From contig OX637625.1 of assembly GCA_951802195.1 (NCBI GenBank), positions 930,001-994,000 on the forward strand: DNA of 64,000 nucleotides, written 5' to 3'. A program made the translations under genes and the position numbers. This DNA comes from Tausonia pullulans. Lineage: Eukaryota > Basidiomycota > Tremellomycetes > Cystofilobasidiales > Mrakiaceae. Shown in pieces: positions 1-64,000 of this stretch. Position 1 is the first letter of the stretch; every line of letters begins with the position of its first letter. The notes under the pieces were generated by a model. The model searched no databases and was not told the DNA's origin. It worked only from the letters and a program-made list of their open reading frames with translations.

Positions 1-71
1 TTGCTATCGTTGCCCCTATCGTACTAATTTGTGGCCCGTCTAACTCACCTTACCATCTATTACTTCTGCAG

Positions 72-1913
72 ATGTCGCTGACACTGCTCCCTTCCGCGGC
101 GAGTCCGGCGAAGCGGGCGACATCCGTCGTGCCGAGTCCAAAGCTCAGCGGACTGCTGAGGCTAGCCAGCACAAGGGCCTGATTGTCGTCCAACCTCTCT
201 CGAAGCGGGAGATGCAGCCGTCGGTGCGTCTTCTTCTCATCATCGACGTCCAACAGTAGGGAAACTGCCAAGAGAAGGAGCCGAGAATCTGATCCAACGC
301 GTCCCCTGTCTTCGCCTTCCCCACTTTCTCCGTCGATCGTCATCTGTCGGATCCGGCCGCCGTTTTTCGGCTTCTCCACGCCTCCCGCTTCCCGTCAACA
401 GTACGCCCAGGACCTCGGCACGGGCGACATCCCCCACGGCGCCTACGGAACGATGATGCACGGCCTTGGATCCTGGTGAGCCTGTGTTGGATCAAGCTCG
501 CCAGAATTCATCGAAATTCATCCTCCTTCTCTTGCCAGCCTGGGACTCCTCGGAGCGATTCCCTGCTGCCCTTTTCCCAACCCTTTCCACTCAGTCAAGC
601 AGGGAAGCGTCGGACTCATCTCGCGCTTTGGATCTTTCTACGCTGCGGGTGAGCAAGGCCCCAGCTCTAAATTTGAACCAACTCAGACTGACCAGCTTCC
701 AGTCGACCCCGGACTCGCCAACATCAATGTCTGCACCGAGTCGATCCGTGTCGTTGATGTCAGGATTCAGCTCAGCAATGTCCCTCGTCAAATGGTGCGT
801 GCTGTCTCCATCTTTCCTGGTCCGTGGGCTGAGCACCCCTTCTGCCTTCTCCCCGCAGGTCATGACCAAGGACAACGTCAACGTTGAGATCGACTCGGTG
901 ATCTGCTGGAAGATTACATCTCCTTACCGCGCGACCTTCGGCATCCTCGACGTCCAGAGTGCCCTCGTTGAGCGCGCGCAGACGACCCTCCGGTCCGTCA
1001 TTGGCGCTCGCACGCTTCAGAGCGTCGTTACCGAACGCGAGGCCATCGCCAACGAGATCGAAGAGCTCATTTCGGAGATTGCAGAGCACTGGGGTGTCAC
1101 GGTCGAGTCGATTCTCATCAAGGTGGGATTCAGGTTGGCGCAATGATGCCGCTCCATCAGCCTTCTGACCATCTTCCCCTTCGTTTCGTCAGGACATCAT
1201 CTTCTCCCGCGAGCTCCAAGAGTCTCTCTCCTCGGCCGCTCAGGCCAAGCGTGTTGGAGAGTCAAAGGTCATCGCTGCCCGCGCCGAGGTCGACGCCGCC
1301 AAGCTCATGCGCCAAGTCAGCCCATCCAATACTATCCCTAGCGCGCGCTCCCCCTCCAGTCGATTTGCTTCTTAGGATCCTTAGGGACTACGAAAGAAGG
1401 CATCGAGGAGGGGAGCCACTCTGAAGTGACGAGGCGATACTGACGCGTTCCTGTCCGATTTCGTTTCTTCGCGCCAGGCTGCCGACATTCTCGCCTCCCC
1501 GGCGGCCATGTCTATCCGCACTCTCGATGCTCTGCAAAACATGGCTCGTACTGCAGGATCGAAGGTCGTCTTCGTGCCCATGAACGTGAATATTGTCGTG
1601 TCTTTGATGTGTAGCGCGTTCTGAGTGTTGAAAAACTGACGTACTGCCGCTATCCCGTAGCTCTCTAATATGGGAGGCAGCGCTCCCGGGCATGCTGCTA
1701 CCCCGGCCCCAGTCGTCGAGGGCCCTGACGGCCAGAGGATGTCCTTCCCTCAGATTCTTGAGCAGGCTGACGAGGGAGGCGACTTCCTCGGTGGATCGTC
1801 GAGTCAGCAAGCTGGTGTCATCAACAGGTCCGTTGCGTTGTTTCTCGTCCTGTTCGTCCTTTTCTCGGGCTGATTTCAGTCCATTCCTATTCAAAAGCAT
1901 GGCTTCCATTTAA
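72..1913 (+). CDS. Stomatin-family SPFH/band-7 protein, 5' partial
   Basis: Several exons encode a continuous SPFH protein whose N-terminus lies left of the window. Recognisable exon pieces are YAQDLGTGDIPHGAYGTMMH (about 400-478), the segment with NINVCTESIRVVDVRIQ (about 700-795), VMTKDNVNVEIDSVICWKI to SILIK (about 858-1120), DIIFSRELQESLSSAAQAKR (about 1193 on), and a tail with LASPAAMSIRTLDALQNMA. The order band-7 domain, then an Ala/Glu-rich helix, then a short tail fits stomatin-like membrane scaffold proteins that form rings on the inner face of plasma or mitochondrial membranes. Introns are short with GT/AG ends. The 3' end is ambiguous: reading through gives a stop at 1873, while one more intron (AG at about 1880) gives a stop at 1911-1913. 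Family assignment is confident; the exact subfamily is not. Confidence 0.85.
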
Positions 1914-2473
1914 ATCAAGCCAGCCTTGTCTCCCGGGTTCTCTCTGTCCTGTCCTCCTAACTTTCTTTCTACGAGTCCACGCTTCCTCTTTTTTCTCCCT
2001 TAATGAAACGACCGTCAATTAAGACTGCTCTCATAAAACCTACTCTTTGGATCTCCTCTTTCTAGAAATTCGCTCAGTCGCTTGCAAAGACCATTTGATG
2101 CTGTGATCGCAGCCTCTCGCACGATCACTTCCTCTGAAGGCTCATTGGCCGAGCCCCCTCCCGATAGCTCCTGGCTGTCACAGCTGCAGAAGCGACACCT
2201 CGACAGTCATCTCGCCCTGTATAGCCAAGCCCGAACAAGCTCTTCAGTGGGAGAGGGCGACGACTCCAGGGATGACCGTGCGATTGTCCAGTCCCGAGAT
2301 CGGTTGGCCAGTGCCGCTATCCCAATCACTCGGCACAGCTCTCCCCCTCTTGTACGCCGACTCTGCTCCCCCAAATGCCCGAGGCACATCAGCCCGCCGC
2401 CTGTCACCTCCAGAGCATGCCCTTCCGTCAATCCGTCCAATTCGAAGAATGGCAGCTGCGATTCTCTTGTCCC
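1914..2473. other. Intergenic, stomatin-like 3' end to VPS28 3' end
   Basis: This is the convergent intergenic space between the stomatin-like gene and VPS28. A 148-codon plus-strand open frame (2082-2528) has no recognisable domain and overlaps the 3' end of VPS28 antisense, so no gene is called. Confidence 0.5.
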
Positions 2474-3761
2474 TCACGTTCCGCCACCCTCATTGCCGCT
2501 CGAGAGTGACCGGAAGAACTCGTTGTAGGCCGCTTCAATATCGAAGAGCATCTGGTGGTGGAAGGGATTAGTCCACTCCTCCGGGAATCTCAAGAAGCAG
2601 ACGGCAATGAACAAGACAGACCTGACGCGACTGCTCATCCGTGATCTCATCGGCGGCCGTGAGCGCATTGAGCGCAATGAGCCTGTCGCCCAATCCAGAA
2701 AGTCAGCCTCTCACCTCTCTACATGCGCACACAAGCAAAACATACCAATGCAAGATCTTGCCCCTTCCCTCCCATTCGGCCGACGCCTTGAACCGAGAGT
2801 ACCCGCTCATTAAGTCCGACAGGTACGGGTGCAGCTGATCTTTTGCGCGCATGTTGAGCTTGAGAGCGTCGAGGAGGGTGATGAACGACTGGTAGGGAGG
2901 GATTTGTCGTCAGCAGGGAAGGAGGCCAAGGGAGACGACGACGACGACAGAGACGCACCTGGGTGACTTCGGCGACCCATTTGCCCGTCTCGACGCCGGC
3001 CTCACCCGAAGCATGCTCGACGGTTGCGGGGACACCGACGGTGAGTCTGTGGACGGCCGCCGGGTTGTCCATCTGTGAAGTAAGGGTGAAGGAAGAGGGT
3101 GTGAGCTACGGGAGTGAACAGTCGAAGATCATGTCCGTTAAGTGAGCGAGCGTGGGGGCGAACGTTAAACCGTTTCATGAAGGCCTCGAGGGAGGGGAAC
3201 TGGGAGGATGGCAGAAGCTTGAGGATGCCCTTGTATTGGGAGAGCAGTCGCGTACATGCTGGGGTGTAGCTGGAGGAGGCCGGTCGGTCGTAAGCAATAA
3301 GCGCGCGTGCGAGATCAGAGGAGCGGGTCGTGCTGCGGCCGAGCTGAGACCGAGTTGAGGTATAGAGCCCTTCATAATACGTCCCCCGTGCTCCCCAAAC
3401 CAAGGGGCACTGGCGCCTTCGTGATTGAATGAGGGTATGGGCATTGCACTCTCGCTAGACGCTGACCATCACGCCGATACACAGTCGGAGCGGGCCGTTC
3501 GTCGTGTTCGAGCGCTCAATGGCCCCGCCTCAAAACTTGACTCTACGCGCCTATGTAGGTTTCATAAGGGCTTCGCCGAAATGGCGTTGGGGGAAGAGAA
3601 GGCACCTACTCGTTGGCGGTGACCGAGTCGCGGACGTAGGCTCGCTCGAGAAAGTCGAGCGAGAGGACGATGGAATAGAGCGTGGCGAGCGAGTCGTAGA
3701 GCTCGCGCTCGGCCGGGGTGGAGAAGAGTCGGACCTCCTCGTCGAGGTTGAGGAAGGACAT
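2474..3761 (-). CDS. VPS28: ESCRT-I subunit Vps28
   Basis: Vps28 is a core subunit of ESCRT-I, which sorts ubiquitinated membrane proteins into multivesicular endosomes; its C-terminal four-helix domain recruits ESCRT-II or ESCRT-III. Read on the minus strand, exon 1 gives MSFLNLDEEVRLFSTPAERE followed by LYDSLATLYSIV (ATG at 3759-3761). Then come YTPACTRLLSQYKGILKLLP and FPSLEAFMKRFN, the exon around 2963-3072 (MDNPAAVHRLTVGVPATVEH), an exon with LLDALKLNMRAKDQLHPYLS (about 2760-2890), LIALNALTAADEITDEQSRQ, and the last exon ending MLFDIEAAYNEFFRSLSSGN with a stop at 2474. All expected blocks of the family are present in order. I chose the inner ATG because the 20 residues upstream of it are not family-like. 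About five introns are inferred; the exact borders were not computed. Confidence 0.92.
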
Positions 3762-3947
3762 GCTGGCCGTCGTGTCGTCGTCGTGATGGTTAGAGTAAGA
3801 CCAGACCGGCTGGCGCGTCATCCCAAGTCGACTAAGCCAGCGCTTGCCTTGCGCTCTTCCTTAGGCTTCCCTCTCTTCCCTCTAACGGTCACCTCAGCAA
3901 CCAGCTCCTCTCAGTTTTCTGCCACGTCTCGGGCTACTCTCATCGTC

Positions 3948-6565
3948 ATGCTGGCCCAGGCATCTCTCCTCCTGTTCGCCTTCTCCGCGGTCGCTCCATC
4001 CGCCTACGCCGACTCGCCCGTCGCCGCGTCCTCGTCGCATCCAGCGGCAGCGATTAAGGGTCTCCATCCTGACAGTGCGTTCTTGTATCTGCCCTGCTCT
4101 CCCTCAGGTCGTTGCTATTGACGAAACTCTCAACGTTCTCCGCCAGAGTATGACCTCTACATCCCCTCGGCAAAGGACACGTTCACCTGCCTCTCGGGCG
4201 GGAAAACGATCCCCTTCCGGGCAGTCAACGACGATTACTGCGACTGCGAGGACGGCAGCGATGAGCCTGGTGAGTTCCTATTTCCGCCTTGAATGAGTGA
4301 ACCAGGGACGGGCAAAGAATTGCGATAGAAGCAGACGCGGTCAGACGCGGGCCGGCGGGCGGACCCGTCCTTGCGAGATGGACGGCTTTCAAGCTGGCTC
4401 TCTCGTCTTCTAGGCAAGAGTCGAGGCACTCTCGAGATTGCCTCGCTCGTTCCCTGTCGATATTGATTGAGGATGGGCGTAAGAGTGGCCGCCTGTTGTA
4501 CTTTATTCCTTAAAAGTGCGCGCGCGTCCTTCGCGAGTCCTACTGAGATCTCCTCGCATTGCTCCGTCTCATCAGCCAGCAGCCTGTACTGATATCTTTT
4601 TCTATATAGGCACCTCGGCGTGCCGCAACGCGACATTCTACTGCCACAACATCGGTCACATCCCTGGCATCATCCTCTCTAGCCGAGTCGGCGATGGCAT
4701 CTGCGGTGCATATTCTACCTCCCTTCCATCTTGCTCCTTCAAATGCTGATCTCCCCCACCCAACGTAAGACCCCGAATGCTGCGACGGCACGGATGAACC
4801 TTCAGGCGTCTGCGAAGACACCTGCGCAACCGTCGGCGCCGCCCACCGCGCCCGCCTCGAAGAGGAGCGGAAGATCCGCAAAACCGGCGCCAAGATCCGG
4901 TCGTCGTACATTGCGTTTGCGACGAAGGAGAGACAAAGATTGGAGAAGGAGGCGGTGGAGTTGGAAAGGACGGTCAGGGAGAGGGAAGTGGAGGTGGAAG
5001 AGGCAAGGAGGAAGGTGGAAGAGTTGGAGTCGACCCAGGGGGCCATCTTGGAGAAGAGGAAGGCGTCGCGTGCGTGGATTTCACGCTTTCTCGATGAAGT
5101 GGAAGGCTGATCTGTTGCTTTTCCCGCCTGCCAGCCCTTTACACGTCCCTCTTGACGCATCGGCTGGCGCTTGCCCGCCTCCGAACGCGGTCCTCTCGGA
5201 TCGAGAACGAGCTGAACGAACTCAAGGCGATTATGGAGGATCTTGTCAGATCGTACAACCCGAACTACCAGGACATGGCCGTCCGTGCCGCCGCGGTCGG
5301 GTACATGGAGCTCTTCCATGGCGGGGCGACGCCGCCTGCTGAAGGAAGCGGGACGGGCGCTGCGGCGGGAGGGAAACAACCCTCGGATGAGAAGGCGGAG
5401 AAGGAGGCCGAGACGGAGGATAATGTGGAGGAAGAGACGGAGGAGGAAATTAACGATAAGGAGCTCGACGAGCTCGACAAGACGGACCTCATGGGTCTGC
5501 TCGTCGGTTGGGAGGATGGCACCGAGGACTCGGCGAAGACGTTTGCGGAGGATGCTGAGTCGATGAGTAAGTCTCGATGTTTCAAGGAGGCAGACGGACA
5601 CTCGTTAATGCTCGTTTTCAGTCTACAACATCGCGCAGTACATCCCAGACCCTCTCCTGGAGTCATACGACTTTCTCCGGCAGGGACTGCTCTACTGGCT
5701 CGTCAAGCTGCACATCGTCGACCCTTCAACAAAGCTCACGCCTGTCGTGGGCAACTCGGCTCCTCCGACTTCCAACACTAGTGCGTACGCCTGATGCGCC
5801 TGTAGCTGTAGCACCCGCTCAATCGCTGTTCCTTCTCAGACTCCTCCCCCGCCCGCCAAACCCTCAACGCCGCCCAGCAATCCCTCACGTCCGCCCAGGC
5901 CACCCTCCGCACGACGCGCGAGACGCTCGATGCACTCTCGACCAAGTACGGCCCTCGCGGGGAGTGGAAGAAGCTCGAGGGGACGTGCGTCGATCGGGCG
6001 CTCGGGGAGTATAACTACGAGCTGTGCTGGTTCAAGTCGGCTTCGCAAAGGAACTTGAAAGGCGGTGGTCACAATAACCTTGGGTGAGTGGTCTTTGCGT
6101 GCATGCACTGCGATCGATATGCTGAGCTGATGCCCGCCTTTCGCTCACAGCAACTTTGCCCACTGGAACCGAGCCGACGTCGCTGCGGCCGAGGGCACTC
6201 AGGCCTACTATTCGACGCAGATGTACGCCCAAGGCGCGAAATGCTGGAACGGACCTCACCGGAGCGTCAAGGTGATCGAGCCTTTTTTTTCTCTCCCTCT
6301 CTCTCTCTCTTCTTGTCGGTGACTGATGAGTGAGCATGTATGTGTGTGGCAGGTCGACATCGCTTGCGCCAAGGAGAACAGTCTGTTGGCGGTGTACGAG
6401 CTCGAGAAGTGCGAGTACGTGTTCAAGACGACGAGCCCCGCGGCTTGCTGGCCAGAGGATGAGGGCGAGGATGTTAAAAAAACGGCGAAGGAGCCGGAGC
6501 CGGAGATGGAGGAGGCGGTTGAGGAAGCTGCAAAGGAGGACACACAGGTCAAGGACGAGCTCTGA
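3948..6565 (+). CDS. GTB1: Glucosidase II beta subunit (PRKCSH-like), ends KDEL
   Basis: This is the non-catalytic subunit of ER glucosidase II, which presents N-glycans to the catalytic alpha subunit during trimming and quality control. The ATG at 3948 starts a signal peptide (MLAQASLLLFAFSAVAPSAY). Next come two cysteine-rich LDLa-like PRKCSH modules (YCDCEDGSDEPG, then CCDGTDEPSGVCEDTC), a long charged coiled coil (about 4860-5080), an acidic Glu-rich stretch, and a C-terminal mannose-6-phosphate-receptor-homology domain (GTCVDRALGEYNYELCWFK, GAKCWNGPHRSVKV, LEKCEYVFKT). The protein ends QVKDEL, an ER-retention signal, with the stop TGA at 6563-6565. It is split by several short introns. 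All domains are in the usual order, so the assignment is firm. Confidence 0.95.
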
Positions 6566-7453
6566 GAGACCAAGAAGGGGGGAGGGGGTGGGTGAGGGGA
6601 TCACATTATATAGATGGTCTGCTGCTCAGGTGATAAAAGGCCCAGCGGATTGAAGAGATATATTTTGGTCTTGGACTGGGTCAAGCGAAGATCTCTCTCT
6701 CTCTTTTACATACAGCCCATCGGCGGGAGCTGGACTCGGCAGGGTGGAGATCCGAGTGGCGGGTTGATGACCGACAAAAACATACGAACGGGTGCCCCTG
6801 GCTCCAAAAGACAGCTAACGGAGATAGAAAGAGGATGAAAAGAGGCCGCAAGGTCTTGTGATGAGAAGCAGGAGGCGAAAGGACGAGGCGATGATGCGCC
6901 TGCTCGAACCGGCCACCCGTGTTACCGGTGGGGTCGTGAGGGGAGGGCGGCGCTGCGACTTCCCAGTAAGCGATCGGCAAGCGGCAAGGATGAGCAGCTT
7001 CTGGGACAGAACCAGGGCTCGAGGGCGAAGCCTGTAGAAGATGTTGTGCTCTGGGGCGCAGCGATATATCGGAATGGTAGAGAGTGAGGGGGAGGTGGAG
7101 GAGTGGAGAGAGCGGGGGGAGGAAGATCGGAAGTCTGGAAGAAGGACGGAAGCAGCGAACCTGTCAGCTCGCATCGATGGCGGGCAAGCGGGGCGAGAGG
7201 AAGGGCGAAAAGAGGTCGTTTGCCCGTTCTTTCGTTGGATTGCCCAATCACAGATGCCGATATTCCGTCCCCGAAACCCGCGTCGCCCATCCTCCGCGCA
7301 AGCCCTGGCAACTGGCCTCGGCGGCCTTCACTCACGCAAAAGAGCGCTGACCGGCCCATCGAACCGACCTCTCGTCTTTCTCCCAACTCCCTCCTTCTTC
7401 TTTCCGACCCCACCGCCCACTCTCTCTGTCACCCACCCCCGGCTCCCCCTCGC
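6566..7453. promoter_or_regulatory. GTB1 3' flank and HEM1 5' flank
   Basis: This is the space between GTB1 and HEM1 on the same strand. It must hold the GTB1 terminator and the HEM1 promoter. A pyrimidine-rich stretch lies just before the HEM1 ATG, as is common in fungal promoters. Open frames here on both strands have no recognisable product. Confidence 0.4.
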
Positions 7454-9899
7454 ATGTCCAACCTCGCCATGCTCGCCCGCTACAAGGGCGTCTGCCCCTT
7501 CCTGTCGCGGACCCCAGCCTCCCAGCTCCGGTCGTTCGCCTCGACACCGTCGCCCCTCAGCCCGGCGTTCTCGTCGCTCTCCGCCCAGGCGGTCGGCTGC
7601 CCGGTCATGGGCCCTGCCATGGAGAAGGTGCGTCGTCGCTCTCAGTCTTGTCTTGTCTGGCCTTGGCTCTTGGGCCGACAGCAGGGAGGGGGGCAGAGAA
7701 GAAGGGATGCCGGGCAGGGGCCTTTTTCTTCTGCCAATGGCCGTCCGCCTGCCCCGCCCGCGTGCTCGCTCGCCCTCGCTGGGGCTTCCCTCGTCGCCAG
7801 CGCGTTCTCGTCGTCGTGCCCCCTCTGCGTCTCGAAATAAACCCCAAGCCTTTTTACCCTGTACATTTGCTCATCCTCCTCTTCTTCTTCCCTTCAGGTC
7901 ACCGGCGGCCCCCTCCCTTGCGGCTCGCAGACTCGATCGTTCTCGACGCAGTGTCCTGTCCAGCAGGCCGTCCCTCTTGAGGAGATCCACCGCGTTCGTC
8001 CCTGCATCCCCGTCTCTTCGTCCCCATCTCTTCAAGGCTCATCCCTATCCTCCTCTTTTCCACTCACAGCAGCAAGGCGTTATCATCCCCCCTCATGAGA
8101 AGGGCAACGCCTCGCGCTGCCCGCACGCCCACCTCGCCGCGCGCGCCGTCGCCCAGGCGGATGCCATCTCGGCCTCGCGCGTCATCAAGGGCAAGCGCGC
8201 TATTCAGGGTGGCTTCGATTACGAGAGCTTCTACAATGTTGAGCTCGACAAGAAGCACAAGGACAAGTGAGTGGCGAGTGGCTGGACAGCGGGAAGGGCG
8301 AGGCCACTGCTGACGAGGAAGAAAAAACCCACCCCCCCCCCCCTTCTACTCCGCGTTTTCGCCCCCTCGTCGCTCTTATTAGGTCCTACCGTTACTTCAA
8401 CAATATCAACCGCCTCGCTGCTAAGTTCCCCGTTGCACACACGGCCAACCCCAAGGATGAGGTCGATGTCTGGTGCTCCAACGACTACCTTGGCATGAGC
8501 AAGAGCTCTGTCGTTGTCGACACCATGACGTGAGTCGCTCGCCCCATTCCTGTCATTCTCCGCTTGCTAACCTCGCTCACTTTCTCTTCCTAGTCGCACC
8601 CTCCAGAAGTACGGTGCCGGCGCCGGCGGAACCCGCAACATCGCTGGTAACGGTTCGGCCCACCTCGCCCTCGAGGATGAGCTCGCGACGCTTCACCGCA
8701 AACCAGCGGCGCTCGTCTTCTCCTCGTGTTTCGTCGCCAACGATGCCACGCTCGGTACACTTGGCTCCAAGCTGCCCGGATGTGTCATCTTTTCCGATTC
8801 GTCGAACCACGCCTCGATGATCGTCGGCATCAAGAATTCGCGGGCCAAGAAGGAGATCTTCCGGCACAACGACCTGGCAGACCTCGAGGCCAAGCTCCAG
8901 AAGTACCCCAAGGAGACGCCTAAGATTATTGCGTTCGAGTCGGTGTACTCGATGTGCGGTTCCGTGGGACCGATCGAGGGCATCTGCGACCTGGCAGAGA
9001 AGTACGGGGCCATCACGTTCCTTGACGAAGTCCACGCCGTCGGCATGTACGGCCCTCGCGGCGCTGGTGTGGCCGAGCACCTCGACTACGAGGCCCACGA
9101 GCGAGCCGGTGACTCGCCCGAGGCCGTTCCTGGATCGGCCATGGACCGGATCGACATCATCACGGGCACGCTCGGCAAGGCGTACGGTGTCGTAGGAGGC
9201 TACATCGCCGGTTCCTCGGAGCTCGTTGACGTCGTTCGGTCGTACGCCCCCGGCTTCATCTTCACTACCTCCCTCCCTCCTGCCATCGCCTCAGGCGCTC
9301 AGGCAGCCATCGCCTACCAGAAGGAGTGCATCGCCGACCGTCGCCTTCAGCAGATCAACACCAGATCCGTCAAGCAGGAGCTGGAGGCTCGCGACATTCC
9401 CGTCGTCCCTGGACCCTCGCACATCATCCCCGTCCTCGTGGGTGACGCCGCGCTTGCCAAGCTCGCCTCGGACACGCTCCTCAAGAAGCACAGTATCTAC
9501 GTTCAGTCTATCAACTACCCAACCGTTCCGGTCGGCGAGGAGCGTCTCCGCATCACCCCCACTCCGGGTCACACCCGCGAGCAGATGCAGCATCTCATTG
9601 AGTCGATCGACCAGATCTTCATCGACCTTCAGCTCAAGCGGACTTCGGACTGGGCCGCTGAGGGCGGTCGTGCGGGTGTTGGAGCTTCCGGTGCGCTCTG
9701 CGAGAGCAAGAAGCCCATCTGGACGGAGCGTCAGCTTGGCCTCGAGGATGGCTCGGCTCCTCGCATGCTTGAGGGTGGTCGCAAGATGAGCGTCGAGCTC
9801 GCCGCCGCTCACGTCGCTGCCGGCAGGTTCGAGCGTCTCCTCGGCAAGCCTGCTGTCGAGGTTGAGAACGTTCGGATCGCCTACCCGACTCAGGCCTGA
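7454..9899 (+). CDS. HEM1: 5-aminolevulinate synthase, mitochondrial
   Basis: HEM1 catalyses the first step of heme synthesis in mitochondria: glycine + succinyl-CoA to 5-aminolevulinate, PLP-dependent. The ATG at 7454 opens a presequence rich in Ser, Arg and Ala. Its first exon (to about 7628) is followed by an exon with [20 protein letters not shown] (about 7898-7990), an exon ending [18 protein letters not shown] (about 8073-8268), one starting [19 protein letters not shown] (about 8382), and a long last exon. Family landmarks are CSNDYLGMS, the Gly-rich [36 protein letters not shown], and the PLP-lysine motif [13 protein letters not shown]. The stop is TGA at 9897-9899. Four Cys-Pro heme-regulatory-type motifs lie in the N-terminal region. 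An intron at about 8330 contains a long C run. Confidence 0.97.
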
Positions 9900-10559
9900 G
9901 CGAGCTTTCTTCTCCCTTGATCCGGGGGGGGGGGGGGGGGGGGGGGGTTGTCGTTTTCATCTCAGACCTTTTAGTTAGCCTGCCCTGCTTCTTTCTCTCC
10001 CCTCTTTTTTCAACCGCCTCGCTTGCCTCTCCTCTTTCCCTTTTAGTTGTTCTCCCCCTTTCCCCCCCCCCTCCCCCCTTTCCTCCCCCTTGTGCTTTTC
10101 TTTCTTTTTTTTTTTCAGGCGAGATTCATGCACGCGAGCCTGCCCTCTTCCCTTTCTCTTTGGAGATATAGGAGAAGAGGGCTCCTTGTACCATCAAAAA
10201 AAAATTGGACGGGACCTCCGAGAGAACATGAGAGAGAAAGAAGCGAGAGCTATCTGTAGGTAGATATGACTCGGCTGGCCAAGGCGATGATGGTCTTTGG
10301 AAATCGCTCTCGACGAGCGTTTACCCACTTCACTTTCCCAGGTACTTACTTACCTCACACCGCCGGGTCTGCCGAAAGACCCTCGAATTGGTTACATAGG
10401 ACTATGATGAGATATTGCAATAAGAGATGTCGTGGACCCGGTGGACATAGCAAAGAAGGAACCAGGAGAAGGAAAAGCACGAGAAGGAGAGGCGACGATG
10501 AATGCAAGGGAGAGAGAGAATGCAAAAGACAGAAAAAGAGAGAGAGAGAGAGAGATAAC
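9900..10559. other. Convergent intergenic region with poly-G run
   Basis: This lies between the HEM1 and HAK stops. It holds a run of about 22 G at 9927-9948, then pyrimidine-rich and AG-repeat DNA (10525-10555). No gene is seen. Confidence 0.5.
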
Positions 10560-13500
10560 CTAGACATGCGCCACCACCCCCACGCGAATGATCTCGTTCT
10601 CGATCCCATCCGAAGCCGACGTTTCGTCTGGGAAAATCTGCCTGAGCCGGGCGTAGATCTCCTCAATGAGGATCCGCCGGAGCCAGAGAAACGGGTTGTT
10701 GCCGATGATGGCTGAGTGAAGGATGTAGTTGGGCAGGATATGCGTCGCGTTCTTGGCAGCGTAGGTGATCTGTGCGGAGGGAGAGAGAAGGTGTCATGAT
10801 GGGAAACCCCTGCTGCTGTCAAGACTCTGAACGATCAGACTCACGTCCTCGATCCGCTCCGCCTTGTCGACGGCGTCCGAGGCACGCTCGACCGCGCACA
10901 GCCGGGGGACGAGTTCCTTGATGTAGGCGGGGCGGTCATCCCGGTATCCGAGGCGAACCGTGACGGCGTAGAAGCCTTTGGGACGGAATGAACAAAGTCA
11001 GGCGAGATCGAGGTACGGATGAGGGAGATCTAGCGCACCTTCTAACGATCGGACCTTCGTCACAATGTACCGATCTTCAAGCGCGACGTAGGGCTGGCCG
11101 ACGATCCGCTTGGACAGGAAGACCTGGTAGAAAGGCGGATAGAGGTGAGCTGAGGAAGCGTGGAGACGACAGAATTGACAACATACAACGACTCTTGGCA
11201 AGGCCGGCCATCGACGAAGGAAGGCGGTGAAGGCGTGCGGAATGCCGCGCCCCATTCCCGGTGAAGACTTGTGAAAGATGGCTGATGAGAAGGAAGGCGT
11301 TCAGGTGCGTCCAAGACGCCCAAGCGCAGCCAGCCAGCACAAGAAACTCACCGAGAGTCGATATCCGTGGAAGAGCAAGGTGACCCTCAGGCATAGCCAA
11401 CCAAAGGTTTTCCTGCGGTCGGAAGTCGCTATCCTCTTCTTCCTCCTCATCTGACTCAAAATCCGACCCTCTCACTACCGATCCCTCCTCAACCGCGACA
11501 TCATCGCCGCCTTCCCCCTCAGCTACTGATACTGCTCCCCCTCCTGTCCGCGATCTCCTCCCACTGATAATACTCGGATGTGCGGACCCAGGCGAGCGCA
11601 CCTCCTCCATTTCTAGCTCCTCCTCATCGCCTCGGCCCGATCCTGAACCACCTCCTCCCCCTCTCGAGTTGAAGTCAAGTGGCGGTGCGCTGACTGCCCC
11701 ATCTTTTAACGCTGCTTCAGCGATCAACGTCTTGTCCTGCATTGTCCTCGAGGAGGCGTTGTCTCCTTCATCGTCGTCCTCGTCGTTGCTGTCCCCGTTC
11801 TGCGCGGCTGCAAACGCCGAGGTCCGGTAGATAATGGAGCTGAGCTTCGCGGTGTTCTGGTCGTCGAAGAGCGTTTCAAGGTGCTGCAGATAAAGAGGCG
11901 AAAAAAGTCAGTCAGTCGATACCCTCATGGTAACGAGGAAATACGAGCGGAGACAAGACGCACTCGACCCCAGCTAGCAGAAGGGCACAAGAGAAGCCAA
12001 GTCAGACGTTGTAAAATGGTACACAAGCGGGACGAGGGAGAGGTCTTACGTGTAAAAGGAGAAGAGACACGTCAAGATAATTCCAAGAGCGAGTGGGAAC
12101 CAAGCGCCCACCGGGATCTAAGAAGACATGATCGTCAGTCTGGCTTTCTCAACAGAAAGGATCATTGCGGGCTCACCTTGCGAATAGACGAGCCCCAGAA
12201 AATTCCGTCGAGGAACCCAAAGACGACGAAGAAGAGAACTGCCAGCGGCCAGGCATAGCCCTTCACAAAGATGATGGAGAGCGAAACGAGGGTGGTAGTG
12301 ATAAAGAAGACCTGCGAGTTTTCGCGAAAGGGGTTAGATAGAGGAAGCCTAGGCGTGAGGGTGGCGTGCATAAGCAACGAACGGTCGAGATAACAAAACC
12401 GTAGGCGTCCTTAAGGTTGTCGGCGGTGCCAAACCCGGCGACGACGGCAATGACGCCGACCATGAGGGCGTAGTTGACGGTGCTGAAGTAGATTTGGCCC
12501 TGTAGGGTTTCGCTGGTGTGCTCCATCCGGAAGCGCGGGCAGCAGTCAAGATTGACAAGCTGCTGTACAACCGAGAAGGTTGCGCTAAAGGGGCGAGAGG
12601 GACGAGATGAGTCTCGGGAGGGGGAGAAGAAAGTCGAGCGGAAGATGCGAGGGACGGACGTGATCATGGTCTGGGACGCCACGAGAGAGGAAAGGATGGC
12701 GAAAATGAAGAGTGCCCAGTAGGTGGAGGAACCAGTGCCTCCAGGAATAGCTAGTGCGCCGGGCGTTTTGTCAGCTTGTGACGGTGTCGTCTCATCTACC
12801 TCGTCGCTGCGAGACATACTGAGATAGAAAATATTGGAGATGACTTCAGGCCCAGCCACGCAAAGCTTGGCACCTTGACCGAGGTAAGCCTAAGACAAGA
12901 GGCGACTCGAAAGGTCAGCTCCACATGGTCTAAGCTCACCTATGGGAGGAATCAGGCAACGCACGAGAACAAGATTGATGTAGACAAAGCAGAAGCCGAT
13001 TTGAATGCTTTTGACGTTAAACTGGCCCAGATTGGCAAATATACTAGACAGGGAGGCCTCGTCAGATGTCTAGACTATTACTTGACACTGAAGTGAAAGA
13101 TCACGGGCCGACGTACCCCTCAGAACCGGTGAGCTACAGGTGACAAGCCAGTGTCAGCGAGGATTGGGGAGCGAAGGGGCCCGAGGGGGACAGTGGGAGG
13201 GGTGGGCGGGGGGGGTCCGGGACGACGCACAGCCAATAAGACGCCAGAGATGGCATCGTAGTCGTTCGTTCGAACGAACCCTGCGTTGATGGAACAAGAT
13301 CAGCCAGCCTCTCAAATCACATGCAAGTCGCCGGCGTGACGACTGACACATAATAGCCCTGGAAGGGTCGAAAGCGCGGAAGATGCCCGGGTAGGATGTT
13401 ATGTTGATGATGCCAGTGACTCCGAGGAGAAGGAGCCATGTCATGGTGATGGGTGCAAAGCTGGGCGATGCAGCATGTCAGCACCGTCGACTCCACCCGC

Positions 13501-14853
13501 TGGCCACAACACGCTACGAAGGACGTAGAACGCACAGATAGGAAATGTTTCGTGTTCCGAGGGATTGGATGAGAAAGAGTGCGACAAGGAAACCAATGGA
13601 GATGGGGACGACAGATTCGTTGACATGGGACCGGGCGACACCGATGCCTCCGACAGCCGTGACAACCGAGACGGCAGGGGTGAGAATCTAGTCCAGGCAG
13701 GAGGGAAGAGAAAATACGTCAGCGCCAAGACAATGAGAGGTTTGAAGGTAGCGAGGGGGAAGGAGTTCTCTCACCCCATCTGCAATGACGAGAGACGTTC
13801 CAAAGAAAGCCTGCGAAGATCCGACGGGTTCAGAATTGGAGATCGCGGGACGCGAGACGCATACTACTCACCCAGATGAGCAACGGGTACCTCGACTTGC
13901 GCAAGAGTTCCCTACCCCATTGGGTCTTCCACGATCCTGCTCGCGGCTTGTCGCCCTTGACAGTGGGCGGCGGTTCTCTGCCCGAGTAACCCGTGAGGCT
14001 TCTGCCCTCGTAGCGCTCGTGGCGACGGGGGAAGAGGGCAGTCCAGACGGCAAAGACACCTCCCTCGCCCTCATCTGTGCCAAATCGAAGACAGATGATA
14101 CAGTACTTGATTAGCGGGACGAGTGTGAGGGCCCATATGACAGCTGAAGAGGGAGGTGGAGGTGCATTCAGTCGGTCAGAGGGCTGTAATACGCACCCGA
14201 TTCGCGTGACAGAGACTGTTAGGGATCTCTAGGACGTACCGGAAATGGCCCCGATAGAGTCCTCTGTTGTGGGTGCTGGATATCGCGTCCGGAAGATGCC
14301 ATTGAGGACATAGAGAGGCTGCGAGGGAGGAACAAGGTGGACGTATCAGTCAGTCAGGCAAGGCAGGCTGAGGAGAGAAGCACTTCGGGAGACGCGCCGA
14401 GCATCAGGCGCGTTCCCTGGCTCGCGACAGGAGCGAGGAGGGAAGTGAGACGCGACAACTCACCGAGGTTCCCTGAGCATTGGCAAGGGAGAGGTTGTCA
14501 AGCGGACATGTCTATCAGTCAGGGAGCTGAGTCAAGCATGACCCTTCCTCGGCCGTCTCTCGCTGTCCCACACAAGTCGAGTCGAGCACCGGAGGAATAA
14601 GCGACGGCCCGTGCCGATCCAACCAACTACGTCCCCTCCTCTCTCTCCCTTCTGCGACACGACACGACCCACGCACAATGTCGCTGTAGATGATCCTGGA
14701 GGGACAGCAAGAAGAGTGAGTCCAGTGGCCCCTTGGCCGCAGTGTGGAGGCGACACACCCGATAGAGCTGAACGTCATGACGGCCAGCCCGCGAAGGCCG
14801 ACCTGAACCTCACGCCGCGAAGGGAGCGACGTCCGGCTGAGCGACGGGTCCAT
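10560..14853 (-). CDS. HAK1: High-affinity K+ transporter, HAK/KUP family
   Basis: HAK/KUP proteins are plasma-membrane proton-coupled potassium importers. On the minus strand, exons give in order: MDPSLSRTSLPSRREVQVGL then RGLAVMTFSSIG (ATG 14851-14853), IIYSDI, PLYVLNGIFRTRYPAPTTED, LIKYCIICLRFGTDEGEGGV (about 14080), TAVGGIGVA with further membrane segments, VAGPEVISNIFYLS, YWALFIFAILSSLVASQTMI, FSVVQQLVNLDCCPRFRMEH then TSETLQGQIYFSTVNYALMV, and VFFITTTLVSLSIIFVKGYA. A long acidic loop (about 11400-11850) precedes a C-terminal domain ending IENEIIRVGVVAHV with stop at 10560-10562. The order (GTSPLY-type first helix, SQAMI-like helix, QIY motif) is diagnostic for the family. About ten or more introns are inferred. 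The acidic, Ser-rich insert before the C-terminal domain is longer than in bacterial Kup. Confidence 0.9.
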
Positions 14854-15488
14854 CGCGGAGACGAAGAAGGAGTGGCGGCGCGGCGGCGCGGCGGCGACGG
14901 GTGGAGGGGGGAACGTGGGGGCGTGGTATTGTCGGGGGTGGTAGCTAGCTGGAGAGCGAGGCGAGCATAGGCGTTGGCGGGAGAAGGAGGGCGCGAGCAC
15001 GGTCGGTCTGCTGGTGAGGTGAGCGAAAGGAAGGACTCAGCCGCGAAATGGCCTCTCCGCGTCTCGTTGTCACTGGACTGCCTGCCCTCGCCCGCGTCGG
15101 TGGAATCCCGGGCCTGCCTTTCTTTCGACAGACAACTACGGACATGATGCCTTGACGACCCTTGGCTGCTGGGCCTGGCCTGCTCACCACAGAACCGTTC
15201 CCTCGCTCCGTCAGAGAACGGGCGAGGTCACACAGCTAGCATGCGCGCCCGCTCCTTGGGTCGGCGAGACGCCCACGTCGCCAAATCGGGCGCGCGCAAC
15301 CGCAGATGCCACGGCGGAAATCTCGCATTCTCGGCGACGAGCGAAAAAGCCCTCCTCGTGTCCCAATCTCGTCCGCCAGCGATGACAGCAGCTCAGGAAC
15401 AAACAAAAAACCATTCACATGAGGATTGAATTCTTCCGTCTCCTCTTCTTTTGAGCAGCTGCGCGCGCACGATACGACACAATCATGC
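14854..15488. promoter_or_regulatory. HAK1 5' flank / STT3 3' flank
   Basis: Both neighbours are on the minus strand. The stretch holds the STT3 3' end and the HAK1 promoter. No further gene is recognised. Confidence 0.4.
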
Positions 15489-18400
15489 TCAGTTGGTCGC
15501 CGCCCGCCGCCTCCCCTTGGGTCCGGCGGAGGTCGACGCTCGCTTGAGCCGCTTGCCGCCCTCGAAAGCGTTGGCAGCCTTGTGTGGCCGACCGAGCGGG
15601 TCGAGTTTCTTGACCTCGTAGATGCGGACCTGAGTAATGGGCGTCAGCGCTGTTGAAGAGGAAGCACGCGCCAGGAAGGGTTCACTCACAATCCAGTTCT
15701 CGCTCGTGAATGCCTCATCAAGGACGTCGAGCGTCGGGCTCTCCGGGATGTCCTGCTGCCGAACGCGGTCGACGGTCCGGGTGCCGCCAAAGAGCTCCGG
15801 GAACCGGTAGTACGACATTTTGTACATGAGCGATTCCCTCATCGCCTTGGACGCATCCTTGTCGACCTTGTACTCGCCCCGCGAGGTGAAGTAATTGCGC
15901 TCTTGGATCTCGTCCGGCCAGACGCCCTGGGCTATGCGGACCATCCAGAGGAACTTGTTGATGTCATCTCTGTGTCCCGAGGGGAGGTGGGGGGGGGGGG
16001 GGGAGGGGGGTTGATGAGCTGAGGCGGAACAAAGGGCGACTGCGAATGTACTACGACGAACCCGCTGTAGCCGATAAGACCTCCGAAGATGACGAGGACG
16101 TAGTCGACGTCGTGCTTCTTGAGGATTGGGTATGATACCTCCTCGGAGGATGACATGGCCTTGCCGACCGTCGCGATGTGGGCTGGGGGAACGGAGAGGA
16201 CGGGGAGTAGGTCAGGGCTCACTCGCTCAGTTGTCCTCAGTCCCTCACTTACTGTTGTTCCACGTATTGTTGTCGACGAGCGTCGGCCGGTCCGCCATGC
16301 CGGCAATCTGATACCCGTAGTCCCACCAAGACGCGACGACCGCGTCCTCCTTGGTGTTCTGGCGAAGCCAGTAGTAGGCCTCGCGGAAGTCGTCGATGAT
16401 GTTTTGGCTGCCATCTTGGTTCCGGGTCGAGAGGACGACCGACGGCGAAGAGTAAGCGTTCGAAGTGACCCACGTGCAGTGCAAAACGAAGAGGACGAGG
16501 AGAAGGAGCATGTTGCCGACAACGATGAGACGCGGAGTGAGGCCAAAGATGCCGCCGCGGGTGTTGGAGCGGGAGGATGAGGCCTTCTTGGAGGCCTTCT
16601 TGGAGAAGGCAGAACCAGAACCAGGCGCCGTCGCCGTCGTCGTGGACGAGGTCCCGGCGAGCGAGCCTTGAAGCTCCTCAATGTTCGTCTCAGTCTCGAC
16701 CTCGGGCTCCGGGACGTAAGGGTCGATGTACGTGTTGAGAACGTTGGTGACGGCAAGTGCCGCCGAGACGCAGACTACTGGCGTGAGAGTGAGCATCTGA
16801 GCAGCACGAGTCGACGAAGTGTCAGTCTTTCGTTGTGCATGCGACTTGCCTCATCTCGCTCACAACGTACCAGGCGAACCATGACGCCAGCAAAGTACGA
16901 AGCGAGCGCCGCGTAGATAATGATGAAGACATGGCCGTCCGTGAGCTGCCGGAAGCAGATGAAGAGACCCGCCGGGAAGATGAAGATGAGCATCTGGAGG
17001 TCGAAGAAGAACGAGGGCCATGCCGTCGGCTGGTGCTCCGAAACGGAGGCGATGATAGGGACTGGCGAGGAGGGGAGCAGGGGCATGTGAGTGCCTGCGG
17101 TCTCGAGCAGAGAGACAAGGACGCACTATGGATCTTGGCGTAGCCAGTGTCCCAGAGCGAGTAGAAGCGACCGGTCCAGGGTGCGATCGTTCCGCTCATT
17201 GTGAGGGCGATGAGTGTCGCGAACGCAACGGCGAAGACAGCGACAACAAAGACAGTGAGGAGTGTCTGGAACTGCTTGGCGGGCAAATGCGTCCTAACGA
17301 TCTCGACAAAGGCGACGAGCTGGAGAAGACCAAAGACGCCTGGGGAAGGGGAGTGCATGTCAGCCTTGAGCCCAATGAAATCAGGCTGTAATCAGGCAGA
17401 AGTAGAGGACTCGCCGAGCGCAGCCATGTGCTCGCTCGTCTTGAGGGGGAGAAATCCGACGAATGGAACCTGCATGCTAGCCAGCGTGCCAATAAGATAC
17501 CACGACGAGTACGCGACATAGAGCCGGTTCGTGAAGCGGCCCATGATGACGAGAACGAGCGCATGGAGGGGAAGCACTATGGACACAGATAGTTAGCCAG
17601 CATGGAAAAGGTGGGCAAATATCACCAGAAAATAGAAATAAGAATCGCGGACTGACTATTCGTGATGAAGACGTAGCCTCCCCAGGCTGCGACCATGTAT
17701 CCGTAGAAGAGGGCGGCCATCGTGCCCCAGAGCGCAGAGCCCTGCTTAAGGGCCCGGATCCAGAGGTAGAAGGTGAACATGAGGAGGAAGATTGCAATGG
17801 CCTCATTATCGTAAGATCCCGCGACAGAGCGCGAGATGTAGCCTGGGAACGGTAGCAGCGATTCAGGCGTTAGGAAAGCGGTGGGAGGGAAGGACGGGGA
17901 GCGACGCGTGTGCCGACGGGCGAGCGCGATTCAGAGTCACCACTTACCAGGGGCGATGCCGATAAAGGCGGCTGCGAGAAGACCAGCCGAATGGTTCCCG
18001 CTCGGACTGAGCTCGTTGGTAAAGCTGAAGGCGGTCAAGCAGGCAGATGGGCGACTGTCAGAGGAAGGGTCGCAGCGCGGTGACCGGTTGGCTGGCTGAG
18101 CGGCACGCACAGATACGTAGCCCAAGCGGTGAGACCACTGAAGGCTGGAGCCAGCATGACGCAAACATTCCGAATGTCTACGGGGATGTTAAGGACGCGG
18201 AGGATGTTCCAAATGACACCCGAAGTCGCCATCAACCCGGGGTAGACGGTCCCACCGACGACACGTCCGAGAGGGTACCAAGCCGTCGGGTCGAACCAGT
18301 TCCAGAATTCCTGTAAGGAGAAGAAAGGTCAGGGCTGTTCCACTGGACCGTGGTCCCGTTGAGTACTTACATAGAAGCCCTGCTCGGTGAGGACTTTAGT

Positions 18401-18899
18401 AGCCCGGCTGGCCAGGTGGTCGAGAAGCAGCAGCAGAGCGGGTGAGGTGAGGTGAGGGAGGGGAGCGGGCGGGTTAGCAACTACACGTGCACGTTATGAA
18501 TGATTGGGGGGCCGCCTACAAGTTGAACCACGGGTCACTGCAGAAAGAGAGCGTAGCTCGAGGTCAGCATGGTCTCAATCATAAGCTCATCGCGGCGGGG
18601 ACGACGCTCCCTCTCGACGCGCCGCGCTCGCCAGCGCACGTCACGAGCCCGCGTTGCGATCTCGCCTTTTGCCACCATGCAGGAAGGCCCTCTGGCAGGC
18701 ATGAACCTCACGCAGCTCTTACAGAGACGATGCTTACTCACAACTCGTGAATAATGGACTCATGACGAATAACGGCAAACAGTCGACTCGAGACGGCGGC
18801 AGCCGAGATTGTTGCGAGGATGAGAAAGCGGAGGAGCGCCGACGTGTTGGCGACTGTTGACTTGTCGAACGCCGGGAGCGAGTAGGCGTCGGGTGCCAT
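15489..18899 (-). CDS. STT3: Oligosaccharyltransferase catalytic subunit Stt3
   Basis: Stt3 transfers the dolichol-linked glycan to Asn-X-Ser/Thr in the ER lumen. The ATG at 18897-18899 gives [20 protein letters not shown], then a first helix and [10 protein letters not shown]. Later exons give DPWFNL (catalytic Asp loop, about 18530), [60 protein letters not shown], the lumenal [20 protein letters not shown] (the WWDYG sequon-binding motif, about 16310), [15 protein letters not shown], and [20 protein letters not shown] with the DK-type motif. The C-terminus is basic ([20 protein letters not shown]) and ends at 15489. About ten short introns are inferred. Its small partner OST4 lies at about 52 kb in this window. 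Confidence 0.95.
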
Positions 18900-19726
18900 G
18901 ACGCTCTGGGCAGACGTGTGGGCGAAGAGCGGAAAGGGAAGGTGGGGGACGAGGAAGGGCGGTGTAGCGAGCCTGGTGCGGTCGTGGTTTTGGCCTCGTC
19001 GCTGGCTCGCTCTCCCTGCTTGACCTCGCTTCTCCGTCGCGGCGGCTGAACAGGCCGCGTGCGCGGCACTCACCGCCTGCGCGTATCTCTCCTTTGGCCA
19101 TAGCCCCTCCGCCCGCCTACATTACTGCAGTATCAGGAATCACAGAGGACCAGGATTTCAATTCTTTTTTGGTGTTCAAGTCATGGATGGAGGCGTAGAG
19201 CACGCAAGACACTATGAGAAACAGCGAGAGAATAACAGGGAAGGATGTCCATGGAAGAAGGAGCAGAAGGAGGGAGAGGAGGGAAGACGTGGAAGAGTAC
19301 AACGAGGAGGAGGAGAAGGGGGGGGGGGGGAGCGAATCATGGAGGTGAAGAAGAGGGGGAAGAGAAGGAAATACAAAAAGTCACACACAGACTGTCCGAA
19401 CCACCAACTGCTATCCCTCCCTGACGCACCTCAACCCTCAACAACTGCCATCATCGCCATCGCCACCGCCACCACTATCATCATCCCCTTCACCATTAAG
19501 ATCATCACCCCCAGCGCCAGCGTGTTAACCTTCGCAACGCTTCGTGTCCGTCAACCGATACTTGTGCCGAATGGCGAATGCGATCAACCAGATTTCTTCG
19601 TTCGGGACATCGACGAGGTCTTTGAGCCTATTCTGTTGGCGGCGGAGAAGAAGATACTCGTCACGGGCGACGAAGATGCAATGGTAGAGGGGGATGTGGC
19701 GCGGGAGCGAGGGTATTTGTTAATGT
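18900..19726. other. STT3 5' flank with a decayed LINE-tail-like patch
   Basis: This holds the promoter side of STT3. Around 19157-19250 there is a diverged match to the LINE 3' tail seen in the tRNA array (GTGTTCAAGTCATGGAT, then ACTATGAGA), followed by purine-rich DNA with a G run at 19320. The open frame 19183-19827 has no recognisable product. Confidence 0.35.
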
Positions 19727-20249
19727 TGGCCCAAGGGTCGATAGCAGAGAAGATTGGGCGAAGAGGGGGATGTTGGCGACGAAGTGTACTGAGAGCGGTG
19801 GCGGGTGATGAAATGGAAATGAAGTGATGGAGGTGACACGGGCTCGCTTAAGGGTCTTGGGCAGGTTTGTCGGGTCCAAATGATAGTCAGAGTGCAGAAC
19901 AAAATCTACGATGAACTGGGCGTTTTATGGACCAGGGGTAAGAACAAGGGAGGGGGTGAGAAACGCGAGAACGCAAAGAGTGTAGGGCAGATGACGAATA
20001 AAAGAGAGAAAAGAGGAATGAGACAAGGAGTATGAGCCAATGTGGCGAAATAGCGGTCCAAGATGAGGGAATTCGGAGCGAGCAAGGAGCAGGCAACTCA
20101 GGCACAGAGCTAGCCAGGCGCAGAGCTGAGGTGGCAAGTCCGCAAGATCCTGACAATGGCAGACGTTCGGCGCAGCTCCACCCCTCGACCGTCGATGCCC
20201 CACAAGCATCACGTACCCGTCCCATCCGTCCCATCTCTGACTAACATCA
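19727..20249 (-). mobile_element. LTR retrotransposon fossil: one LTR plus leader fragment
   Basis: Read on the minus strand, 20249-19881 (369 bp) begins TGATGTTAGTCAGAG and ends CTCTGACTATCA, so it has TG...CA ends with an imperfect terminal inverted repeat. It is followed by a primer-binding-site-like TTTGGACCCGACAAACC and about 150 bp of leader. No coding part is attached and the element is broken. The same unit occurs at 55815-56334 and, rearranged, at about 41190-42020. Superfamily (copia or gypsy) cannot be told from this part. The insertion predates the array duplication. Confidence 0.6.
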
Positions 20250-20333
20250 GACGTCGTCCGTGTGGACTGGAGGTTGTCTCGCCTGTCGTTGGCGTGCGAC
20301 TGCACTGACTCTGGCATGTATGGCGACGGCAGA

Positions 20334-20430
20334 TCGGCAGCCAATCGGCAGCCAACCGACAGCCAACCGACAGCCAACCGACAGCCAACCGACAGCCAAC
20401 CGACAGCCAACCGACAGCCAACCGACAGCA
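20334..20430. repeat. 11-bp minisatellite, copy 1
   Basis: About eight tandem copies of an 11-bp unit (CCGACAGCCAA), 37 bp downstream of tRNA-Val. Copy 2 holds the same array with a different majority variant. Confidence 0.9.
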
Positions 20431-20466
20431 AAAGTAGAGCGTCACCTCAAGCTCACGCTCACGCTA

Positions 20467-20538
20467 TATCAGGACCGGGAATTGAACCCGGGTCTAGGCG
20501 GTGTTAACACCTTGTACTAACCATTATACGATCCCGAC
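20467..20538 (-). tRNA. tRNA-Val(AAC)
   Basis: A 72-nt cloverleaf. Acceptor GTCGGGA pairs TCCTGAT; anticodon arm AGGTG-TTAACAC-CGCCT gives AAC; T arm CCGGG-TTCAATT-CCCGG. No intron. Near-identical genes lie at 35762 and 56547. Confidence 0.93.
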
Positions 20539-20615
20539 AATCAACTGCTGATGGTCTTCCTCCATCCCTGCATCTCTTCCAACTCCGACGCTACCTTTCG
20601 CCTCTTTGTCATCGC

Positions 20616-20671
20616 CATCTCTCATAGGGTTACCTCGTCCTTCACGTATAACTCATGACCTGAATACAAAA
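20616..20671 (+). mobile_element. LINE 3'-tail fragment, upstream of tRNA-Val
   Basis: About 56 bp match the last part of the LINE in sense orientation (CTCATAGGGTTACCTCG to CATGACCTGAATACAAAA). It is 5'-truncated, 77 bp upstream of the tRNA-Val 5' end, and divergent from it. It is shared with copy 2 (56696-56751), so it is older than the duplication. Confidence 0.75.
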
Positions 20672-21044
20672 TTGCCGTCTCTCCCAGCGTCGTGTCGTCG
20701 CCTCTACACTAACGACACATGATCCTTGACTTTCATGCAGAAAAGAAAAGAGACCTCTGCGCCCTCCGCCCTCCGCCCTCCGCCCTGGGGCTGGCCAACT
20801 GGCCAACTCGGAGGCTGCTCATCGATCTTGCGCTAGATCGATGGCTCAGTCGCGGCCAGGACCCGGACGGCTCGTGCCCCGACGGTTCGTGTCGAGCTGG
20901 GCCCCACATGAGAGCCGCTGGACGGTGCCCGTCCCTCCTCGCGCTGTTCGTGCTCGCCCCCGCCCTCGCCCTGTCCATCCCTGGCCTGTTCAGATGGGCA
21001 GATGTAACCTCAGACGCCCTTTGGAACCTGCAAAAGGAAACATT

Positions 21045-21144
21045 AGCCCCACGGGGGGGTCGAACCCCCAACCTTCAGATCACCAGTGACGATGATAGCA
21101 TCCTGCCTAAGAGTCTGACGCTCTACCGATTGAGCTAGCAGGGC
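21045..21144 (-). tRNA. tRNA-Lys(CTT), intron about 27 nt
   Basis: Acceptor GCCCTGC pairs GTGGGGC; anticodon stem TCAGA/TCTGA; loop CTCTTA with anticodon CTT, then an intron of about 27 nt after position 37. T arm GGGGG-TTCGACC-CCCCC. It recurs at 26636, 57161 and 61308. Confidence 0.93.
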
Positions 21145-21509
21145 AGCAGACAACCCAGCCGAAGCCGTCGTCGTCCATTGCCCACATCGCGTCCACTCCT
21201 AGCGGGATCCGTCCCCGAGGGCGGAGTACAACAGCGGAGGTCTCTTCACCAGCTGATCTCTGAGCCCAACGCCGCAGTCAACGCCCGCTATCAACCTTCG
21301 CGATCAATCTTCCCGATCAACGCTCGCGATCAACTCAGCAGTCAGTCGCCCAGATCTGCAGCGCTCTTTCGTGTCTGCCCCCCACCCAACGCCAAGATGT
21401 CCCTCTCAGGCCGCATGCTCCCGTGCGCTGTCCCCGTCTCAGAGATCTCGGCAAACTCACCAACTCGCCCGCCCAGCTGGCCACCTGGCCACCTGGCCAA
21501 AAAGAAGCG

Positions 21510-21642
21510 CTCTCTGGCGGGGAGTCGAACCCCGGTCTCCCGCGGACAACTGGGCTCTCTCGCCAGCCTGTTCTCCGGAGAGAATGGGCGGCGTCGGAGC
21601 CTGATTGACAGGCGGACATCTTAGCCGTTGGACCACCAAAGA
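21510..21642 (-). tRNA. tRNA-Asp(GTC), intron about 61 nt
   Basis: Acceptor TCTTTGG/CCAGAGA; anticodon stem TCCGC/GCGGG; loop CTGTCA gives GTC; T arm CGGGG-TTCGACT-CCCCG. The 61-nt intron begins ATCAGGCTCC and differs completely from that of the Asp gene at 35119, although the exons match. Confidence 0.9.
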
Positions 21643-21858
21643 CGGCAGAATCGTCAGGAGAGACAAGCCAATGGGGGCACGAGCGGCCCGACGGATCTCG
21701 ACACCTTCGCGATACCCTGTGCCCATCGTAGCAACCCCTCTGGCGTGGGCAAGCGGCCAGACTGCCAGCCGCCGCCAAGCAGCCACCAGACTGCCAGCAA
21801 CCAGCGCCAGCCGCTACCAGCCGCTACCAGCCGCTACCAGCCAGCCAAAATGAAAGCA

Positions 21859-21953
21859 TGATCGGAATGGGATTCGAACCCATGCCTGTGAAGACTAGCG
21901 AGTCCTATTCAAGAACCTGAAGCTAGCGCCTTAGACCGCTCGGCCATCCGACC
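21859..21953 (-). tRNA. tRNA-Leu(CAG), intron-containing
   Basis: Class II tRNA: acceptor GGTCGGA/TCCGATC; Leu-type D arm GCCGAGCGGTCTAAGGC; anticodon stem CTAGC/GCTAG; loop begins TTCAG, so anticodon CAG. A short intron follows, then a long variable arm and T arm ATGGG-TTCGAAT-CCCAT. Confidence 0.9.
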
Positions 21954-22358
21954 GCGAGCTCGTAATGGACTCCCACGAGAACACCACCGCCCTCGTTTGC
22001 CATGCCCTCGTTCGCCGTGCCAGCATGAGAGCAACACAGGAGAGAGGCGAGAGGAGAGAGGCGAGGGGAGGGAATTCCAAACCAGGCAACGCCGCGATGG
22101 ACCAGCGAAGGCTGGGCAGGACGCACAAGACGGAGATGGGCCGAGGCAAGAGTATGTGTCCCTGTCGCGGAGTCGCCCTGAACTCATGCCCTCGTCCCGC
22201 CGACGTCGCCCGGCGTTGCACTCCCTGTTTGGGAGCCATCATTGTGTCTTGTGTGACTTGTTGTGGCTTGCTGTGTCTTGTTGTGCCTTGCTGTGACGTT
22301 GGGTTGGTTCGACCGTCTGAACTTGCGCACGCCAGCAACAAAAGAGAGCGGACGCTCA

Positions 22359-22431
22359 AGCTTCCTAGCCGAATCGAACGACTGACCTCATCATTACTAG
22401 TGACGTGTTATAGCCCCTAAACCAAGGAAGC
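22359..22431 (-). tRNA. tRNA-Thr(AGT)
   Basis: A 73-nt cloverleaf with perfect 7-bp acceptor GCTTCCT/AGGAAGC; anticodon arm CGTCA-CTAGTAA-TGATG gives AGT; T arm AGTCG-TTCGATT-CGGCT. No intron. Confidence 0.92.
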
Positions 22432-22758
22432 GATGGATGTCACTCGCCTTCGTTAGATCCACCTTCTCGGGTGCCATCTCCGTCGTCCCGTCTTTTTTTT
22501 TCCAGACGTTCACAAGCTGGACGAATCGACTCACAGGTCGTCTTCAAGCCTGTCCAGCCTGTCCAGCCTCGTGGCCTGTTCGTCTGCTCCTGTGCAGGAC
22601 CCGGCTGCACCACGCCGGCTGCACCACGACCGCCATACTGCAGATGCGCAGGCAGGGCTGGGCGGAGGAGGGAAGCGCCAAGGAAATGGATAGGGGTGGG
22701 AGAGAGAATGATTGTCAGAGGGCGAGACAGGCGATGGTTATGGCATGAACAACCGCCT

Positions 22759-22831
22759 GGGGATTTAGCTCAGTTGGTAGAGCGTACGCTTAGCATGTGT
22801 AAGGTCATGAGTTCAACTCTTATAGTCTCCA
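22759..22831 (+). tRNA. tRNA-Ala(AGC)
   Basis: A 73-nt cloverleaf; acceptor GGGGATT/AGTCTCC; anticodon arm TACGC-TTAGCAT-GTGTA gives AGC. The only plus-strand gene in the left half of the array. Copies at 36446 and 58875. Confidence 0.93.
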
Positions 22832-23148
22832 AGATGATCCTCTCTCTCGTTGAGAGGCCGTCGTCCTTTTGTTGGGCGGGGCGGGACAAGCCAGTGACAG
22901 CGGCGAAGCAGGCGATCGGGCCCTCGGCCCACTGCGTACATGCCACCACGGCAGGTAGCTCGTACGAACACACCCGGCGGTACGTACACACATGGCGCTC
23001 ATCCACATCCACAACCACATCCACATCCACCATCTTGCAAAGCACCGCCGAAAGAGCCAGTCTCCGTCCGGTCCGCCCTGGACGGCAACAAACACTCAGG
23101 ACCTGCCGTCACCCTGCCGTCACCCCCTATGAGGGCAGCAAAAGAGGA

Positions 23149-23221
23149 TGCCTCGAGCCTGGCTCGAACAGGCCACCTTACGCTCTTCAGGCGTACGCTC
23201 TACCAGATGAGCTATCGAGGC
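23149..23221 (-). tRNA. tRNA-Phe(GAA)
   Basis: A 73-nt cloverleaf; acceptor GCCTCGA/TCGAGGC; anticodon arm TACGC-CTGAAGA-GCGTA gives GAA. It has no intron, although Phe tRNA genes of many fungi do. Confidence 0.93.
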
Positions 23222-23545
23222 AGTCGTGGTGGTCACCGATGGACCACATCAATACAAAACACACAACCCACTCCCGTCTCTTCCATGGCCAGGCGAGATG
23301 ATGGACGACAGCTGAATCGGACAGACTCCGGCCAACGGCATCTCGGCGGGAGGCCAACAGTGGGTGGCCGCCGATACTGCAAGGGACGAGGATGCAGCTT
23401 GCGGGGATCGGTAGGGTGGTCCGTGAGCGGCACAGCAATAGAAGAGCGAGACGCCAGGTCGACAGACAAGAACGAGACGCCAGGTTGATCGGCAAGATCG
23501 AGGGGCCAGGTCCAGGTCGATCGGCAGGACGACCGACAAAAATCT

Positions 23546-23619
23546 TGATCAATGAGGGGGTCGAACCCGCGACCTTGGCGTTATTAGCACCACGCTCTAA
23601 CCAACTGAGCTAATCGATC
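23546..23619 (-). tRNA. tRNA-Ile(AAT)
   Basis: A 74-nt cloverleaf; acceptor GATCGAT/ATTGATC; anticodon arm TGGTG-CTAATAA-CGCCA gives AAT; one mismatch in the T stem. Confidence 0.9.
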
Positions 23620-23689
23620 AACTGTCGGACAGTGACCGCAAGTGTCAGGCACGCGATGCCTTCACAAGCGCCCGTGCCAGCCATCTGTC

Positions 23690-23774
23690 TCTCCCTCTAT
23701 CTAGCTACGACTCGCTGTCGCTCATAGGGGTACCTCGTTCTCTACGTATAACTCATGGCTTTGATACAAAAAAA
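23690..23774 (+). mobile_element. LINE 3'-tail fragment, upstream of tRNA-Ile
   Basis: About 85 bp of LINE 3' end (CTATCTAGCTACGA to GATACAAAAAAA), 5'-truncated, about 70 bp upstream of tRNA-Ile and divergent from it. In array copy 2 the same tail is cut in two by an inversion breakpoint. Confidence 0.85.
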
Positions 23775-24415
23775 GCGAGAAGAAACAAGGAAAAAGAAAA
23801 AAGGAAAAAAATAAAAATAAAATAAAAATAATAAAAAAGGGACAGCATCCAACGCACGCTCTGTCCCGCTGCCCCGGATGAGTCCTCCGTCCATCTCTTC
23901 GACGAGCCTGTCCTGTCGTGCGCGCCGTCTGGACCGCTGCCGTGTGCGTCTCGCCTCGCCTTGTCCCATTATGTCCCACTACAACATGGACCCACTACAA
24001 CATGGACCAGAAAAGAGATGCTCTCGACGCCCCGCAAAAAGGAAGTTTTCGAAGATGGCAGGATTCGAACCTACGCGGCCAAAGGCCAACAGCTAACGAT
24101 CGGGCGCTCCCAGTGTGTGCCCGACTGACAGCGGACAATCCAACACAACCGGGAAGCTGGACTCGTTCGAAACTATCATCGTAACCACTTGATTCCATCT
24201 CCAGACCGACGACTCATGGCAATGACCGCAGAGGTGACCATTACCACCGGCCGCTGCCCAACAGCACGCCGGCCCATTGTCGCACGCCGCAACACTCCAT
24301 CTCCCTACATTGACACAGCTAGCCACCCCCGCATCATCGACCTGTCGACGACTGCACACTGGCCCGCTTCCGTCACCACCTCACCCACCTCGCGCACGAA
24401 GGAGGTCGTGTTGCT
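23708..24415. other. Segment inverted between array copies (ancestral order here)
   Basis: This segment of about 0.7 kb lies in the opposite orientation in copy 2 (59848-60553). The left junction falls inside the LINE tail at 23690-23774, which is continuous here. This copy therefore keeps the older order. Confidence 0.88.
24050..24202 (-). tRNA. tRNA-Ser(CGA), intron about 71 nt
   Basis: Class II tRNA: acceptor GGAGATG/CATCTTC, discriminator G; D arm ATC...GAT; anticodon stem ATAGT/GCTGT; loop TTCGAA gives CGA; long variable arm TGGCCTTTGGCCGC; T arm GTAGG-TTCGAAT-CCTGC. The intron of about 71 nt is unusually long. Position 8 is G here but T in the copy at 60059. Confidence 0.85.
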
Positions 24416-24572
24416 CGTCCCAGCGCTACTTTCTCCCGTCACAAACGACATCGAGGACAGACAACGAACGTCGCGGCCAACGGACGGCCGCCAGGGAAGG
24501 GGCGCAGGAGCTCGAGGGGAGAGGAGCGGAGACGCACGCAGGGCGAGCGCGTCCAGGTCGGAAGCGATTGAC

Positions 24573-26180
24573 TTTTTTTGTATCTAGGTCATGGGTTATA
24601 CGTAGAGAACGAAGTAACCCTATGAGAGATGGTGATTCGTAGCTAGATAGAGGGATTGCGAAGATGAAAGTAGGGGTGGAAGGAAAGCAAAAGATGAGTA
24701 TGGACATAGGCCCATTAGAAAAGGGAAGATACTAAGATGACCAGCTACATCAAGCTTGTCGCAGAGCCAGCCTGGACAGGTTTGAAAGTAACATAGCGGT
24801 TGACCCAGTCGGGTAACTGCTGAGAGAAGGCATTTGCCCTTGGCATCGTCTTGGAGCCAGAAATATCGAGCAAGACTCTGACCTGGTCAGTTGGGACGCC
24901 GGGTAAGCGGGGGTGAAATTGACGCTGGAAAATGATGACACTGTCTCCGGAGGCTTCTACTTGTTTGCGAAACTCCTCCTCCACTCCGTCGGCGTGCTCG
25001 AAGTTCTCCAGCAGGCCTTCCTGCAGGAGCTTGTTTGGGGTTTGGGTATTGTAGCACGCGTGGATCTGAGGCTTCACGCCTCTCACATTCAGCGGGAGGG
25101 CCTGTAGTTGGATCAGGATATCTTGAGCGTTTCCTCGAGAGTTGACTAAGAGGAGCATTCTGCCTTTAGGGTCCTTGACAGGACGGATCAGGAAAGACAG
25201 TCGTTCGTCGCACTTGGAGATTGCGAGAGAGATCTCGAAGGGAGTAGTATCTCGAGGGACTGAAATGGCTAGACAATTCCCGCGATCGGTAGCCAAGGCT
25301 GGGGCGATTGGGGTAGTATCCTGCGGAGGTTGTTGAGCGGCTCCGAAGACGAAGGCGAACCGGGGCTGGGTGCCAGACGAGTCACGTTGCGTCGCAGCTG
25401 AAGTTGTAGGAAAAGCCTGTCTGGCGGTTTTCGCATGTGAGCGGCCGATGGCGTTCGGCTGCGACTTCGCGGCGGCGCGGGTGTTGGCCGAGGTCGCCGG
25501 CGCGGGCGACGCGGCGCCGAGGACGAAGGGAGATTGCTGAGAGAGTGTCTCGCCTGTGGAGCGAGACGGTGTGAGATGCGCCACTTCTGGCGTGAGGGAT
25601 GGAGCGGCATTGAGGCCGCTGATGGCTGAGCTCGACAGTGTGACACGGCCAGTCGAGGGGGTTGCAGGGGTACGGCGGAGAGGGGAGGGAGAAGAGAGGG
25701 GGGCCGTGGGGCTGATGTGGTTGTGGGGCGTGGTAGGGTCGGGGGTAGGAGTAGTAGGGTGGGTGCTATCGGTAGCTTCGGTAGCCTCGGTAGCTTCGGT
25801 AGCTTCGGTAGCCTCGTTGGCCTCGGTAGCCTCGGTGGCTTCTGTAGGCTTGATAGGCTTACTGGGATGGGTAGGGGCGCTAGGGTCACTAGGACTGGTC
25901 GGACGAGAAGGAGAGCCGAGGGTGGGTTTGTTGACGGGCGTGTTGGGACGTTCGTCGATGCGAGAGGGCGTGTTGGTCGCCGTGTCTTGGACGGCGATGG
26001 CCGCCTCGCCCGATCCGCTCTTTTGCTGTGCTGGAGAGGGAGGGCCCAGGGGATCCTCGGGAGCCCTGAGAGATCCCTCGCCCCGCCTGAGGGCTGAGTC
26101 ACTAGGCATATGGTAGGGTGATCTGGGTTGACGTGGTGGCCTGGTGGCCTGGTGGCCTGGTGGTGGTTGTGGTGGGTTGT
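24573..26180 (-). mobile_element. LINE internal-deletion derivative (ORF1 part + 3' tail), upstream of tRNA-Leu
   Basis: The minus-strand element starts near 26180 with the same 5' end type and ORF1 N-terminus as the full LINE. It runs through about 450 codons of ORF1, then jumps straight to the LINE 3' tail (from about 24750), which ends in an A run (T at 24573-24579). The second half of ORF1 (zinc knuckles) and all of ORF2 are missing. It lies about 70 bp upstream of tRNA-Leu(AAG) and is divergent from it. No clear target duplication is seen; copy 2 has different DNA at this place. Confidence 0.85.
24745..26112 (-). CDS. Shortened LINE ORF1 protein without zinc knuckles
   Basis: The open frame parallels the first two thirds of the full ORF1. 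Shared blocks include RGNCLAISVPRDTTPFEISL, AISKCDERLSFLIRPVKDP, LLQEGLLENFEHADGVEEEF and LPGVPTDQVRVLLDISGSKT. It then ends FKPVQAGSATSLM, just before the point where the full protein has its CCHC knuckles. Start chosen at the Met matching ORF1 (MPSDSALRR, about 26112); the frame stays open upstream to 26247, but that part covers the 5' UTR and target flank. It keeps a long open frame despite the deletion, so it may be recent or still expressed. No nucleic-acid-binding knuckle is left, so it could act only through the N-terminal part. Confidence 0.7.
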   Translation of the reverse strand, partial: HMPSDSALRRGEGSLRAPEDPLGPPSPAQQKSGSGEAAIAVQDTATNTPSRIDERPNTPVNKPTLGSPSRPTSPSDPSAPTHPSKPIKPTEATEATEANEATEATEATEATEATDSTHPTTPTPDPTTPHNHISPTAPLSSPSPLRRTPATPSTGRVTLSSSAISGLNAAPSLTPEVAHLTPSRSTGETLSQQSPFVLGAASPAPATSANTRAAAKSQPNAIGRSHAKTARQAFPTTSAATQRDSSGTQPRFAFVFGAAQQPPQDTTPIAPALATDRGNCLAISVPRDTTPFEISLAISKCDERLSFLIRPVKDPKGRMLLLVNSRGNAQDILIQLQALPLNVRGVKPQIHACYNTQTPNKLLQEGLLENFEHADGVEEEFRKQVEASGDSVIIFQRQFHPRLPGVPTDQVRVLLDISGSKTMPRANAFSQQLPDWVNRYVTFKPVQAGSATSLM

Positions 26181-26249
26181 GGTGCGGGGGAGGAGGAGGA
26201 AGACCGAACGACCTGCTGGCGGGCTCGCCCTGCCATCCATACAGCACAC

Positions 26250-26344
26250 GGTCGGATGGCCGAGCGGTCTAAGGCGCTAGCTTAAGGTTCTTCAGTAGAA
26301 CTCGCTAGTCTTCACGGGCATGGGTTCGAATCCCATTCCGATCA
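26250..26344 (+). tRNA. tRNA-Leu(AAG), intron-containing
   Basis: Class II tRNA nearly identical to the Leu(CAG) gene at 21859 in acceptor, D and T arms. The loop begins TTAAG, so the anticodon is AAG; the short intron TCTTCAGTAGAAC-type differs too. Stem CTAGC/GCTAG intact. Confidence 0.9.
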
Positions 26345-26635
26345 TGTTTATTTTCCTCCCTTTTCCTCTCTCCTCTCTTTCCCTCTCTCTGTTTCTTCGC
26401 AGGGGACGTTGAGCCTCCTTAAGCCGCCGCCCAAGCAGGCTGGACGTGACCAGAGACCACGCTTCTCAGCACCGGACCCCGATGGGTTGTCTTCGCCGGC
26501 TGTCACAGCCGGACCGCATACTGTATCTGTTTGTATCTAAGTGGAGGCGATTTGTGCCATGGTGGCCAGGGCCCGGTCCGACGACTGGCGTCCATCGACC
26601 AGCGTCCATCGACCGCTCAGGCTGGATCGTCTGCT

Positions 26636-26735
26636 GCCCTGCTAGCTCAATCGGTAGAGCGTCAGACTCTTATGCAGGATGCTATCATCGTCACTGGTGA
26701 TCTGAAGGTTGGGGGTTCGACCCCCCCGTGGGGCT
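26636..26735 (+). tRNA. tRNA-Lys(CTT), intron about 27 nt
   Basis: Same as the Lys gene at 21045 on the other strand, including the 3' flank TAATGTTTCCTTTTGCAGG. One base at the start of the intron differs (T for G) from the other three Lys copies. Confidence 0.93.
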
Positions 26736-27066
26736 AATGTTTCCTTTTGCAGGCCCTCCTGCTCTCCAGAGCTTCCCCTTGGGTGTGTGGGCCTGGAGGC
26801 AGTCATGTCGGAGAGTGAGGCGATGGTCCGGCGAGGACCTTGCAGGGGCCCAACGGTCCGCCATCTTCTCAGGGCTGCGCATCGTGATGACTTCTACACA
26901 TCCATCAGCCAAGTCACCTCGACTGCCTGCCGCGCGCGTTCGTTGAGCTGAGGGCCTGCGAGGGCCTGTGTTCCCCCCGGGCATGCTCTCGGTGTTGGCG
27001 ACTGAAGCAGAGACGAGATGGAAACCGAGAAAGGACGGTCAGTTGATCTCGTCTGTCGAGTCCATC

Positions 27067-27139
27067 TCTCGGCTAGCTCAGCTGGTAGAGCGTCATACTG
27101 TTAATCTGTAGGTCGACGGTTCGAACCCGTCGCTGAGAG
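27067..27139 (+). tRNA. tRNA-Asn(GTT), one mismatch in anticodon stem
   Basis: Acceptor TCTCGGC/GCTGAGA; loop CTGTTAA gives GTT; T arm GACGG-TTCGAAC-CCGTC. The anticodon stem is TCATA here against TCAGA in the copy at 61766, which leaves a T-C mismatch at 30-40; the D loop also has AGCTGG for AGTTGG. Possibly weakened. Confidence 0.85.
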
Positions 27140-27606
27140 TGTTCTTTTGCACGGCCATCAGAAGAGCGAGCTGCCAGGCATTGGCCGTTGGTTGTTGGCC
27201 GTTGGTTGTTGGCCGTTGGTTGCTGGTCGTTGGAGGCGTCCTGCTGGATCTCGACGAGAGGCGCAGCTCACTGTTCGTGATGTAGGCCACTGCTCTTTCC
27301 AGCTCACCACAAGAGCCGGGGCTTCCCTTGCGGCCCTTACATACCCTAGGTCAGGTCACTTGGTGAGGTCAAGTCGTGGCTCGTGTTGCAGCGTGTCCGG
27401 GTCGCGCTCCTGCCTTGCCGAGGGCTACCTAGTGTCGTTCAATCGGGTCTCTTGCGATCCGACCTAGTGTCTCTTGCCGGGCGAGTTTGTCCCGGAATGC
27501 CCTACTCGGAAACACGTCCTCCGACTTGCCGGCCTCACTAGCTTGCCGCAGCCCCTTCCCGTTTTTTTGTATTTAAGTCTTCCCGTTCCCGGGTATTCTA
27601 CGTCAC

Positions 27607-27614
27607 GGTCCGAG
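27607..27614. repeat. Target-site duplication, LINE 3' side
   Basis: GGTCCGAG is directly repeated at 33482-33489 and occurs once at the empty site 62310-62317. Confidence 0.9.
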
Positions 27615-27852
27615 TTTTTTTTTGTATTTAAGTCATGAGTTATACGTAGAGAACGAGGTAACCCTATGAGAGATGGTGATTCGTAGCTAGATAGAGTGAG
27701 AGCGAAAATGAAAGTAGGGGTGGAAGGAAAATCAAAGATGGGTCATGGACATAGGCCCATTAGAAAAAGGTAAGATATCAAAATGTCCGGCCAATTCAAG
27801 CGGTGGCTATGGTCTATAGTCTAGCCATACTTCTCCACCCCTGACCTGCTGT

Positions 27853-30800
27853 TCACCCAGGATCGATGGCGGCACCGAGGGCAGTACCAGCCATCTGGCC
27901 ACTGCCAGCCATCCACCTCGTACTCGACTGCCAGAGTGTCCGTCGGATTGTGGACGCGATCTTGCGGATTTCCTCGTCCGTGACAGGATCGAGGGCTGGG
28001 ATCTTGCTGTACCTCCGCCTCCGGACGAATCGCCATGTCCGGGCTACAAAGATGCAGTGGAAGAGGAAGACCGCCCTCGGCGGCGACGGTGTCGGGCAGA
28101 CAAGCGTCTGGAGAGAGGGAGGATGGGAGGGGAGTGAAGGCGAGGCACGTGCAGCAGCAGCAGCCGACCAGATAGCGCGCACGACGGGACACGGCTCGTC
28201 GAAGAGGTGGAAGAAGGACTCAACAGGGGCCGTCAGGCACAGCGCACATCGCTTGGACCTGTTGTGCGGTGTAGCGGTTCCGTCGGCGAGGAATGGCGCA
28301 GCAGTGTGCTTTCCTGGGTGGAGGCTGTACAGCGAGAAACGGTGGGCCAAGTCGACGTCTTCGGGCGACGCTTGGGACACGGCCTTGAGCAAGCACCACT
28401 GACGCTTCCAATCGATCTTGGTAAGCGCCGGGAAGTGGTCCTGCCATCCCTTTGGGATGATGAGGTCGTGGTTGGCTAGAGTCCGACTGTGTGCGCCGTG
28501 GGGCTCACGAGGAACGTTCAGCCGGCCAAGGTTTGTGTGGATAGGGAGGAAACCCAGCCGCAACTGGCTATCTGTACCGAACGTAGACATCCAGTGGACA
28601 GCGTTCCTCCAGCGGTCTTGATTCCAATAGCTCATGTCAAAGCTGATTTCTTCGAACCATGCCCGGAGGTAAGCCTGCCAACGTGCAGGGAGAGCTCTTC
28701 GGAGCCTTGGGATGGCATTCCACCAGACGGCTGGGAAGAACCATTGACCTTCCACTGGGGAAAGAAAAACGCCTAACCAGCTGAAGTTGGCGGGCCGGGG
28801 TCCACTGATGAACTCTCCATCCCTGAAGATGGTGCGAGTCAGCATTCTATAAGCTTCTGGATCGAGGCTCATGGTATGGATGATACGCTTGCGAATGCGG
28901 ATCGATGCGGGTAGCTCCGGTCTGAAGAGTACATCGCCAGCCCACTGGGCGCGCGCTTTGATGAGCCGGAAGCGGAGTGGCGTGAAGCCGAAGCCGCCGA
29001 GGTCTCGAGGGGTTTCTAGGCGTTCCCTGCTGACGTCGTGGTGTTTAGATCGGTAGAGGGACTTGTAGGCCGTTGCCTCGAGGTCTGTCAGGATATCGTC
29101 TGGGCACGGCAGGAAGCGGTCCAGGTAGATGACCTTCGAGTAGATGTACTGGTTGATGACGTTGCATCGCGCAAGGAGAGGGAGATCGTGCAGCGGGATG
29201 CGAGCAAGACGAGCCTTCAGCTTGCCGATGATCTCTCGCCAGTGAGCAGGCCCGTTGACCGTGCGACCGCATGGAACGCCGAGGAAGTCGAATGAAAGCG
29301 TTTGGACACGCCACTCGTGGTACCTCGTAGGCGCATCCGTCCGGCATGACCCTAGAGGATACAGGAGTGACTTCTGGTAGTTCAGCTTGCTTGCTGCGGC
29401 TTTCTCGTACTCTCGGAGGCAGACCGTCGCCTCATCGACCTCCGACCAAGTCCGACACCGGATACTGAGATCGTCTGCAAAGAGGAGGACCTTCCGCTCA
29501 TGTAGAGGGGGCGGATTGGCCGGTGGGAGGCGATGGCGGAGCATACATGCCAGCGGCTCCAGGAGGAGGGCGAAGATCGTCGGTGCCGCGGGATCGCCCT
29601 GTCGGACACCAGACCGGATGTCGATGGCTTGGCCCATCCATCCGTTGATCATGAGCCGAGCTGTCTGAGAGGTCATCGTTGAGGTGATCCACGCTGCGGC
29701 GCGTGGGCCGAACCCCATGTGGCTGAGGCAGGGGCCAACGAAGTCGTGCGACACTCTGTCGTATGCCTTCTCAAAGTCGACTTGGGCGAGGACGCCAGGC
29801 AGGAGGTCTTCGTCGTCTATGGCGAGCTGAAGAGAGGAGATGTTACGACCCGAGTCGCGGCCAGGGAGGAAGCCTGTCTGGTCCCCGTCGATGAGGGTGT
29901 CCACAACGGTGAGCAGGCGGCTGTTGATGGCAAGGGAGAAGATGCGCGCGTCAACGTTGATGAGCGAGATCGGACGATAGTTGGCAATCTGATCGCGATC
30001 TCCCTTCTTCTTGAAGATCAGGTGGATATGGGCCTCGCGCTGTGAGGCTGATCGGAGGCCTGTCTCCGGGACGAGGTTCAGTAGGCTGAGGAGGATCGGT
30101 CCGACGACAGCCCATGTGGCCTGGTAGAACTCGACGGGGATCCCGTCACTTCCTGGTGTCTTGTTACGGTTCGATCTGAACGTAGCCCGCCTGAGCTCGT
30201 CCGGTTCGAAGGGTTTCTCGAGGGTCCGACTCTGGGAGTCGTCGAGTGTGTTGGTGACATATTGGAGGGCGTTGGCGTGCTCGGCAGCTGGCGTCGTCTT
30301 GGTCTCATAGAGAGTCGTGTAGAAGGTGTGTGCTGTAGCTAGAATGCTCTCGTTGTTTGCGATGGCTGCGGCTGCTGGGTTGTCGAGAGGCCGCAGGGCT
30401 GCGATAGTGTCGGCCTGGCGGACGATCTTGAGTCGCTGCTTGACGGCATACTCGCTTGTGTTGGCAGGTTCGAGATGGGCTCGAAGAGCGTGGCCTTGGA
30501 GGATCGACCTGTGTGGATCCCCGCCCGACACTCTGCTCATTCGGGCGAGGTGTCTTGAGATGTCTGATGCGTGATCCGCTATCTGAAGCTTGGTCTCGTC
30601 CCAGGCCTCGAAGGGGTCCCTGCTCTCTGTAAGCGCATCGTGGTACCACTCGGGGATATGGAATAGGAAGTATTCGACAAAACCGGTAATCTTCAGAAGG
30701 TGAGTTCCGATCTTGTACGATCCGGGACCGTGCTGTATTGCACCGGGGAAGGTGAGGCTGAGTGCGATCGGCTTGTGGCTAGAGTACAGGTGGCCGGTCG

Positions 30801-31530
30801 GACGTGGTAGGAAGCGCTGTCGCACGGCTCGGCTAGCGAGTAGAGGCGACAGGTAGAAGCGATCAATGCGGCGATCTGCTCGCGTGATGCCAGTATAGTT
30901 GGTGTATTCGCGCTGAAGCGGGTATAGGGATCGGTATGGGTCAGAAAGGGCAAAGTCCCGGGCCAGCCGGCACATTTCCTCCTTTCCTGCGTTCTGGGTA
31001 AATTGGCTCATCCCGTCGAGGTAGCTGTCCTCCACACAGTTCCAATCCCCGCCCAGAAGGAGAGGAATGTCAGAGTGGGCAGGTATCTTGCGAGATAGAG
31101 TAGAGATGAACTCCTTTGTCGAACGGCCGTTTGTTTGGCTGTCTCGGCAGGGGACGTAGACTGCAGCCAATCTGACGGCTTCGCCGGCTATGGTGAAGAC
31201 AGCATCCGTCAGGTTGGTTCGTAAGATGGGGGAGGAGCGGGATATGGATCTGATCCTAGTTGGTGGGGTATCGGGAGGAAGGAATCGAGAGGCATGTCGC
31301 CAGAGGATGGCAGTCTGGCATCCGACCGTAAAGATCGAGCCGAAGCCCATATCTTCACATTCGGCTGTCCAGGTAGCTACCTGATCTGGTGTTGTGCATG
31401 CCACTTCTGAGAGAAGGTATATGTCAGCCTTGGATCGTGAATATAGAGAGAGGAGGAGACTGCGGGCGCGATCTCGCGTGAACACCCTCTGGATGTTCGC
31501 CGCGACGATCTGGACATCGTTGTACACCAT
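27853..31530 (-). CDS. LINE ORF2: AP endonuclease - reverse transcriptase - CCHC
   Basis: This 1225-aa protein nicks target DNA and primes cDNA synthesis. Residues about 1-245 are an exonuclease-endonuclease-phosphatase domain (VAANIQR, LLSEVAC, LLGGDWNCVEDS, RIDRFYLSP, SSHKPIALSL). Residues about 420-760 are a reverse transcriptase: NKTPGSDGIPVEFYQATW, FKKKGDRDQIANYRPISL, QVDFEKAYDRVSHDF, GVRQGDPAAPTIFALLLEPL, and the catalytic LLFADDLSI. Near the C-terminus, CALCLTAPVESFFHLFDEPC is a CCHC-type motif usual in LINEs. No RNase H domain is seen. Its ATG overlaps the ORF1 stop as TAATG (31532-31528). Fully open frame, so likely recently active. Confidence 0.96.
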   Translation of the reverse strand: MVYNDVQIVAANIQRVFTRDRARSLLLSLYSRSKADIYLLSEVACTTPDQVATWTAECEDMGFGSIFTVGCQTAILWRHASRFLPPDTPPTRIRSISRSSPILRTNLTDAVFTIAGEAVRLAAVYVPCRDSQTNGRSTKEFISTLSRKIPAHSDIPLLLGGDWNCVEDSYLDGMSQFTQNAGKEEMCRLARDFALSDPYRSLYPLQREYTNYTGITRADRRIDRFYLSPLLASRAVRQRFLPRPTGHLYSSHKPIALSLTFPGAIQHGPGSYKIGTHLLKITGFVEYFLFHIPEWYHDALTESRDPFEAWDETKLQIADHASDISRHLARMSRVSGGDPHRSILQGHALRAHLEPANTSEYAVKQRLKIVRQADTIAALRPLDNPAAAAIANNESILATAHTFYTTLYETKTTPAAEHANALQYVTNTLDDSQSRTLEKPFEPDELRRATFRSNRNKTPGSDGIPVEFYQATWAVVGPILLSLLNLVPETGLRSASQREAHIHLIFKKKGDRDQIANYRPISLINVDARIFSLAINSRLLTVVDTLIDGDQTGFLPGRDSGRNISSLQLAIDDEDLLPGVLAQVDFEKAYDRVSHDFVGPCLSHMGFGPRAAAWITSTMTSQTARLMINGWMGQAIDIRSGVRQGDPAAPTIFALLLEPLACMLRHRLPPANPPPLHERKVLLFADDLSIRCRTWSEVDEATVCLREYEKAAASKLNYQKSLLYPLGSCRTDAPTRYHEWRVQTLSFDFLGVPCGRTVNGPAHWREIIGKLKARLARIPLHDLPLLARCNVINQYIYSKVIYLDRFLPCPDDILTDLEATAYKSLYRSKHHDVSRERLETPRDLGGFGFTPLRFRLIKARAQWAGDVLFRPELPASIRIRKRIIHTMSLDPEAYRMLTRTIFRDGEFISGPRPANFSWLGVFLSPVEGQWFFPAVWWNAIPRLRRALPARWQAYLRAWFEEISFDMSYWNQDRWRNAVHWMSTFGTDSQLRLGFLPIHTNLGRLNVPREPHGAHSRTLANHDLIIPKGWQDHFPALTKIDWKRQWCLLKAVSQASPEDVDLAHRFSLYSLHPGKHTAAPFLADGTATPHNRSKRCALCLTAPVESFFHLFDEPCPVVRAIWSAAAAARASPSLPSHPPSLQTLVCPTPSPPRAVFLFHCIFVARTWRFVRRRRYSKIPALDPVTDEEIRKIASTIRRTLWQSSTRWMAGSGQMAGTALGAAIDPG

Positions 31531-33434
31531 TATTCTTCCATGTCCTCGGCTTCAGCCAAGGTCACGAGGGTGTGCTCGATGGATGCCTGGGAGGACGGCT
31601 TGGAGGGGATGAGAGAAGGAGTGGAGGGTGGATTCAGGGGGATTGAAGATGGGGGGGATGGGGATGAGGGAGGGGGAGACGATGGTGGCAGGGGAGGTGG
31701 AGTGGAAGGTGGATGCTCGTCTTCGACCTGCATCCCGTCTTCCTTCCTCGTCAAATCCTCTTCGTTGTCATCCTCTATGGCGCTCCGTGTGTGGCTGGGT
31801 TGCGAGCCCGCATTGCGCGGTGCTTGCTCTGAGAGGGAGTGGGAGGTGCCGGCGTGGGCAGGGGGTGTGGCCAGCTCTGTCATGGCTTCAGTCGGCCTGT
31901 TCAGTGACCTCCTTTTGGATTTTTGTACGAGCTGGTATCCATCCAGGTCTGTTCCCGGTCCGGCAGGTCGGTGGGGGGGTCCTTCGATTGGTGCTCGCGC
32001 ACTCGCTGGAAGGTTTGCCTTCGGACGACCTGGGCATCGGGCAGATGGGTGAGCGTGCGATCCGCATCCGCCACACTCTGGAGCGGTGGGACACTTGACA
32101 CGAGCGTGCTCAAATGAGTGGCAGTAGTAGCAGTATGACGAGGCTGGTCGAGATGGAGAGTTTGTCCCCGTGGCAGGTCGGACAGGTTTGAAGATGACAT
32201 GATGGTTGACCCAGCCGGGTAGCTGTTGAGGGAATGCATTCGCTCTCGGCATCGTCTTGGAGCCAGAAAGGTCGAGCAGAACTCTAACCCGGCCAGTTGG
32301 GACGCCGGGTAAGCGGGCGTAATACTGGCGCTGGAATATGATGACTCTGTCTCCAGAGGCTTCTACTTGTTTGCGAAACTCCTCCTCCACTCCTTTGCCT
32401 TTTTCGAAGTTCACCAGCAGACCTTCCTGCAGGAGCTTGTTTTGGGAATTGTAGCACGCGTGGATCTGAGGTTTCACCCCCCTCACGTTCAGCGGGAGGG
32501 ACTGTAGTTGGGTCAGGATGTCTTGAGCATCTTCTTCAGAGTCGACTAGGAGGAGCATTCTGTCTTGAGGGTCCTTGATAGGACGGACCAGGAAAGACAG
32601 TCGTTCGTCGTACTTGGAGATTGCGAGAGAGATCTCGAAAGGAGTGGTATCTCGAGGGACTGAGATGGCTAGACAGTTCCCGCGGTCGGTAGCCAAGGCT
32701 GGGGCGATTGGGGTATTATCCTGCGGAGGTTGTTGAGCGGTTCCGAAGACGAAAGGGAACTGGGGCTGGGTGCCAGACGAGTCACGTTGTCCCGCAGCTG
32801 AGTTTGTAGAATGAGCCTGTTTTGCGGCGTTCGCATATGAGCGGCCGATGGCGTTCGGCTGGGATTTCGCGGCGGCGCGAGTGCGGGTGCCGGCGGAGGT
32901 TGCCGGCGCGGGCGACGCGGCGCCGGGGACGAAGAGAGGTTGTTGAGGGAGAGTCTCGCCTGTAGAGCGAGACGGTGTGAGACGCGTCACTTCGGACGTT
33001 GAGGATAGAGCGGCATTGAGGTCGCGGATGGCTGAGCTCGACCGCGTGACACGGCGAGTTGAGGGGGTTGCAGGGGTCCTGCGGAGGGGGGAGGGAGAAG
33101 AGAGGAGAGCCGAGGGGGTGACATGGGTGGGAGGGTTGGTAGGAGTAGTAGGGTTGGTAAGATTGGTACGATTGGTAGGAGTGCTGGGGTCGGTAGGATT
33201 GGTAGGAGTGCTAGGGTTGCTACGACTGGTTGGATGGGCAGGAGGGGTGGAGGTGGGTTTGTTGACGGGCGTTTGGGGACGTTCGTCGAGGCGAGAGGGC
33301 ATATTGGTCGCGTCCTGGACGCTAGGGGTTTCATCGGATCCGCTCTTTCTCTTTGCTGAGGAGGGAGGGTCTGGGGGATCCTTGGGAGCCTTGAGGGCTT
33401 CTTGGAGTCGCTTGGGGGTTGATTCACTAGGCAT
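31530..33434 (-). CDS. LINE ORF1: Gag-like RNA-binding protein with two CCHC knuckles
   Basis: A 634-aa protein expected to coat LINE RNA. A low-complexity Pro/Ser/Thr-rich N-terminus (about 1-200) is followed by a conserved block (GNCLAISVPRDTTPFEISLA to RVLLDLSGSKTMPRANAF). Then come two CX2CX4HX4C knuckles (CYYCHSFEHARVKC and CGGCGSHAHPSARC) and a Pro-rich acidic tail ending LAEAEDMEE. The ATG at 33432-33434 matches the start MPSD of the derivative at 26112. The stop TAA overlaps the ORF2 ATG. The conserved central block could be an RRM-like fold, but that is not tested. Confidence 0.92.
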   Translation of the reverse strand: MPSESTPKRLQEALKAPKDPPDPPSSAKRKSGSDETPSVQDATNMPSRLDERPQTPVNKPTSTPPAHPTSRSNPSTPTNPTDPSTPTNRTNLTNPTTPTNPPTHVTPSALLSSPSPLRRTPATPSTRRVTRSSSAIRDLNAALSSTSEVTRLTPSRSTGETLPQQPLFVPGAASPAPATSAGTRTRAAAKSQPNAIGRSYANAAKQAHSTNSAAGQRDSSGTQPQFPFVFGTAQQPPQDNTPIAPALATDRGNCLAISVPRDTTPFEISLAISKYDERLSFLVRPIKDPQDRMLLLVDSEEDAQDILTQLQSLPLNVRGVKPQIHACYNSQNKLLQEGLLVNFEKGKGVEEEFRKQVEASGDRVIIFQRQYYARLPGVPTGRVRVLLDLSGSKTMPRANAFPQQLPGWVNHHVIFKPVRPATGTNSPSRPASSYCYYCHSFEHARVKCPTAPECGGCGSHAHPSARCPGRPKANLPASARAPIEGPPHRPAGPGTDLDGYQLVQKSKRRSLNRPTEAMTELATPPAHAGTSHSLSEQAPRNAGSQPSHTRSAIEDDNEEDLTRKEDGMQVEDEHPPSTPPPLPPSSPPPSSPSPPSSIPLNPPSTPSLIPSKPSSQASIEHTLVTLAEAEDMEE

Positions 33435-33481
33435 AAGGTAGGGTGACCTGGGTTGACCTGGTGGTGGTTGGTCCTGGTGGT

Positions 33482-33489
33482 GGTCCGAG
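33482..33489. repeat. Target-site duplication, LINE 5' side
   Basis: GGTCCGAG, matching 27607-27614, followed by the CCTGCGGAGG flank that continues the empty site at 62318. Confidence 0.9.
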
Positions 33490-33542
33490 CCTGCGGAGGT
33501 GCGAGCGTCGATATGATCAGTGGCCGTCCGACCACCAGCTCG

Positions 33543-33614
33543 TCCTTTGTTGTCTAACGGCTATGATATGACGCTCTCACCGTCAAGGCCCGGGTTCGAC
33601 TCCCGGCAAGGGAA
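33543..33614 (+). tRNA. tRNA-Glu(CTC)
   Basis: A 72-nt cloverleaf; acceptor TCCTTTG/CAAGGGA; anticodon arm TGACG-CTCTCAC-CGTCA gives CTC; T arm CCGGG-TTCGACT-CCCGG. It is the tRNA next to the full-length LINE. Confidence 0.94.
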
Positions 33615-33769
33615 TCGTTTTGACGCTTGAAGCTTTGCGTTTCGCGTTTTGCGTCTTGATGTTCTGATGTTTTGCTCAGGGCGAGATGTTGGGGTTGAGG
33701 ATGGAGCGAGCAAGGACAGAAGCGAGTGTTCTGCCAGTGCAGGTCGCAGCGCCATCAGTGGAGCTCCTG

Positions 33770-33882
33770 GTTGGCTCTGGTGGGCACTGGTTGGCACTGT
33801 TGGGCACTGTTGGGCACTGTTGGGCACTGTTGGGCACTGGTGGGCACTGGTGGGCACTGGTGGGCACTGGTGGGCATTGGTG
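33770..33882. repeat. 10-bp minisatellite (TGGGCACTGG), copy 1
   Basis: About eleven 10-bp units, variants TGGGCACTGT and TGGGCACTGG. Copy 2 (about 62598-62682) has fewer units. Confidence 0.88.
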
Positions 33883-33993
33883 GGCCTTCTCTTCTCAGGC
33901 CAACTGCCTCCCTCCCTTCAGACGCGCTCGCCTCGCTGCCCCTACCTGCTCCGTGGTAGATGAAAGGTGAAGGATGACCGGTAGCCGGTAGAC

Positions 33994-34420
33994 TTTTTTT
34001 TTGTATTTAAGTCATGAGTTATACGTGGAGAACGAGGTAACCCTATGAGAGATATCGAGTTGTAGCTAGATAGAGGGAGAGCGGACATGACCGAGCGCGA
34101 GAACGTCGGGCGAGGCGCCGTGGGAAGAGGGTTGGCCGAACCACTGGGGATGATTGGCCGGACGGCGTGATGGGCGCCGTGAGAGGGGGGTTGGTCGAAC
34201 CACCGGGATGGTGGTTGGCCGGAAGAGGGTTGGTCGAACCACTGGGGATGGTTGGCCGGACGGCGTGATGGGCGCCGTGAGAGGGGGGGGGGGTTGGTCG
34301 AACCACCGGGGATGGTGGTTGGCCGGAAGAGGGTTGGTCGAACCACTGGGGATGGTTGGCCGGACGGCGTGATGGGCGCCGTGAGAGGGGGGGGGGGTTG
34401 GTCGAACCACCGGGGATGGT
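33994..34420 (-). mobile_element. SINE-like non-autonomous element with LINE 3' tail, upstream of tRNA-Ala
   Basis: A 427-bp insertion flanked by GGTAGAC (33987-33993 and 34421-34427) and absent at the matching site in copy 2 (near 62790). Its last 90 bp or so are the LINE tail; the rest is unrelated to the LINE and made of about three repeats of roughly 90-100 bp, each with GGTTCGACC. It lies 72 bp upstream of tRNA-Ala and is divergent from it. A relative is at 38205-38372. Confidence 0.9.
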
Positions 34421-34492
34421 GGTAGACGGGGGAAACGAATTGTAGTCTGGACATGGACGATCGTGCTGGCAGCGGCTCCCTATCCATAGTTG

Positions 34493-34565
34493 GGGGTTTA
34501 GCTCAGTTGGTAGAGCGTTCGCTTCGCATGTGAAAGGTCATGAGTTCAACTCTTATAGCCTCCAT
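34493..34565 (+). tRNA. tRNA-Ala(CGC)
   Basis: Acceptor GGGGGTT/AGCCTCC; anticodon arm TTCGC-TTCGCAT-GTGAA gives CGC. The same gene in copy 2 (62856) reads TGC. Confidence 0.93.
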
Positions 34566-34721
34566 CGGTCTCTTTTGTCGCCGGGCCACGGGGGCAGGGG
34601 GAACAAGCTGTAGTTGCGACTCGCTAGTCGCGAGCTGCGGTTGTGAGCTGCCGTCGCGAGCTGCGGTTGGGAGCTGAGCGATCTCCTGGTTGCGCTGCTC
34701 CATCCCACCGCATCCCACACG

Positions 34722-34794
34722 GCTGGGATGGCCGAGCGGTCAAGGGCGCGAGCCTAGGGTGCATCCTCAGAAGTCGCTAGTCTCCACAGGCATC
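34722..34794 (+). pseudogene. tRNA-Leu-like relic (5' half)
   Basis: GCTGGGATGGCCGAGCGGTC and a following CTAGTCTCCACAGGCAT look like a Leu tRNA D arm and variable arm. There is no B box: the T arm is replaced by repeats of GGTTCTCTGG. U33 also looks lost. The same relic is in copy 2 at 63099. Confidence 0.6.
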
Positions 34795-34893
34795 GGTCTG
34801 GGGTTCTCTGGGGTTCTCTGAGGTTCTCTGAGTATCCGTGAGCTTCTTACTGATCATGATCCCGACTGGCAGCCTCCAACGGCCAAGGGGTTG

Positions 34894-35027
34894 TTTTTTT
34901 GTATCTAAGTCATGAGTTATACGTAGAGAACGAGGTAACCCTATGAGAGATATCGAGTAGTATCCAGATAGAGGGAGAGCGAAAGTAAAGAACAGGTAGA
35001 AGGAAAGCAATATATGGGTGTGGACAT
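34894..35027 (-). mobile_element. 5'-truncated LINE copy, upstream of tRNA-Asp
   Basis: About 134 bp of LINE 3' end starting with a T run and GTATCTAAGTCATGAG. Copy 2 has the uninterrupted sequence GGGGTTGTTTCAGCCGGG at about 63275-63292. The 5' end is 91 bp from tRNA-Asp and divergent from it. The target duplication is very short (about 3 bp) or absent. Confidence 0.9.
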
Positions 35028-35118
35028 TTTCAGCCGGGACAGAATATCGGGAAGGTGTCGAGCTGCGGCGCCCAAGCTGGCGCTGTATCAGTTTGTGTCT
35101 TGTGAGGATTCCAGTCCG

Positions 35119-35252
35119 TCTTTGGTGGTCCAACGGCTAAGATGTCCGCCTGTCAGTGAAGCTCGTATCCCCTGTTCGTCTCTTTCAGGAGCGGTTGGGC
35201 GAACGAGCAAGCTTGCCCGCGGGAGACCGGGGTTCGACTCCCCGCCAGAGAG
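35119..35252 (+). tRNA. tRNA-Asp(GTC), intron about 62 nt
   Basis: Exons match the Asp gene at 21510, but the 62-nt intron (starts GTGAAGCTCG) is unrelated to that gene's intron. Confidence 0.9.
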
Positions 35253-35456
35253 TGCTCTCTTTTGTCGGGCCGCGGAGATGGCGTGAGGCCGAGATGGCGT
35301 GAGGCCGAGATGGCGGGACGCCGGGATGGCGGGATGTCAGAAGACGTTCCGGACCAGCAGCACCCAGTCGCGATATATGCGCCTACTCACTCGAGCAGGC
35401 GTAGACGACAATCGAAGAGCTGACGGTTGGCGTCGAGCTTTCGACCAGTATGGAGT

Positions 35457-35551
35457 GCGAGTATGGGACAGTGGTTACTCCGTTGCCCTGCTATGTACAG
35501 CTGCATAGGCAATGCCCTCTGGGTGCGTCGGTTCGAATCCGTCTGCTCGCG
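35457..35551 (+). tRNA. tRNA-Ser(GCT), intron about 13 nt
   Basis: Class II: acceptor GCGAGTA/TGCTCGC, discriminator G; D arm GGA...TCC; anticodon stem TTGCC/GGCAA; loop CTGCTAT gives GCT; variable arm TGCCCTCTGGGTGC; T arm GTCGG-TTCGAAT-CCGTC. Confidence 0.92.
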
Positions 35552-35761
35552 TGCTTCCTTTTGGCGGCAACGATCATCGTCGAGGGAGACGAAAGCATCT
35601 CAGATGACTGCCCCGTCGCCTCCGCTGATGAGCTTGGTCGGCCGCAAGGACGGAGGACGGAGAACGGAGGGCGGAGGGATGTCGCGGCGGCGGGGATGAG
35701 GCGAGAATGCGAGGGCGAAGGGATGGGAATCGTCAGGGACGTACTACCGCCAGCCGTTGTC

Positions 35762-35833
35762 GTCGGGATCGTATAATGGTTAGTACAAGGTGTTAACACC
35801 GCCTAGACCCGGGTTCAATTCCCGGTCCTGATA
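35762..35833 (+). tRNA. tRNA-Val(AAC)
   Basis: Matches the minus-strand gene at 20467, making this a mirror-placed partner at the right edge of the duplicated part. Confidence 0.93.
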
Positions 35834-36445
35834 TGCCTGAGATGGCTGAGGGGCCTGAGATGGCTGAGGTGCACATGCACACAGGTGACCTGCACGGGTG
35901 GCCGTCTTCTTTTGTCGCTCTCGAACTCTGATGGCGCAAGAGAGAAGCGGCCAGGGAAATGCGCTGCTGTGTGGACGGGGGTGCAATTCGGCATGCACCT
36001 CGAGAGTTGATGCAGTTCCGAAGGACGTGGACGACACTGCATACATCGGGAGTGGAAGGGGGAGAGAGTCTGGATGGCATACCCCGACGGCGAATCAGCC
36101 ACGGCTGCGAGTCCCCATCACCGGCACTTGCTCCCGGCGCTTGCTGCTCCCGACACTCACTCCGAGGACAGTCTCTTTCTCTTGCTAGACAGGCCTCTGT
36201 CCATCTGCCTGCGGGACACAAGCTGTCGTTCCTCCTCTATCAATCGCACTTGCCTCCGTCTCACCCGCGCTCAGAGGCTCATAAGCCCCCACGTGCCGTG
36301 CGCTCCTGGCTCCAGCCCCCACGCATCAACATCTCTCGTGGCTGACTCTGATGCAGAGGGGACCACTCGACTGGCGAGGAGCTTGCCAAGTCTGCCGAAG
36401 GATGGCGTATCGTGTTCTCCATCGTGTTGGCAGCAGCACCTGCTC

Positions 36446-36518
36446 GGGGATTTAGCTCAGTTGGTAGAGCGTACGCTTAGCATGTGTAAGGTCATGAGTT
36501 CAACTCTTATAGTCTCCA
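36446..36518 (+). tRNA. tRNA-Ala(AGC)
   Basis: Same as the gene at 22759; anticodon arm TACGC-TTAGCAT-GTGTA. Confidence 0.93.
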
Positions 36519-36639
36519 AGCATTGCTCCTCTTCACAGGAGGAGTATGCAGTTTTGTCAGTCGTGCGATGCGCCAAATCTGTGCGTTCTTTTTTCTTTCT
36601 TCTTGACGTAGTGGGTACCTTCCCCGTTGCCCTTGCCAC

Positions 36640-36760
36640 GACTCGTCGCCTCGGCTCTGTGCCTGGCCACTTCCGCACCGGCGCTCCTGCGCTCCTGCGC
36701 TCCTGCGCCTCTGCGCCTGCACCCTCGCCTTTGTTCAATCGACGTGCTTCGGATGATCTG
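36640..36760 (-). mobile_element. LTR retrotransposon fossil, internal fragment
   Basis: GC-rich stretch with repeats of GCGCTCCTGC and the GTGCCTGGCCACTTCCG block, also seen at 41920-42010 (opposite strand) and 55500-55600. It appears to be a piece of the leader or gag region of the LTR element whose LTR lies at 19881 and 55966. Broken; no open product claimed. Confidence 0.4.
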
Positions 36761-36880
36761 CACCCGCGCCGCCGAGGGACACACAACGCAGTCCCGACGG
36801 CGACGGAGGGATGAGGGCCAGGGGGTCGGTCAGGGGGTCAGAGGGGTGGGGACGACGGGCGAGGGGCGAGAGTAGCTCCG

Positions 36881-37150
36881 TTTTTTTTGTATTTAAGTCA
36901 TGAGTTATACGTAGAGAACGAGGTAACCCTATGAGAGATGGTGGTTCGTAGCTAGATAGAAGGAGAGCTAGAATGAAAGTAGGGGTGGAAGGAAAAACAA
37001 AAGATGGGTTATGGACATAGGCCCAGTAGAAAAGGTAAGATACTAAGATGACCAGCAATGTCGAGTGGTGGCTATGGTCTATAGTCTAGCCATACTTCCC
37101 CACCTCGAACCTGCTTTTCACCCAGGATCGATGGCGGCACCGACAGCAGC
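36881..37150 (-). mobile_element. 5'-truncated LINE copy, upstream of tRNA-His
   Basis: About 270 bp holding the whole LINE 3' UTR and the last codons of ORF2 (the block around GGATCGATGGCGGCACCGA). The 5' end is about 70 bp from tRNA-His(GTG), and the two are divergent. Confidence 0.92.
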
Positions 37151-37219
37151 CCCGGATACCTCCTGCCGAAGATGTATGTACACCCTCTGGGACATTTCCA
37201 CATATCGATATATCGATAC

Positions 37220-37349
37220 GATTGATTAGTCTAGGTGGTTAGGGCGTTGGCTTGTGGCGAACAAAGGTCTCGTCTCTCCGTCACCGGGCAAGACGAGGCT
37301 GTGACTCATCATAACGCCAGATACCAGGGTTCGAGTCCCTGATCGATCA
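37220..37349 (+). tRNA. tRNA-His(GTG), intron about 57 nt
   Basis: Acceptor GATTGAT/ATCGATC; D stem GTCT/GGGC; anticodon stem TTGGC/GCCAG; loop TTGTGG gives GTG; T arm CAGGG-TTCGAGT-CCCTG. The intron of about 57 nt is long. Confidence 0.85.
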
Positions 37350-37982
37350 GCGCTGCTTGGCAGTTTCGCTTTTGTCGACTGACGCTGTGTTGATGATGAA
37401 CGCCGTAGGGATCGTCCGACCTGTTGGAAGGAGCGATTCGCGGAGACCCATCGTCTAGGAACTTCCAGCCCTTTTTCTTCTGTAGTTTTTTCTTCTGTAG
37501 TTAGCCATCCCTCTCTCCTCATCTTTTCCAGCACGTTCTACGCCACTCGGTAGAGCCTATATAAGCGGGCAGAGTCAGGTAGCTATATAATATAAGCTTG
37601 CAACCAGATTGAGCCCCAGGGCAAACCATGACCTTTAAACATTCAACACGACCGACAGCATACCGCGAGGTCGCACGGACAATGGATCTCGCGCACGTCA
37701 GCGGTCAACCGCCTTCCTTCGCCAACACACTTGCAGGGTCGCCATAGATCTCGGAAGCCAGACACCCTTGGGTCTACTCGGTCAGCGTGGCGAGCTAGTG
37801 TGAACGTCAACCAGGGCGACGGGTTAGTGTTCCGGGGCGACGAGCTAGTCTTGGCCAGGGCAGGTGCTCTGCCCAGCGATCCATAGGTCCACACGCGCAA
37901 GACGCCTCGCCATCGAGTGACACGCAGTCTGTGAATATAGCATAGAGCGAGGCCCTGGGTGACGAGGGAAACGGGCCAAAAG

Positions 37983-38125
37983 GGACCCAGACCGGATTTG
38001 AACCGGGGACCTCGTCCATGATCAACCAGTCTTCTCTCTCTCGAGCGAAGACTGGCTTGCTACGCCGGCATGCGGCGATTTGCAGTCAACCCAAAGGACG
38101 CGTGATACCACTACACCACTGGGTC
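37983..38125 (-). tRNA. tRNA-Pro(TGG), intron about 71 nt
   Basis: Acceptor GACCCAG/CTGGGTC perfect; D arm GTGTAGTGGTATCAC; anticodon stem CGTCC/GGACG; loop TTTGGG gives TGG; the 71-nt intron can fold on itself (CCAGTCTTC / GAAGACTGG). Confidence 0.88.
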
Positions 38126-38204
38126 AAGCCAGAGCCACTGGGGCTGGTCGTGCTGTTCATGCTCGCGTGCTCGAGGTCCTTGTGGCCTGTGGAGTGGGGC
38201 GGCC

Positions 38205-38372
38205 ACCACCAACCACCATCCCGGTGGTTCGACCAACCCTCTTCCCACGGCACCTCGCCCGACGTTCTCGCGCTCGGTCATGTCCGCTCTCCCTCTATCT
38301 AGCTACGACTCGCTATCTCTCATAGGATTACCTCGTTCTCCACGTATAACTCATGACTTGAATACAAAAAAA
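38205..38372 (+). mobile_element. SINE-like element with LINE tail, upstream of tRNA-Pro
   Basis: Shares the body (GTGGTTCGACCAACCCTC, then GACGTTCTCGCGCTCGG) and LINE tail of the element at 33994 but holds one repeat unit only. About 80 bp upstream of tRNA-Pro and divergent from it. Confidence 0.85.
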
Positions 38373-38817
38373 CCGGTTGTTGACGAGGAGCGTGCCGACG
38401 GCGAGATCAGCCGGCTTGCCAGCTCTCGCTAGCTCAGGCTAGCTCAGGCGACAGGTCCTCTATGCTTGATGAAAGACCTAACATGTCAAAGAAGAAACGC
38501 TTACAGTCAGCAAGAACATGGGAAGACCGGCATGTAGCCCTTCCAGCCAGAGAACGGGATGAGACATGGTGTGTGAACACTGCGCATATCAGGGCTGACG
38601 CCGGAGGCGATGGGTGCTTGATCGATCCGGGCCAGGCCTGCCCGCCATCGCCCGCCACCACCTGCCACCACCTGCCACCGTCTGTCTTCTAGACTTGAGC
38701 TGCCTTGAGTTTACGCAAGGATGACAGAAACTTGTCCAGTTGTGAGGATCAACGGGCTGGCTGACGGAGGGAGACGTCGAGCATCGAGCATCAGGCATCT
38801 CGCTTTGCTTTGTGCAA

Positions 38818-38908
38818 CACCGCTTAGCTCATCTGGAAGAGCGTCAGACTGTAAAGTTACTCTAATACACTCCTCTGAAGGTATCTGGTTCGATCCCGGA
38901 AGTGGTGA
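38818..38908 (+). tRNA. tRNA-Tyr(GTA), intron about 18 nt
   Basis: Acceptor CACCGCT/AGTGGTG; D arm GCTC...GAGC; anticodon stem TCAGA/TCTGA; loop CTGTAA gives GTA; intron as in nearly all eukaryotic Tyr genes; T arm TCTGG-TTCGATC-CCGGA. Confidence 0.92.
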
Positions 38909-39287
38909 TAGCTTTTGCCAGTCATTTGCCAGTCATTTGCCAGTCATTTGCCGGTTTTGTGCCGCTCTTGTGCGCCTTCCTGTGTCTTTTGTCTGAAGGA
39001 CAGAGAGGTGCCATGAGGGCGGTGAAGCCGGCGGTGCCTCAGGTTGGCCAGACCCCCCCCCCCCTCACACGGCAAGCCCAAGTCAACAGGCACGGGCAAG
39101 GCTGGGCAAAGGCAAAAGACGAGGATGCAGCCCAGACGAAAAGGCGAAAATGAAGCTGGTTGGTAGCAGCCAGGCCAGGCGGCACGGCGTGCCATCCTTG
39201 TCTCTCACACCTTACCTCTTTCGATGCTGCGAGGCCTTTCCCCATATGAACGAAACTGTTGGGCGAAAAACAAAGGAAAGGAAAGAC

Positions 39288-39428
39288 AACGACAAAGAAA
39301 AGACAAAGAAAAGACAAAGAAAAGACAAAGAAAAGACAAAGAAAAGACAAAGAAAAGACAAAGAAAAGACAAAGAAAAGACAAAGAAAAGACAAAGAAAA
39401 GACAAAGAAAAGACAAAGAAAAGACAAA
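39288..39428. repeat. 11-bp minisatellite (AAAGAAAAGAC)
   Basis: About twelve near-perfect tandem units directly downstream of tRNA-Gly(GCC). The open frames crossing it (Lys-rich or Phe/Ser/Leu-rich) are only the repeat translated. Confidence 0.95.
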
Positions 39429-39433
39429 AAATG

Positions 39434-39520
39434 TAATGGTGCCGGGAATTGAACCCGGGCCTAGTGCATGCTGCAAATCTGCTTGGCAAGCACCAATGAT
39501 AGCCACTTCACCACACCATT
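39434..39520 (-). tRNA. tRNA-Gly(GCC), intron about 15 nt
   Basis: Acceptor AATGGTG/CACCATT; anticodon stem GGTGC/GCACT; loop TTGCCAA gives GCC; T arm CCGGG-TTCAATT-CCCGG. Same as the plus-strand gene at 40948. Confidence 0.9.
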
Positions 39521-39607
39521 CACCGCATCTCAACGCTGACGCCTGAGATTGATGGTCAATCAGCGACCCGCGCTCAACCACCGCGGCATCTTTCGAGCTC
39601 CCAGGTT

Positions 39608-39632
39608 TGTGTCATGACTTAGACACAAAAAA
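39608..39632 (+). mobile_element. Very short LINE tail remnant, upstream of tRNA-Gly
   Basis: GTCATGACTTAGACACAAAAAA resembles the last 20 or so bases of the LINE. About 88 bp upstream of tRNA-Gly(GCC) and divergent from it. Weak by itself, but position and orientation fit the other copies. Confidence 0.4.
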
Positions 39633-40063
39633 GGGTTTGTATTCTAACCATCGAGTCATCTGCAACTTCAAAATACAATGGCCGTAGTCAATGAGAGGCA
39701 GCGGACCGGGGAAGGGAGATGCGCTATCGTGCGCGCGCTCCCGGAAGCGGCGGGGATGGCCAACCGGAGTAAGGAGAAGGAAGGGGGGGGGTGTGGGGGG
39801 GGGGGGGGGGGGGGGGGGAGCGTAAGAGGAGGGTCGTTCCTCTCCTCGCGTGTTTGTCCCTGCAGCTTCTCGTGGCTCGTCGCGACTCCTCGTGGCTCGT
39901 CGCGACTCCTCGTGGCCCCCTTGTGGCTCCTCGCAAGAGTCGACACAGGAGACCCCCTAAAGTCACGCCTACGCAGAATACCGAGCAGAACAAAGCCGTG
40001 GGCTCAGAGACGCAAGCGCAGGCGAGATCCCCGGTGGCGTGCAAGGATCATCGAGCGATTGAG

Positions 40064-40135
40064 GGATGTGTCGTATAGTGGTTATTATTCAAGATTTCCA
40101 TTCTTGAGACAGGTGTTCGATTCACCTCACATTCA
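40064..40135 (+). tRNA. tRNA-Gly(TCC)
   Basis: Acceptor GGATGTG/CACATTC; anticodon arm CAAGA-TTTCCAT-TCTTG gives TCC; T arm AGGTG-TTCGATT-CACCT. No intron. Confidence 0.92.
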
Positions 40136-40947
40136 ACCTTTTGGCCTTTCAAGCCGCATCCTGATGAAGCGGCCCTTTGGACCTTTTGCTCTAAGAACCT
40201 CCTCCTTTCTTCTGCCCTTTCCTCTCGAGCCGCCATCCCCTCCGCCTCGCATCCTTGAGCCTGGGCGCTCGCTGCTGGCATGGCCAACATGTCGGCCATT
40301 GGCCAAGCACGTGAGAAAAGTGCTGGAAACAAGAGGGGAGGCAACAGCCATGGTCGGAGATCCAAGTGGGTGGGACTCTGGGGTTTGAGCATACCAGCCG
40401 GCGCCGCTCATCAGCAGGCGGTGACCTGAGTTCGAGAAGGAAAGGCCGATCGGGCCCCGTCGTCGGACACACAGCAAGGGCTCATGGCCATGATCGTTGC
40501 ATAGGTCGACCGACGGCTGCAGCACACTGTCCATGGGCAGGTCGCAGACTGGATGCGATGTGAACGGACCCCAGCTCGCGAAGAAGCAAAGGCACGAAGG
40601 CACGGAGGCACGAAGGCCGCTCGTCGTCGTCCCCTTGTCGCCAGATCCGTCTCCCGTCGACGTTCTCCCACCCACCCCACGGCCCGGCAGCATGGCCCGG
40701 CGCACGAGAGACAGAGACTGATGGGAATCTTGAGCGATGGATGGTGAATGGCAAATAGCATTGCAGACGGCGGACCACACTGCCAGCGTCTTTGAACCAG
40801 GCCGCTGGGATTCCTGTTGCAAGAAAACAGGAACGCTTTCGTGTTTTTGGACATGTGCGGTGATGGCCTGAAGCAGTCGGTGAGATTGGGATGGCTGTGT
40901 GAGGCGACTGCTGATGTGATGGAGGCTGCGGTGACTGAGATATGCGG

Positions 40948-41034
40948 AATGGTGTGGTGAAGTGGCTATCATTGGTGCTTGCCAAGCAGATTTGCAGCAT
41001 GCACTAGGCCCGGGTTCAATTCCCGGCACCATTA
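40948..41034 (+). tRNA. tRNA-Gly(GCC), intron about 15 nt
   Basis: Matches the gene at 39434 on the other strand, including the intron. Last tRNA of array copy 1. Confidence 0.9.
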
Positions 41035-41189
41035 CACTTTTTCTCCGTGCCATTTGGACATGTTCAATTGTTAAGGTTCGCCCCACCAGTGATGCGCTGA
41101 GGAAAGGGCGTCAGTGGGAGAGTGGAACTGGAACGGTGGCGGTGGCATGGGCTCGCTTTGAGATCTTAAGCGGGTTTGTCGAGTCCGAA

Positions 41190-42020
41190 TGATGGCCAGA
41201 GTGCAAGACAACGTCTTCGACAAACTGGGACTTTATGGACAAGGACGAGTGTGGGACCAACGGAGGAGAGAAAGAGACGTGTGAGAAGCCAAGTGAGTGC
41301 GGCTTGATGGGACAAGGATGTCAGGATCTCGCTGACTTGCCACCTTAGTTCTGCACCTGCCTGTCTGACTGCGCCTGTGCTGCCTTCTCTTTGCTTGCTC
41401 CGCATTCCCTCATCTTGGACCGCTATTTCGCCACATTGGCTCACACTCCTTGTCTCATTCCTCCTTCCCCTCTTTTTATTCGTTATCTGCTCTACACTCT
41501 TTACGTTCTCGCCCTTCTCATCCCCTCTCTTGTTCTTACCCCTGGGTCATAAAATAAACGCCCAGTTCATCATAGATTTCGTTCTGCACTCTGACTATCA
41601 TTTGACTCGACAACCCTGCCCAAGACCTTGAAGCGAGCCCGTGTTACCCTCACCCTCTGAAGTTTTCCACTGTATCAACCGCCTCCGCTCTCAGTCCACT
41701 CTGTCACCAACGCTTCCCTCCTTATCCATCCTCCTTTGGCCTTGATCCTTGGGCCAATCCTAACAAAGGAAGAAGAGAATGAGAAAGCAGAAGAGTGTGG
41801 AACAGGCGACGGATGAAAAGAGAGGGAAGGGTAACAAGGCAATGAACGTGGAACGGTGTGGTGGAAGAAGGAACGACGACGAGGAGATGCCGACAATGGA
41901 AGAAGACACCGTGCAGCCATTCAAAGCGCACGTCGAGAATAAAAACAAGGGTGCAGGCGCAAGAGTGCAGGAGCGGAAGTGGCCGGCCAGGCACAGAACC
42001 AAAGTGGCGAGTCTGCAAGG
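41190..42020. mobile_element. LTR retrotransposon fossils, two opposed pieces
   Basis: 41190-41275 is a piece of the LTR on the minus strand. About 41330-41600 is most of an LTR on the plus strand ending CTGACTATCA, followed by TTTGACTCGAC and leader or internal DNA to about 42020. Same family as 19881-20249, more diverged, so older. Broken; no whole element. Confidence 0.55.
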
Positions 42021-42119
42021 CCCTGACATTTGCTGTCGTTGAGGCGCATCTGCATGATGAGACGCATGTGCTGAACCTTTGCTTCGCGCCTGGGCGACAC
42101 CTCAAGCTCTTTGGGTGAA

Positions 42120-43959
42120 AAAACCCTCATTTTTCATATTATATTATTTGCTGAAAAGGCCTTTATATGAATAGCGATTGAGGTTATTCTGACTAGTGAC
42201 ATGGCCAGCTATTATGTTAGATCATTTCCAGATCTACTCTTTAGACTCCAGATCTGAGTCAATGGCGCATAGCATAGGATGGGGATTAGATGAGTGAAGG
42301 GGGGGGGGGATATCGGATTCGACTAAAGGACATAGTGTCCAGTAGTACTGAGCCGCCTGGGTAGTCCAATCGACTACCTGATTTGAACTAAATGCAAGGG
42401 TAATTCAAAGTGGCAAGCTGCTTATGTTTTTTCTTCTTTCCGTCTTGAGTCTTAGATCTAACGCAGAGGACAGCATGACCAAGACCCTATGACAGACCTT
42501 TATTTTTGTGCTTTATCCGTTTATAGCGGTTCGTACCCAACCTGCCGTCAGACGCAGTCGACTGTGCTACGCCAGCTCTGAGAGGAAGCAAGGAGGAGAA
42601 TCTTTCTAGGAAGGGAAGGGGACGGACATGGTCTACGCTTGGTCCATGACTCGAATACAAAGAGGGGGAAAGGTACATTTGTATTTCTATTTGTAGTCTG
42701 TATTTATATGTCCATGGTATTTTTCGGGTCACGCCCCGTGCTGGGCCCAGGCGCCGTTCTCGAAAGAAAGATGTAATGCGGAGTTGAGCTCAGCCCTTCT
42801 GATTGCCAGTTCAAGCCTCGCCGCAGGTGAAAATCCCATACTCGGCGGCAACGATCTCTGTCCTGTCCCAGCCGACACGCCCCTCTCAAATCGCGCCATT
42901 ATGCACCGTTGGCAGCGATGCACAGGAGACATGGGGGGAGAAATAGGCTGATGTTTACCTCTTGTGGGCAGCCCTTGCGCTTTCGTCATCCTTCCCGAGA
43001 GCCGCTCTCAGCGGGTGTGTCTGGCCCTGGTGTCGACAAACATAACGCACTTCGTGCACCCGCTGCTTCTTTCTCACCATGATGGGTACCAGGAACCTCA
43101 GGAAGCCATCTATGCCCACCTTTCTTCCAGCTATCGCGCTGCGCGCGTACGCACGCTGGATGGTGACTGGAAGATTCAGCAATAACCCAACATGCGCTTT
43201 GTTTAGCATGCGCATCTTCGGCGTCCGGGCAGCTGATCATCCATGCATGCCGGTCCTTCTCGCTAATCTTTCCTGATTTATCTCTCTTGCGAGCGGCGGA
43301 CAGAGGTGAGCGATCCGAATATGGATGGCGCGCGCGCACACGGAAGCCAGGCGCTGGATCGATCTCATGATTCTCATCGCCTGCCACTGACGCTGCGGCA
43401 GTGACTCGATTTGGCTCTCCCACCGGTTTGTCTGCCAGTAGTCACCTGATAAGCAAAGGGAGAGGCTGCTTTTACCCTGGCCGGAGCTGTCATGCACGGC
43501 CGCCCACAGACCTGTCATATTTAGACACTCTCATGCGAGCGATCTCCGTCGGGGCGAGCTCAGCGGAAGAAGAGCGATAGGCCATGGCGAGCTCGCATCA
43601 GACCGTAAGAAGGGGCCGGCGACGTCGAAACGCCGACGGGAGGAGGGGCCGGACTGAGCGAGGCAGAAGACGGACGAGAAGATGAGACGGAGCCTCCCGG
43701 GTTATTTCGAGGAGCGACCGAAGGGGCGTGGAGTGCGACGCGCCGTGGCCGCCGAACTGAAGGCCGAGGCAGGCGGGCGGACAGCGCGAGCGCAAGGGCG
43801 AGGGAACGCGGAAGGGGCGATGAGGCTCGCCTCGCCTTCCCCTCGACACCTTCATCCCGCTCCCTCGCTTCTCCTCTGGCCCACCCCGCCGCCCGCCGCC
43901 CACCCTTGCGCCCTCCCACCCACTCTCGCTCGCTCGAGCGAGCAGTGCCTCCCTCCGCC
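42120..43959. other. Gene-poor stretch between array 1 and gene block 2
   Basis: It is more AT-rich at first (42120-42260) and has a G run near 42300. Two diverged patches look like LINE tails (about 42445-42505 and 42645-42665). No tRNA and no recognisable protein gene; a 257-codon minus frame at 43560-44333 is Arg/Gly/Glu-rich and overlaps the next gene. Confidence 0.4.
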
Positions 43960-46900
43960 ATGGGCGACCCCTTCGCCCCGCCACCGCCCAAACGACCGAG
44001 ACGGCGCGTGGCCCGCACGAGCCAGCCGCCCCAGGTCAACGACCGTGCTGCCGCTGTCCCACCTCTGGCCGGGCGCCGCCGCTCGCTCTCGTCTTCCTCC
44101 TTGCGGCCCCCTCTTCGGCATACCTGCGGCTCATCCTGCGATGGCTCATGCTCGGCCGCCTCCTCCTCCGGCTCGTCCAGAGGCTTGGGGATATCCCCCA
44201 TCGAGCGGGCGGTCGTTGTGGGCGCCGACGACGAGCCGCCCCGGTTGAAGGCGTTGTCTCGATTCCTTCCTTCCTCCCAGTACTCCTCCTCGTTCTCCTT
44301 CACCCTCTCGCCCTCCGCCGCAGCGTTTGGCACCCGATCCTACGTTGCTCTCACTCTTGGCCTCATCAGCTGCCTCCTCCCCGCTACTCTCGCTCGGCCC
44401 CTAACGGCCCGGGCCGGCCATGGGTCCCACGACGAGGCCGCTGAGCCGCTCCTCGCACCAGCACCTCCACCACCTCCTTCACGACCAACAGCGGTCCAGA
44501 ACCGAGCAGCTCCTCCTGTCCCACGGCGGCCGGATCACCAGCTCGTCCGGCGGACAGATATCGACATCCCGCACGACGACAAAACGGTTCTTCCGGAGCG
44601 TTTCGTCCGGAGGGACGACGGGTCATGGGAGCGTGATCCTGGCTGGGAGCTCTACGGGGTCTCCCCTACTGCAGTGGTGAGTCTCGCTTGCTTTTCTGTG
44701 CTTTCTCCCTCCTCTCCTACACGGCCCCTTTCCCTGCACCCCAGGCTTGCTTGTTCTCTCCGACGACGGACGAGACGCGAGCCAGCGTGGCGACGCACCC
44801 CTCGGTCGTCCCCACGTCTCTCCCCTTCTCCTTTGAGCCTCGCTATTTATACCAACCAGCCGTTGTTGCACCCATGCTGACCTCCCGACAAACCCTCTTC
44901 CAATGTCTATATTCTTCTTATTCCTCCCTGGCAAACTTTCACTCAGAATGCCGCCACCAACGAGACGGGCGCTGCCGTACCGCCCGGGTCCACGCCGACG
45001 GCGAGTCCGACAACGCTCCCTCCCGGCTGGGGCGGAGGCTCGCGCGACGAGTTCGAGGTCCCGCTCATCGTCGCCTGCAGTGTCGGGATCGCTCTCATTG
45101 TGATTGTGACTATCTTCACGTGCGTACCTGGCTTTTGAACTTTGACTCTCTCCTCGCTTTGTAGCTGATCGCTGACCTTGCTCGTCTCTTGCTCTCCTCC
45201 CGTGCCTGCTTGCACGCGTCACCGCCTGCCTTTCTTCTTCGCCGTTCCGCCCCCCCCCCCAGCCTCGTCGGCCGTAAAAATAAACAGCATCGCCGTCGCC
45301 AGCATCGGAAGCGCAGTGCTGCCGCTGTCGCTGCCGCTGCCGCTGCCACCGCTCGAGGCGAGTCTCCACCGGAGGACGAGCCTCTCAAGCCTGCATCCAT
45401 CCGACGAGGCGGCAGGACCAAGGCCGCGCTCGTTGGTGCGCTCAGGAGCTCGGGTGGTCGAAGCTTTCTTCGTCGACGGAAGGGCACCAAAGCAAGCATC
45501 ACTGTGCCTTTGGAAGAGAACAAGGGCAGCGATGGGGTTGGGGGAAGATCGTCTTCGACGGGTCGGTCGAGCGGGGAGAGCAGCGGGAGCAGTCAGGGCT
45601 CGTCGGCACGTCGACGACAGCTAGACGGTGAGATGAATGGCAGAAACGTCTCGACGACAACATCACCACCATCATCATCGACGACAGGGGGCGTCGATCC
45701 CTCCCCTCGAAGATCCCTGGACGGCGCTTCGACACAGCACGACAACCCTTACCCACCTTCCTCCAGTACTCTTCTTTCCCGGCCGCCTTTGGCGACCTCG
45801 TTTTCCCACTCGCCAGAGACCACGGGCATGTTCAATCACCGGCGTTCGACGGACACGGCCTCGACATCTATGACCTCCCTCTCCGCTGTGGAAGCGGTAG
45901 ACGGCGACGGATCGACAGCCTCTCCTTGTGACCCATCGGCGGGTTCCTCGCCCAGCGGCGACGGCTTCGACGATCCCGAGGGTCAGCAGCAGCCGTTGTC
46001 GTCGGGTCGACGGCATCGCCCTCATCGCCGACGCGATTCTCCGCCACCGCCGCATACAGCTCCCTCCCCTCGGTCTGCTGCTGTACTTTTCGCTGCCTCG
46101 TCTTCGGCGGCAGTAGCAACAGCAGCGCCGCCTGCCATGACGCCGCCGTCGTACGCTCGCTCGGGTGCCGCTCGTCCCAACACCGCCACATCTTTTCCTA
46201 TGGCCCCGTCCACCTCAGGAGGACGAGGCGCGTCGAGTTCAGCATCCGAGATGCCAGTGTCACCCTTTGGCTTCCCGGCCGAGAAGATCTCCTCAAGTGG
46301 CGGAGGCTTCTTCAATACGACGGCATCATCTTCCTCAATCCCTCTACCGCCCCCCGTCTCTGGCTCTTCAGCATCCGCCACACCCAGCACCGCCGCCCAC
46401 CTTGCGACGGACGAGAAGGCGACGCTCGCTCGACTCGCTGCGCAGGCTTCCCAGCCTGAGACCGACGAGTACGATAACGACGAGCTCAATGAAGGATCCG
46501 CCCCTCCCGCCGCATGGGTCCTCGGCGACGCGGACGGCGAGGATCACGCCGAGACCAGCGGCGATGGCCCGTCGGCTTCTCCTCTTGCCGCCTCCGCGCC
46601 CTCTGCTCCTTTCGTTGAAGACCCAGTAGAAGACCATGTCCAAGGCTCTTCCATTCTTCCGGCTCCTCCTCGGCGCTGGGGCGGCAAGACGCTCGAGGAC
46701 CCTTACCTTCCAGAGGGCGATCAGGCCTCTCTCTCCCTCGCTACGTTGCACCCCCCTGTCGCCGTTCCGTCGGCACCCTCTGAACCGCCGTCAGCTTCTC
46801 TTTCAGCCGCTGAGAACGAGGCAGACGACGCTGGACCTGCTGCACCCGACGATGTTGAAGAGGAAGACGGAATGCCTAGCGCCCCGCCGTTGATATGGGA

Positions 46901-47006
46901 GGAGGGGGATGCTGAGATCGGCGATCTCCCGGAGTACGCGAGGCGGACGTCGATAAGTCCTGCTGGTGGAGAACGGGAGAGGAGGCTTGAGGAAGGGACG
47001 GTGTGA
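43960..47006 (+). CDS. Single-pass membrane protein with long Ser/Pro-rich cytosolic tail
   Basis: Function not recognised. Three exons are inferred: 43960 to about 44677, about 44948-45120, and about 45263-47006. The first (ATG at 43960, context GCCATGG) has a basic patch KRPRRRVAR and later a hydrophobic segment YVALTLGLISCLLPATLA that could be a signal anchor; the true start could be further in. Exon 2 encodes NETGAAVPPGSTPTASPTTL and then a clear transmembrane helix FEVPLIVACSVGIALIVIVT. Exon 3 opens with a basic stop-transfer run (GRKNKQHRRRQHRKR), followed by about 570 low-complexity residues rich in Ser, Pro and Ala. It contains several PSAP motifs (APSAPFVED, VPSAPSEPP, MPSAPPLIW) and YAR-type ends (LPEYARRTS). 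The layout resembles a surface sensor or adaptor recruiter. Confidence 0.65.
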
Positions 47007-47649
47007 GTGCATTGGGAAAGGAGGAGGCTGGTTCTGAGTTCTTTTATTCTAGTCCTCTCGTGATTCTTATTTTCCAAAAAAAAAAACGAAGAAGAAAAGG
47101 AACGCCCTTTGGTTCTGGTTTACGATTCTGTTCCCGGGTGATCGTTTGTTATATCTTTGTTCGTTGTGTCTGCGGGTGCTCCTGCAAGGTGGCACCCTGA
47201 GGGGCGACTGATGGGCTCTTTCCGCTTCTCGAAGGGAACCACGAGAGAAAGAGGCGCTCGTGACTCATCCTTCGAAGGAGGCATTGGATCTTTCATGAGA
47301 CTTGTCAGGGAGCGACGATGGACAGAAAGGGACCCGCGCAGGTGGACAGGACGGAGCTTATAGAGGGTGCCGATTTGCTCAGAAAGCGAAGAGATAAGAC
47401 GATCTGTCGTCATTTCATTACAGAGAGGGAAACGAAAAGAGAGGGAGGAGAGTGACGAAGGGAATATCAAAGTAAGAGACGAAGAGAGGTATTGCGCTCG
47501 CACCCTCTGAGAGGCTGCGGGCGTCTAATTGCATACAGGACTAGAGAGATTGACCGAGAAGACGGATAGAAAAAGAGAGGGAGGAGGGCATATCACGAGA
47601 CGGTGTGCAAGCAAGAAGAGAGGATCGAATAGAAGAGACCGCGGGCGTC
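47007..47649. other. Convergent intergenic region
   Basis: 3' flanks of the membrane-protein gene and ISU1. Holds an A run near 47076. No gene seen. Confidence 0.5.
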
Positions 47650-48830
47650 TTAGGCGGTGGCCGAAGCGGTGGCAGTCTCCGCAGCGGCCTTTCACGCGGT
47701 GGGGAAAACAGATCGTCAGCTCCGAACAACACCTGGTGAAACATGGATCAAGCTCACAGGGATGGCCGAGGCAACGGGCCGCTTGCTTTGGTAGTCCCGG
47801 ATGGCGCTCTGGAGGAGTGGGAACAGAGGGTGTCAGTCGCCGCTGCCGCCAAGAGTCGAGGAGTCACCGACCTTGATCGCGTCCTCGGCGAGCATGGAGC
47901 AGTGGAGCTTGACAGGCGGGAGGCAGAGCTCCTTGGCAATCTCGGTGTTCTTGACCTTGGAGGCCTGCTCGAGCGACATGCCCTTGACGTGCTCGGTGAT
48001 GAAGGACGAGGAGGCGATAGCCGAGCCACAACCTGAAGAAGTGAAGAGACAGCGGGTTCGTCTCAGCGGGGAGCGAGCAGGGAGTGAGAAGGAAGAGGAA
48101 AGAGAGCGGACCGAAGGTCTTGAACCGGCTGAGGTAGGCGCGAGGGAGCCAGAAGCGAAGTGTCAGAAGCGCGCGCGAGGTGGAGGGAACGCGATCGTGG
48201 AGGAAACCAACACTTACACATCGGAGATAACACCGTTCTCGTCGACGCGGATCTGGAGCTTCATAACGCTACAGGACGCATACGCACACACAGGGAAAGG
48301 CGAGACGGGAAGAAGAGAGACGGCGGCCCTAGTCAGCCTCGTTCCGGGGCCGAAAGCCGACTGAGAGACCCAGGCTGGGAGCGAATCGAAAGGTGATGGC
48401 TCACTCTCCACAGGCTGACAGAGCGAGGGAACACATATGGCCGCCAGGTCAGCCTTCACTCGCACACAAAGCACGTTTGTCAAAGGAAGAGCGACCCACC
48501 GGGTGCTCCGACGAGACCGGTGCCGACGTCGAGGTCCTTCTTGTTCATGCTGCCAACCTGAGAGGACAAGAGCGAGAGCGAGCGAACGGACGGGACGGAG
48601 GTGAACGACGGTGCCGTCAGTCAAAGTAGCTCCACCTGCACAGAACAGAGAGAGAGTGTGTTTCGACGAACGTTGCGGGGCTTATTGTAATGGTCGAGGA
48701 CCTTCTCATGGTACCCACGGACAGCGGGCACAACGGTCGCAGGGCGGGCGAGCGGCGAGATCGAGGCGACGGTGGGGGCAGCGAACCGGGCGGAGCGGAG
48801 GAGAGAAGAGGTGGCCTGCTTCATGAACAT
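47650..48830 (-). CDS. ISU1: Mitochondrial Fe-S cluster scaffold ISU1/IscU
   Basis: Isu1 is the scaffold on which mitochondrial [2Fe-2S] clusters are built from sulfur given by the cysteine desulfurase Nfs1. Exon 1 on the minus strand (ATG 48828-48830) has a presequence rich in Ala, Arg and Ser and runs into GYHEKVLDHYNKPRNV. Later exons give GSMNKKDLDVGTGLVGAPAC, GDVMKLQIRVDENGVISDV, FKTFGCGSAIASSSFITEHV, and KELCLPPVKLHCSMLAEDAI. The three ligand cysteines (APACGD, FGCGSA, LHCSML) and the LPPVK motif bound by the Hsp70 chaperone are all present. A last small exon adds AAETATASATA before the stop at 47650-47652. About five introns. Confidence 0.95.
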
Positions 48831-49419
48831 GGTGATGAGGCTGTTTCGGATGTTGGAGGGGCGAAGGAAGGGGATGTGGAGGGAGGTGGTGGTTGTCGAA
48901 GGGGACTCGCAAAAGAGTGCGAGAGGCAGAGAGCGTCAGCGTCGCTGGCCCAGCCAATTGAGCGAGCGCTTCAGCCGCCGCGGATTCCCTGAATACGAAG
49001 GTCACGTGCACTTCAGAACCTTTCGACCCTGTTCCATCGTTCTCATACACGCTACCACATAGCAAGGGAGGACTTAATCTATACTTCTCCGAGGGCGCGT
49101 GTGAATCCCCTTTGGCGCGGTCGAGGAAGTCACAAAAGAAGCCTCAAGTTTGAAAGTTGTGGCTCGGATGGCCGAAGCAACGCCGAACCCCCGCCGAACC
49201 CCGAAATTCACATTAGGCCATCCCTCGGCATGCCAGGCATTCGCGGAAGGTGTGCTATTCGAATGATAGAGTATTTTACTTCTTTGCTTCTTGCCTTACT
49301 GGCCGTATTGTCGCTCTTCCGTTTACTCGTTCGGTCTGTCCGCATACCAGCTCGTTACATCGCCGTTACCGGTATCTGGTCACCTCATTGAAGCCAAGGC
49401 CGCCGCGAGAGCTCATTAT
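48831..49419. promoter_or_regulatory. ISU1 promoter side / ABC ATPase 3' flank
   Basis: Holds the ISU1 5' flank. No convincing open frame or RNA gene seen. Confidence 0.4.
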
Positions 49420-51492
49420 CTATTCGGGCTGCTGAAAGACGACCTTTCCCTGCGCGAGCCGCAGGATCTGACCTGGAGTGAGAGGGGCACAAGAGAATCT
49501 GTCAGTTGAAAAAGAGAGAGAAAACAACGGTAGGACATACCATCCTCGTTCCGCCATGGCCGGTCAGATTCGATGTGCCCGACCCAGATAACAGCTGTGC
49601 CTCGGCCAATATTGCGAAGGTGGAGTCTGCGTATGCGTCGATATCGTTCTTCACCATTAAGCTCTCACACTCAGGTCAAGTGAAGAAGGGGCGACGCACC
49701 GGCAGCGCTCCATCCCAATCTCGTCCATCGCATTGAACGGTTCGTCCAAGATTAGCAGCTTCGGCCTCCCAACGACCGCCCGACAAAACAGCAAAGTGGC
49801 CTGCGTCGCCGGCGTTTGATCCGCAAACTTCTCCCTCTCGAACGCCTCAATCCCTCCCTCAACATCCGGGAAGAATTCCTCAAGGAGAGCGCGCACGCGA
49901 GCTTTCTGCTCGATCGCGAGCTGTTGCTTGGAGAAGATGCCTTGAAAGCCTGTGCCGACGGCGTTGAGGACCGACATGTTACCCCGGGGGAAGGCCTTGA
50001 AGATCTCAGGAGAAGAGTGGCCCATAAGGGCGTTGAGAGTCGGGGTGGCAATCTTGCGGCGGGGCTGCTGGAACAAGAGGAGGGACGAGGTGGGGAGGGA
50101 ATAGGATCGAGGGTGGTCGCCAAGGAGGAGGGAGAGGACCGTGGTCTTGCCTGAGCCTGGCCACTCCATGCCGAGACTTTCCAATCAGAGCTCGCTCGAT
50201 AGATGACTGTCGCTAAGGGAAAAATACAGACCGTTGTGGCCCTGAAGATGCCATCGGTCGCCTGTCCGGATCGTCCAGGAGACATCGTCGAGCACCTTCG
50301 GTGAAGCAAGCACATTACGTCAGGGACACGTTCGCATTGAACATGTGCAAGGAGACTTGCCTTCTTCCCGCTGTACGATACATCGACACTGGTCATTCGC
50401 ACCACCTCCTCTCGCTCGCCTTGAGCAGCAGCCTCTTTTTCCCCCAACAGCCCTGCCTCAGCAGCACTCTTCGAGGAAGGCTGATGTCCGCGATGAGCGA
50501 TCTCCATCTTCTCATTCCACCAGCGCTTCTCGTCGCCCCGGACGCCCGTGCGGACACCTCCATCTTTGGTCGCTTCGGCGACGTGCGTGACCCACTCGGG
50601 GAGTTGCTCGCCACCTTTGACCACAAGGATGACTTTGGAATCGGCGTCGAGCTCCTCGAGCACGCGCGAGATGTCCTTGCGGCCTTCCCTAAAAATGGAA
50701 CGACCCCGACGGTCAGTCCAGGCAAGCGAAATATCGACAGCAGAAGGAGAGAGGGAGAACTAACGGGTCAAGACCAGCGAATGGCTCTTCAACGATGAGC
50801 AATCTCGGCGCCTTGAGTAGGCCAATGGCCAGCCTCGCTCTCCGAGTCTGTCCGTTCGAGAGCCCAACGAACGGCACGTCGAGAAGGTGTTCGATCCCGA
50901 CGCGTCGCGCAGCTGCTCTCGCCTTGTCGCCGCCCTTTTTGCCTCCCAAAAGCGGATCCGGATCGAGGAGGAAGAGCATTTTGTCGAGCAGCGTGAGTCT
51001 GTCGGACTCGAGGAGCGAATGGTACCGCGCAGTGTAGTCGCTGAACTCGCCCGTGGACGAGGGAGGGAGAGAGAAGGTGAGGTGGTGAATGAGGGACGAG
51101 GCTGGGACTCTGAGCTTCTCCTCGTCTAGGAAGGGGTAGCGACCTGGGTGAGGGACTGGAGGAGAGAGTCGGTGATGGGAGAGGAGGACCTAGAGTTGGC
51201 TGGTCAGCTCAACCATGACGAGAGGCGACCGCCCGTCCGCTCTCACCTCGACCAGGTTCTTCCGCTCAGCCCCACTTCCGACCACTGCCCAACGCTGGCC
51301 AAATTCAATCGTCAAGTCCACGTCCCTGAGGAGCGGCGTCGACGACCGGCGGTCGCCGTACCGAAACACTGAAGTCGATGGAGGGATACTGAAGACGGCG
51401 GGCTGCCGGCTTGCTGTTGTCGTCGAAGCTCGTCGCAAGAAGAGGAGACCACCGGTTATCTGCATCGACCGGACGGAACGGAGCAGCAGCAA
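49420..51492 (-). CDS. Tandem ABC ATPase, yeast YDR061W-like
   Basis: Two ABC nucleotide-binding domains sit in one chain without membrane segments, as in the fungal YDR061W/ModF-like group, whose role is unclear. The ATG is at 51490-51492. NBD1 has an odd P-loop (VVGSGAERKNLVEV), a signature GLSNGQTRRARLA and Walker B RLLIVEEPFAGLDP (about 50780-50840). NBD2 has a normal Walker A built across an intron (GHNGSGKTT, about 50150 and 50225), a weak signature (QTPATQATLLFCRAV) and Walker B LLILDEPFNAMD (about 49730). The last exons give LHLRNIGRGTAVIWVGHIES and GQILRLAQGKVVFQQPE, stop 49420-49422. The N-terminus is Arg/Ser-rich and could be a mitochondrial presequence. Confidence 0.8.
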
Positions 51493-51994
51493 GATTGTTG
51501 AAAGGGTTCAAAGACAGATTGCGTCGAAAGCGTTGACTCGACTCAATGTCCTCTCGGCTCGGAAGCAGCCCGGTGGTCCGAGCTGAGAGAGCGCAAGTCG
51601 GAGGAAGCAGACGTCTATCTCTCCTGATTGAAGCAAGGTGTATGACCACGTCCTTAGTATAGGTATTCTCAGTAGAGATACAGCGTGGCCAAGAGCCTGG
51701 CCTGCTCAGAGATCAACGACCAGCATGCTCGGGATCCGTCCGGAAGGATCGGAGCCATCTGGCGAGGTGTGACTCGGCTACGCTTAATTGTAGGTCATCA
51801 GGTTAGCTTCTCTCAAGACGCTTCCCACGTGCAGCTCATCCAACCTGACTCTCACTCGGGTCTCTCGACGCTCTCGGCCACGCTGCAGGCCTCGGCGCGT
51901 CGGCCGTTTGGACACGTCAGCGGCGTAGGAAGCTGGCTCTCTCTTGCCGGTCAAGGTTCGTTTCTACAGTACAAGGCATCCATTCCCCTTTCCA
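51493..51994. promoter_or_regulatory. ABC ATPase 5' flank / OST4 3' flank
   Basis: Both neighbours are on the minus strand. Nothing further seen. Confidence 0.4.
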
Positions 51995-52231
51995 TTATCG
52001 CTTGGCCGTAAGGTTCTCCTCATTGACCTCGACAAAGTGGTATGCCACGATAAGGAGCATCATCGCCACTCCACACGAGTTCTGGAGTGACCGAGGAAAC
52101 GGGAGGCAAGGGGAACGCACACCGAGAGCGGACGAGGGCTATGTCAGCTCCGGCCAGATGTATCCCACGCCGGGCAGTCAAGATGGAGCGGGACTTACAG
52201 CAATTGTCGTCAAAGAAGTGTCCGAGATCAT
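51995..52231 (-). CDS. OST4: OST4, 39-residue oligosaccharyltransferase subunit
   Basis: Two exons on the minus strand, 52231-52199 and 52081-51995, joined across a GTAAGT...CAG intron. They encode a 39-residue protein that starts MISDTSLTTIANSCGVAMML and continues LIVAYHFVEVNEENLTAKR before TAA at 51995-51997. It is one transmembrane helix and aligns by eye with yeast Ost4 (MISD, G-x-x-MM, LIV-x-YH-x-V). Ost4 stabilises the contact of Stt3 with Ost3/Ost6 in the ER membrane. The exons join in frame (33 + 87 nt = 40 codons with stop). Its catalytic partner STT3 is in the same window. The short length and the intron make it easy to miss in gene finding. Confidence 0.93.
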
Positions 52232-52794
52232 GTTGTCGAGTCGGTAATAAAGAGGCGGGGCAAGGAGGAGAGGTGTCAAGGGGCAGTCCGCGGAGGAAGG
52301 AGAAAGGCAAGCGAGGGGGTCGACCTGCACAGAAAGTAGGGAGGGCGCGTGAGCTAGTGTGGGAGAGAAAGAGTGGATGAGCTCTCGACGGACTGTAGGG
52401 AATGAGTGGGATGACGGATGATGGTAGTTGGAGGCAGACGACCAGCCTCCTTCGCTGGCGGCGGCTTGGCCCGAGCAACGAGCGACCAGGAGAGCGACGC
52501 GTGCCTGGGTGCCTGCCAGGGCGGACCTTCCCCTCACCCGCGCGCGCCATGCTTTGGCCGGGTACTGCAAGAGCAAACGAGACATCTCGCTGGAATGCAT
52601 CTAGAGCTCTCAACATTACCATTTTTCCTTCATGGAAAGAGGCGCAAATAACACGGGCGCACGGGCCAGGGCATCGCTCTCCTCAGCTATGGAACGAACC
52701 TCTGCTTGCAACCAGCCGAAATTTCAAGTGCGCTGAACCTCCACCACCTGCCACTCTCTCCTTCCCCTTCCCTTTCTTCCGCCTTCACCCAAGC
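52232..52794. promoter_or_regulatory. Divergent promoter region OST4 / NIP7
   Basis: The 563 bp between two start codons must serve both genes. The minus-strand side (52370-52600) is open in one frame, but that frame would need to join OST4, which has its own good start. Confidence 0.5.
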
Positions 52795-54009
52795 ATGCGT
52801 CCCCTGACTGAGGAAGAGACCACGGCCGTCTTCTCGAGTGAGTCTTGTTGTCGGCCGCGAGAGAAGGGGCCGCCTATGCAGCGGGGAACTGCCGTCACTG
52901 ACAGTTGCGCTTTGTGGGTCCGTTCGCGTCCAGAGCTGGCCAACTACATCGTGAGCAGCTCCTCCATCCAACACAGCGAGCGCATGGATGGTCGTTGAAC
53001 ATGGTTTCTTTCATCAGGGCAAGAACCTTGTTCACCTCGTTGACCGGCCAGAGGGTGACGAGCACTGCTTCCGGCTGCACAAGGACCGGTGCGCACTCTC
53101 AACCCTCTGTCTCTCCTTGACGCGAGTTTGAGGCTGACGGTTTCTCTGCTTCTTCTGTATTCCTTTCTGTCTCTGTCTCTCTCTCGCATATACTCTTTCC
53201 GCCTTCGCTTCGCGCAATTTCGCCCTCTGGACGCGTCTGTCCGCCCTCCTTTCATCCACGCGCGCCGCGGCCCCCTTGTCTTGCTCCCTCTCCATGCCGC
53301 CATGTTGCAGTGTCTATTATCTCCCGACGGCGCTCATGAAACAGGCTATCTCGATCGCGCGGCCGAACCTCATCTCTCTTGGCACGTGCTTCGGTCGGTT
53401 CTCGAAATCTGGCAAGTTCAAACTCGCCGTAACCTCCCTCGACTGGCTCGGCAAGTACGCCAAGTTCAAGGTCTGGATCAAGCCCAACGGAGAGCTCCCT
53501 TTCCTTTATGGCAATCACGTCGTTAAGGCTCACCTCGGACGGATAACGGAGGACACGCCCGAACACCAGGGTGTGGTTGTCTACTCGATGACCGACATCC
53601 CGCTAGTGAGGCCATACCTCGACGTGTCCCTCTGAGCTGGTCCTCCTCGACATCAGAGGGGTCGACTCTGAGTCGGTCAGACGACGCGATAGACGCTGAT
53701 TTGGCTCTCGTCCTTCTCATCAGGGCTTCGGAGTCACGGCGCGTTCGACGGTCGACACGCGGAAGCTCGACCCGACATCCATCATCGTGTTCCACCAGGC
53801 GTCCGTCCTTGCTTCTTCTCGCATGTCCCAGTGGAGTATGCCATCTGCTGATCACGGCTCTCGTTGTCCTTCTCACAGCGATGTTGGAGAGTACTTGCGC
53901 GACGAGGTGCGCCGTCGTCTCCACAGGCTAGCTGGCCTGCGACACTGTCCTTTGCTGACCCAGTTCTTACTTGATCTTGCGCCTCCTTCTGCAGGAGACA
54001 CTGTTTTAA
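52795..54009 (+). CDS. NIP7: 60S ribosome biogenesis factor Nip7
   Basis: Nip7 is a nucleolar PUA-domain protein needed for 27S pre-rRNA processing and 60S assembly. Exon 1 gives [14 protein letters not shown] (ATG 52795). A tiny exon of 17 nt (KLANYI, about 52935-52951) follows, then [40 protein letters not shown] with [36 protein letters not shown] and [20 protein letters not shown], then [30 protein letters not shown], and a last short exon ETLF before TAA at 54007-54009. The protein is about 180 residues, the usual length. The very short second and last exons are supported by frame and by family sequence. Confidence 0.95.
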
Positions 54010-54266
54010 TAGCATCGATTCATGGCCCCATCTTTCTCCAGACTCATTCCTCTCTTTTCTCGCACAAACGTTCATATATCACTTCGAGCGTGCCTTGGCA
54101 TCCGACATCCGGTTGAGATGAGAAAGGGGCAGGTCTCGGCAATACAGCGATCGTCTCCCGGCCGTCTACGACCTGTCTGTTTCCATCTCAGTCTCCGCAA
54201 CCTGCAGCCAAAGGCAGGCCGTCGTTGTTGCTCGTCATCGACACGTACGTTGCCTTCATCCTTGGA

Positions 54267-55047
54267 TCAGGCCTCGGCGCGCCCGCTCGTCTTGTCTGAG
54301 TGGCCTAGACTTGTCGAGGGGGCAATCATGTTCCGGATGCGCTGCTTCTGTGAAGGCCGAGTCGGAAGGAAAACGTCAGCGGGCACGCGACTCGTTTAAG
54401 GCTGAGCACTCCGGCGCGTCTCGCCGGTACCTCGCCCGCCCTTGATCAAACAGCGGAAGACAAAAGACACAAGAAGGATGAACGCACCAGCAGCTTAAGC
54501 TCCGGAAACCCTCCTTCAATCTTCCGGTCCCACATGAGCTCCGGCTTGGCGTTTTTCTCCGAGAAAAGCCAGACGCGAAACCGGCCGCCGGTCTCCTCAG
54601 TGTTGAGCGGAACGAGTGTAATGGCCTTGATATTTGGTGGGGGGAACGTCAGGAAGAGCTCAGTTTGGACCCAGCAGGCCCGGTGAAGCCAGCGGCACTG
54701 CAATAAGAACGAGGGGAGAAGGGAGGTAGGGTTTATCAGCTGAGACGGCTCGGGGCAAGCAGTGAGCGAGCGGCACAGCGACGCACCCGATCGCAGAACT
54801 CGATGACTATGGTTGGTCCAGGGAGCGAGCCAGGCGAGGGAGGAAAGAACGTGCTCGGGTCGAGGAGAGTGGCGGCGGCGGGGGAGGAAGAGGGCCTGGA
54901 CGCGTCCGAGGAAGGGAGGTCGTTCTGGGTCGGAACGACCGCTTCAGACGGGACGATAAGCGAGTCGGGGAGAGGGGCTGATGAGGCAGGGTTGAATGCG
55001 GAGGTTTGGAAAGAGCAGGTGCCGGTTTCGCAGGTGGAACCTGACAT
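54267..55047 (-). CDS. Rdx/SelW-like thioredoxin-fold protein (Cys form)
   Basis: Small redox protein of the Rdx family (SelW/SelT/SelH relatives). The ATG at 55045-55047 opens with MSGSTCETGTCSFQTSAFNP and a Ser/Pro-rich N-terminal extension. The core follows: PTIVIEFCDR then CRWLHRACWVQTELFLTFPP, IKAITLVPLNTEETGGRFRV, WDRKIEGGFPELK, and a C-terminal exon QRIRNMIAPSTSLGHSDKTS ending RAEA, stop 54267-54269. The CxxC motif is CDRC, with Cys where animal SelW has selenocysteine. It is tail-to-tail with NIP7, 257 bp apart. The function in fungi is not established. Confidence 0.88.
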
Positions 55048-55814
55048 GATGACGGAGGGATGGAGGAACGGAGGGACGGAGGAAGCCTGATGGTCGCGGG
55101 AGAGAGGTGGGAATGGGCGATACAAGTGATGGGCGGCGGTCACACCCGCCTCGTCGTCTCGACTTCAGTCTCGGCCCTCCTAGGACAGTTTCGACGAGCC
55201 TTGAGCCTATGCTCCGCCACGCGTATGTTGGAAGTGATTCGCCAGAGGTTTCTATGTATTTTAAGTCATGGATCAAGCATGCAGAACGACATGACCCTAT
55301 GAGAGAGCTAGAGAGAGGAAGGGGGGAGAGAATCTAGCCAGCGAGGAAGGGACGGAAGAAATGGATGCAGACGGGAAGGGAGAGAGGGTGGAAGGGAAAA
55401 ATGTCCTTGGGTATGCAGAGCGGAGGGAAGAGGATCGAGAGAAGAGGGAGGAGGAAAGAAGAGATCACGAAAGATACAATACCGGCCGTCTCGTCAGGAT
55501 CTTGCACATTCGCCGCCTCGGTTCTATGCCTGACCCTTCCGTATGCACCGGCGCTTCTGCGCTTCTGCGTCTGCACCCTTGTCTCTTTTTCCAATCAACA
55601 TGCTTCAGATGACCTGTCTGCCTCCTTCGCGCCCGCGCAGCGTCTTCCTTCCTTGCGCAGCATTCTCTCTTCGCCATTCCTTCTTCCGCCACACCGTTCC
55701 ACGCTCCTTGTGTTGGGAATGGCCCAATGGTCGATGGCTGGGGAGGCTAGGTGAGGAGAGGGGTCGATGGAAGAGTGGACTGAAGTGCTGGCAGGGACAC
55801 AATGTAAGGATTGG
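55048..55814. other. 5' flank of the Rdx gene with LINE-tail relic and LTR-element debris
   Basis: 55250-55320 is a diverged LINE-tail match on the minus strand (TATTTTAAGTCATGGATCA, CCCTATGAGAGAG). About 55490-55730 matches the internal debris also seen at 36640 and 41830-42020. No gene seen. Confidence 0.45.
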
Positions 55815-56334
55815 CCCAAGGGTCGATGGCAGAGAAGACTGGGCGAGGAGGGGGATGTTGGCGACGAAGTGTACTGAGAGCGGTGGCGGGTGATGAAATG
55901 GAAATGAAGTGATGGAGGTGACACGGGCTCGCTTAAGGGTCTTGGGCAGGTTTGTCGGGTCCAAATGATAGTCAGAGTGCAGAACAAAATCTACGATGAA
56001 CTGGGCGTTTTATGGACCAGGGGTAAGAACAAGGGAGGGGGTGAGAAACGCGAGAACGCAAAGAGTGTAGGACAGATGACGAATAAAAGAGAGGAAAGAG
56101 GAATGAGACAAGGAGTATGAGCCAATGTGGCGAAATAGCGGTCCAAGATGAGGGAATGCGGAGCGAGCAAGGAGCAGGCAACTCAGGCACAGAGCTAGCC
56201 AGGCGCAGAGCTGAGGTGGCAAGTCCGCAAGATCCTGACAATGGCAGACGTTCGGCGCAGCTCCACCCCTCGACCGTCGATGCCCCACAAACATCACGTA
56301 CCCGTCCCATCCATCCCATCTCTGACTAACATCA
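55815..56334 (-). mobile_element. LTR retrotransposon fossil, duplicate of 19727-20249
   Basis: LTR 55966-56334 is 369 bp, the same length and ends as the copy at 19881-20249. Internal debris continues left to about 55490. Broken; one LTR only. Confidence 0.6.
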
Positions 56335-56417
56335 GACGTCGTCCGTGTGGACTGGAGGTTGTCTCGCCTGTCGTTGGCGTGCGACTGCACTGACCCTGGC
56401 ATGTATGGCGACGGCAG

Positions 56418-56503
56418 ATCGGCAGCCAACCGACAGCCAATCGACAGCCAATCGACAGCCAATCGACAGCCAATCGACAGCCAATCGACAGCCAATCGAC
56501 AGC
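56418..56503. repeat. 11-bp minisatellite, copy 2
   Basis: About seven units, mostly TCGACAGCCAA, where copy 1 is mostly CCGACAGCCAA. Confidence 0.9.
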
Positions 56504-56546
56504 AAAAGTAGAGCGTCACCTCAAGCTCACGCTCACGCTCACGCTA

Positions 56547-56618
56547 TATCAGGACCGGGAATTGAACCCGGGTCTAGGCGGTGTTAACACCTTGTACTAA
56601 CCATTATACGATCCCGAC
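56547..56618 (-). tRNA. tRNA-Val(AAC)
   Basis: Copy-2 partner of the gene at 20467; same cloverleaf and anticodon AAC. Confidence 0.93.
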
Positions 56619-56695
56619 AATCAACTGCTGATGGTCTTCCTCCATCCCTGCATCTCTTCCAACTCCGACGCTGTCTCTCGCCTCTTTGTCATCGC

Positions 56696-56751
56696 CATCT
56701 CTCATAGGGTTACCTCGTCCTTCACGTATAACTCATGACCTGAATACAAAA
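56696..56751 (+). mobile_element. LINE 3'-tail fragment, upstream of tRNA-Val
   Basis: Copy-2 partner of 20616-20671, also 77 bp from the tRNA. Confidence 0.75.
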
Positions 56752-57160
56752 TTGCCGTCTCGCCTAGCGTCGTGTCGTCGCCTCTACACTAACGACACAT
56801 GATCCTTGACTTTCATGCAGAAAAGAAAGAGACCTCTGCGCCCTCCGCCCTGCGCCCTCCGCCCTCCGCCCTCCGCCCTCCGCCCTGGGGCCGGCCAACT
56901 GTCCAACTGGCCAACTGGCCAACTCGGAGGCTGCTCATCGATCTTGCGCTAGATCGATGGCTCAGTCGCGGCCAGGACCCGGACGGCTCGTGCCCCGACG
57001 GTTCGTGTCGAGCTGGGCCCCACATGAGAGCCGCTGGACGGTGCCCGTCCCTCCTCGCGCTGTTCGTGCTCGCCCCCGCCCTCGCCCTGTCCATCCCTGG
57101 CCTGTTCAGATGGGCAGATGTAACCTCAGACGCCCTTTGGAACCTGCAAAAGGAAACTTT

Positions 57161-57260
57161 AGCCCCACGGGGGGGTCGAACCCCCAACCTTCAGATCACC
57201 AGTGACGATGATAGCATCCTGCCTAAGAGTCTGACGCTCTACCGATTGAGCTAGCAGGGC
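57161..57260 (-). tRNA. tRNA-Lys(CTT), intron about 27 nt
   Basis: Copy-2 partner of 21045. Confidence 0.93.
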
Positions 57261-57625
57261 AGCAGACAACCCAGCCGAAGCCGTCGTCGTTCATTACCCA
57301 CATCGCGTCCATTCCTAGCGGGATCCGTCCCCGAGGGCGGAGTACAACAGCGGAGGTCTCTTCACCAGCTGATCTCTGAGCCCAACGCCGCAGTCAACGC
57401 CCGCTATCAACCTTCGCGATCAATCTTCGCGATCAACGCTCGCGATCAACTCAGCAGTCAGTCGCCCAGATCTGCAGCGCTCTTTCGTGTCTACCCCCCA
57501 TCCGACGCCAAGATGTCCCTCTCAGGCCGCATGCTCCCGTGCGCTGTCCCCGTCTCAGAGATCTCGGCAAACTCACCAACTCGCCCGCCCAGCTGGCCAC
57601 CTGGCCACCTGGCCAAAAAGAAGCG

Positions 57626-57758
57626 CTCTCTGGCGGGGAGTCGAACCCCGGTCTCCCGCGGACAACTGGGCTCTCTCGCCAGCCTGTTCTCCGGAGAGAA
57701 TGGGCGGCGTCGGAGCCTGATTGACAGGCGGACATCTTAGCCGTTGGACCACCAAAGA
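57626..57758 (-). tRNA. tRNA-Asp(GTC), intron about 61 nt
   Basis: Copy-2 partner of 21510 with the same intron. Confidence 0.9.
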
Positions 57759-57974
57759 CGGCAGAATCGTCAGGAGAGACAAGCCAATGGGGGCACGAGC
57801 GGCCCGACGGATCTCGACACCTTCGCGATACCCTGTGCCCATCGTAGCAACCCCTCTGGCGTGGGCAAGCGGCCAGACTGCCAGCCGCCGCCAAGCAGCC
57901 ACCAGACTGCCAGCAACCAGCGCCAGCCGCTACCAGCCGCTACCAGCCGCTACCAGCCAGCCAAAATGAAAGCA

Positions 57975-58069
57975 TGATCGGAATGGGATTCGAACCCATG
58001 CCTGTGAAGACTAGCGAGTCCTATTCAAGAACCTGAAGCTAGCGCCTTAGACCGCTCGGCCATCCGACC
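57975..58069 (-). tRNA. tRNA-Leu(CAG), intron-containing
   Basis: Copy-2 partner of 21859. Confidence 0.9.
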
Positions 58070-58474
58070 GCGAGCTCGTAATGGACTCCCACGAGAACAC
58101 CACCGCCCTCGTTTGCCATGCCCTCGTTCGCCGTGCCAGCATGAGAGCAACACAGGAGAGAGGCGAGAGGAGAGAGGCGAGGGGAGGGAATTCCAAACCA
58201 GGCAACGCCGCGATGGACCAGCGAAGGCTGGGCAGGACGCACAAGACGGAGATGGGCCGAGGCAAGAGTATGTGTCCCTGTCGCGGAGTCGCCCTGAACT
58301 CATGCCCTCGTCCCGCCGACGTCGCCCGGCGTTGCACTCCCTGTTTGGGAGCCATCATTGTGTCTTGTGTGACTTGTTGTGGCTTGCTGTGTCTTGTTGT
58401 GCCTTGCTGTGACGTTGGGTTGGTTCGACCGTCTGAACTTGCGCACGCCAGCAACAAAAGAGAGCGGACGCTCA

Positions 58475-58547
58475 AGCTTCCTAGCCGAATCGAACGACTG
58501 ACCTCATCATTACTAGTGACGTGTTATAGCCCCTAAACCAAGGAAGC
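58475..58547 (-). tRNA. tRNA-Thr(AGT)
   Basis: Copy-2 partner of 22359. Confidence 0.92.
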
Positions 58548-58874
58548 GATGGATGTCACTCGCCTTCGTTAGATCCACCTTCTCGGGTGCCATCTCCGTC
58601 GTCCCGTCTTTTTTTTTCCAGACGTTCACAAGCTGGACGAATCGACTCACAGGTCGTCTTCAAGCCTGTCCAGCCTGTCCAGCCTCGTGGCCTGTTCGTC
58701 TGCTCCTGTGCAGGACCCGGCTGCACCACGCCGGCTGCACCACGACCGCCATACTGCAGATGCGCAGGCAGGGCTGGGCGGAGGAGGGAAGCGCCAAGGA
58801 AATGGATAGGGGTGGGAGAGAGAATGATTGTCAGAGGGCGAGACAGGCGATGGTTATGGCATGAACAACCGCCT

Positions 58875-58947
58875 GGGGATTTAGCTCAGTTGGTAGAGCG
58901 TACGCTTAGCATGTGTAAGGTCATGAGTTCAACTCTTATAGTCTCCA
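58875..58947 (+). tRNA. tRNA-Ala(AGC)
   Basis: Copy-2 partner of 22759. Confidence 0.93.
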
Positions 58948-59275
58948 AGATGATCCTCTCTCTCGTTGAGAGGCCGTTGTCCTTTTGTTGGGCGGGGCGG
59001 GGCAAGCCAGTGACAGCGGCGAAGCAGGCGATCGGGCCCTCGGCCCACTGCGTACATGCCACCACGGCAGGTAGCTCGTACGAACACACCCGGCGGTACG
59101 TACACACATGGCGCTCATCCACATCCACAACCACATCCACATCCACCATCTTGCAAAGCACCGCCGAAAGAGCCAGTCTCCGTCCGGTCCGCCCCGGACG
59201 GCAACAAACACTCAGGACCTGCCGTCACCCTGCCGTCACCCTGCCGTCACCCCCTATGAGGGCAGCAAAAGAGGA

Positions 59276-59348
59276 TGCCTCGAGCCTGGCTCGAACAGGC
59301 CACCTTACGCTCTTCAGGCGTACGCTCTACCAGATGAGCTATCGAGGC
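59276..59348 (-). tRNA. tRNA-Phe(GAA)
   Basis: Copy-2 partner of 23149. Confidence 0.93.
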
Positions 59349-59684
59349 AGTCGTGGTGATCACCGATGGACCACATCAATACAAAACACACAACCCACTC
59401 CCGTCTCTTCCATGGCCAGGCGAGATGATGGACGACAGCTGAATCGGACAGACCCCGGCCAACGGCATCTCGGCGGGAGGCCAACAGTGGGTGGCCGCCG
59501 ATACTGCAAGGGACGAGGATGCAGCTTGCGGGGATCGGTAGGGTGGTCCGTGAGCGGCACAGCAATAGAAGAGCGAGACGCCAGGTCGACAGACAAGAAC
59601 GAGACGCCAGGTTGGTCGGCAAGATGGAGGGGCCAGGCCCAGGTCGATCGGCAGGACGACCGACAAAAATCTTGATAAAAATCT

Positions 59685-59758
59685 TGATCAATGAGGGGGT
59701 CGAACCCGCGACCTTGGCGTTATTAGCACCACGCTCTAACCAACTGAGCTAATCGATC
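59685..59758 (-). tRNA. tRNA-Ile(AAT)
   Basis: Copy-2 partner of 23546. Its 3' flank has an extra ATAAAAATCTTG duplication. Confidence 0.9.
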
Positions 59759-60058
59759 AACTGTCGGACAGTGACCGCAAGTGTCAGGCACGCGATGCCT
59801 TCACAAGCGCCCGTGCCAGCCACCTGTCTCTCCCTCTATCTAGCTACCAACACGACCTCCTTCGTGCGCGAGGTGGGTGAGGTGGTGACGGAAGCGGTCC
59901 AGTGTGCAGTCGTCGACAGGTCGATGATGCGGGGGTGGCTAGCTGTGTCAATGTGGGGAGATGGAGTGTTGCGGCGTGCGACAATGGGCCGGCGTGCTGT
60001 TGGGCAGCGGGCGGTGGTAATGGTCACCTCTGCGGTCATTGCCATGAGTCGTCGGTCT

Positions 60059-60211
60059 GGAGATGTAATCAAGTGGTTACGATGATAGTTTCGAACGAGT
60101 CCAGCTTCCCGGTTGTGTTGGATTGTCCGCTGTCAGTCGGGCACACACTGGGAGCGCCCGATCGTTAGCTGTTGGCCTTTGGCCGCGTAGGTTCGAATCC
60201 TGCCATCTTCG
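60059..60211 (+). tRNA. tRNA-Ser(CGA), intron about 71 nt
   Basis: Inverted partner of 24050-24202. Here position 8 is the canonical T. Confidence 0.87.
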
Positions 60212-60484
60212 AAAACTTCCTTTTTGCGGGGCGTCGAGAGCATCTCTTTTCTGGTCCATGTTGTAGTGGGTCCATGTTGTAGTGGGACATAATGGGACAA
60301 GGCGAGGCGAGACGCACACGGCAGCGGTCCAGACGGCGCGCACGACAGGACAGGCTCGTCGAAGAGATGGACGGAGGACTCATCTGGGGCAGCGGGACAG
60401 AGCGTGCGTTGGATGCTGTCCTTTTATTATTTTTATTTTATTTTATTTTATTTTCCTTTTTTCTTTTTCCTTGTTTCTTCTCGC

Positions 60485-60553
60485 TTTTTTTGTATCAAAG
60501 TCACGAGTCATACGTAGAGAACGAGGTACCCCCATGAGCGACAGCGAGTCGTC
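60485..60553 (-). mobile_element. LINE 3'-tail piece, moved by the inversion
   Basis: The A-run end and about 60 bp of the tail matching 23708-23774, now on the other strand and no longer next to tRNA-Ile. Confidence 0.85.
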
Positions 60554-60770
60554 GTCCCAGCGCTACTTTCTCCCGTCACAAACGACATCGAGGACAGACA
60601 ACGAACGTCGCGGCCAACGGACGGCCGTCGGGGAAGGGGCGCAGGAGCTCGAGGGGGGAGGAGCGGAGACGCACGCAGGGCGAGCGCGTCCAGCTCGGAG
60701 GCGAAGAGCCAGGGGCAAGCTGAGCCGAGGGACGTGGTCGGCTCTCGCTGTGTTGTTCATCACATCACAC

Positions 60771-60865
60771 GGTCGGATGGCCGAGCGGTCTAAGGCGCTA
60801 GCTTAAGGTTCTTCAGTAGAACTCGCTAGTCTTCACGGGCATGGGTTCGAATCCCATTCCGATCA
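60771..60865 (+). tRNA. tRNA-Leu(AAG), intron-containing
   Basis: Copy-2 partner of 26250. Confidence 0.9.
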
Positions 60866-60879
60866 TATCTCTTTTTCCT

Positions 60880-61055
60880 CTCTTTGCCTCTCTTCCTCTC
60901 TCCCTCTCTTTGCCTCTCATCCTCTCTTTCCCTCTCGTCCTCTCTTTCCCTCTCGTCCTCTCTTTCCCTCTCGTCCTCTCTTTCCCTCTCGTCCTCTCTT
61001 TCCCTCTCGTCCTCTCTTTCCCTCTCGTCCTCTCTTCCTCTCTCCTCTCTTTCCC
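60880..61055. repeat. 18-bp CT-rich minisatellite
   Basis: About seven units of TCTCTTTCCCTCTCGTCC directly after tRNA-Leu. Copy 1 has only about one unit-equivalent at 26345-26395, so the array expanded in this copy or shrank there. Confidence 0.88.
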
Positions 61056-61307
61056 TCTCTCTGTTTCTTCGCAGGGGACGTTGAGCCTCCTTAAGCCGCT
61101 GCCCAAGCAGGCTGGACGTGACCAGAGACCAGGCTTCTCAGCACCGGACCCCGATGGGTTGTCTTCGCCGGCTGTCACAGCCGGACCGCATACTGTATCT
61201 GTTTGTATCTAAGTGGAGGCGATTTGTGCCATGGTGGCCAGGGCCCGGTTCGACGACTGGCGTCCATCGACCAGCGTCCATCGACCGCTCAGGCTGGATC
61301 GTCTGTT

Positions 61308-61407
61308 GCCCTGCTAGCTCAATCGGTAGAGCGTCAGACTCTTAGGCAGGATGCTATCATCGTCACTGGTGATCTGAAGGTTGGGGGTTCGACCCCCCCG
61401 TGGGGCT
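61308..61407 (+). tRNA. tRNA-Lys(CTT), intron about 27 nt
   Basis: Copy-2 partner of 26636. Confidence 0.93.
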
Positions 61408-61765
61408 AATGTTTCCTTTTGCCGGCCCTCCTGCTCTCCAGAGCTTCCCCTTGGGTGTGTGGGCCTGGGGGCAGTCATGTCGGAGAGTGAGGCGATGGTC
61501 CGGTGAGGACCTTGCAGGGGCCCAACGGTCCGCCATCTTCTCAGGGCTGCGCATCGTGATGACTTCTACACATCCATCAGCCAAGTCACCTCGAACTGCC
61601 GCGCGCGTTCGTTGAGCTGAAGGCCTATGAGGGCCTGCGAGGGCCTGCGAGGGCCTGCGAGGGCCTGTGTTCCCCCCGGGCATGCTTTCGGCGTTGGCGA
61701 CTGAAGCAGAGACGAGATAGAAACCGAGAAAGGACGGTCAGTTGATCTCGGCTGTCGAGTCCATC

Positions 61766-61838
61766 TCTCGGCTAGCTCAGTTGGTAGAGCGTCAGACTGT
61801 TAATCTGTAGGTCGACGGTTCGAACCCGTCGCTGAGAG
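61766..61838 (+). tRNA. tRNA-Asn(GTT)
   Basis: Copy-2 partner of 27067, with the 30-40 pair of the anticodon stem intact (TCAGA/TCTGT). Confidence 0.92.
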
Positions 61839-62309
61839 TGTTCTTTTGCACGGCCATCGGAAGAGCGAGCTGCCAGGCATTGGCCGTTGGTCGTCGGTCG
61901 TTGGTTGTTGGCCGTTGGTCGTCGGTCGTTGGAGGCGTCCTGCTGGATCTCGACGAGAGGCGCAGCTCACTGTTCGTGATGTAGGCCACTGCTCTTTCCA
62001 GCTCACCACCAAGAGCCGGTGCTTTCCTTGCGGCCCTTACATACCCTAGGTCAGGTCACTTGGTGAGGTCAAGTCGTGGCTCGTGTCGCAGCGTGTCCGG
62101 GTCGCGCTTCTGCCTTGCCGAGGGCTACCTAGTGTCGTGCAGTCGGGTCTCTTGCGATCCGACCTAGTGTCTCTTGCCGGGCGAGTTTGTCCCGGAATGC
62201 CCTCCTCGGAAACACGTCCTCCGACTTGCCGGCCTCACTAGCTTGCCGCAGCCCCTTCCCGTTCCTTTTTTGTATTTAAGTCTTCCCGTTCCCGGGTATT
62301 CTACGTCAC

Positions 62310-62317
62310 GGTCCGAG
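62310..62317. other. Empty insertion site of the full-length LINE
   Basis: GGTCCGAG occurs once, between CTACGTCAC on the left (as at 27598-27606) and CCTGCGGAGG on the right (as at 33490-33499). Confidence 0.93.
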
Positions 62318-62370
62318 CCTGCGGAGGTGCGAGCGTCGATATGATCGGTGGCCGTCCGACCATCAGCTCG

Positions 62371-62442
62371 TCCTTTGTTGTCTAACGGCTATGATATGAC
62401 GCTCTCACCGTCAAGGCCCGGGTTCGACTCCCGGCAAGGGAA
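62371..62442 (+). tRNA. tRNA-Glu(CTC)
   Basis: Copy-2 partner of 33543. Confidence 0.94.
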
Positions 62443-62597
62443 TTGTTTTGACGCTTGAAGCTTTGCGTTTCGCGTTCTGCGTCTTGATGTTCTGATGTTT
62501 TGCTCAGGGCGAGATGTTGGGGTTGAGGATGGAGCGAGCAAGGACAGAAGCGAGTGTTCTGCCAGTGCAGGTCGCAGCGCCATCAGTGGAGCTCCTG

Positions 62598-62682
62598 GTT
62601 GGCACTGGTGGGCTCTGGTGGGCACTGGTGGGCACTGGTTGGCACTGTTGGGCACTGGTGGGCACTGGTTGGCACTGGTGGG
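62598..62682. repeat. 10-bp minisatellite (TGGGCACTGG), copy 2
   Basis: About eight units against about eleven in copy 1. Confidence 0.85.
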
Positions 62683-62855
62683 CCTTCTCTTCTCAGGCCA
62701 ACTGCCTCCCTCCCTTCCGACGCGCTCGCCTCGTTGCCCCTACCTGCTCCATGGTAGATGAAAGGTGAAGGATGACCGGTAGCCGGTAGACGGGGGAAAC
62801 GAATTGTAGTCTGGACATGGACGATCGTGGTGGCAGCGGCTCCCCATCCATAGTT

Positions 62856-62928
62856 GGGGGTTTAGCTCAGTTGGTAGAGCGTTCGCTTTGCATGTGAAAG
62901 GCCATGAGTTCAAGTCTTATAGCCTCCA
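62856..62928 (+). tRNA. tRNA-Ala(TGC)
   Basis: Copy-2 partner of the Ala(CGC) gene at 34493. The loop is TTTGCAT instead of TTCGCAT, so the anticodon is TGC. Two further base changes lie in the T arm region. Confidence 0.93.
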
Positions 62929-63098
62929 TCGGTCTCTTTTGTCGCCGGGCCACGGGGGGAGGGGGAACAAGCTGTAGTTGCGACTCGCTAGTCGCGAGTT
63001 GCGGCTGTGAGCTGCCGTCGCGAGTTGCCGCTGCGAGCTGCGGTTGAGAGCTGAGCGATCTCCTGGTTGCACTGCTCCATCCCACCGCATCCCACACG

Positions 63099-63171
63099 GC
63101 TGGGATGGCCGAGCGGTCAAGGGCGCGAGCCTAGGGTGCATCCTCAGAAGTCGCTAGTCTCCACAGGCATC
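63099..63171 (+). pseudogene. tRNA-Leu-like relic (5' half)
   Basis: Copy-2 partner of 34722; again no B box, followed by GGTTCTCTGG repeats. Confidence 0.6.
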
Positions 63172-63371
63172 GGTCTGGGGTTCTCTGGGGTTCTCTGGGG
63201 TTCTCTGAGGTTCTCTGAGTATCCCTGAGCTTCTTACTGATCATGATCCCGACTGGCCGCCTCCAACGGCCGAGGGGTTGTTTCAGCCGGGACAGAATAT
63301 CGGGAAGGTGTCGAGCTGCGGTGCCCAAGCTGGCGCTGTATCAGTTTGTGTCTTGTGAAGATTCCAGTCCG

Positions 63372-63505
63372 TCTTTGGTGGTCCAACGGCTAAGATGTCC
63401 GCCTGTCAGTGAAGCTCGTATCCCCTGTTCGTCTCTTTCAGGAGCGGTTGGGCGAACGAGCAAGCTTGCCCGCGGGAGACCGGGGTTCGACTCCCCGCCA
63501 GAGAG
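63372..63505 (+). tRNA. tRNA-Asp(GTC), intron about 62 nt
   Basis: Copy-2 partner of 35119 with the same intron. Confidence 0.9.
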
Positions 63506-63524
63506 CGCTCTCTTTTGTCGGGCC

Positions 63525-63650
63525 GCGGAGATGGCGTGAGGCGGAGATGGCGTGAGGCGGAGATGGCGTGAGGCGGAGATGGCGTGAGGCCGAGATGGCG
63601 TGAGGCCGAGATGGCGTGAGGCCGAGATGGCGGGACGCCGGGACGCCGGG
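63525..63650. repeat. 15-bp minisatellite (GAGATGGCGTGAGGC)
   Basis: About eight units after tRNA-Asp; copy 1 (about 35275-35335) has about four. Confidence 0.85.
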
Positions 63651-63783
63651 ATGGCGGGATGTCAGAAGACGTTCCAGACCAGCAGCACCCAGTCGTGATA
63701 TATGCGCCTACTCACTCGAGACAGGCGTAGACGACAAGTCGAAGAGCTGACGGTTGGCGTCGAGTTTTCGACCAGTATGGAGT

Positions 63784-63878
63784 GCGAGTATGGGACAGTG
63801 GTTACTCCGTTGCCCTGCTATGTACAGCTGCATAGGCAATGCCCTCTGGGTGCGTCGGTTCGAATCCGTCTGCTCGCG
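63784..63878 (+). tRNA. tRNA-Ser(GCT), intron about 13 nt
   Basis: Copy-2 partner of 35457. Last tRNA before the window end. Confidence 0.92.
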
Positions 63879-64000
63879 TGCTTCCTTTTGGCGGCAACGA
63901 TCATCGTCGAGGGAGACGAAATCATCTCAGATGACTGCCCCGTCGTCTCCGCTGATGAGCTTGGTCGGCCGCAAGGACGGAGGGCGGAGGGATGTCGCGG

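Follow-up and report, generated by a model that had tools for sequence, protein, structure and literature searches.

In the 64-kb window (the whole stretch of DNA that was analysed), two tRNA gene arrays were found with retrotransposon insertions upstream of their tRNA genes (Table 1). The sequence-only reading had placed the 3′ end of one LINE, divergent from the tRNA gene, at nine sites in array copy 1. Eight strong sites carried the element 3′ end in divergent orientation, and the gaps given for them were reproduced within about 12 bp. The ninth, upstream of tRNA-Gly, stayed weak, with about 25 bases recognisable by eye and not found by BLAST. The sites did not all hold the same LINE: the insertions at 33991–34425 and 38209–38372 belonged to a second, SINE-like family, and the one at tRNA-Leu was a LINE, though internally deleted. 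For the two intron-bearing tRNA genes the isotype is uncertain, since ARAGORN called Tyr at 37220 and Ala at 37982–38125, and the sequence-only reading called His and Pro. The old 3′ end at 55249–55306 was the single misfit seen in the window.

Table 1. Insertions, reading frames and comparison sites in the window.
Feature	Position	Strand	Relation to tRNA gene or content
5′-truncated LINE end	20611–20671	+	71 bp upstream of tRNA-Val (20466–20539, −)
5′-truncated LINE end	23689–23774	+	68 bp upstream of tRNA-Ile (−)
Internally deleted LINE (ORF1 part and 3′ end)	24573–26167	−	82 bp upstream of tRNA-Leu (26250, +)
Full-length LINE, 5.87 kb	27612–33484	−	5′ end 58 bp from tRNA-Glu (33543, +)
ORF2 of full-length LINE	27853–31530	−	AP-type endonuclease and reverse transcriptase
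ORF1 of full-length LINE	31530–33434	−	S/T/P-rich N-terminus, conserved middle, two CCHC-like knuckles (by eye)
SINE-like element	33991–34425	−	65 bp upstream of tRNA-Ala (34491, +)
5′-truncated LINE end	34894–35027	−	91 bp upstream of tRNA-Asp (35119, +)
5′-truncated LINE end	36881–37149	−	70 bp upstream of intron-bearing tRNA (37220, +; His/Tyr)
SINE-like element	38209–38372	+	83 bp upstream of intron-bearing tRNA (37982–38125, −; Pro/Ala)
Possible ultra-short LINE remnant (weak)	39608–39633	+	88 bp upstream of tRNA-Gly (39433–39520, −)
Old diverged element 3′ end, 58 bp	55249–55306	−	no tRNA at expected place
Copy 2 homologue of Val insertion	56691–56751	+	71 bp from tRNA
Half of copy 2 Ile insertion	59828–59855	+	68 bp from tRNA
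Other half of copy 2 Ile insertion	60485–60552	−	displaced by local ~707-bp inversion
Empty site upstream of tRNA-Glu, copy 2	62310–62370	+	counterpart of full-length LINE site

The full-length LINE ended in a short A-tail on the side away from tRNA-Glu. Its ORF1 start codon lay about 50 nt inside the 5′ end, and the 5′ UTR was about 35–50 nt. ORF1 had no Pfam match, and its structure prediction, made from two sequences only, reached a mean pLDDT of 32.5, too low to be of use. ORF1 and ORF2 were joined by the stop/start overlap TAATG. In ORF2, RVT_1 was found by Pfam (E 6.6e-25); Exo_endo_phos missed the Pfam threshold when one protein was searched, and the family profile did match L1 endonuclease chains. 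No RNase H domain was detected in ORF2 by Pfam, and the NCBIfam search added nothing specific. The best match of ORF2 among solved structures was human L1 ORF2p, with 264 bits against 107 bits for R2 in a profile search whose table listed no Tad1, I or Jockey structures. Among the copies, the A-tail had a median length of 10, and many 5′ truncation points occurred. With a reverse transcriptase and an AP-like endonuclease in one ORF, an A-tail, 5′ truncation and target duplication, the element is an APE-type non-LTR retrotransposon (LINE).

The SINE-like family showed the same targeting as the LINE. The two families had the last ~97 bp in common, about 90% identical, and outside this tail the SINE-like family had a repeat body of its own. 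Conserved RNA structure was sought in the shared tail and none was found. In three SINE-like copies, no match to TRGYNNARNNG or GWTCRANNC, the A and B boxes of the Pol III promoter, was found; each of them contained 5–6 near-B-box GGTTCGACC units. Some other copies, inspected by eye, contained GGTTCGACCCC, which is compatible with a B box. Judged on sequence, the family would count as SINE-like by the 3′ tail common with its partner LINE, and not by canonical internal A and B boxes.

Array copy 2 contained some of the insertions of array copy 1 and not others; four differed. The internally deleted LINE at Leu, the SINE-like element at Ala and the 5′-truncated LINE at Asp were absent from copy 2, and an empty site corresponded to the full-length LINE at Glu. 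Against this empty site the full-length LINE had a target duplication of 5–8 bp, and the Ala insertion had a 7-bp duplication, GGTAGAC; in a third pair the duplication was doubtful. The filled and empty sites show that these are true insertions. Over 33 flank pairs, the target-duplication value averaged 1.94, a modest excess over the shuffles, which averaged 0.91 and reached 1.82 at best.

The 3′-end motif of the element occurred 407 times in the 23.9-Mb basidiomycete assembly, and the reversed-pattern control gave 0. Distances to tRNA genes were taken from genome searches and from stretches fetched around matches, a sample that included 76 exact copies. A tRNA gene faced the 5′ end of the element, directly or through a stack, in 49 of the 76, and a tRNA gene was present where predicted in 2 more. 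Another 2 faced a tRNA-like gene near C4:640681, recognised from A-box and B-box-like stretches; they were tallied separately because this gene was called by eye only, with no call by Rfam or ARAGORN. For the other 23, the DNA stretch ended before the 5′ neighbour or the predicted end was missed. Fifteen small stretches had been aimed at predicted ends: 8 of them (L174, L175, L177, L178, L179, L181, L182 and L183) held neither element nor called tRNA and were read as earlier-truncated copies, and L187 gave no clear outcome for its copy. No copy contrary to the divergent tRNA-upstream rule was seen among the 76. The distance and orientation check proposed by the sequence-only reading thus supported targeting on this sample; the scattered or randomly oriented copies that it named as evidence against targeting did not appear, since the sampled copies shared a single orientation and a place upstream of tRNA genes.

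In the sample, 44 element blocks with 39 distinct 5′ flanks lay at 58–105 bp from a tRNA gene, the usual range, with a mean gap of 78 bp, and 100% were divergent. The range of 55–110 bp held 42 of 54 blocks, against a random mean of 1.06 and maximum of 6 (2000 trials). Within the window, 9 of 14 blocks ended 55–110 bp upstream of a divergent tRNA gene; random placement inside the arrays gave a mean of 0.51 and a maximum of 4 (5000 trials). Outlying innermost copies had greater gaps, of 125, 158, 138, 149 and 180 bp. Among 33 full-length 5′ junctions, 21 led straight to a divergent tRNA gene at 59–100 bp, and the remaining 12 abutted the A-tail of another element. Counted outward from the tRNA genes, 22 of 37 bore an upstream element, every one divergent, with the element end at 63–112 bp in 19 of the 22. 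Occupied genes made up 22 of the 24 off contig C6 and 0 of the 13 on it, so that the 15 genes without an element included all 13 on C6. No element was found upstream of the 5S gene (n = 1) or the U6 genes (n = 2), which are too few to separate TFIIIB from TFIIIC.

Repeated insertions at one tRNA gene formed head-to-tail stacks. Inner copies tended to be younger than outer ones: the inner copy was younger in 24 cases and older in 4, with 23 ties (p = 1.8e-4), in a test of nearest-relative divergence among sampled copies that removed segmental duplicates and was devised after the outcome of the first age test had been seen. That earlier, cruder test was not significant (36 vs 24, 5 ties, p = 0.16); it used one probe each for LINE and SINE-like copies and was confounded by subfamily differences. 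Five full-length 5′ ends, including that of the window, were 100% identical across 305 bp, so these copies are probably young. Three of them (window, L101 and L102) lay 58, 93 and 61 bp from a tRNA gene, and the other two, on C11, had the next stack element within about 7 bp. Because stacks preserve the order of insertion, the history of transposition is legible gene by gene.

The results showed that a LINE, probably L1-like, and its non-autonomous SINE-like partner integrate mostly 58–105 bp upstream of tRNA genes; in the favoured reading, the LINE proteins would be docked on the Pol III complex (probability of the whole reading about 0.87). The likeliest mechanism would be target-primed reverse transcription combined with this docking. 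The ORF1 or ORF2 protein would dock once the Pol III initiation complex has assembled, with TFIIIB placed by TFIIIC. The docked complex would keep the endonuclease just upstream and determine which strand is nicked first, so that the 5′ end would come to face the gene and the A-tail would lie on the far side. Since insertion leaves the tRNA promoter, which is inside the gene, intact, the same spot would remain a target; a new copy would insert between the gene and the previous copy, and older copies would be displaced outward.

An exposed state of the DNA at tRNA genes, such as a stalled fork, an R-loop or a nucleosome-free gap, might guide insertion instead of a protein dock. The genes are poor in nucleosomes and are barriers to forks, and an exposed edge would agree with the wide range of gaps. 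However, a merely open region would permit both strands, whereas the orientation of the element tracked tRNA polarity in all resolved cases, and this account was considered unlikely. A sequence-specific endonuclease reading a DNA motif in the tRNA flanks has precedents in LINEs with specific targets, some for single tRNA genes, as NeSL-1_TV, LIN15_SM and LIN25_SM are outlined in PMC4640811. It is highly improbable here: 100 distinct A-tail junctions had no consensus save at the first base, where the definition of the junction excludes A, and the targeted genes had 17 isotype labels and varied in their 5′ flanks, the names of the intron-bearing genes being uncertain. The Pol III initiation complex, one of the two targets that the sequence-only reading proposed, would fit best, ahead of a DNA sequence, with docking as its putative step. 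Random insertion followed by selection, in which this compact genome would tolerate copies only beside tRNA genes and lose all others, draws on the discussion of tRNA flanks as places where insertion is safe in a compact genome (PMC5006619, in part), but selection is not expected to impose a single orientation and a narrow gap, and the identical-ended, probably young copies also followed the tRNA rule; it is barely credible. Segmental duplication of a few arrays already holding elements would account for the Val and Ile insertions common to both arrays and for one Glu insertion common to three C6 loci, but as the sole cause it was refuted by the distinct flanks, the many contigs and the four differences between the arrays.

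Beyond integration through a docked Pol III complex, the target may also supply a promoter, a tentative idea. With a 5′ UTR this short, divergent insertion may expose the start of the LINE to activity that the Pol III initiation region directs outward. If so, each insertion would sever the previous copy from its promoter, and at any tRNA gene a single copy would be expressed; copies would succeed one another as first in line, and the stacks would be a dated record of transposition at fungal tRNA genes. For safe-site integration, a LINE that can land at known places again and again, apparently without harm, is of practical interest.

The sequence-only reading knew of no tRNA-targeted LINE in this fungal group, and no fungal case was among those listed by the literature search. 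As far as the searches show, social amoebae had been the only described hosts of a LINE that inserts in one orientation upstream of many tRNA isotypes. The likeness that the sequence-only reading drew to yeast Ty elements holds for integration beside Pol III genes, which Ty1, Ty3 and other LTR elements share (Ty3 via TFIIIB; PMC5911963, in outline), but these are LTR elements with integrase, not LINEs. NeSL-1_TV, LIN15_SM and LIN25_SM are LINEs that target tRNA genes (PMC4640811, in part); they are NeSL-clade-related, have a restriction-like endonuclease and use one tRNA species each, in contrast to the AP-type endonuclease and 17 isotype labels here. The Zorro elements of Candida albicans, compared by description, are fungal L1-superfamily LINEs. 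Zorro3 is 5.8 kb long with two ORFs, of which ORF1 has a zinc finger region, and its insertions go into poly(A) stretches; Zorro1/2 are subtelomeric, and tRNA targeting is not described in the portion of the source drawn on (PMC7175516). NLTR-B of Polysphondylium pallidum, with a gap of 39–64 bp, and NLTR-A of Dictyostelium purpureum are also non-LTR elements upstream of tRNA genes (PMC5911963, PMC5006619, both in part); they have RNase H, whereas ORF2 here has no such domain by Pfam.

The comparison with Dictyostelium TRE5, already made by the sequence-only reading, was apt. TRE5 of D. discoideum is a two-ORF APE-type L1-group LINE that lies about 47 bp upstream of tRNA genes in opposite orientation, forms tandems at one gene (TRE-TRE) and has a non-autonomous derivative, TRE5-A.2, that is targeted in the same way (outlined in PMC5911963 and PMC5391098). 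No named Dictyostelium match was among the protein-search matches listed. The gap of 58–105 bp here is broader than that of TRE5, mostly 47 ± 3 bp. Occupancy was 22 of 37 sampled tRNA genes, against about 24% for TRE5-A and 61% for any TRE in D. discoideum. TRE5-A inserts at 5S genes, whereas the single 5S gene found here had no element. The present system also differs in its basidiomycete host, in the depth of its stacks, whose age order was measured, and in the separate repeat body of its SINE-like partner. It works like TRE5 in using a narrow interval upstream of many tRNA isotypes in a fixed opposite orientation. The basidiomycete case suggests that Pol III docking arose again in a fungus or predates the current view, and it offers a second system, beside TRE5, for finding the protein contact with the Pol III machinery.

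In the window, tRNA genes were located by ARAGORN with introns allowed and by the Rfam tRNA model (34 matches). The element was mapped by BLAST with the full-length LINE copy at 27612-33484 and three copies of its SINE-like partner family as queries. The sequence-only reading had placed one LINE upstream of tRNA genes at nine places, always divergent (element 5' end facing the tRNA 5' end, A-tail away) and 61-91 bp distant. Eight of the nine places were borne out, all divergent, with gaps of 58-91 bp; the ninth, at tRNA-Gly, was weak, being a remnant of only ~25 bases read by eye. Of the 14 element blocks in the window, nine ended 55-110 bp from a divergent tRNA; in 5000 random placements, 0.51 blocks did so on average and never more than 4. 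Many tRNA genes of the window had long introns (e.g., 21509-21642, 37220-37349, and 60058-60212), and introns of up to 85 bases were found in related loci by ARAGORN, so isotype calls are uncertain. Other features are listed in the table.

Features of the window (window positions) and of the analysed stretch L069
Feature	Position	Remarks
LINE with middle missing	24573-26167	ORF1 part joined to 3' end
Empty site of the full-length LINE at tRNA-Glu	62310-62370	array copy 2
Inversion of ~707 bp between array copies	23707-24413 vs 59848-60552	carries intron-bearing tRNA-Ser; one breakpoint inside the Ile LINE remnant
Old diverged LINE 3' end	55249-55306	no tRNA at expected distance; sole misfit 3' end in window
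92-bp piece, ~81% identical to LINE ORF2	23871-23962; 60299-60390	both array copies; away from any 3' end
TTTTTTGTATTTAAGTC	27560-27580; ~62262-62285	immediately outside the Glu insertion in either array; resembles an older copy truncated to ~11 bp plus tail
tRNA-like gene	L069 (C4:639133-641133), ~1615-1720	SINE-like element ~68 bp upstream

The window corresponds to C6:930001-994000 of an assembly of 23.86 Mb and 21 contigs. Among the 120 proteins listed out of 2013 matches to the 5-aminolevulinate synthase of the window, none other exceeded 78% identity; the named protein with the best score was from Mrakia frigida (76%), Cryptococcus wingfieldii reached 77% with a lower score, and other Agaricomycotina came next. 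The host is therefore probably a basidiomycete of the Agaricomycotina, near Tremellomycetes, and these matches included no close named relative. The assembly was searched with a 31-base piece of the element 3' end, allowing up to 3 mismatches. The probe gave 407 matches (236 forward, 171 reverse), and a reversed-pattern control gave 0. The sample consisted of the first 76 of 100 exact matches listed in contig order and runs from C1 to C6:1371069. It does not include the remaining 24 of the list or the 307 unlisted matches, although some of these came up in other searches. The targeting proposed from the window was supported by this sample: 49, 2, and 2 copies agreed, 23 were left open, and none contradicted it. 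Twenty-nine copies belonged to an element block whose end was at most 110 bp from a divergent tRNA, and one further copy reached a divergent tRNA-Tyr with a gap of 76 bp. Seventeen copies were tied to a full-length 5' end by distance alone, their middles being unread; 12 of these 5' ends lay beside a divergent tRNA, one reached tRNA-Glu via a stack (head-to-tail copies upstream of one tRNA gene), and the remaining four were traced as far as a further element. Six copies reached a tRNA via a stack chain, with 1.4 kb (C1) and 2.5 kb (C5) therein unread. Two copies had tRNA-Ser at the predicted place, the boundary itself being unseen. Another two, an inverted duplicate on C4, faced a gene that shows A-box and B-box-like stretches and for which ARAGORN and Rfam gave no tRNA call.

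The association was also investigated from the tRNA genes outward. The 63 best tRNA scores were picked regardless of the element, and 37 were checked over 250 bp upstream; among the other 26, 13 lay in stretches already analysed, 3 lay in junction stretches, and 10 were left out. The element was present upstream of 22 of the 37 genes, every match being on the divergent strand, and no element was found within 250 bp upstream of the other 15. The element end lay 63-112 bp from 19 of the 22 occupied genes; for the other three, the distances were 138, 149, and 180 bp. On C6, the contig of the window, 0/13 genes were occupied within 250 bp, and on other contigs 22/24. The same array positions recur among several of the sampled C6 genes, and this may be why the genes there are element-free. 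No element was found in ~400 bp upstream of the single 5S gene or of both U6 genes that scored above the cut-off; the check excluded a third U6 match, which was below threshold.

The gap was narrowly distributed. From 40 listed places, 33 full-length 5' junctions were obtained, partly overlapping the 76-copy sample; the other seven places fell within stretches covered elsewhere in the analysis. A direct tRNA neighbour was found at 21, all divergent, at 59-100 bp (mean 77.5, sd 11.8), one of these tRNAs carrying the odd ARAGORN label 'Stop'; the other 12 ran directly into the A-tail of another element. In the main set of stretches, 44 element blocks, with 39 distinct 5' flanks, had a divergent tRNA 58-105 bp beyond their end (mean 77.8, sd 11.3). 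Two innermost blocks, also divergent, were farther away (125 and 158 bp). Blocks and junctions together carried 17 isotype labels. In stretches holding a tRNA, 42 of 54 blocks were within a divergent window of 55-110 bp; with position and strand randomised within these stretches, the average over 2000 trials was 1.06 and the highest count 6. Outer fragments and the outer members of stacks are among the 12 blocks outside, which were resolved only in part.

The two array copies of the window are diverged duplicates and showed filled and empty sites. The Glu insertion, filled by the full-length LINE in copy 1, had a duplication of CCGAG, or up to 8 bp counting GGT. A SINE-like element at tRNA-Ala in copy 1 was missing from copy 2 and had a 7-bp duplication (GGTAGAC), and a fragment at tRNA-Asp, likewise missing from copy 2, had one of 0-3 bp. 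The internally deleted LINE at tRNA-Leu was also missing from copy 2, where the flank differs too. The Val and Ile insertions were common to both copies, and the inversion break within the Ile element accounts for the fragment at 60485-60552. Over 33 single blocks, the mean target duplication was 1.94; shuffling the flanks 500 times gave 0.91, and the best shuffle reached 1.82. Duplications of at least 5 bp occurred in nine blocks; two were largely A-runs and two came from one insertion flank, so the support for duplication is modest.

The LINE is 5.87 kb long. ORF1 starts ~50 nt from the 5' end, or ~35 nt in copies beginning at the second repeat. Its N-terminus is rich in Ser/Thr/Pro and its middle is conserved; it also has two CCHC-like knuckles and no Pfam match. 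A TAATG stop/start overlap leads into ORF2. ORF2 contains a reverse transcriptase (PF00078, E 6.6e-25). Its AP-type endonuclease was below the Pfam cut-off in the single protein. An ORF2 profile with two relatives scored 264 bits for human L1 ORF2p versus 107 bits for R2. The two nearest protein matches found had 36-37% identity, and an alignment search added no close named protein. A-tails had a median of 10 and a range of 5-24 (128 tails; the pattern requires four or more A). Near C6:890190, an inverted and a forward LINE segment meet head-to-head with 3 bp between them, the far end being unread; twin priming, known from L1, would fit this pair.

The partner family has only the last ~97 bp in common with the LINE. 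GC-rich repeats in variable number make up its body; they start AACCACCATCCC and include GGTTCGACC units. In three copies checked, neither an A box nor an exact B box was found; therefore, the family is called SINE-like, for the tail it shares with the LINE, rather than classed as a canonical Pol III SINE. By best probe, 168 sampled 3' ends were 111 LINE-type and 57 SINE-type.

In stacks, each new copy sits on the tRNA side of the older one, and its A-tail is often separated from the old 5' end by only a few bases. On this arrangement, copies nearer the tRNA would be younger. Age was measured within the sample by how far a copy had diverged from its nearest relative at a different insertion. 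Among 51 adjacent pairs, the inner copy was the one closer to its relatives in 24 and the more distant one in 4, with 23 ties (sign test p = 1.8e-4); 23 same-type pairs gave 14 versus 1 with 8 ties. An earlier, cruder age test was not significant. Some stacks probably arose by tandem amplification of one stack, such as the six near-identical LINE plus SINE-like units at C2:364313-396800, spaced at 6.1-6.3 kb.

Beyond the observed place, orientation, A-tails, truncation, stacking, and filled and empty pairs, the element most likely inserts by target-primed reverse transcription, the Pol III initiation complex serving as the dock for its machinery. Docking is suggested by orientation fixed to tRNA polarity, the many isotypes, and the lack of a common sequence at 100 junctions. 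The insertion site also lies just outside the region of tRNA genes that TFIIIB covers according to sections of PMC5391098. According to portions of PMC5911963 and PMC5391098, TRE5-A ORF1 binds TFIIIB subunits and TRE5-A requires the B box. The short LINE 5' UTR raises the hypothesis that the target also acts as LINE promoter; in TRE5-A, an upstream tRNA gene enhances A module promoter activity (PMC5911963, in part).

No fungal LINE of this kind was found among the matches listed in the open-licence literature, with subscription papers and repeat databases outside this scope. LTR elements at tRNA genes are a familiar feature of yeasts. Rhizopus Ty3-like LTR elements co-localise with tRNA genes (passages of PMC2699053). 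Zorro LINEs target poly(A) or subtelomeres and Cryptococcus Cnl1 targets telomeres (passages of PMC7175516). The likeness to Dictyostelium TRE5 noted in the sequence-only reading was supported, the geometry, tandems, and non-autonomous partner being the same as far as extracts of PMC5391098 and PMC5911963 describe them. The same extracts give TRE5-A at about 24% and some TRE at 61% of D. discoideum tRNA genes. The internally deleted LINE of the window is reminiscent of TRE5-A.2. These sources place TRE5 mostly at 47 +/- 3 bp, whereas the elements here lie mostly at 58-105 bp. In behaviour, the element works like TRE5.
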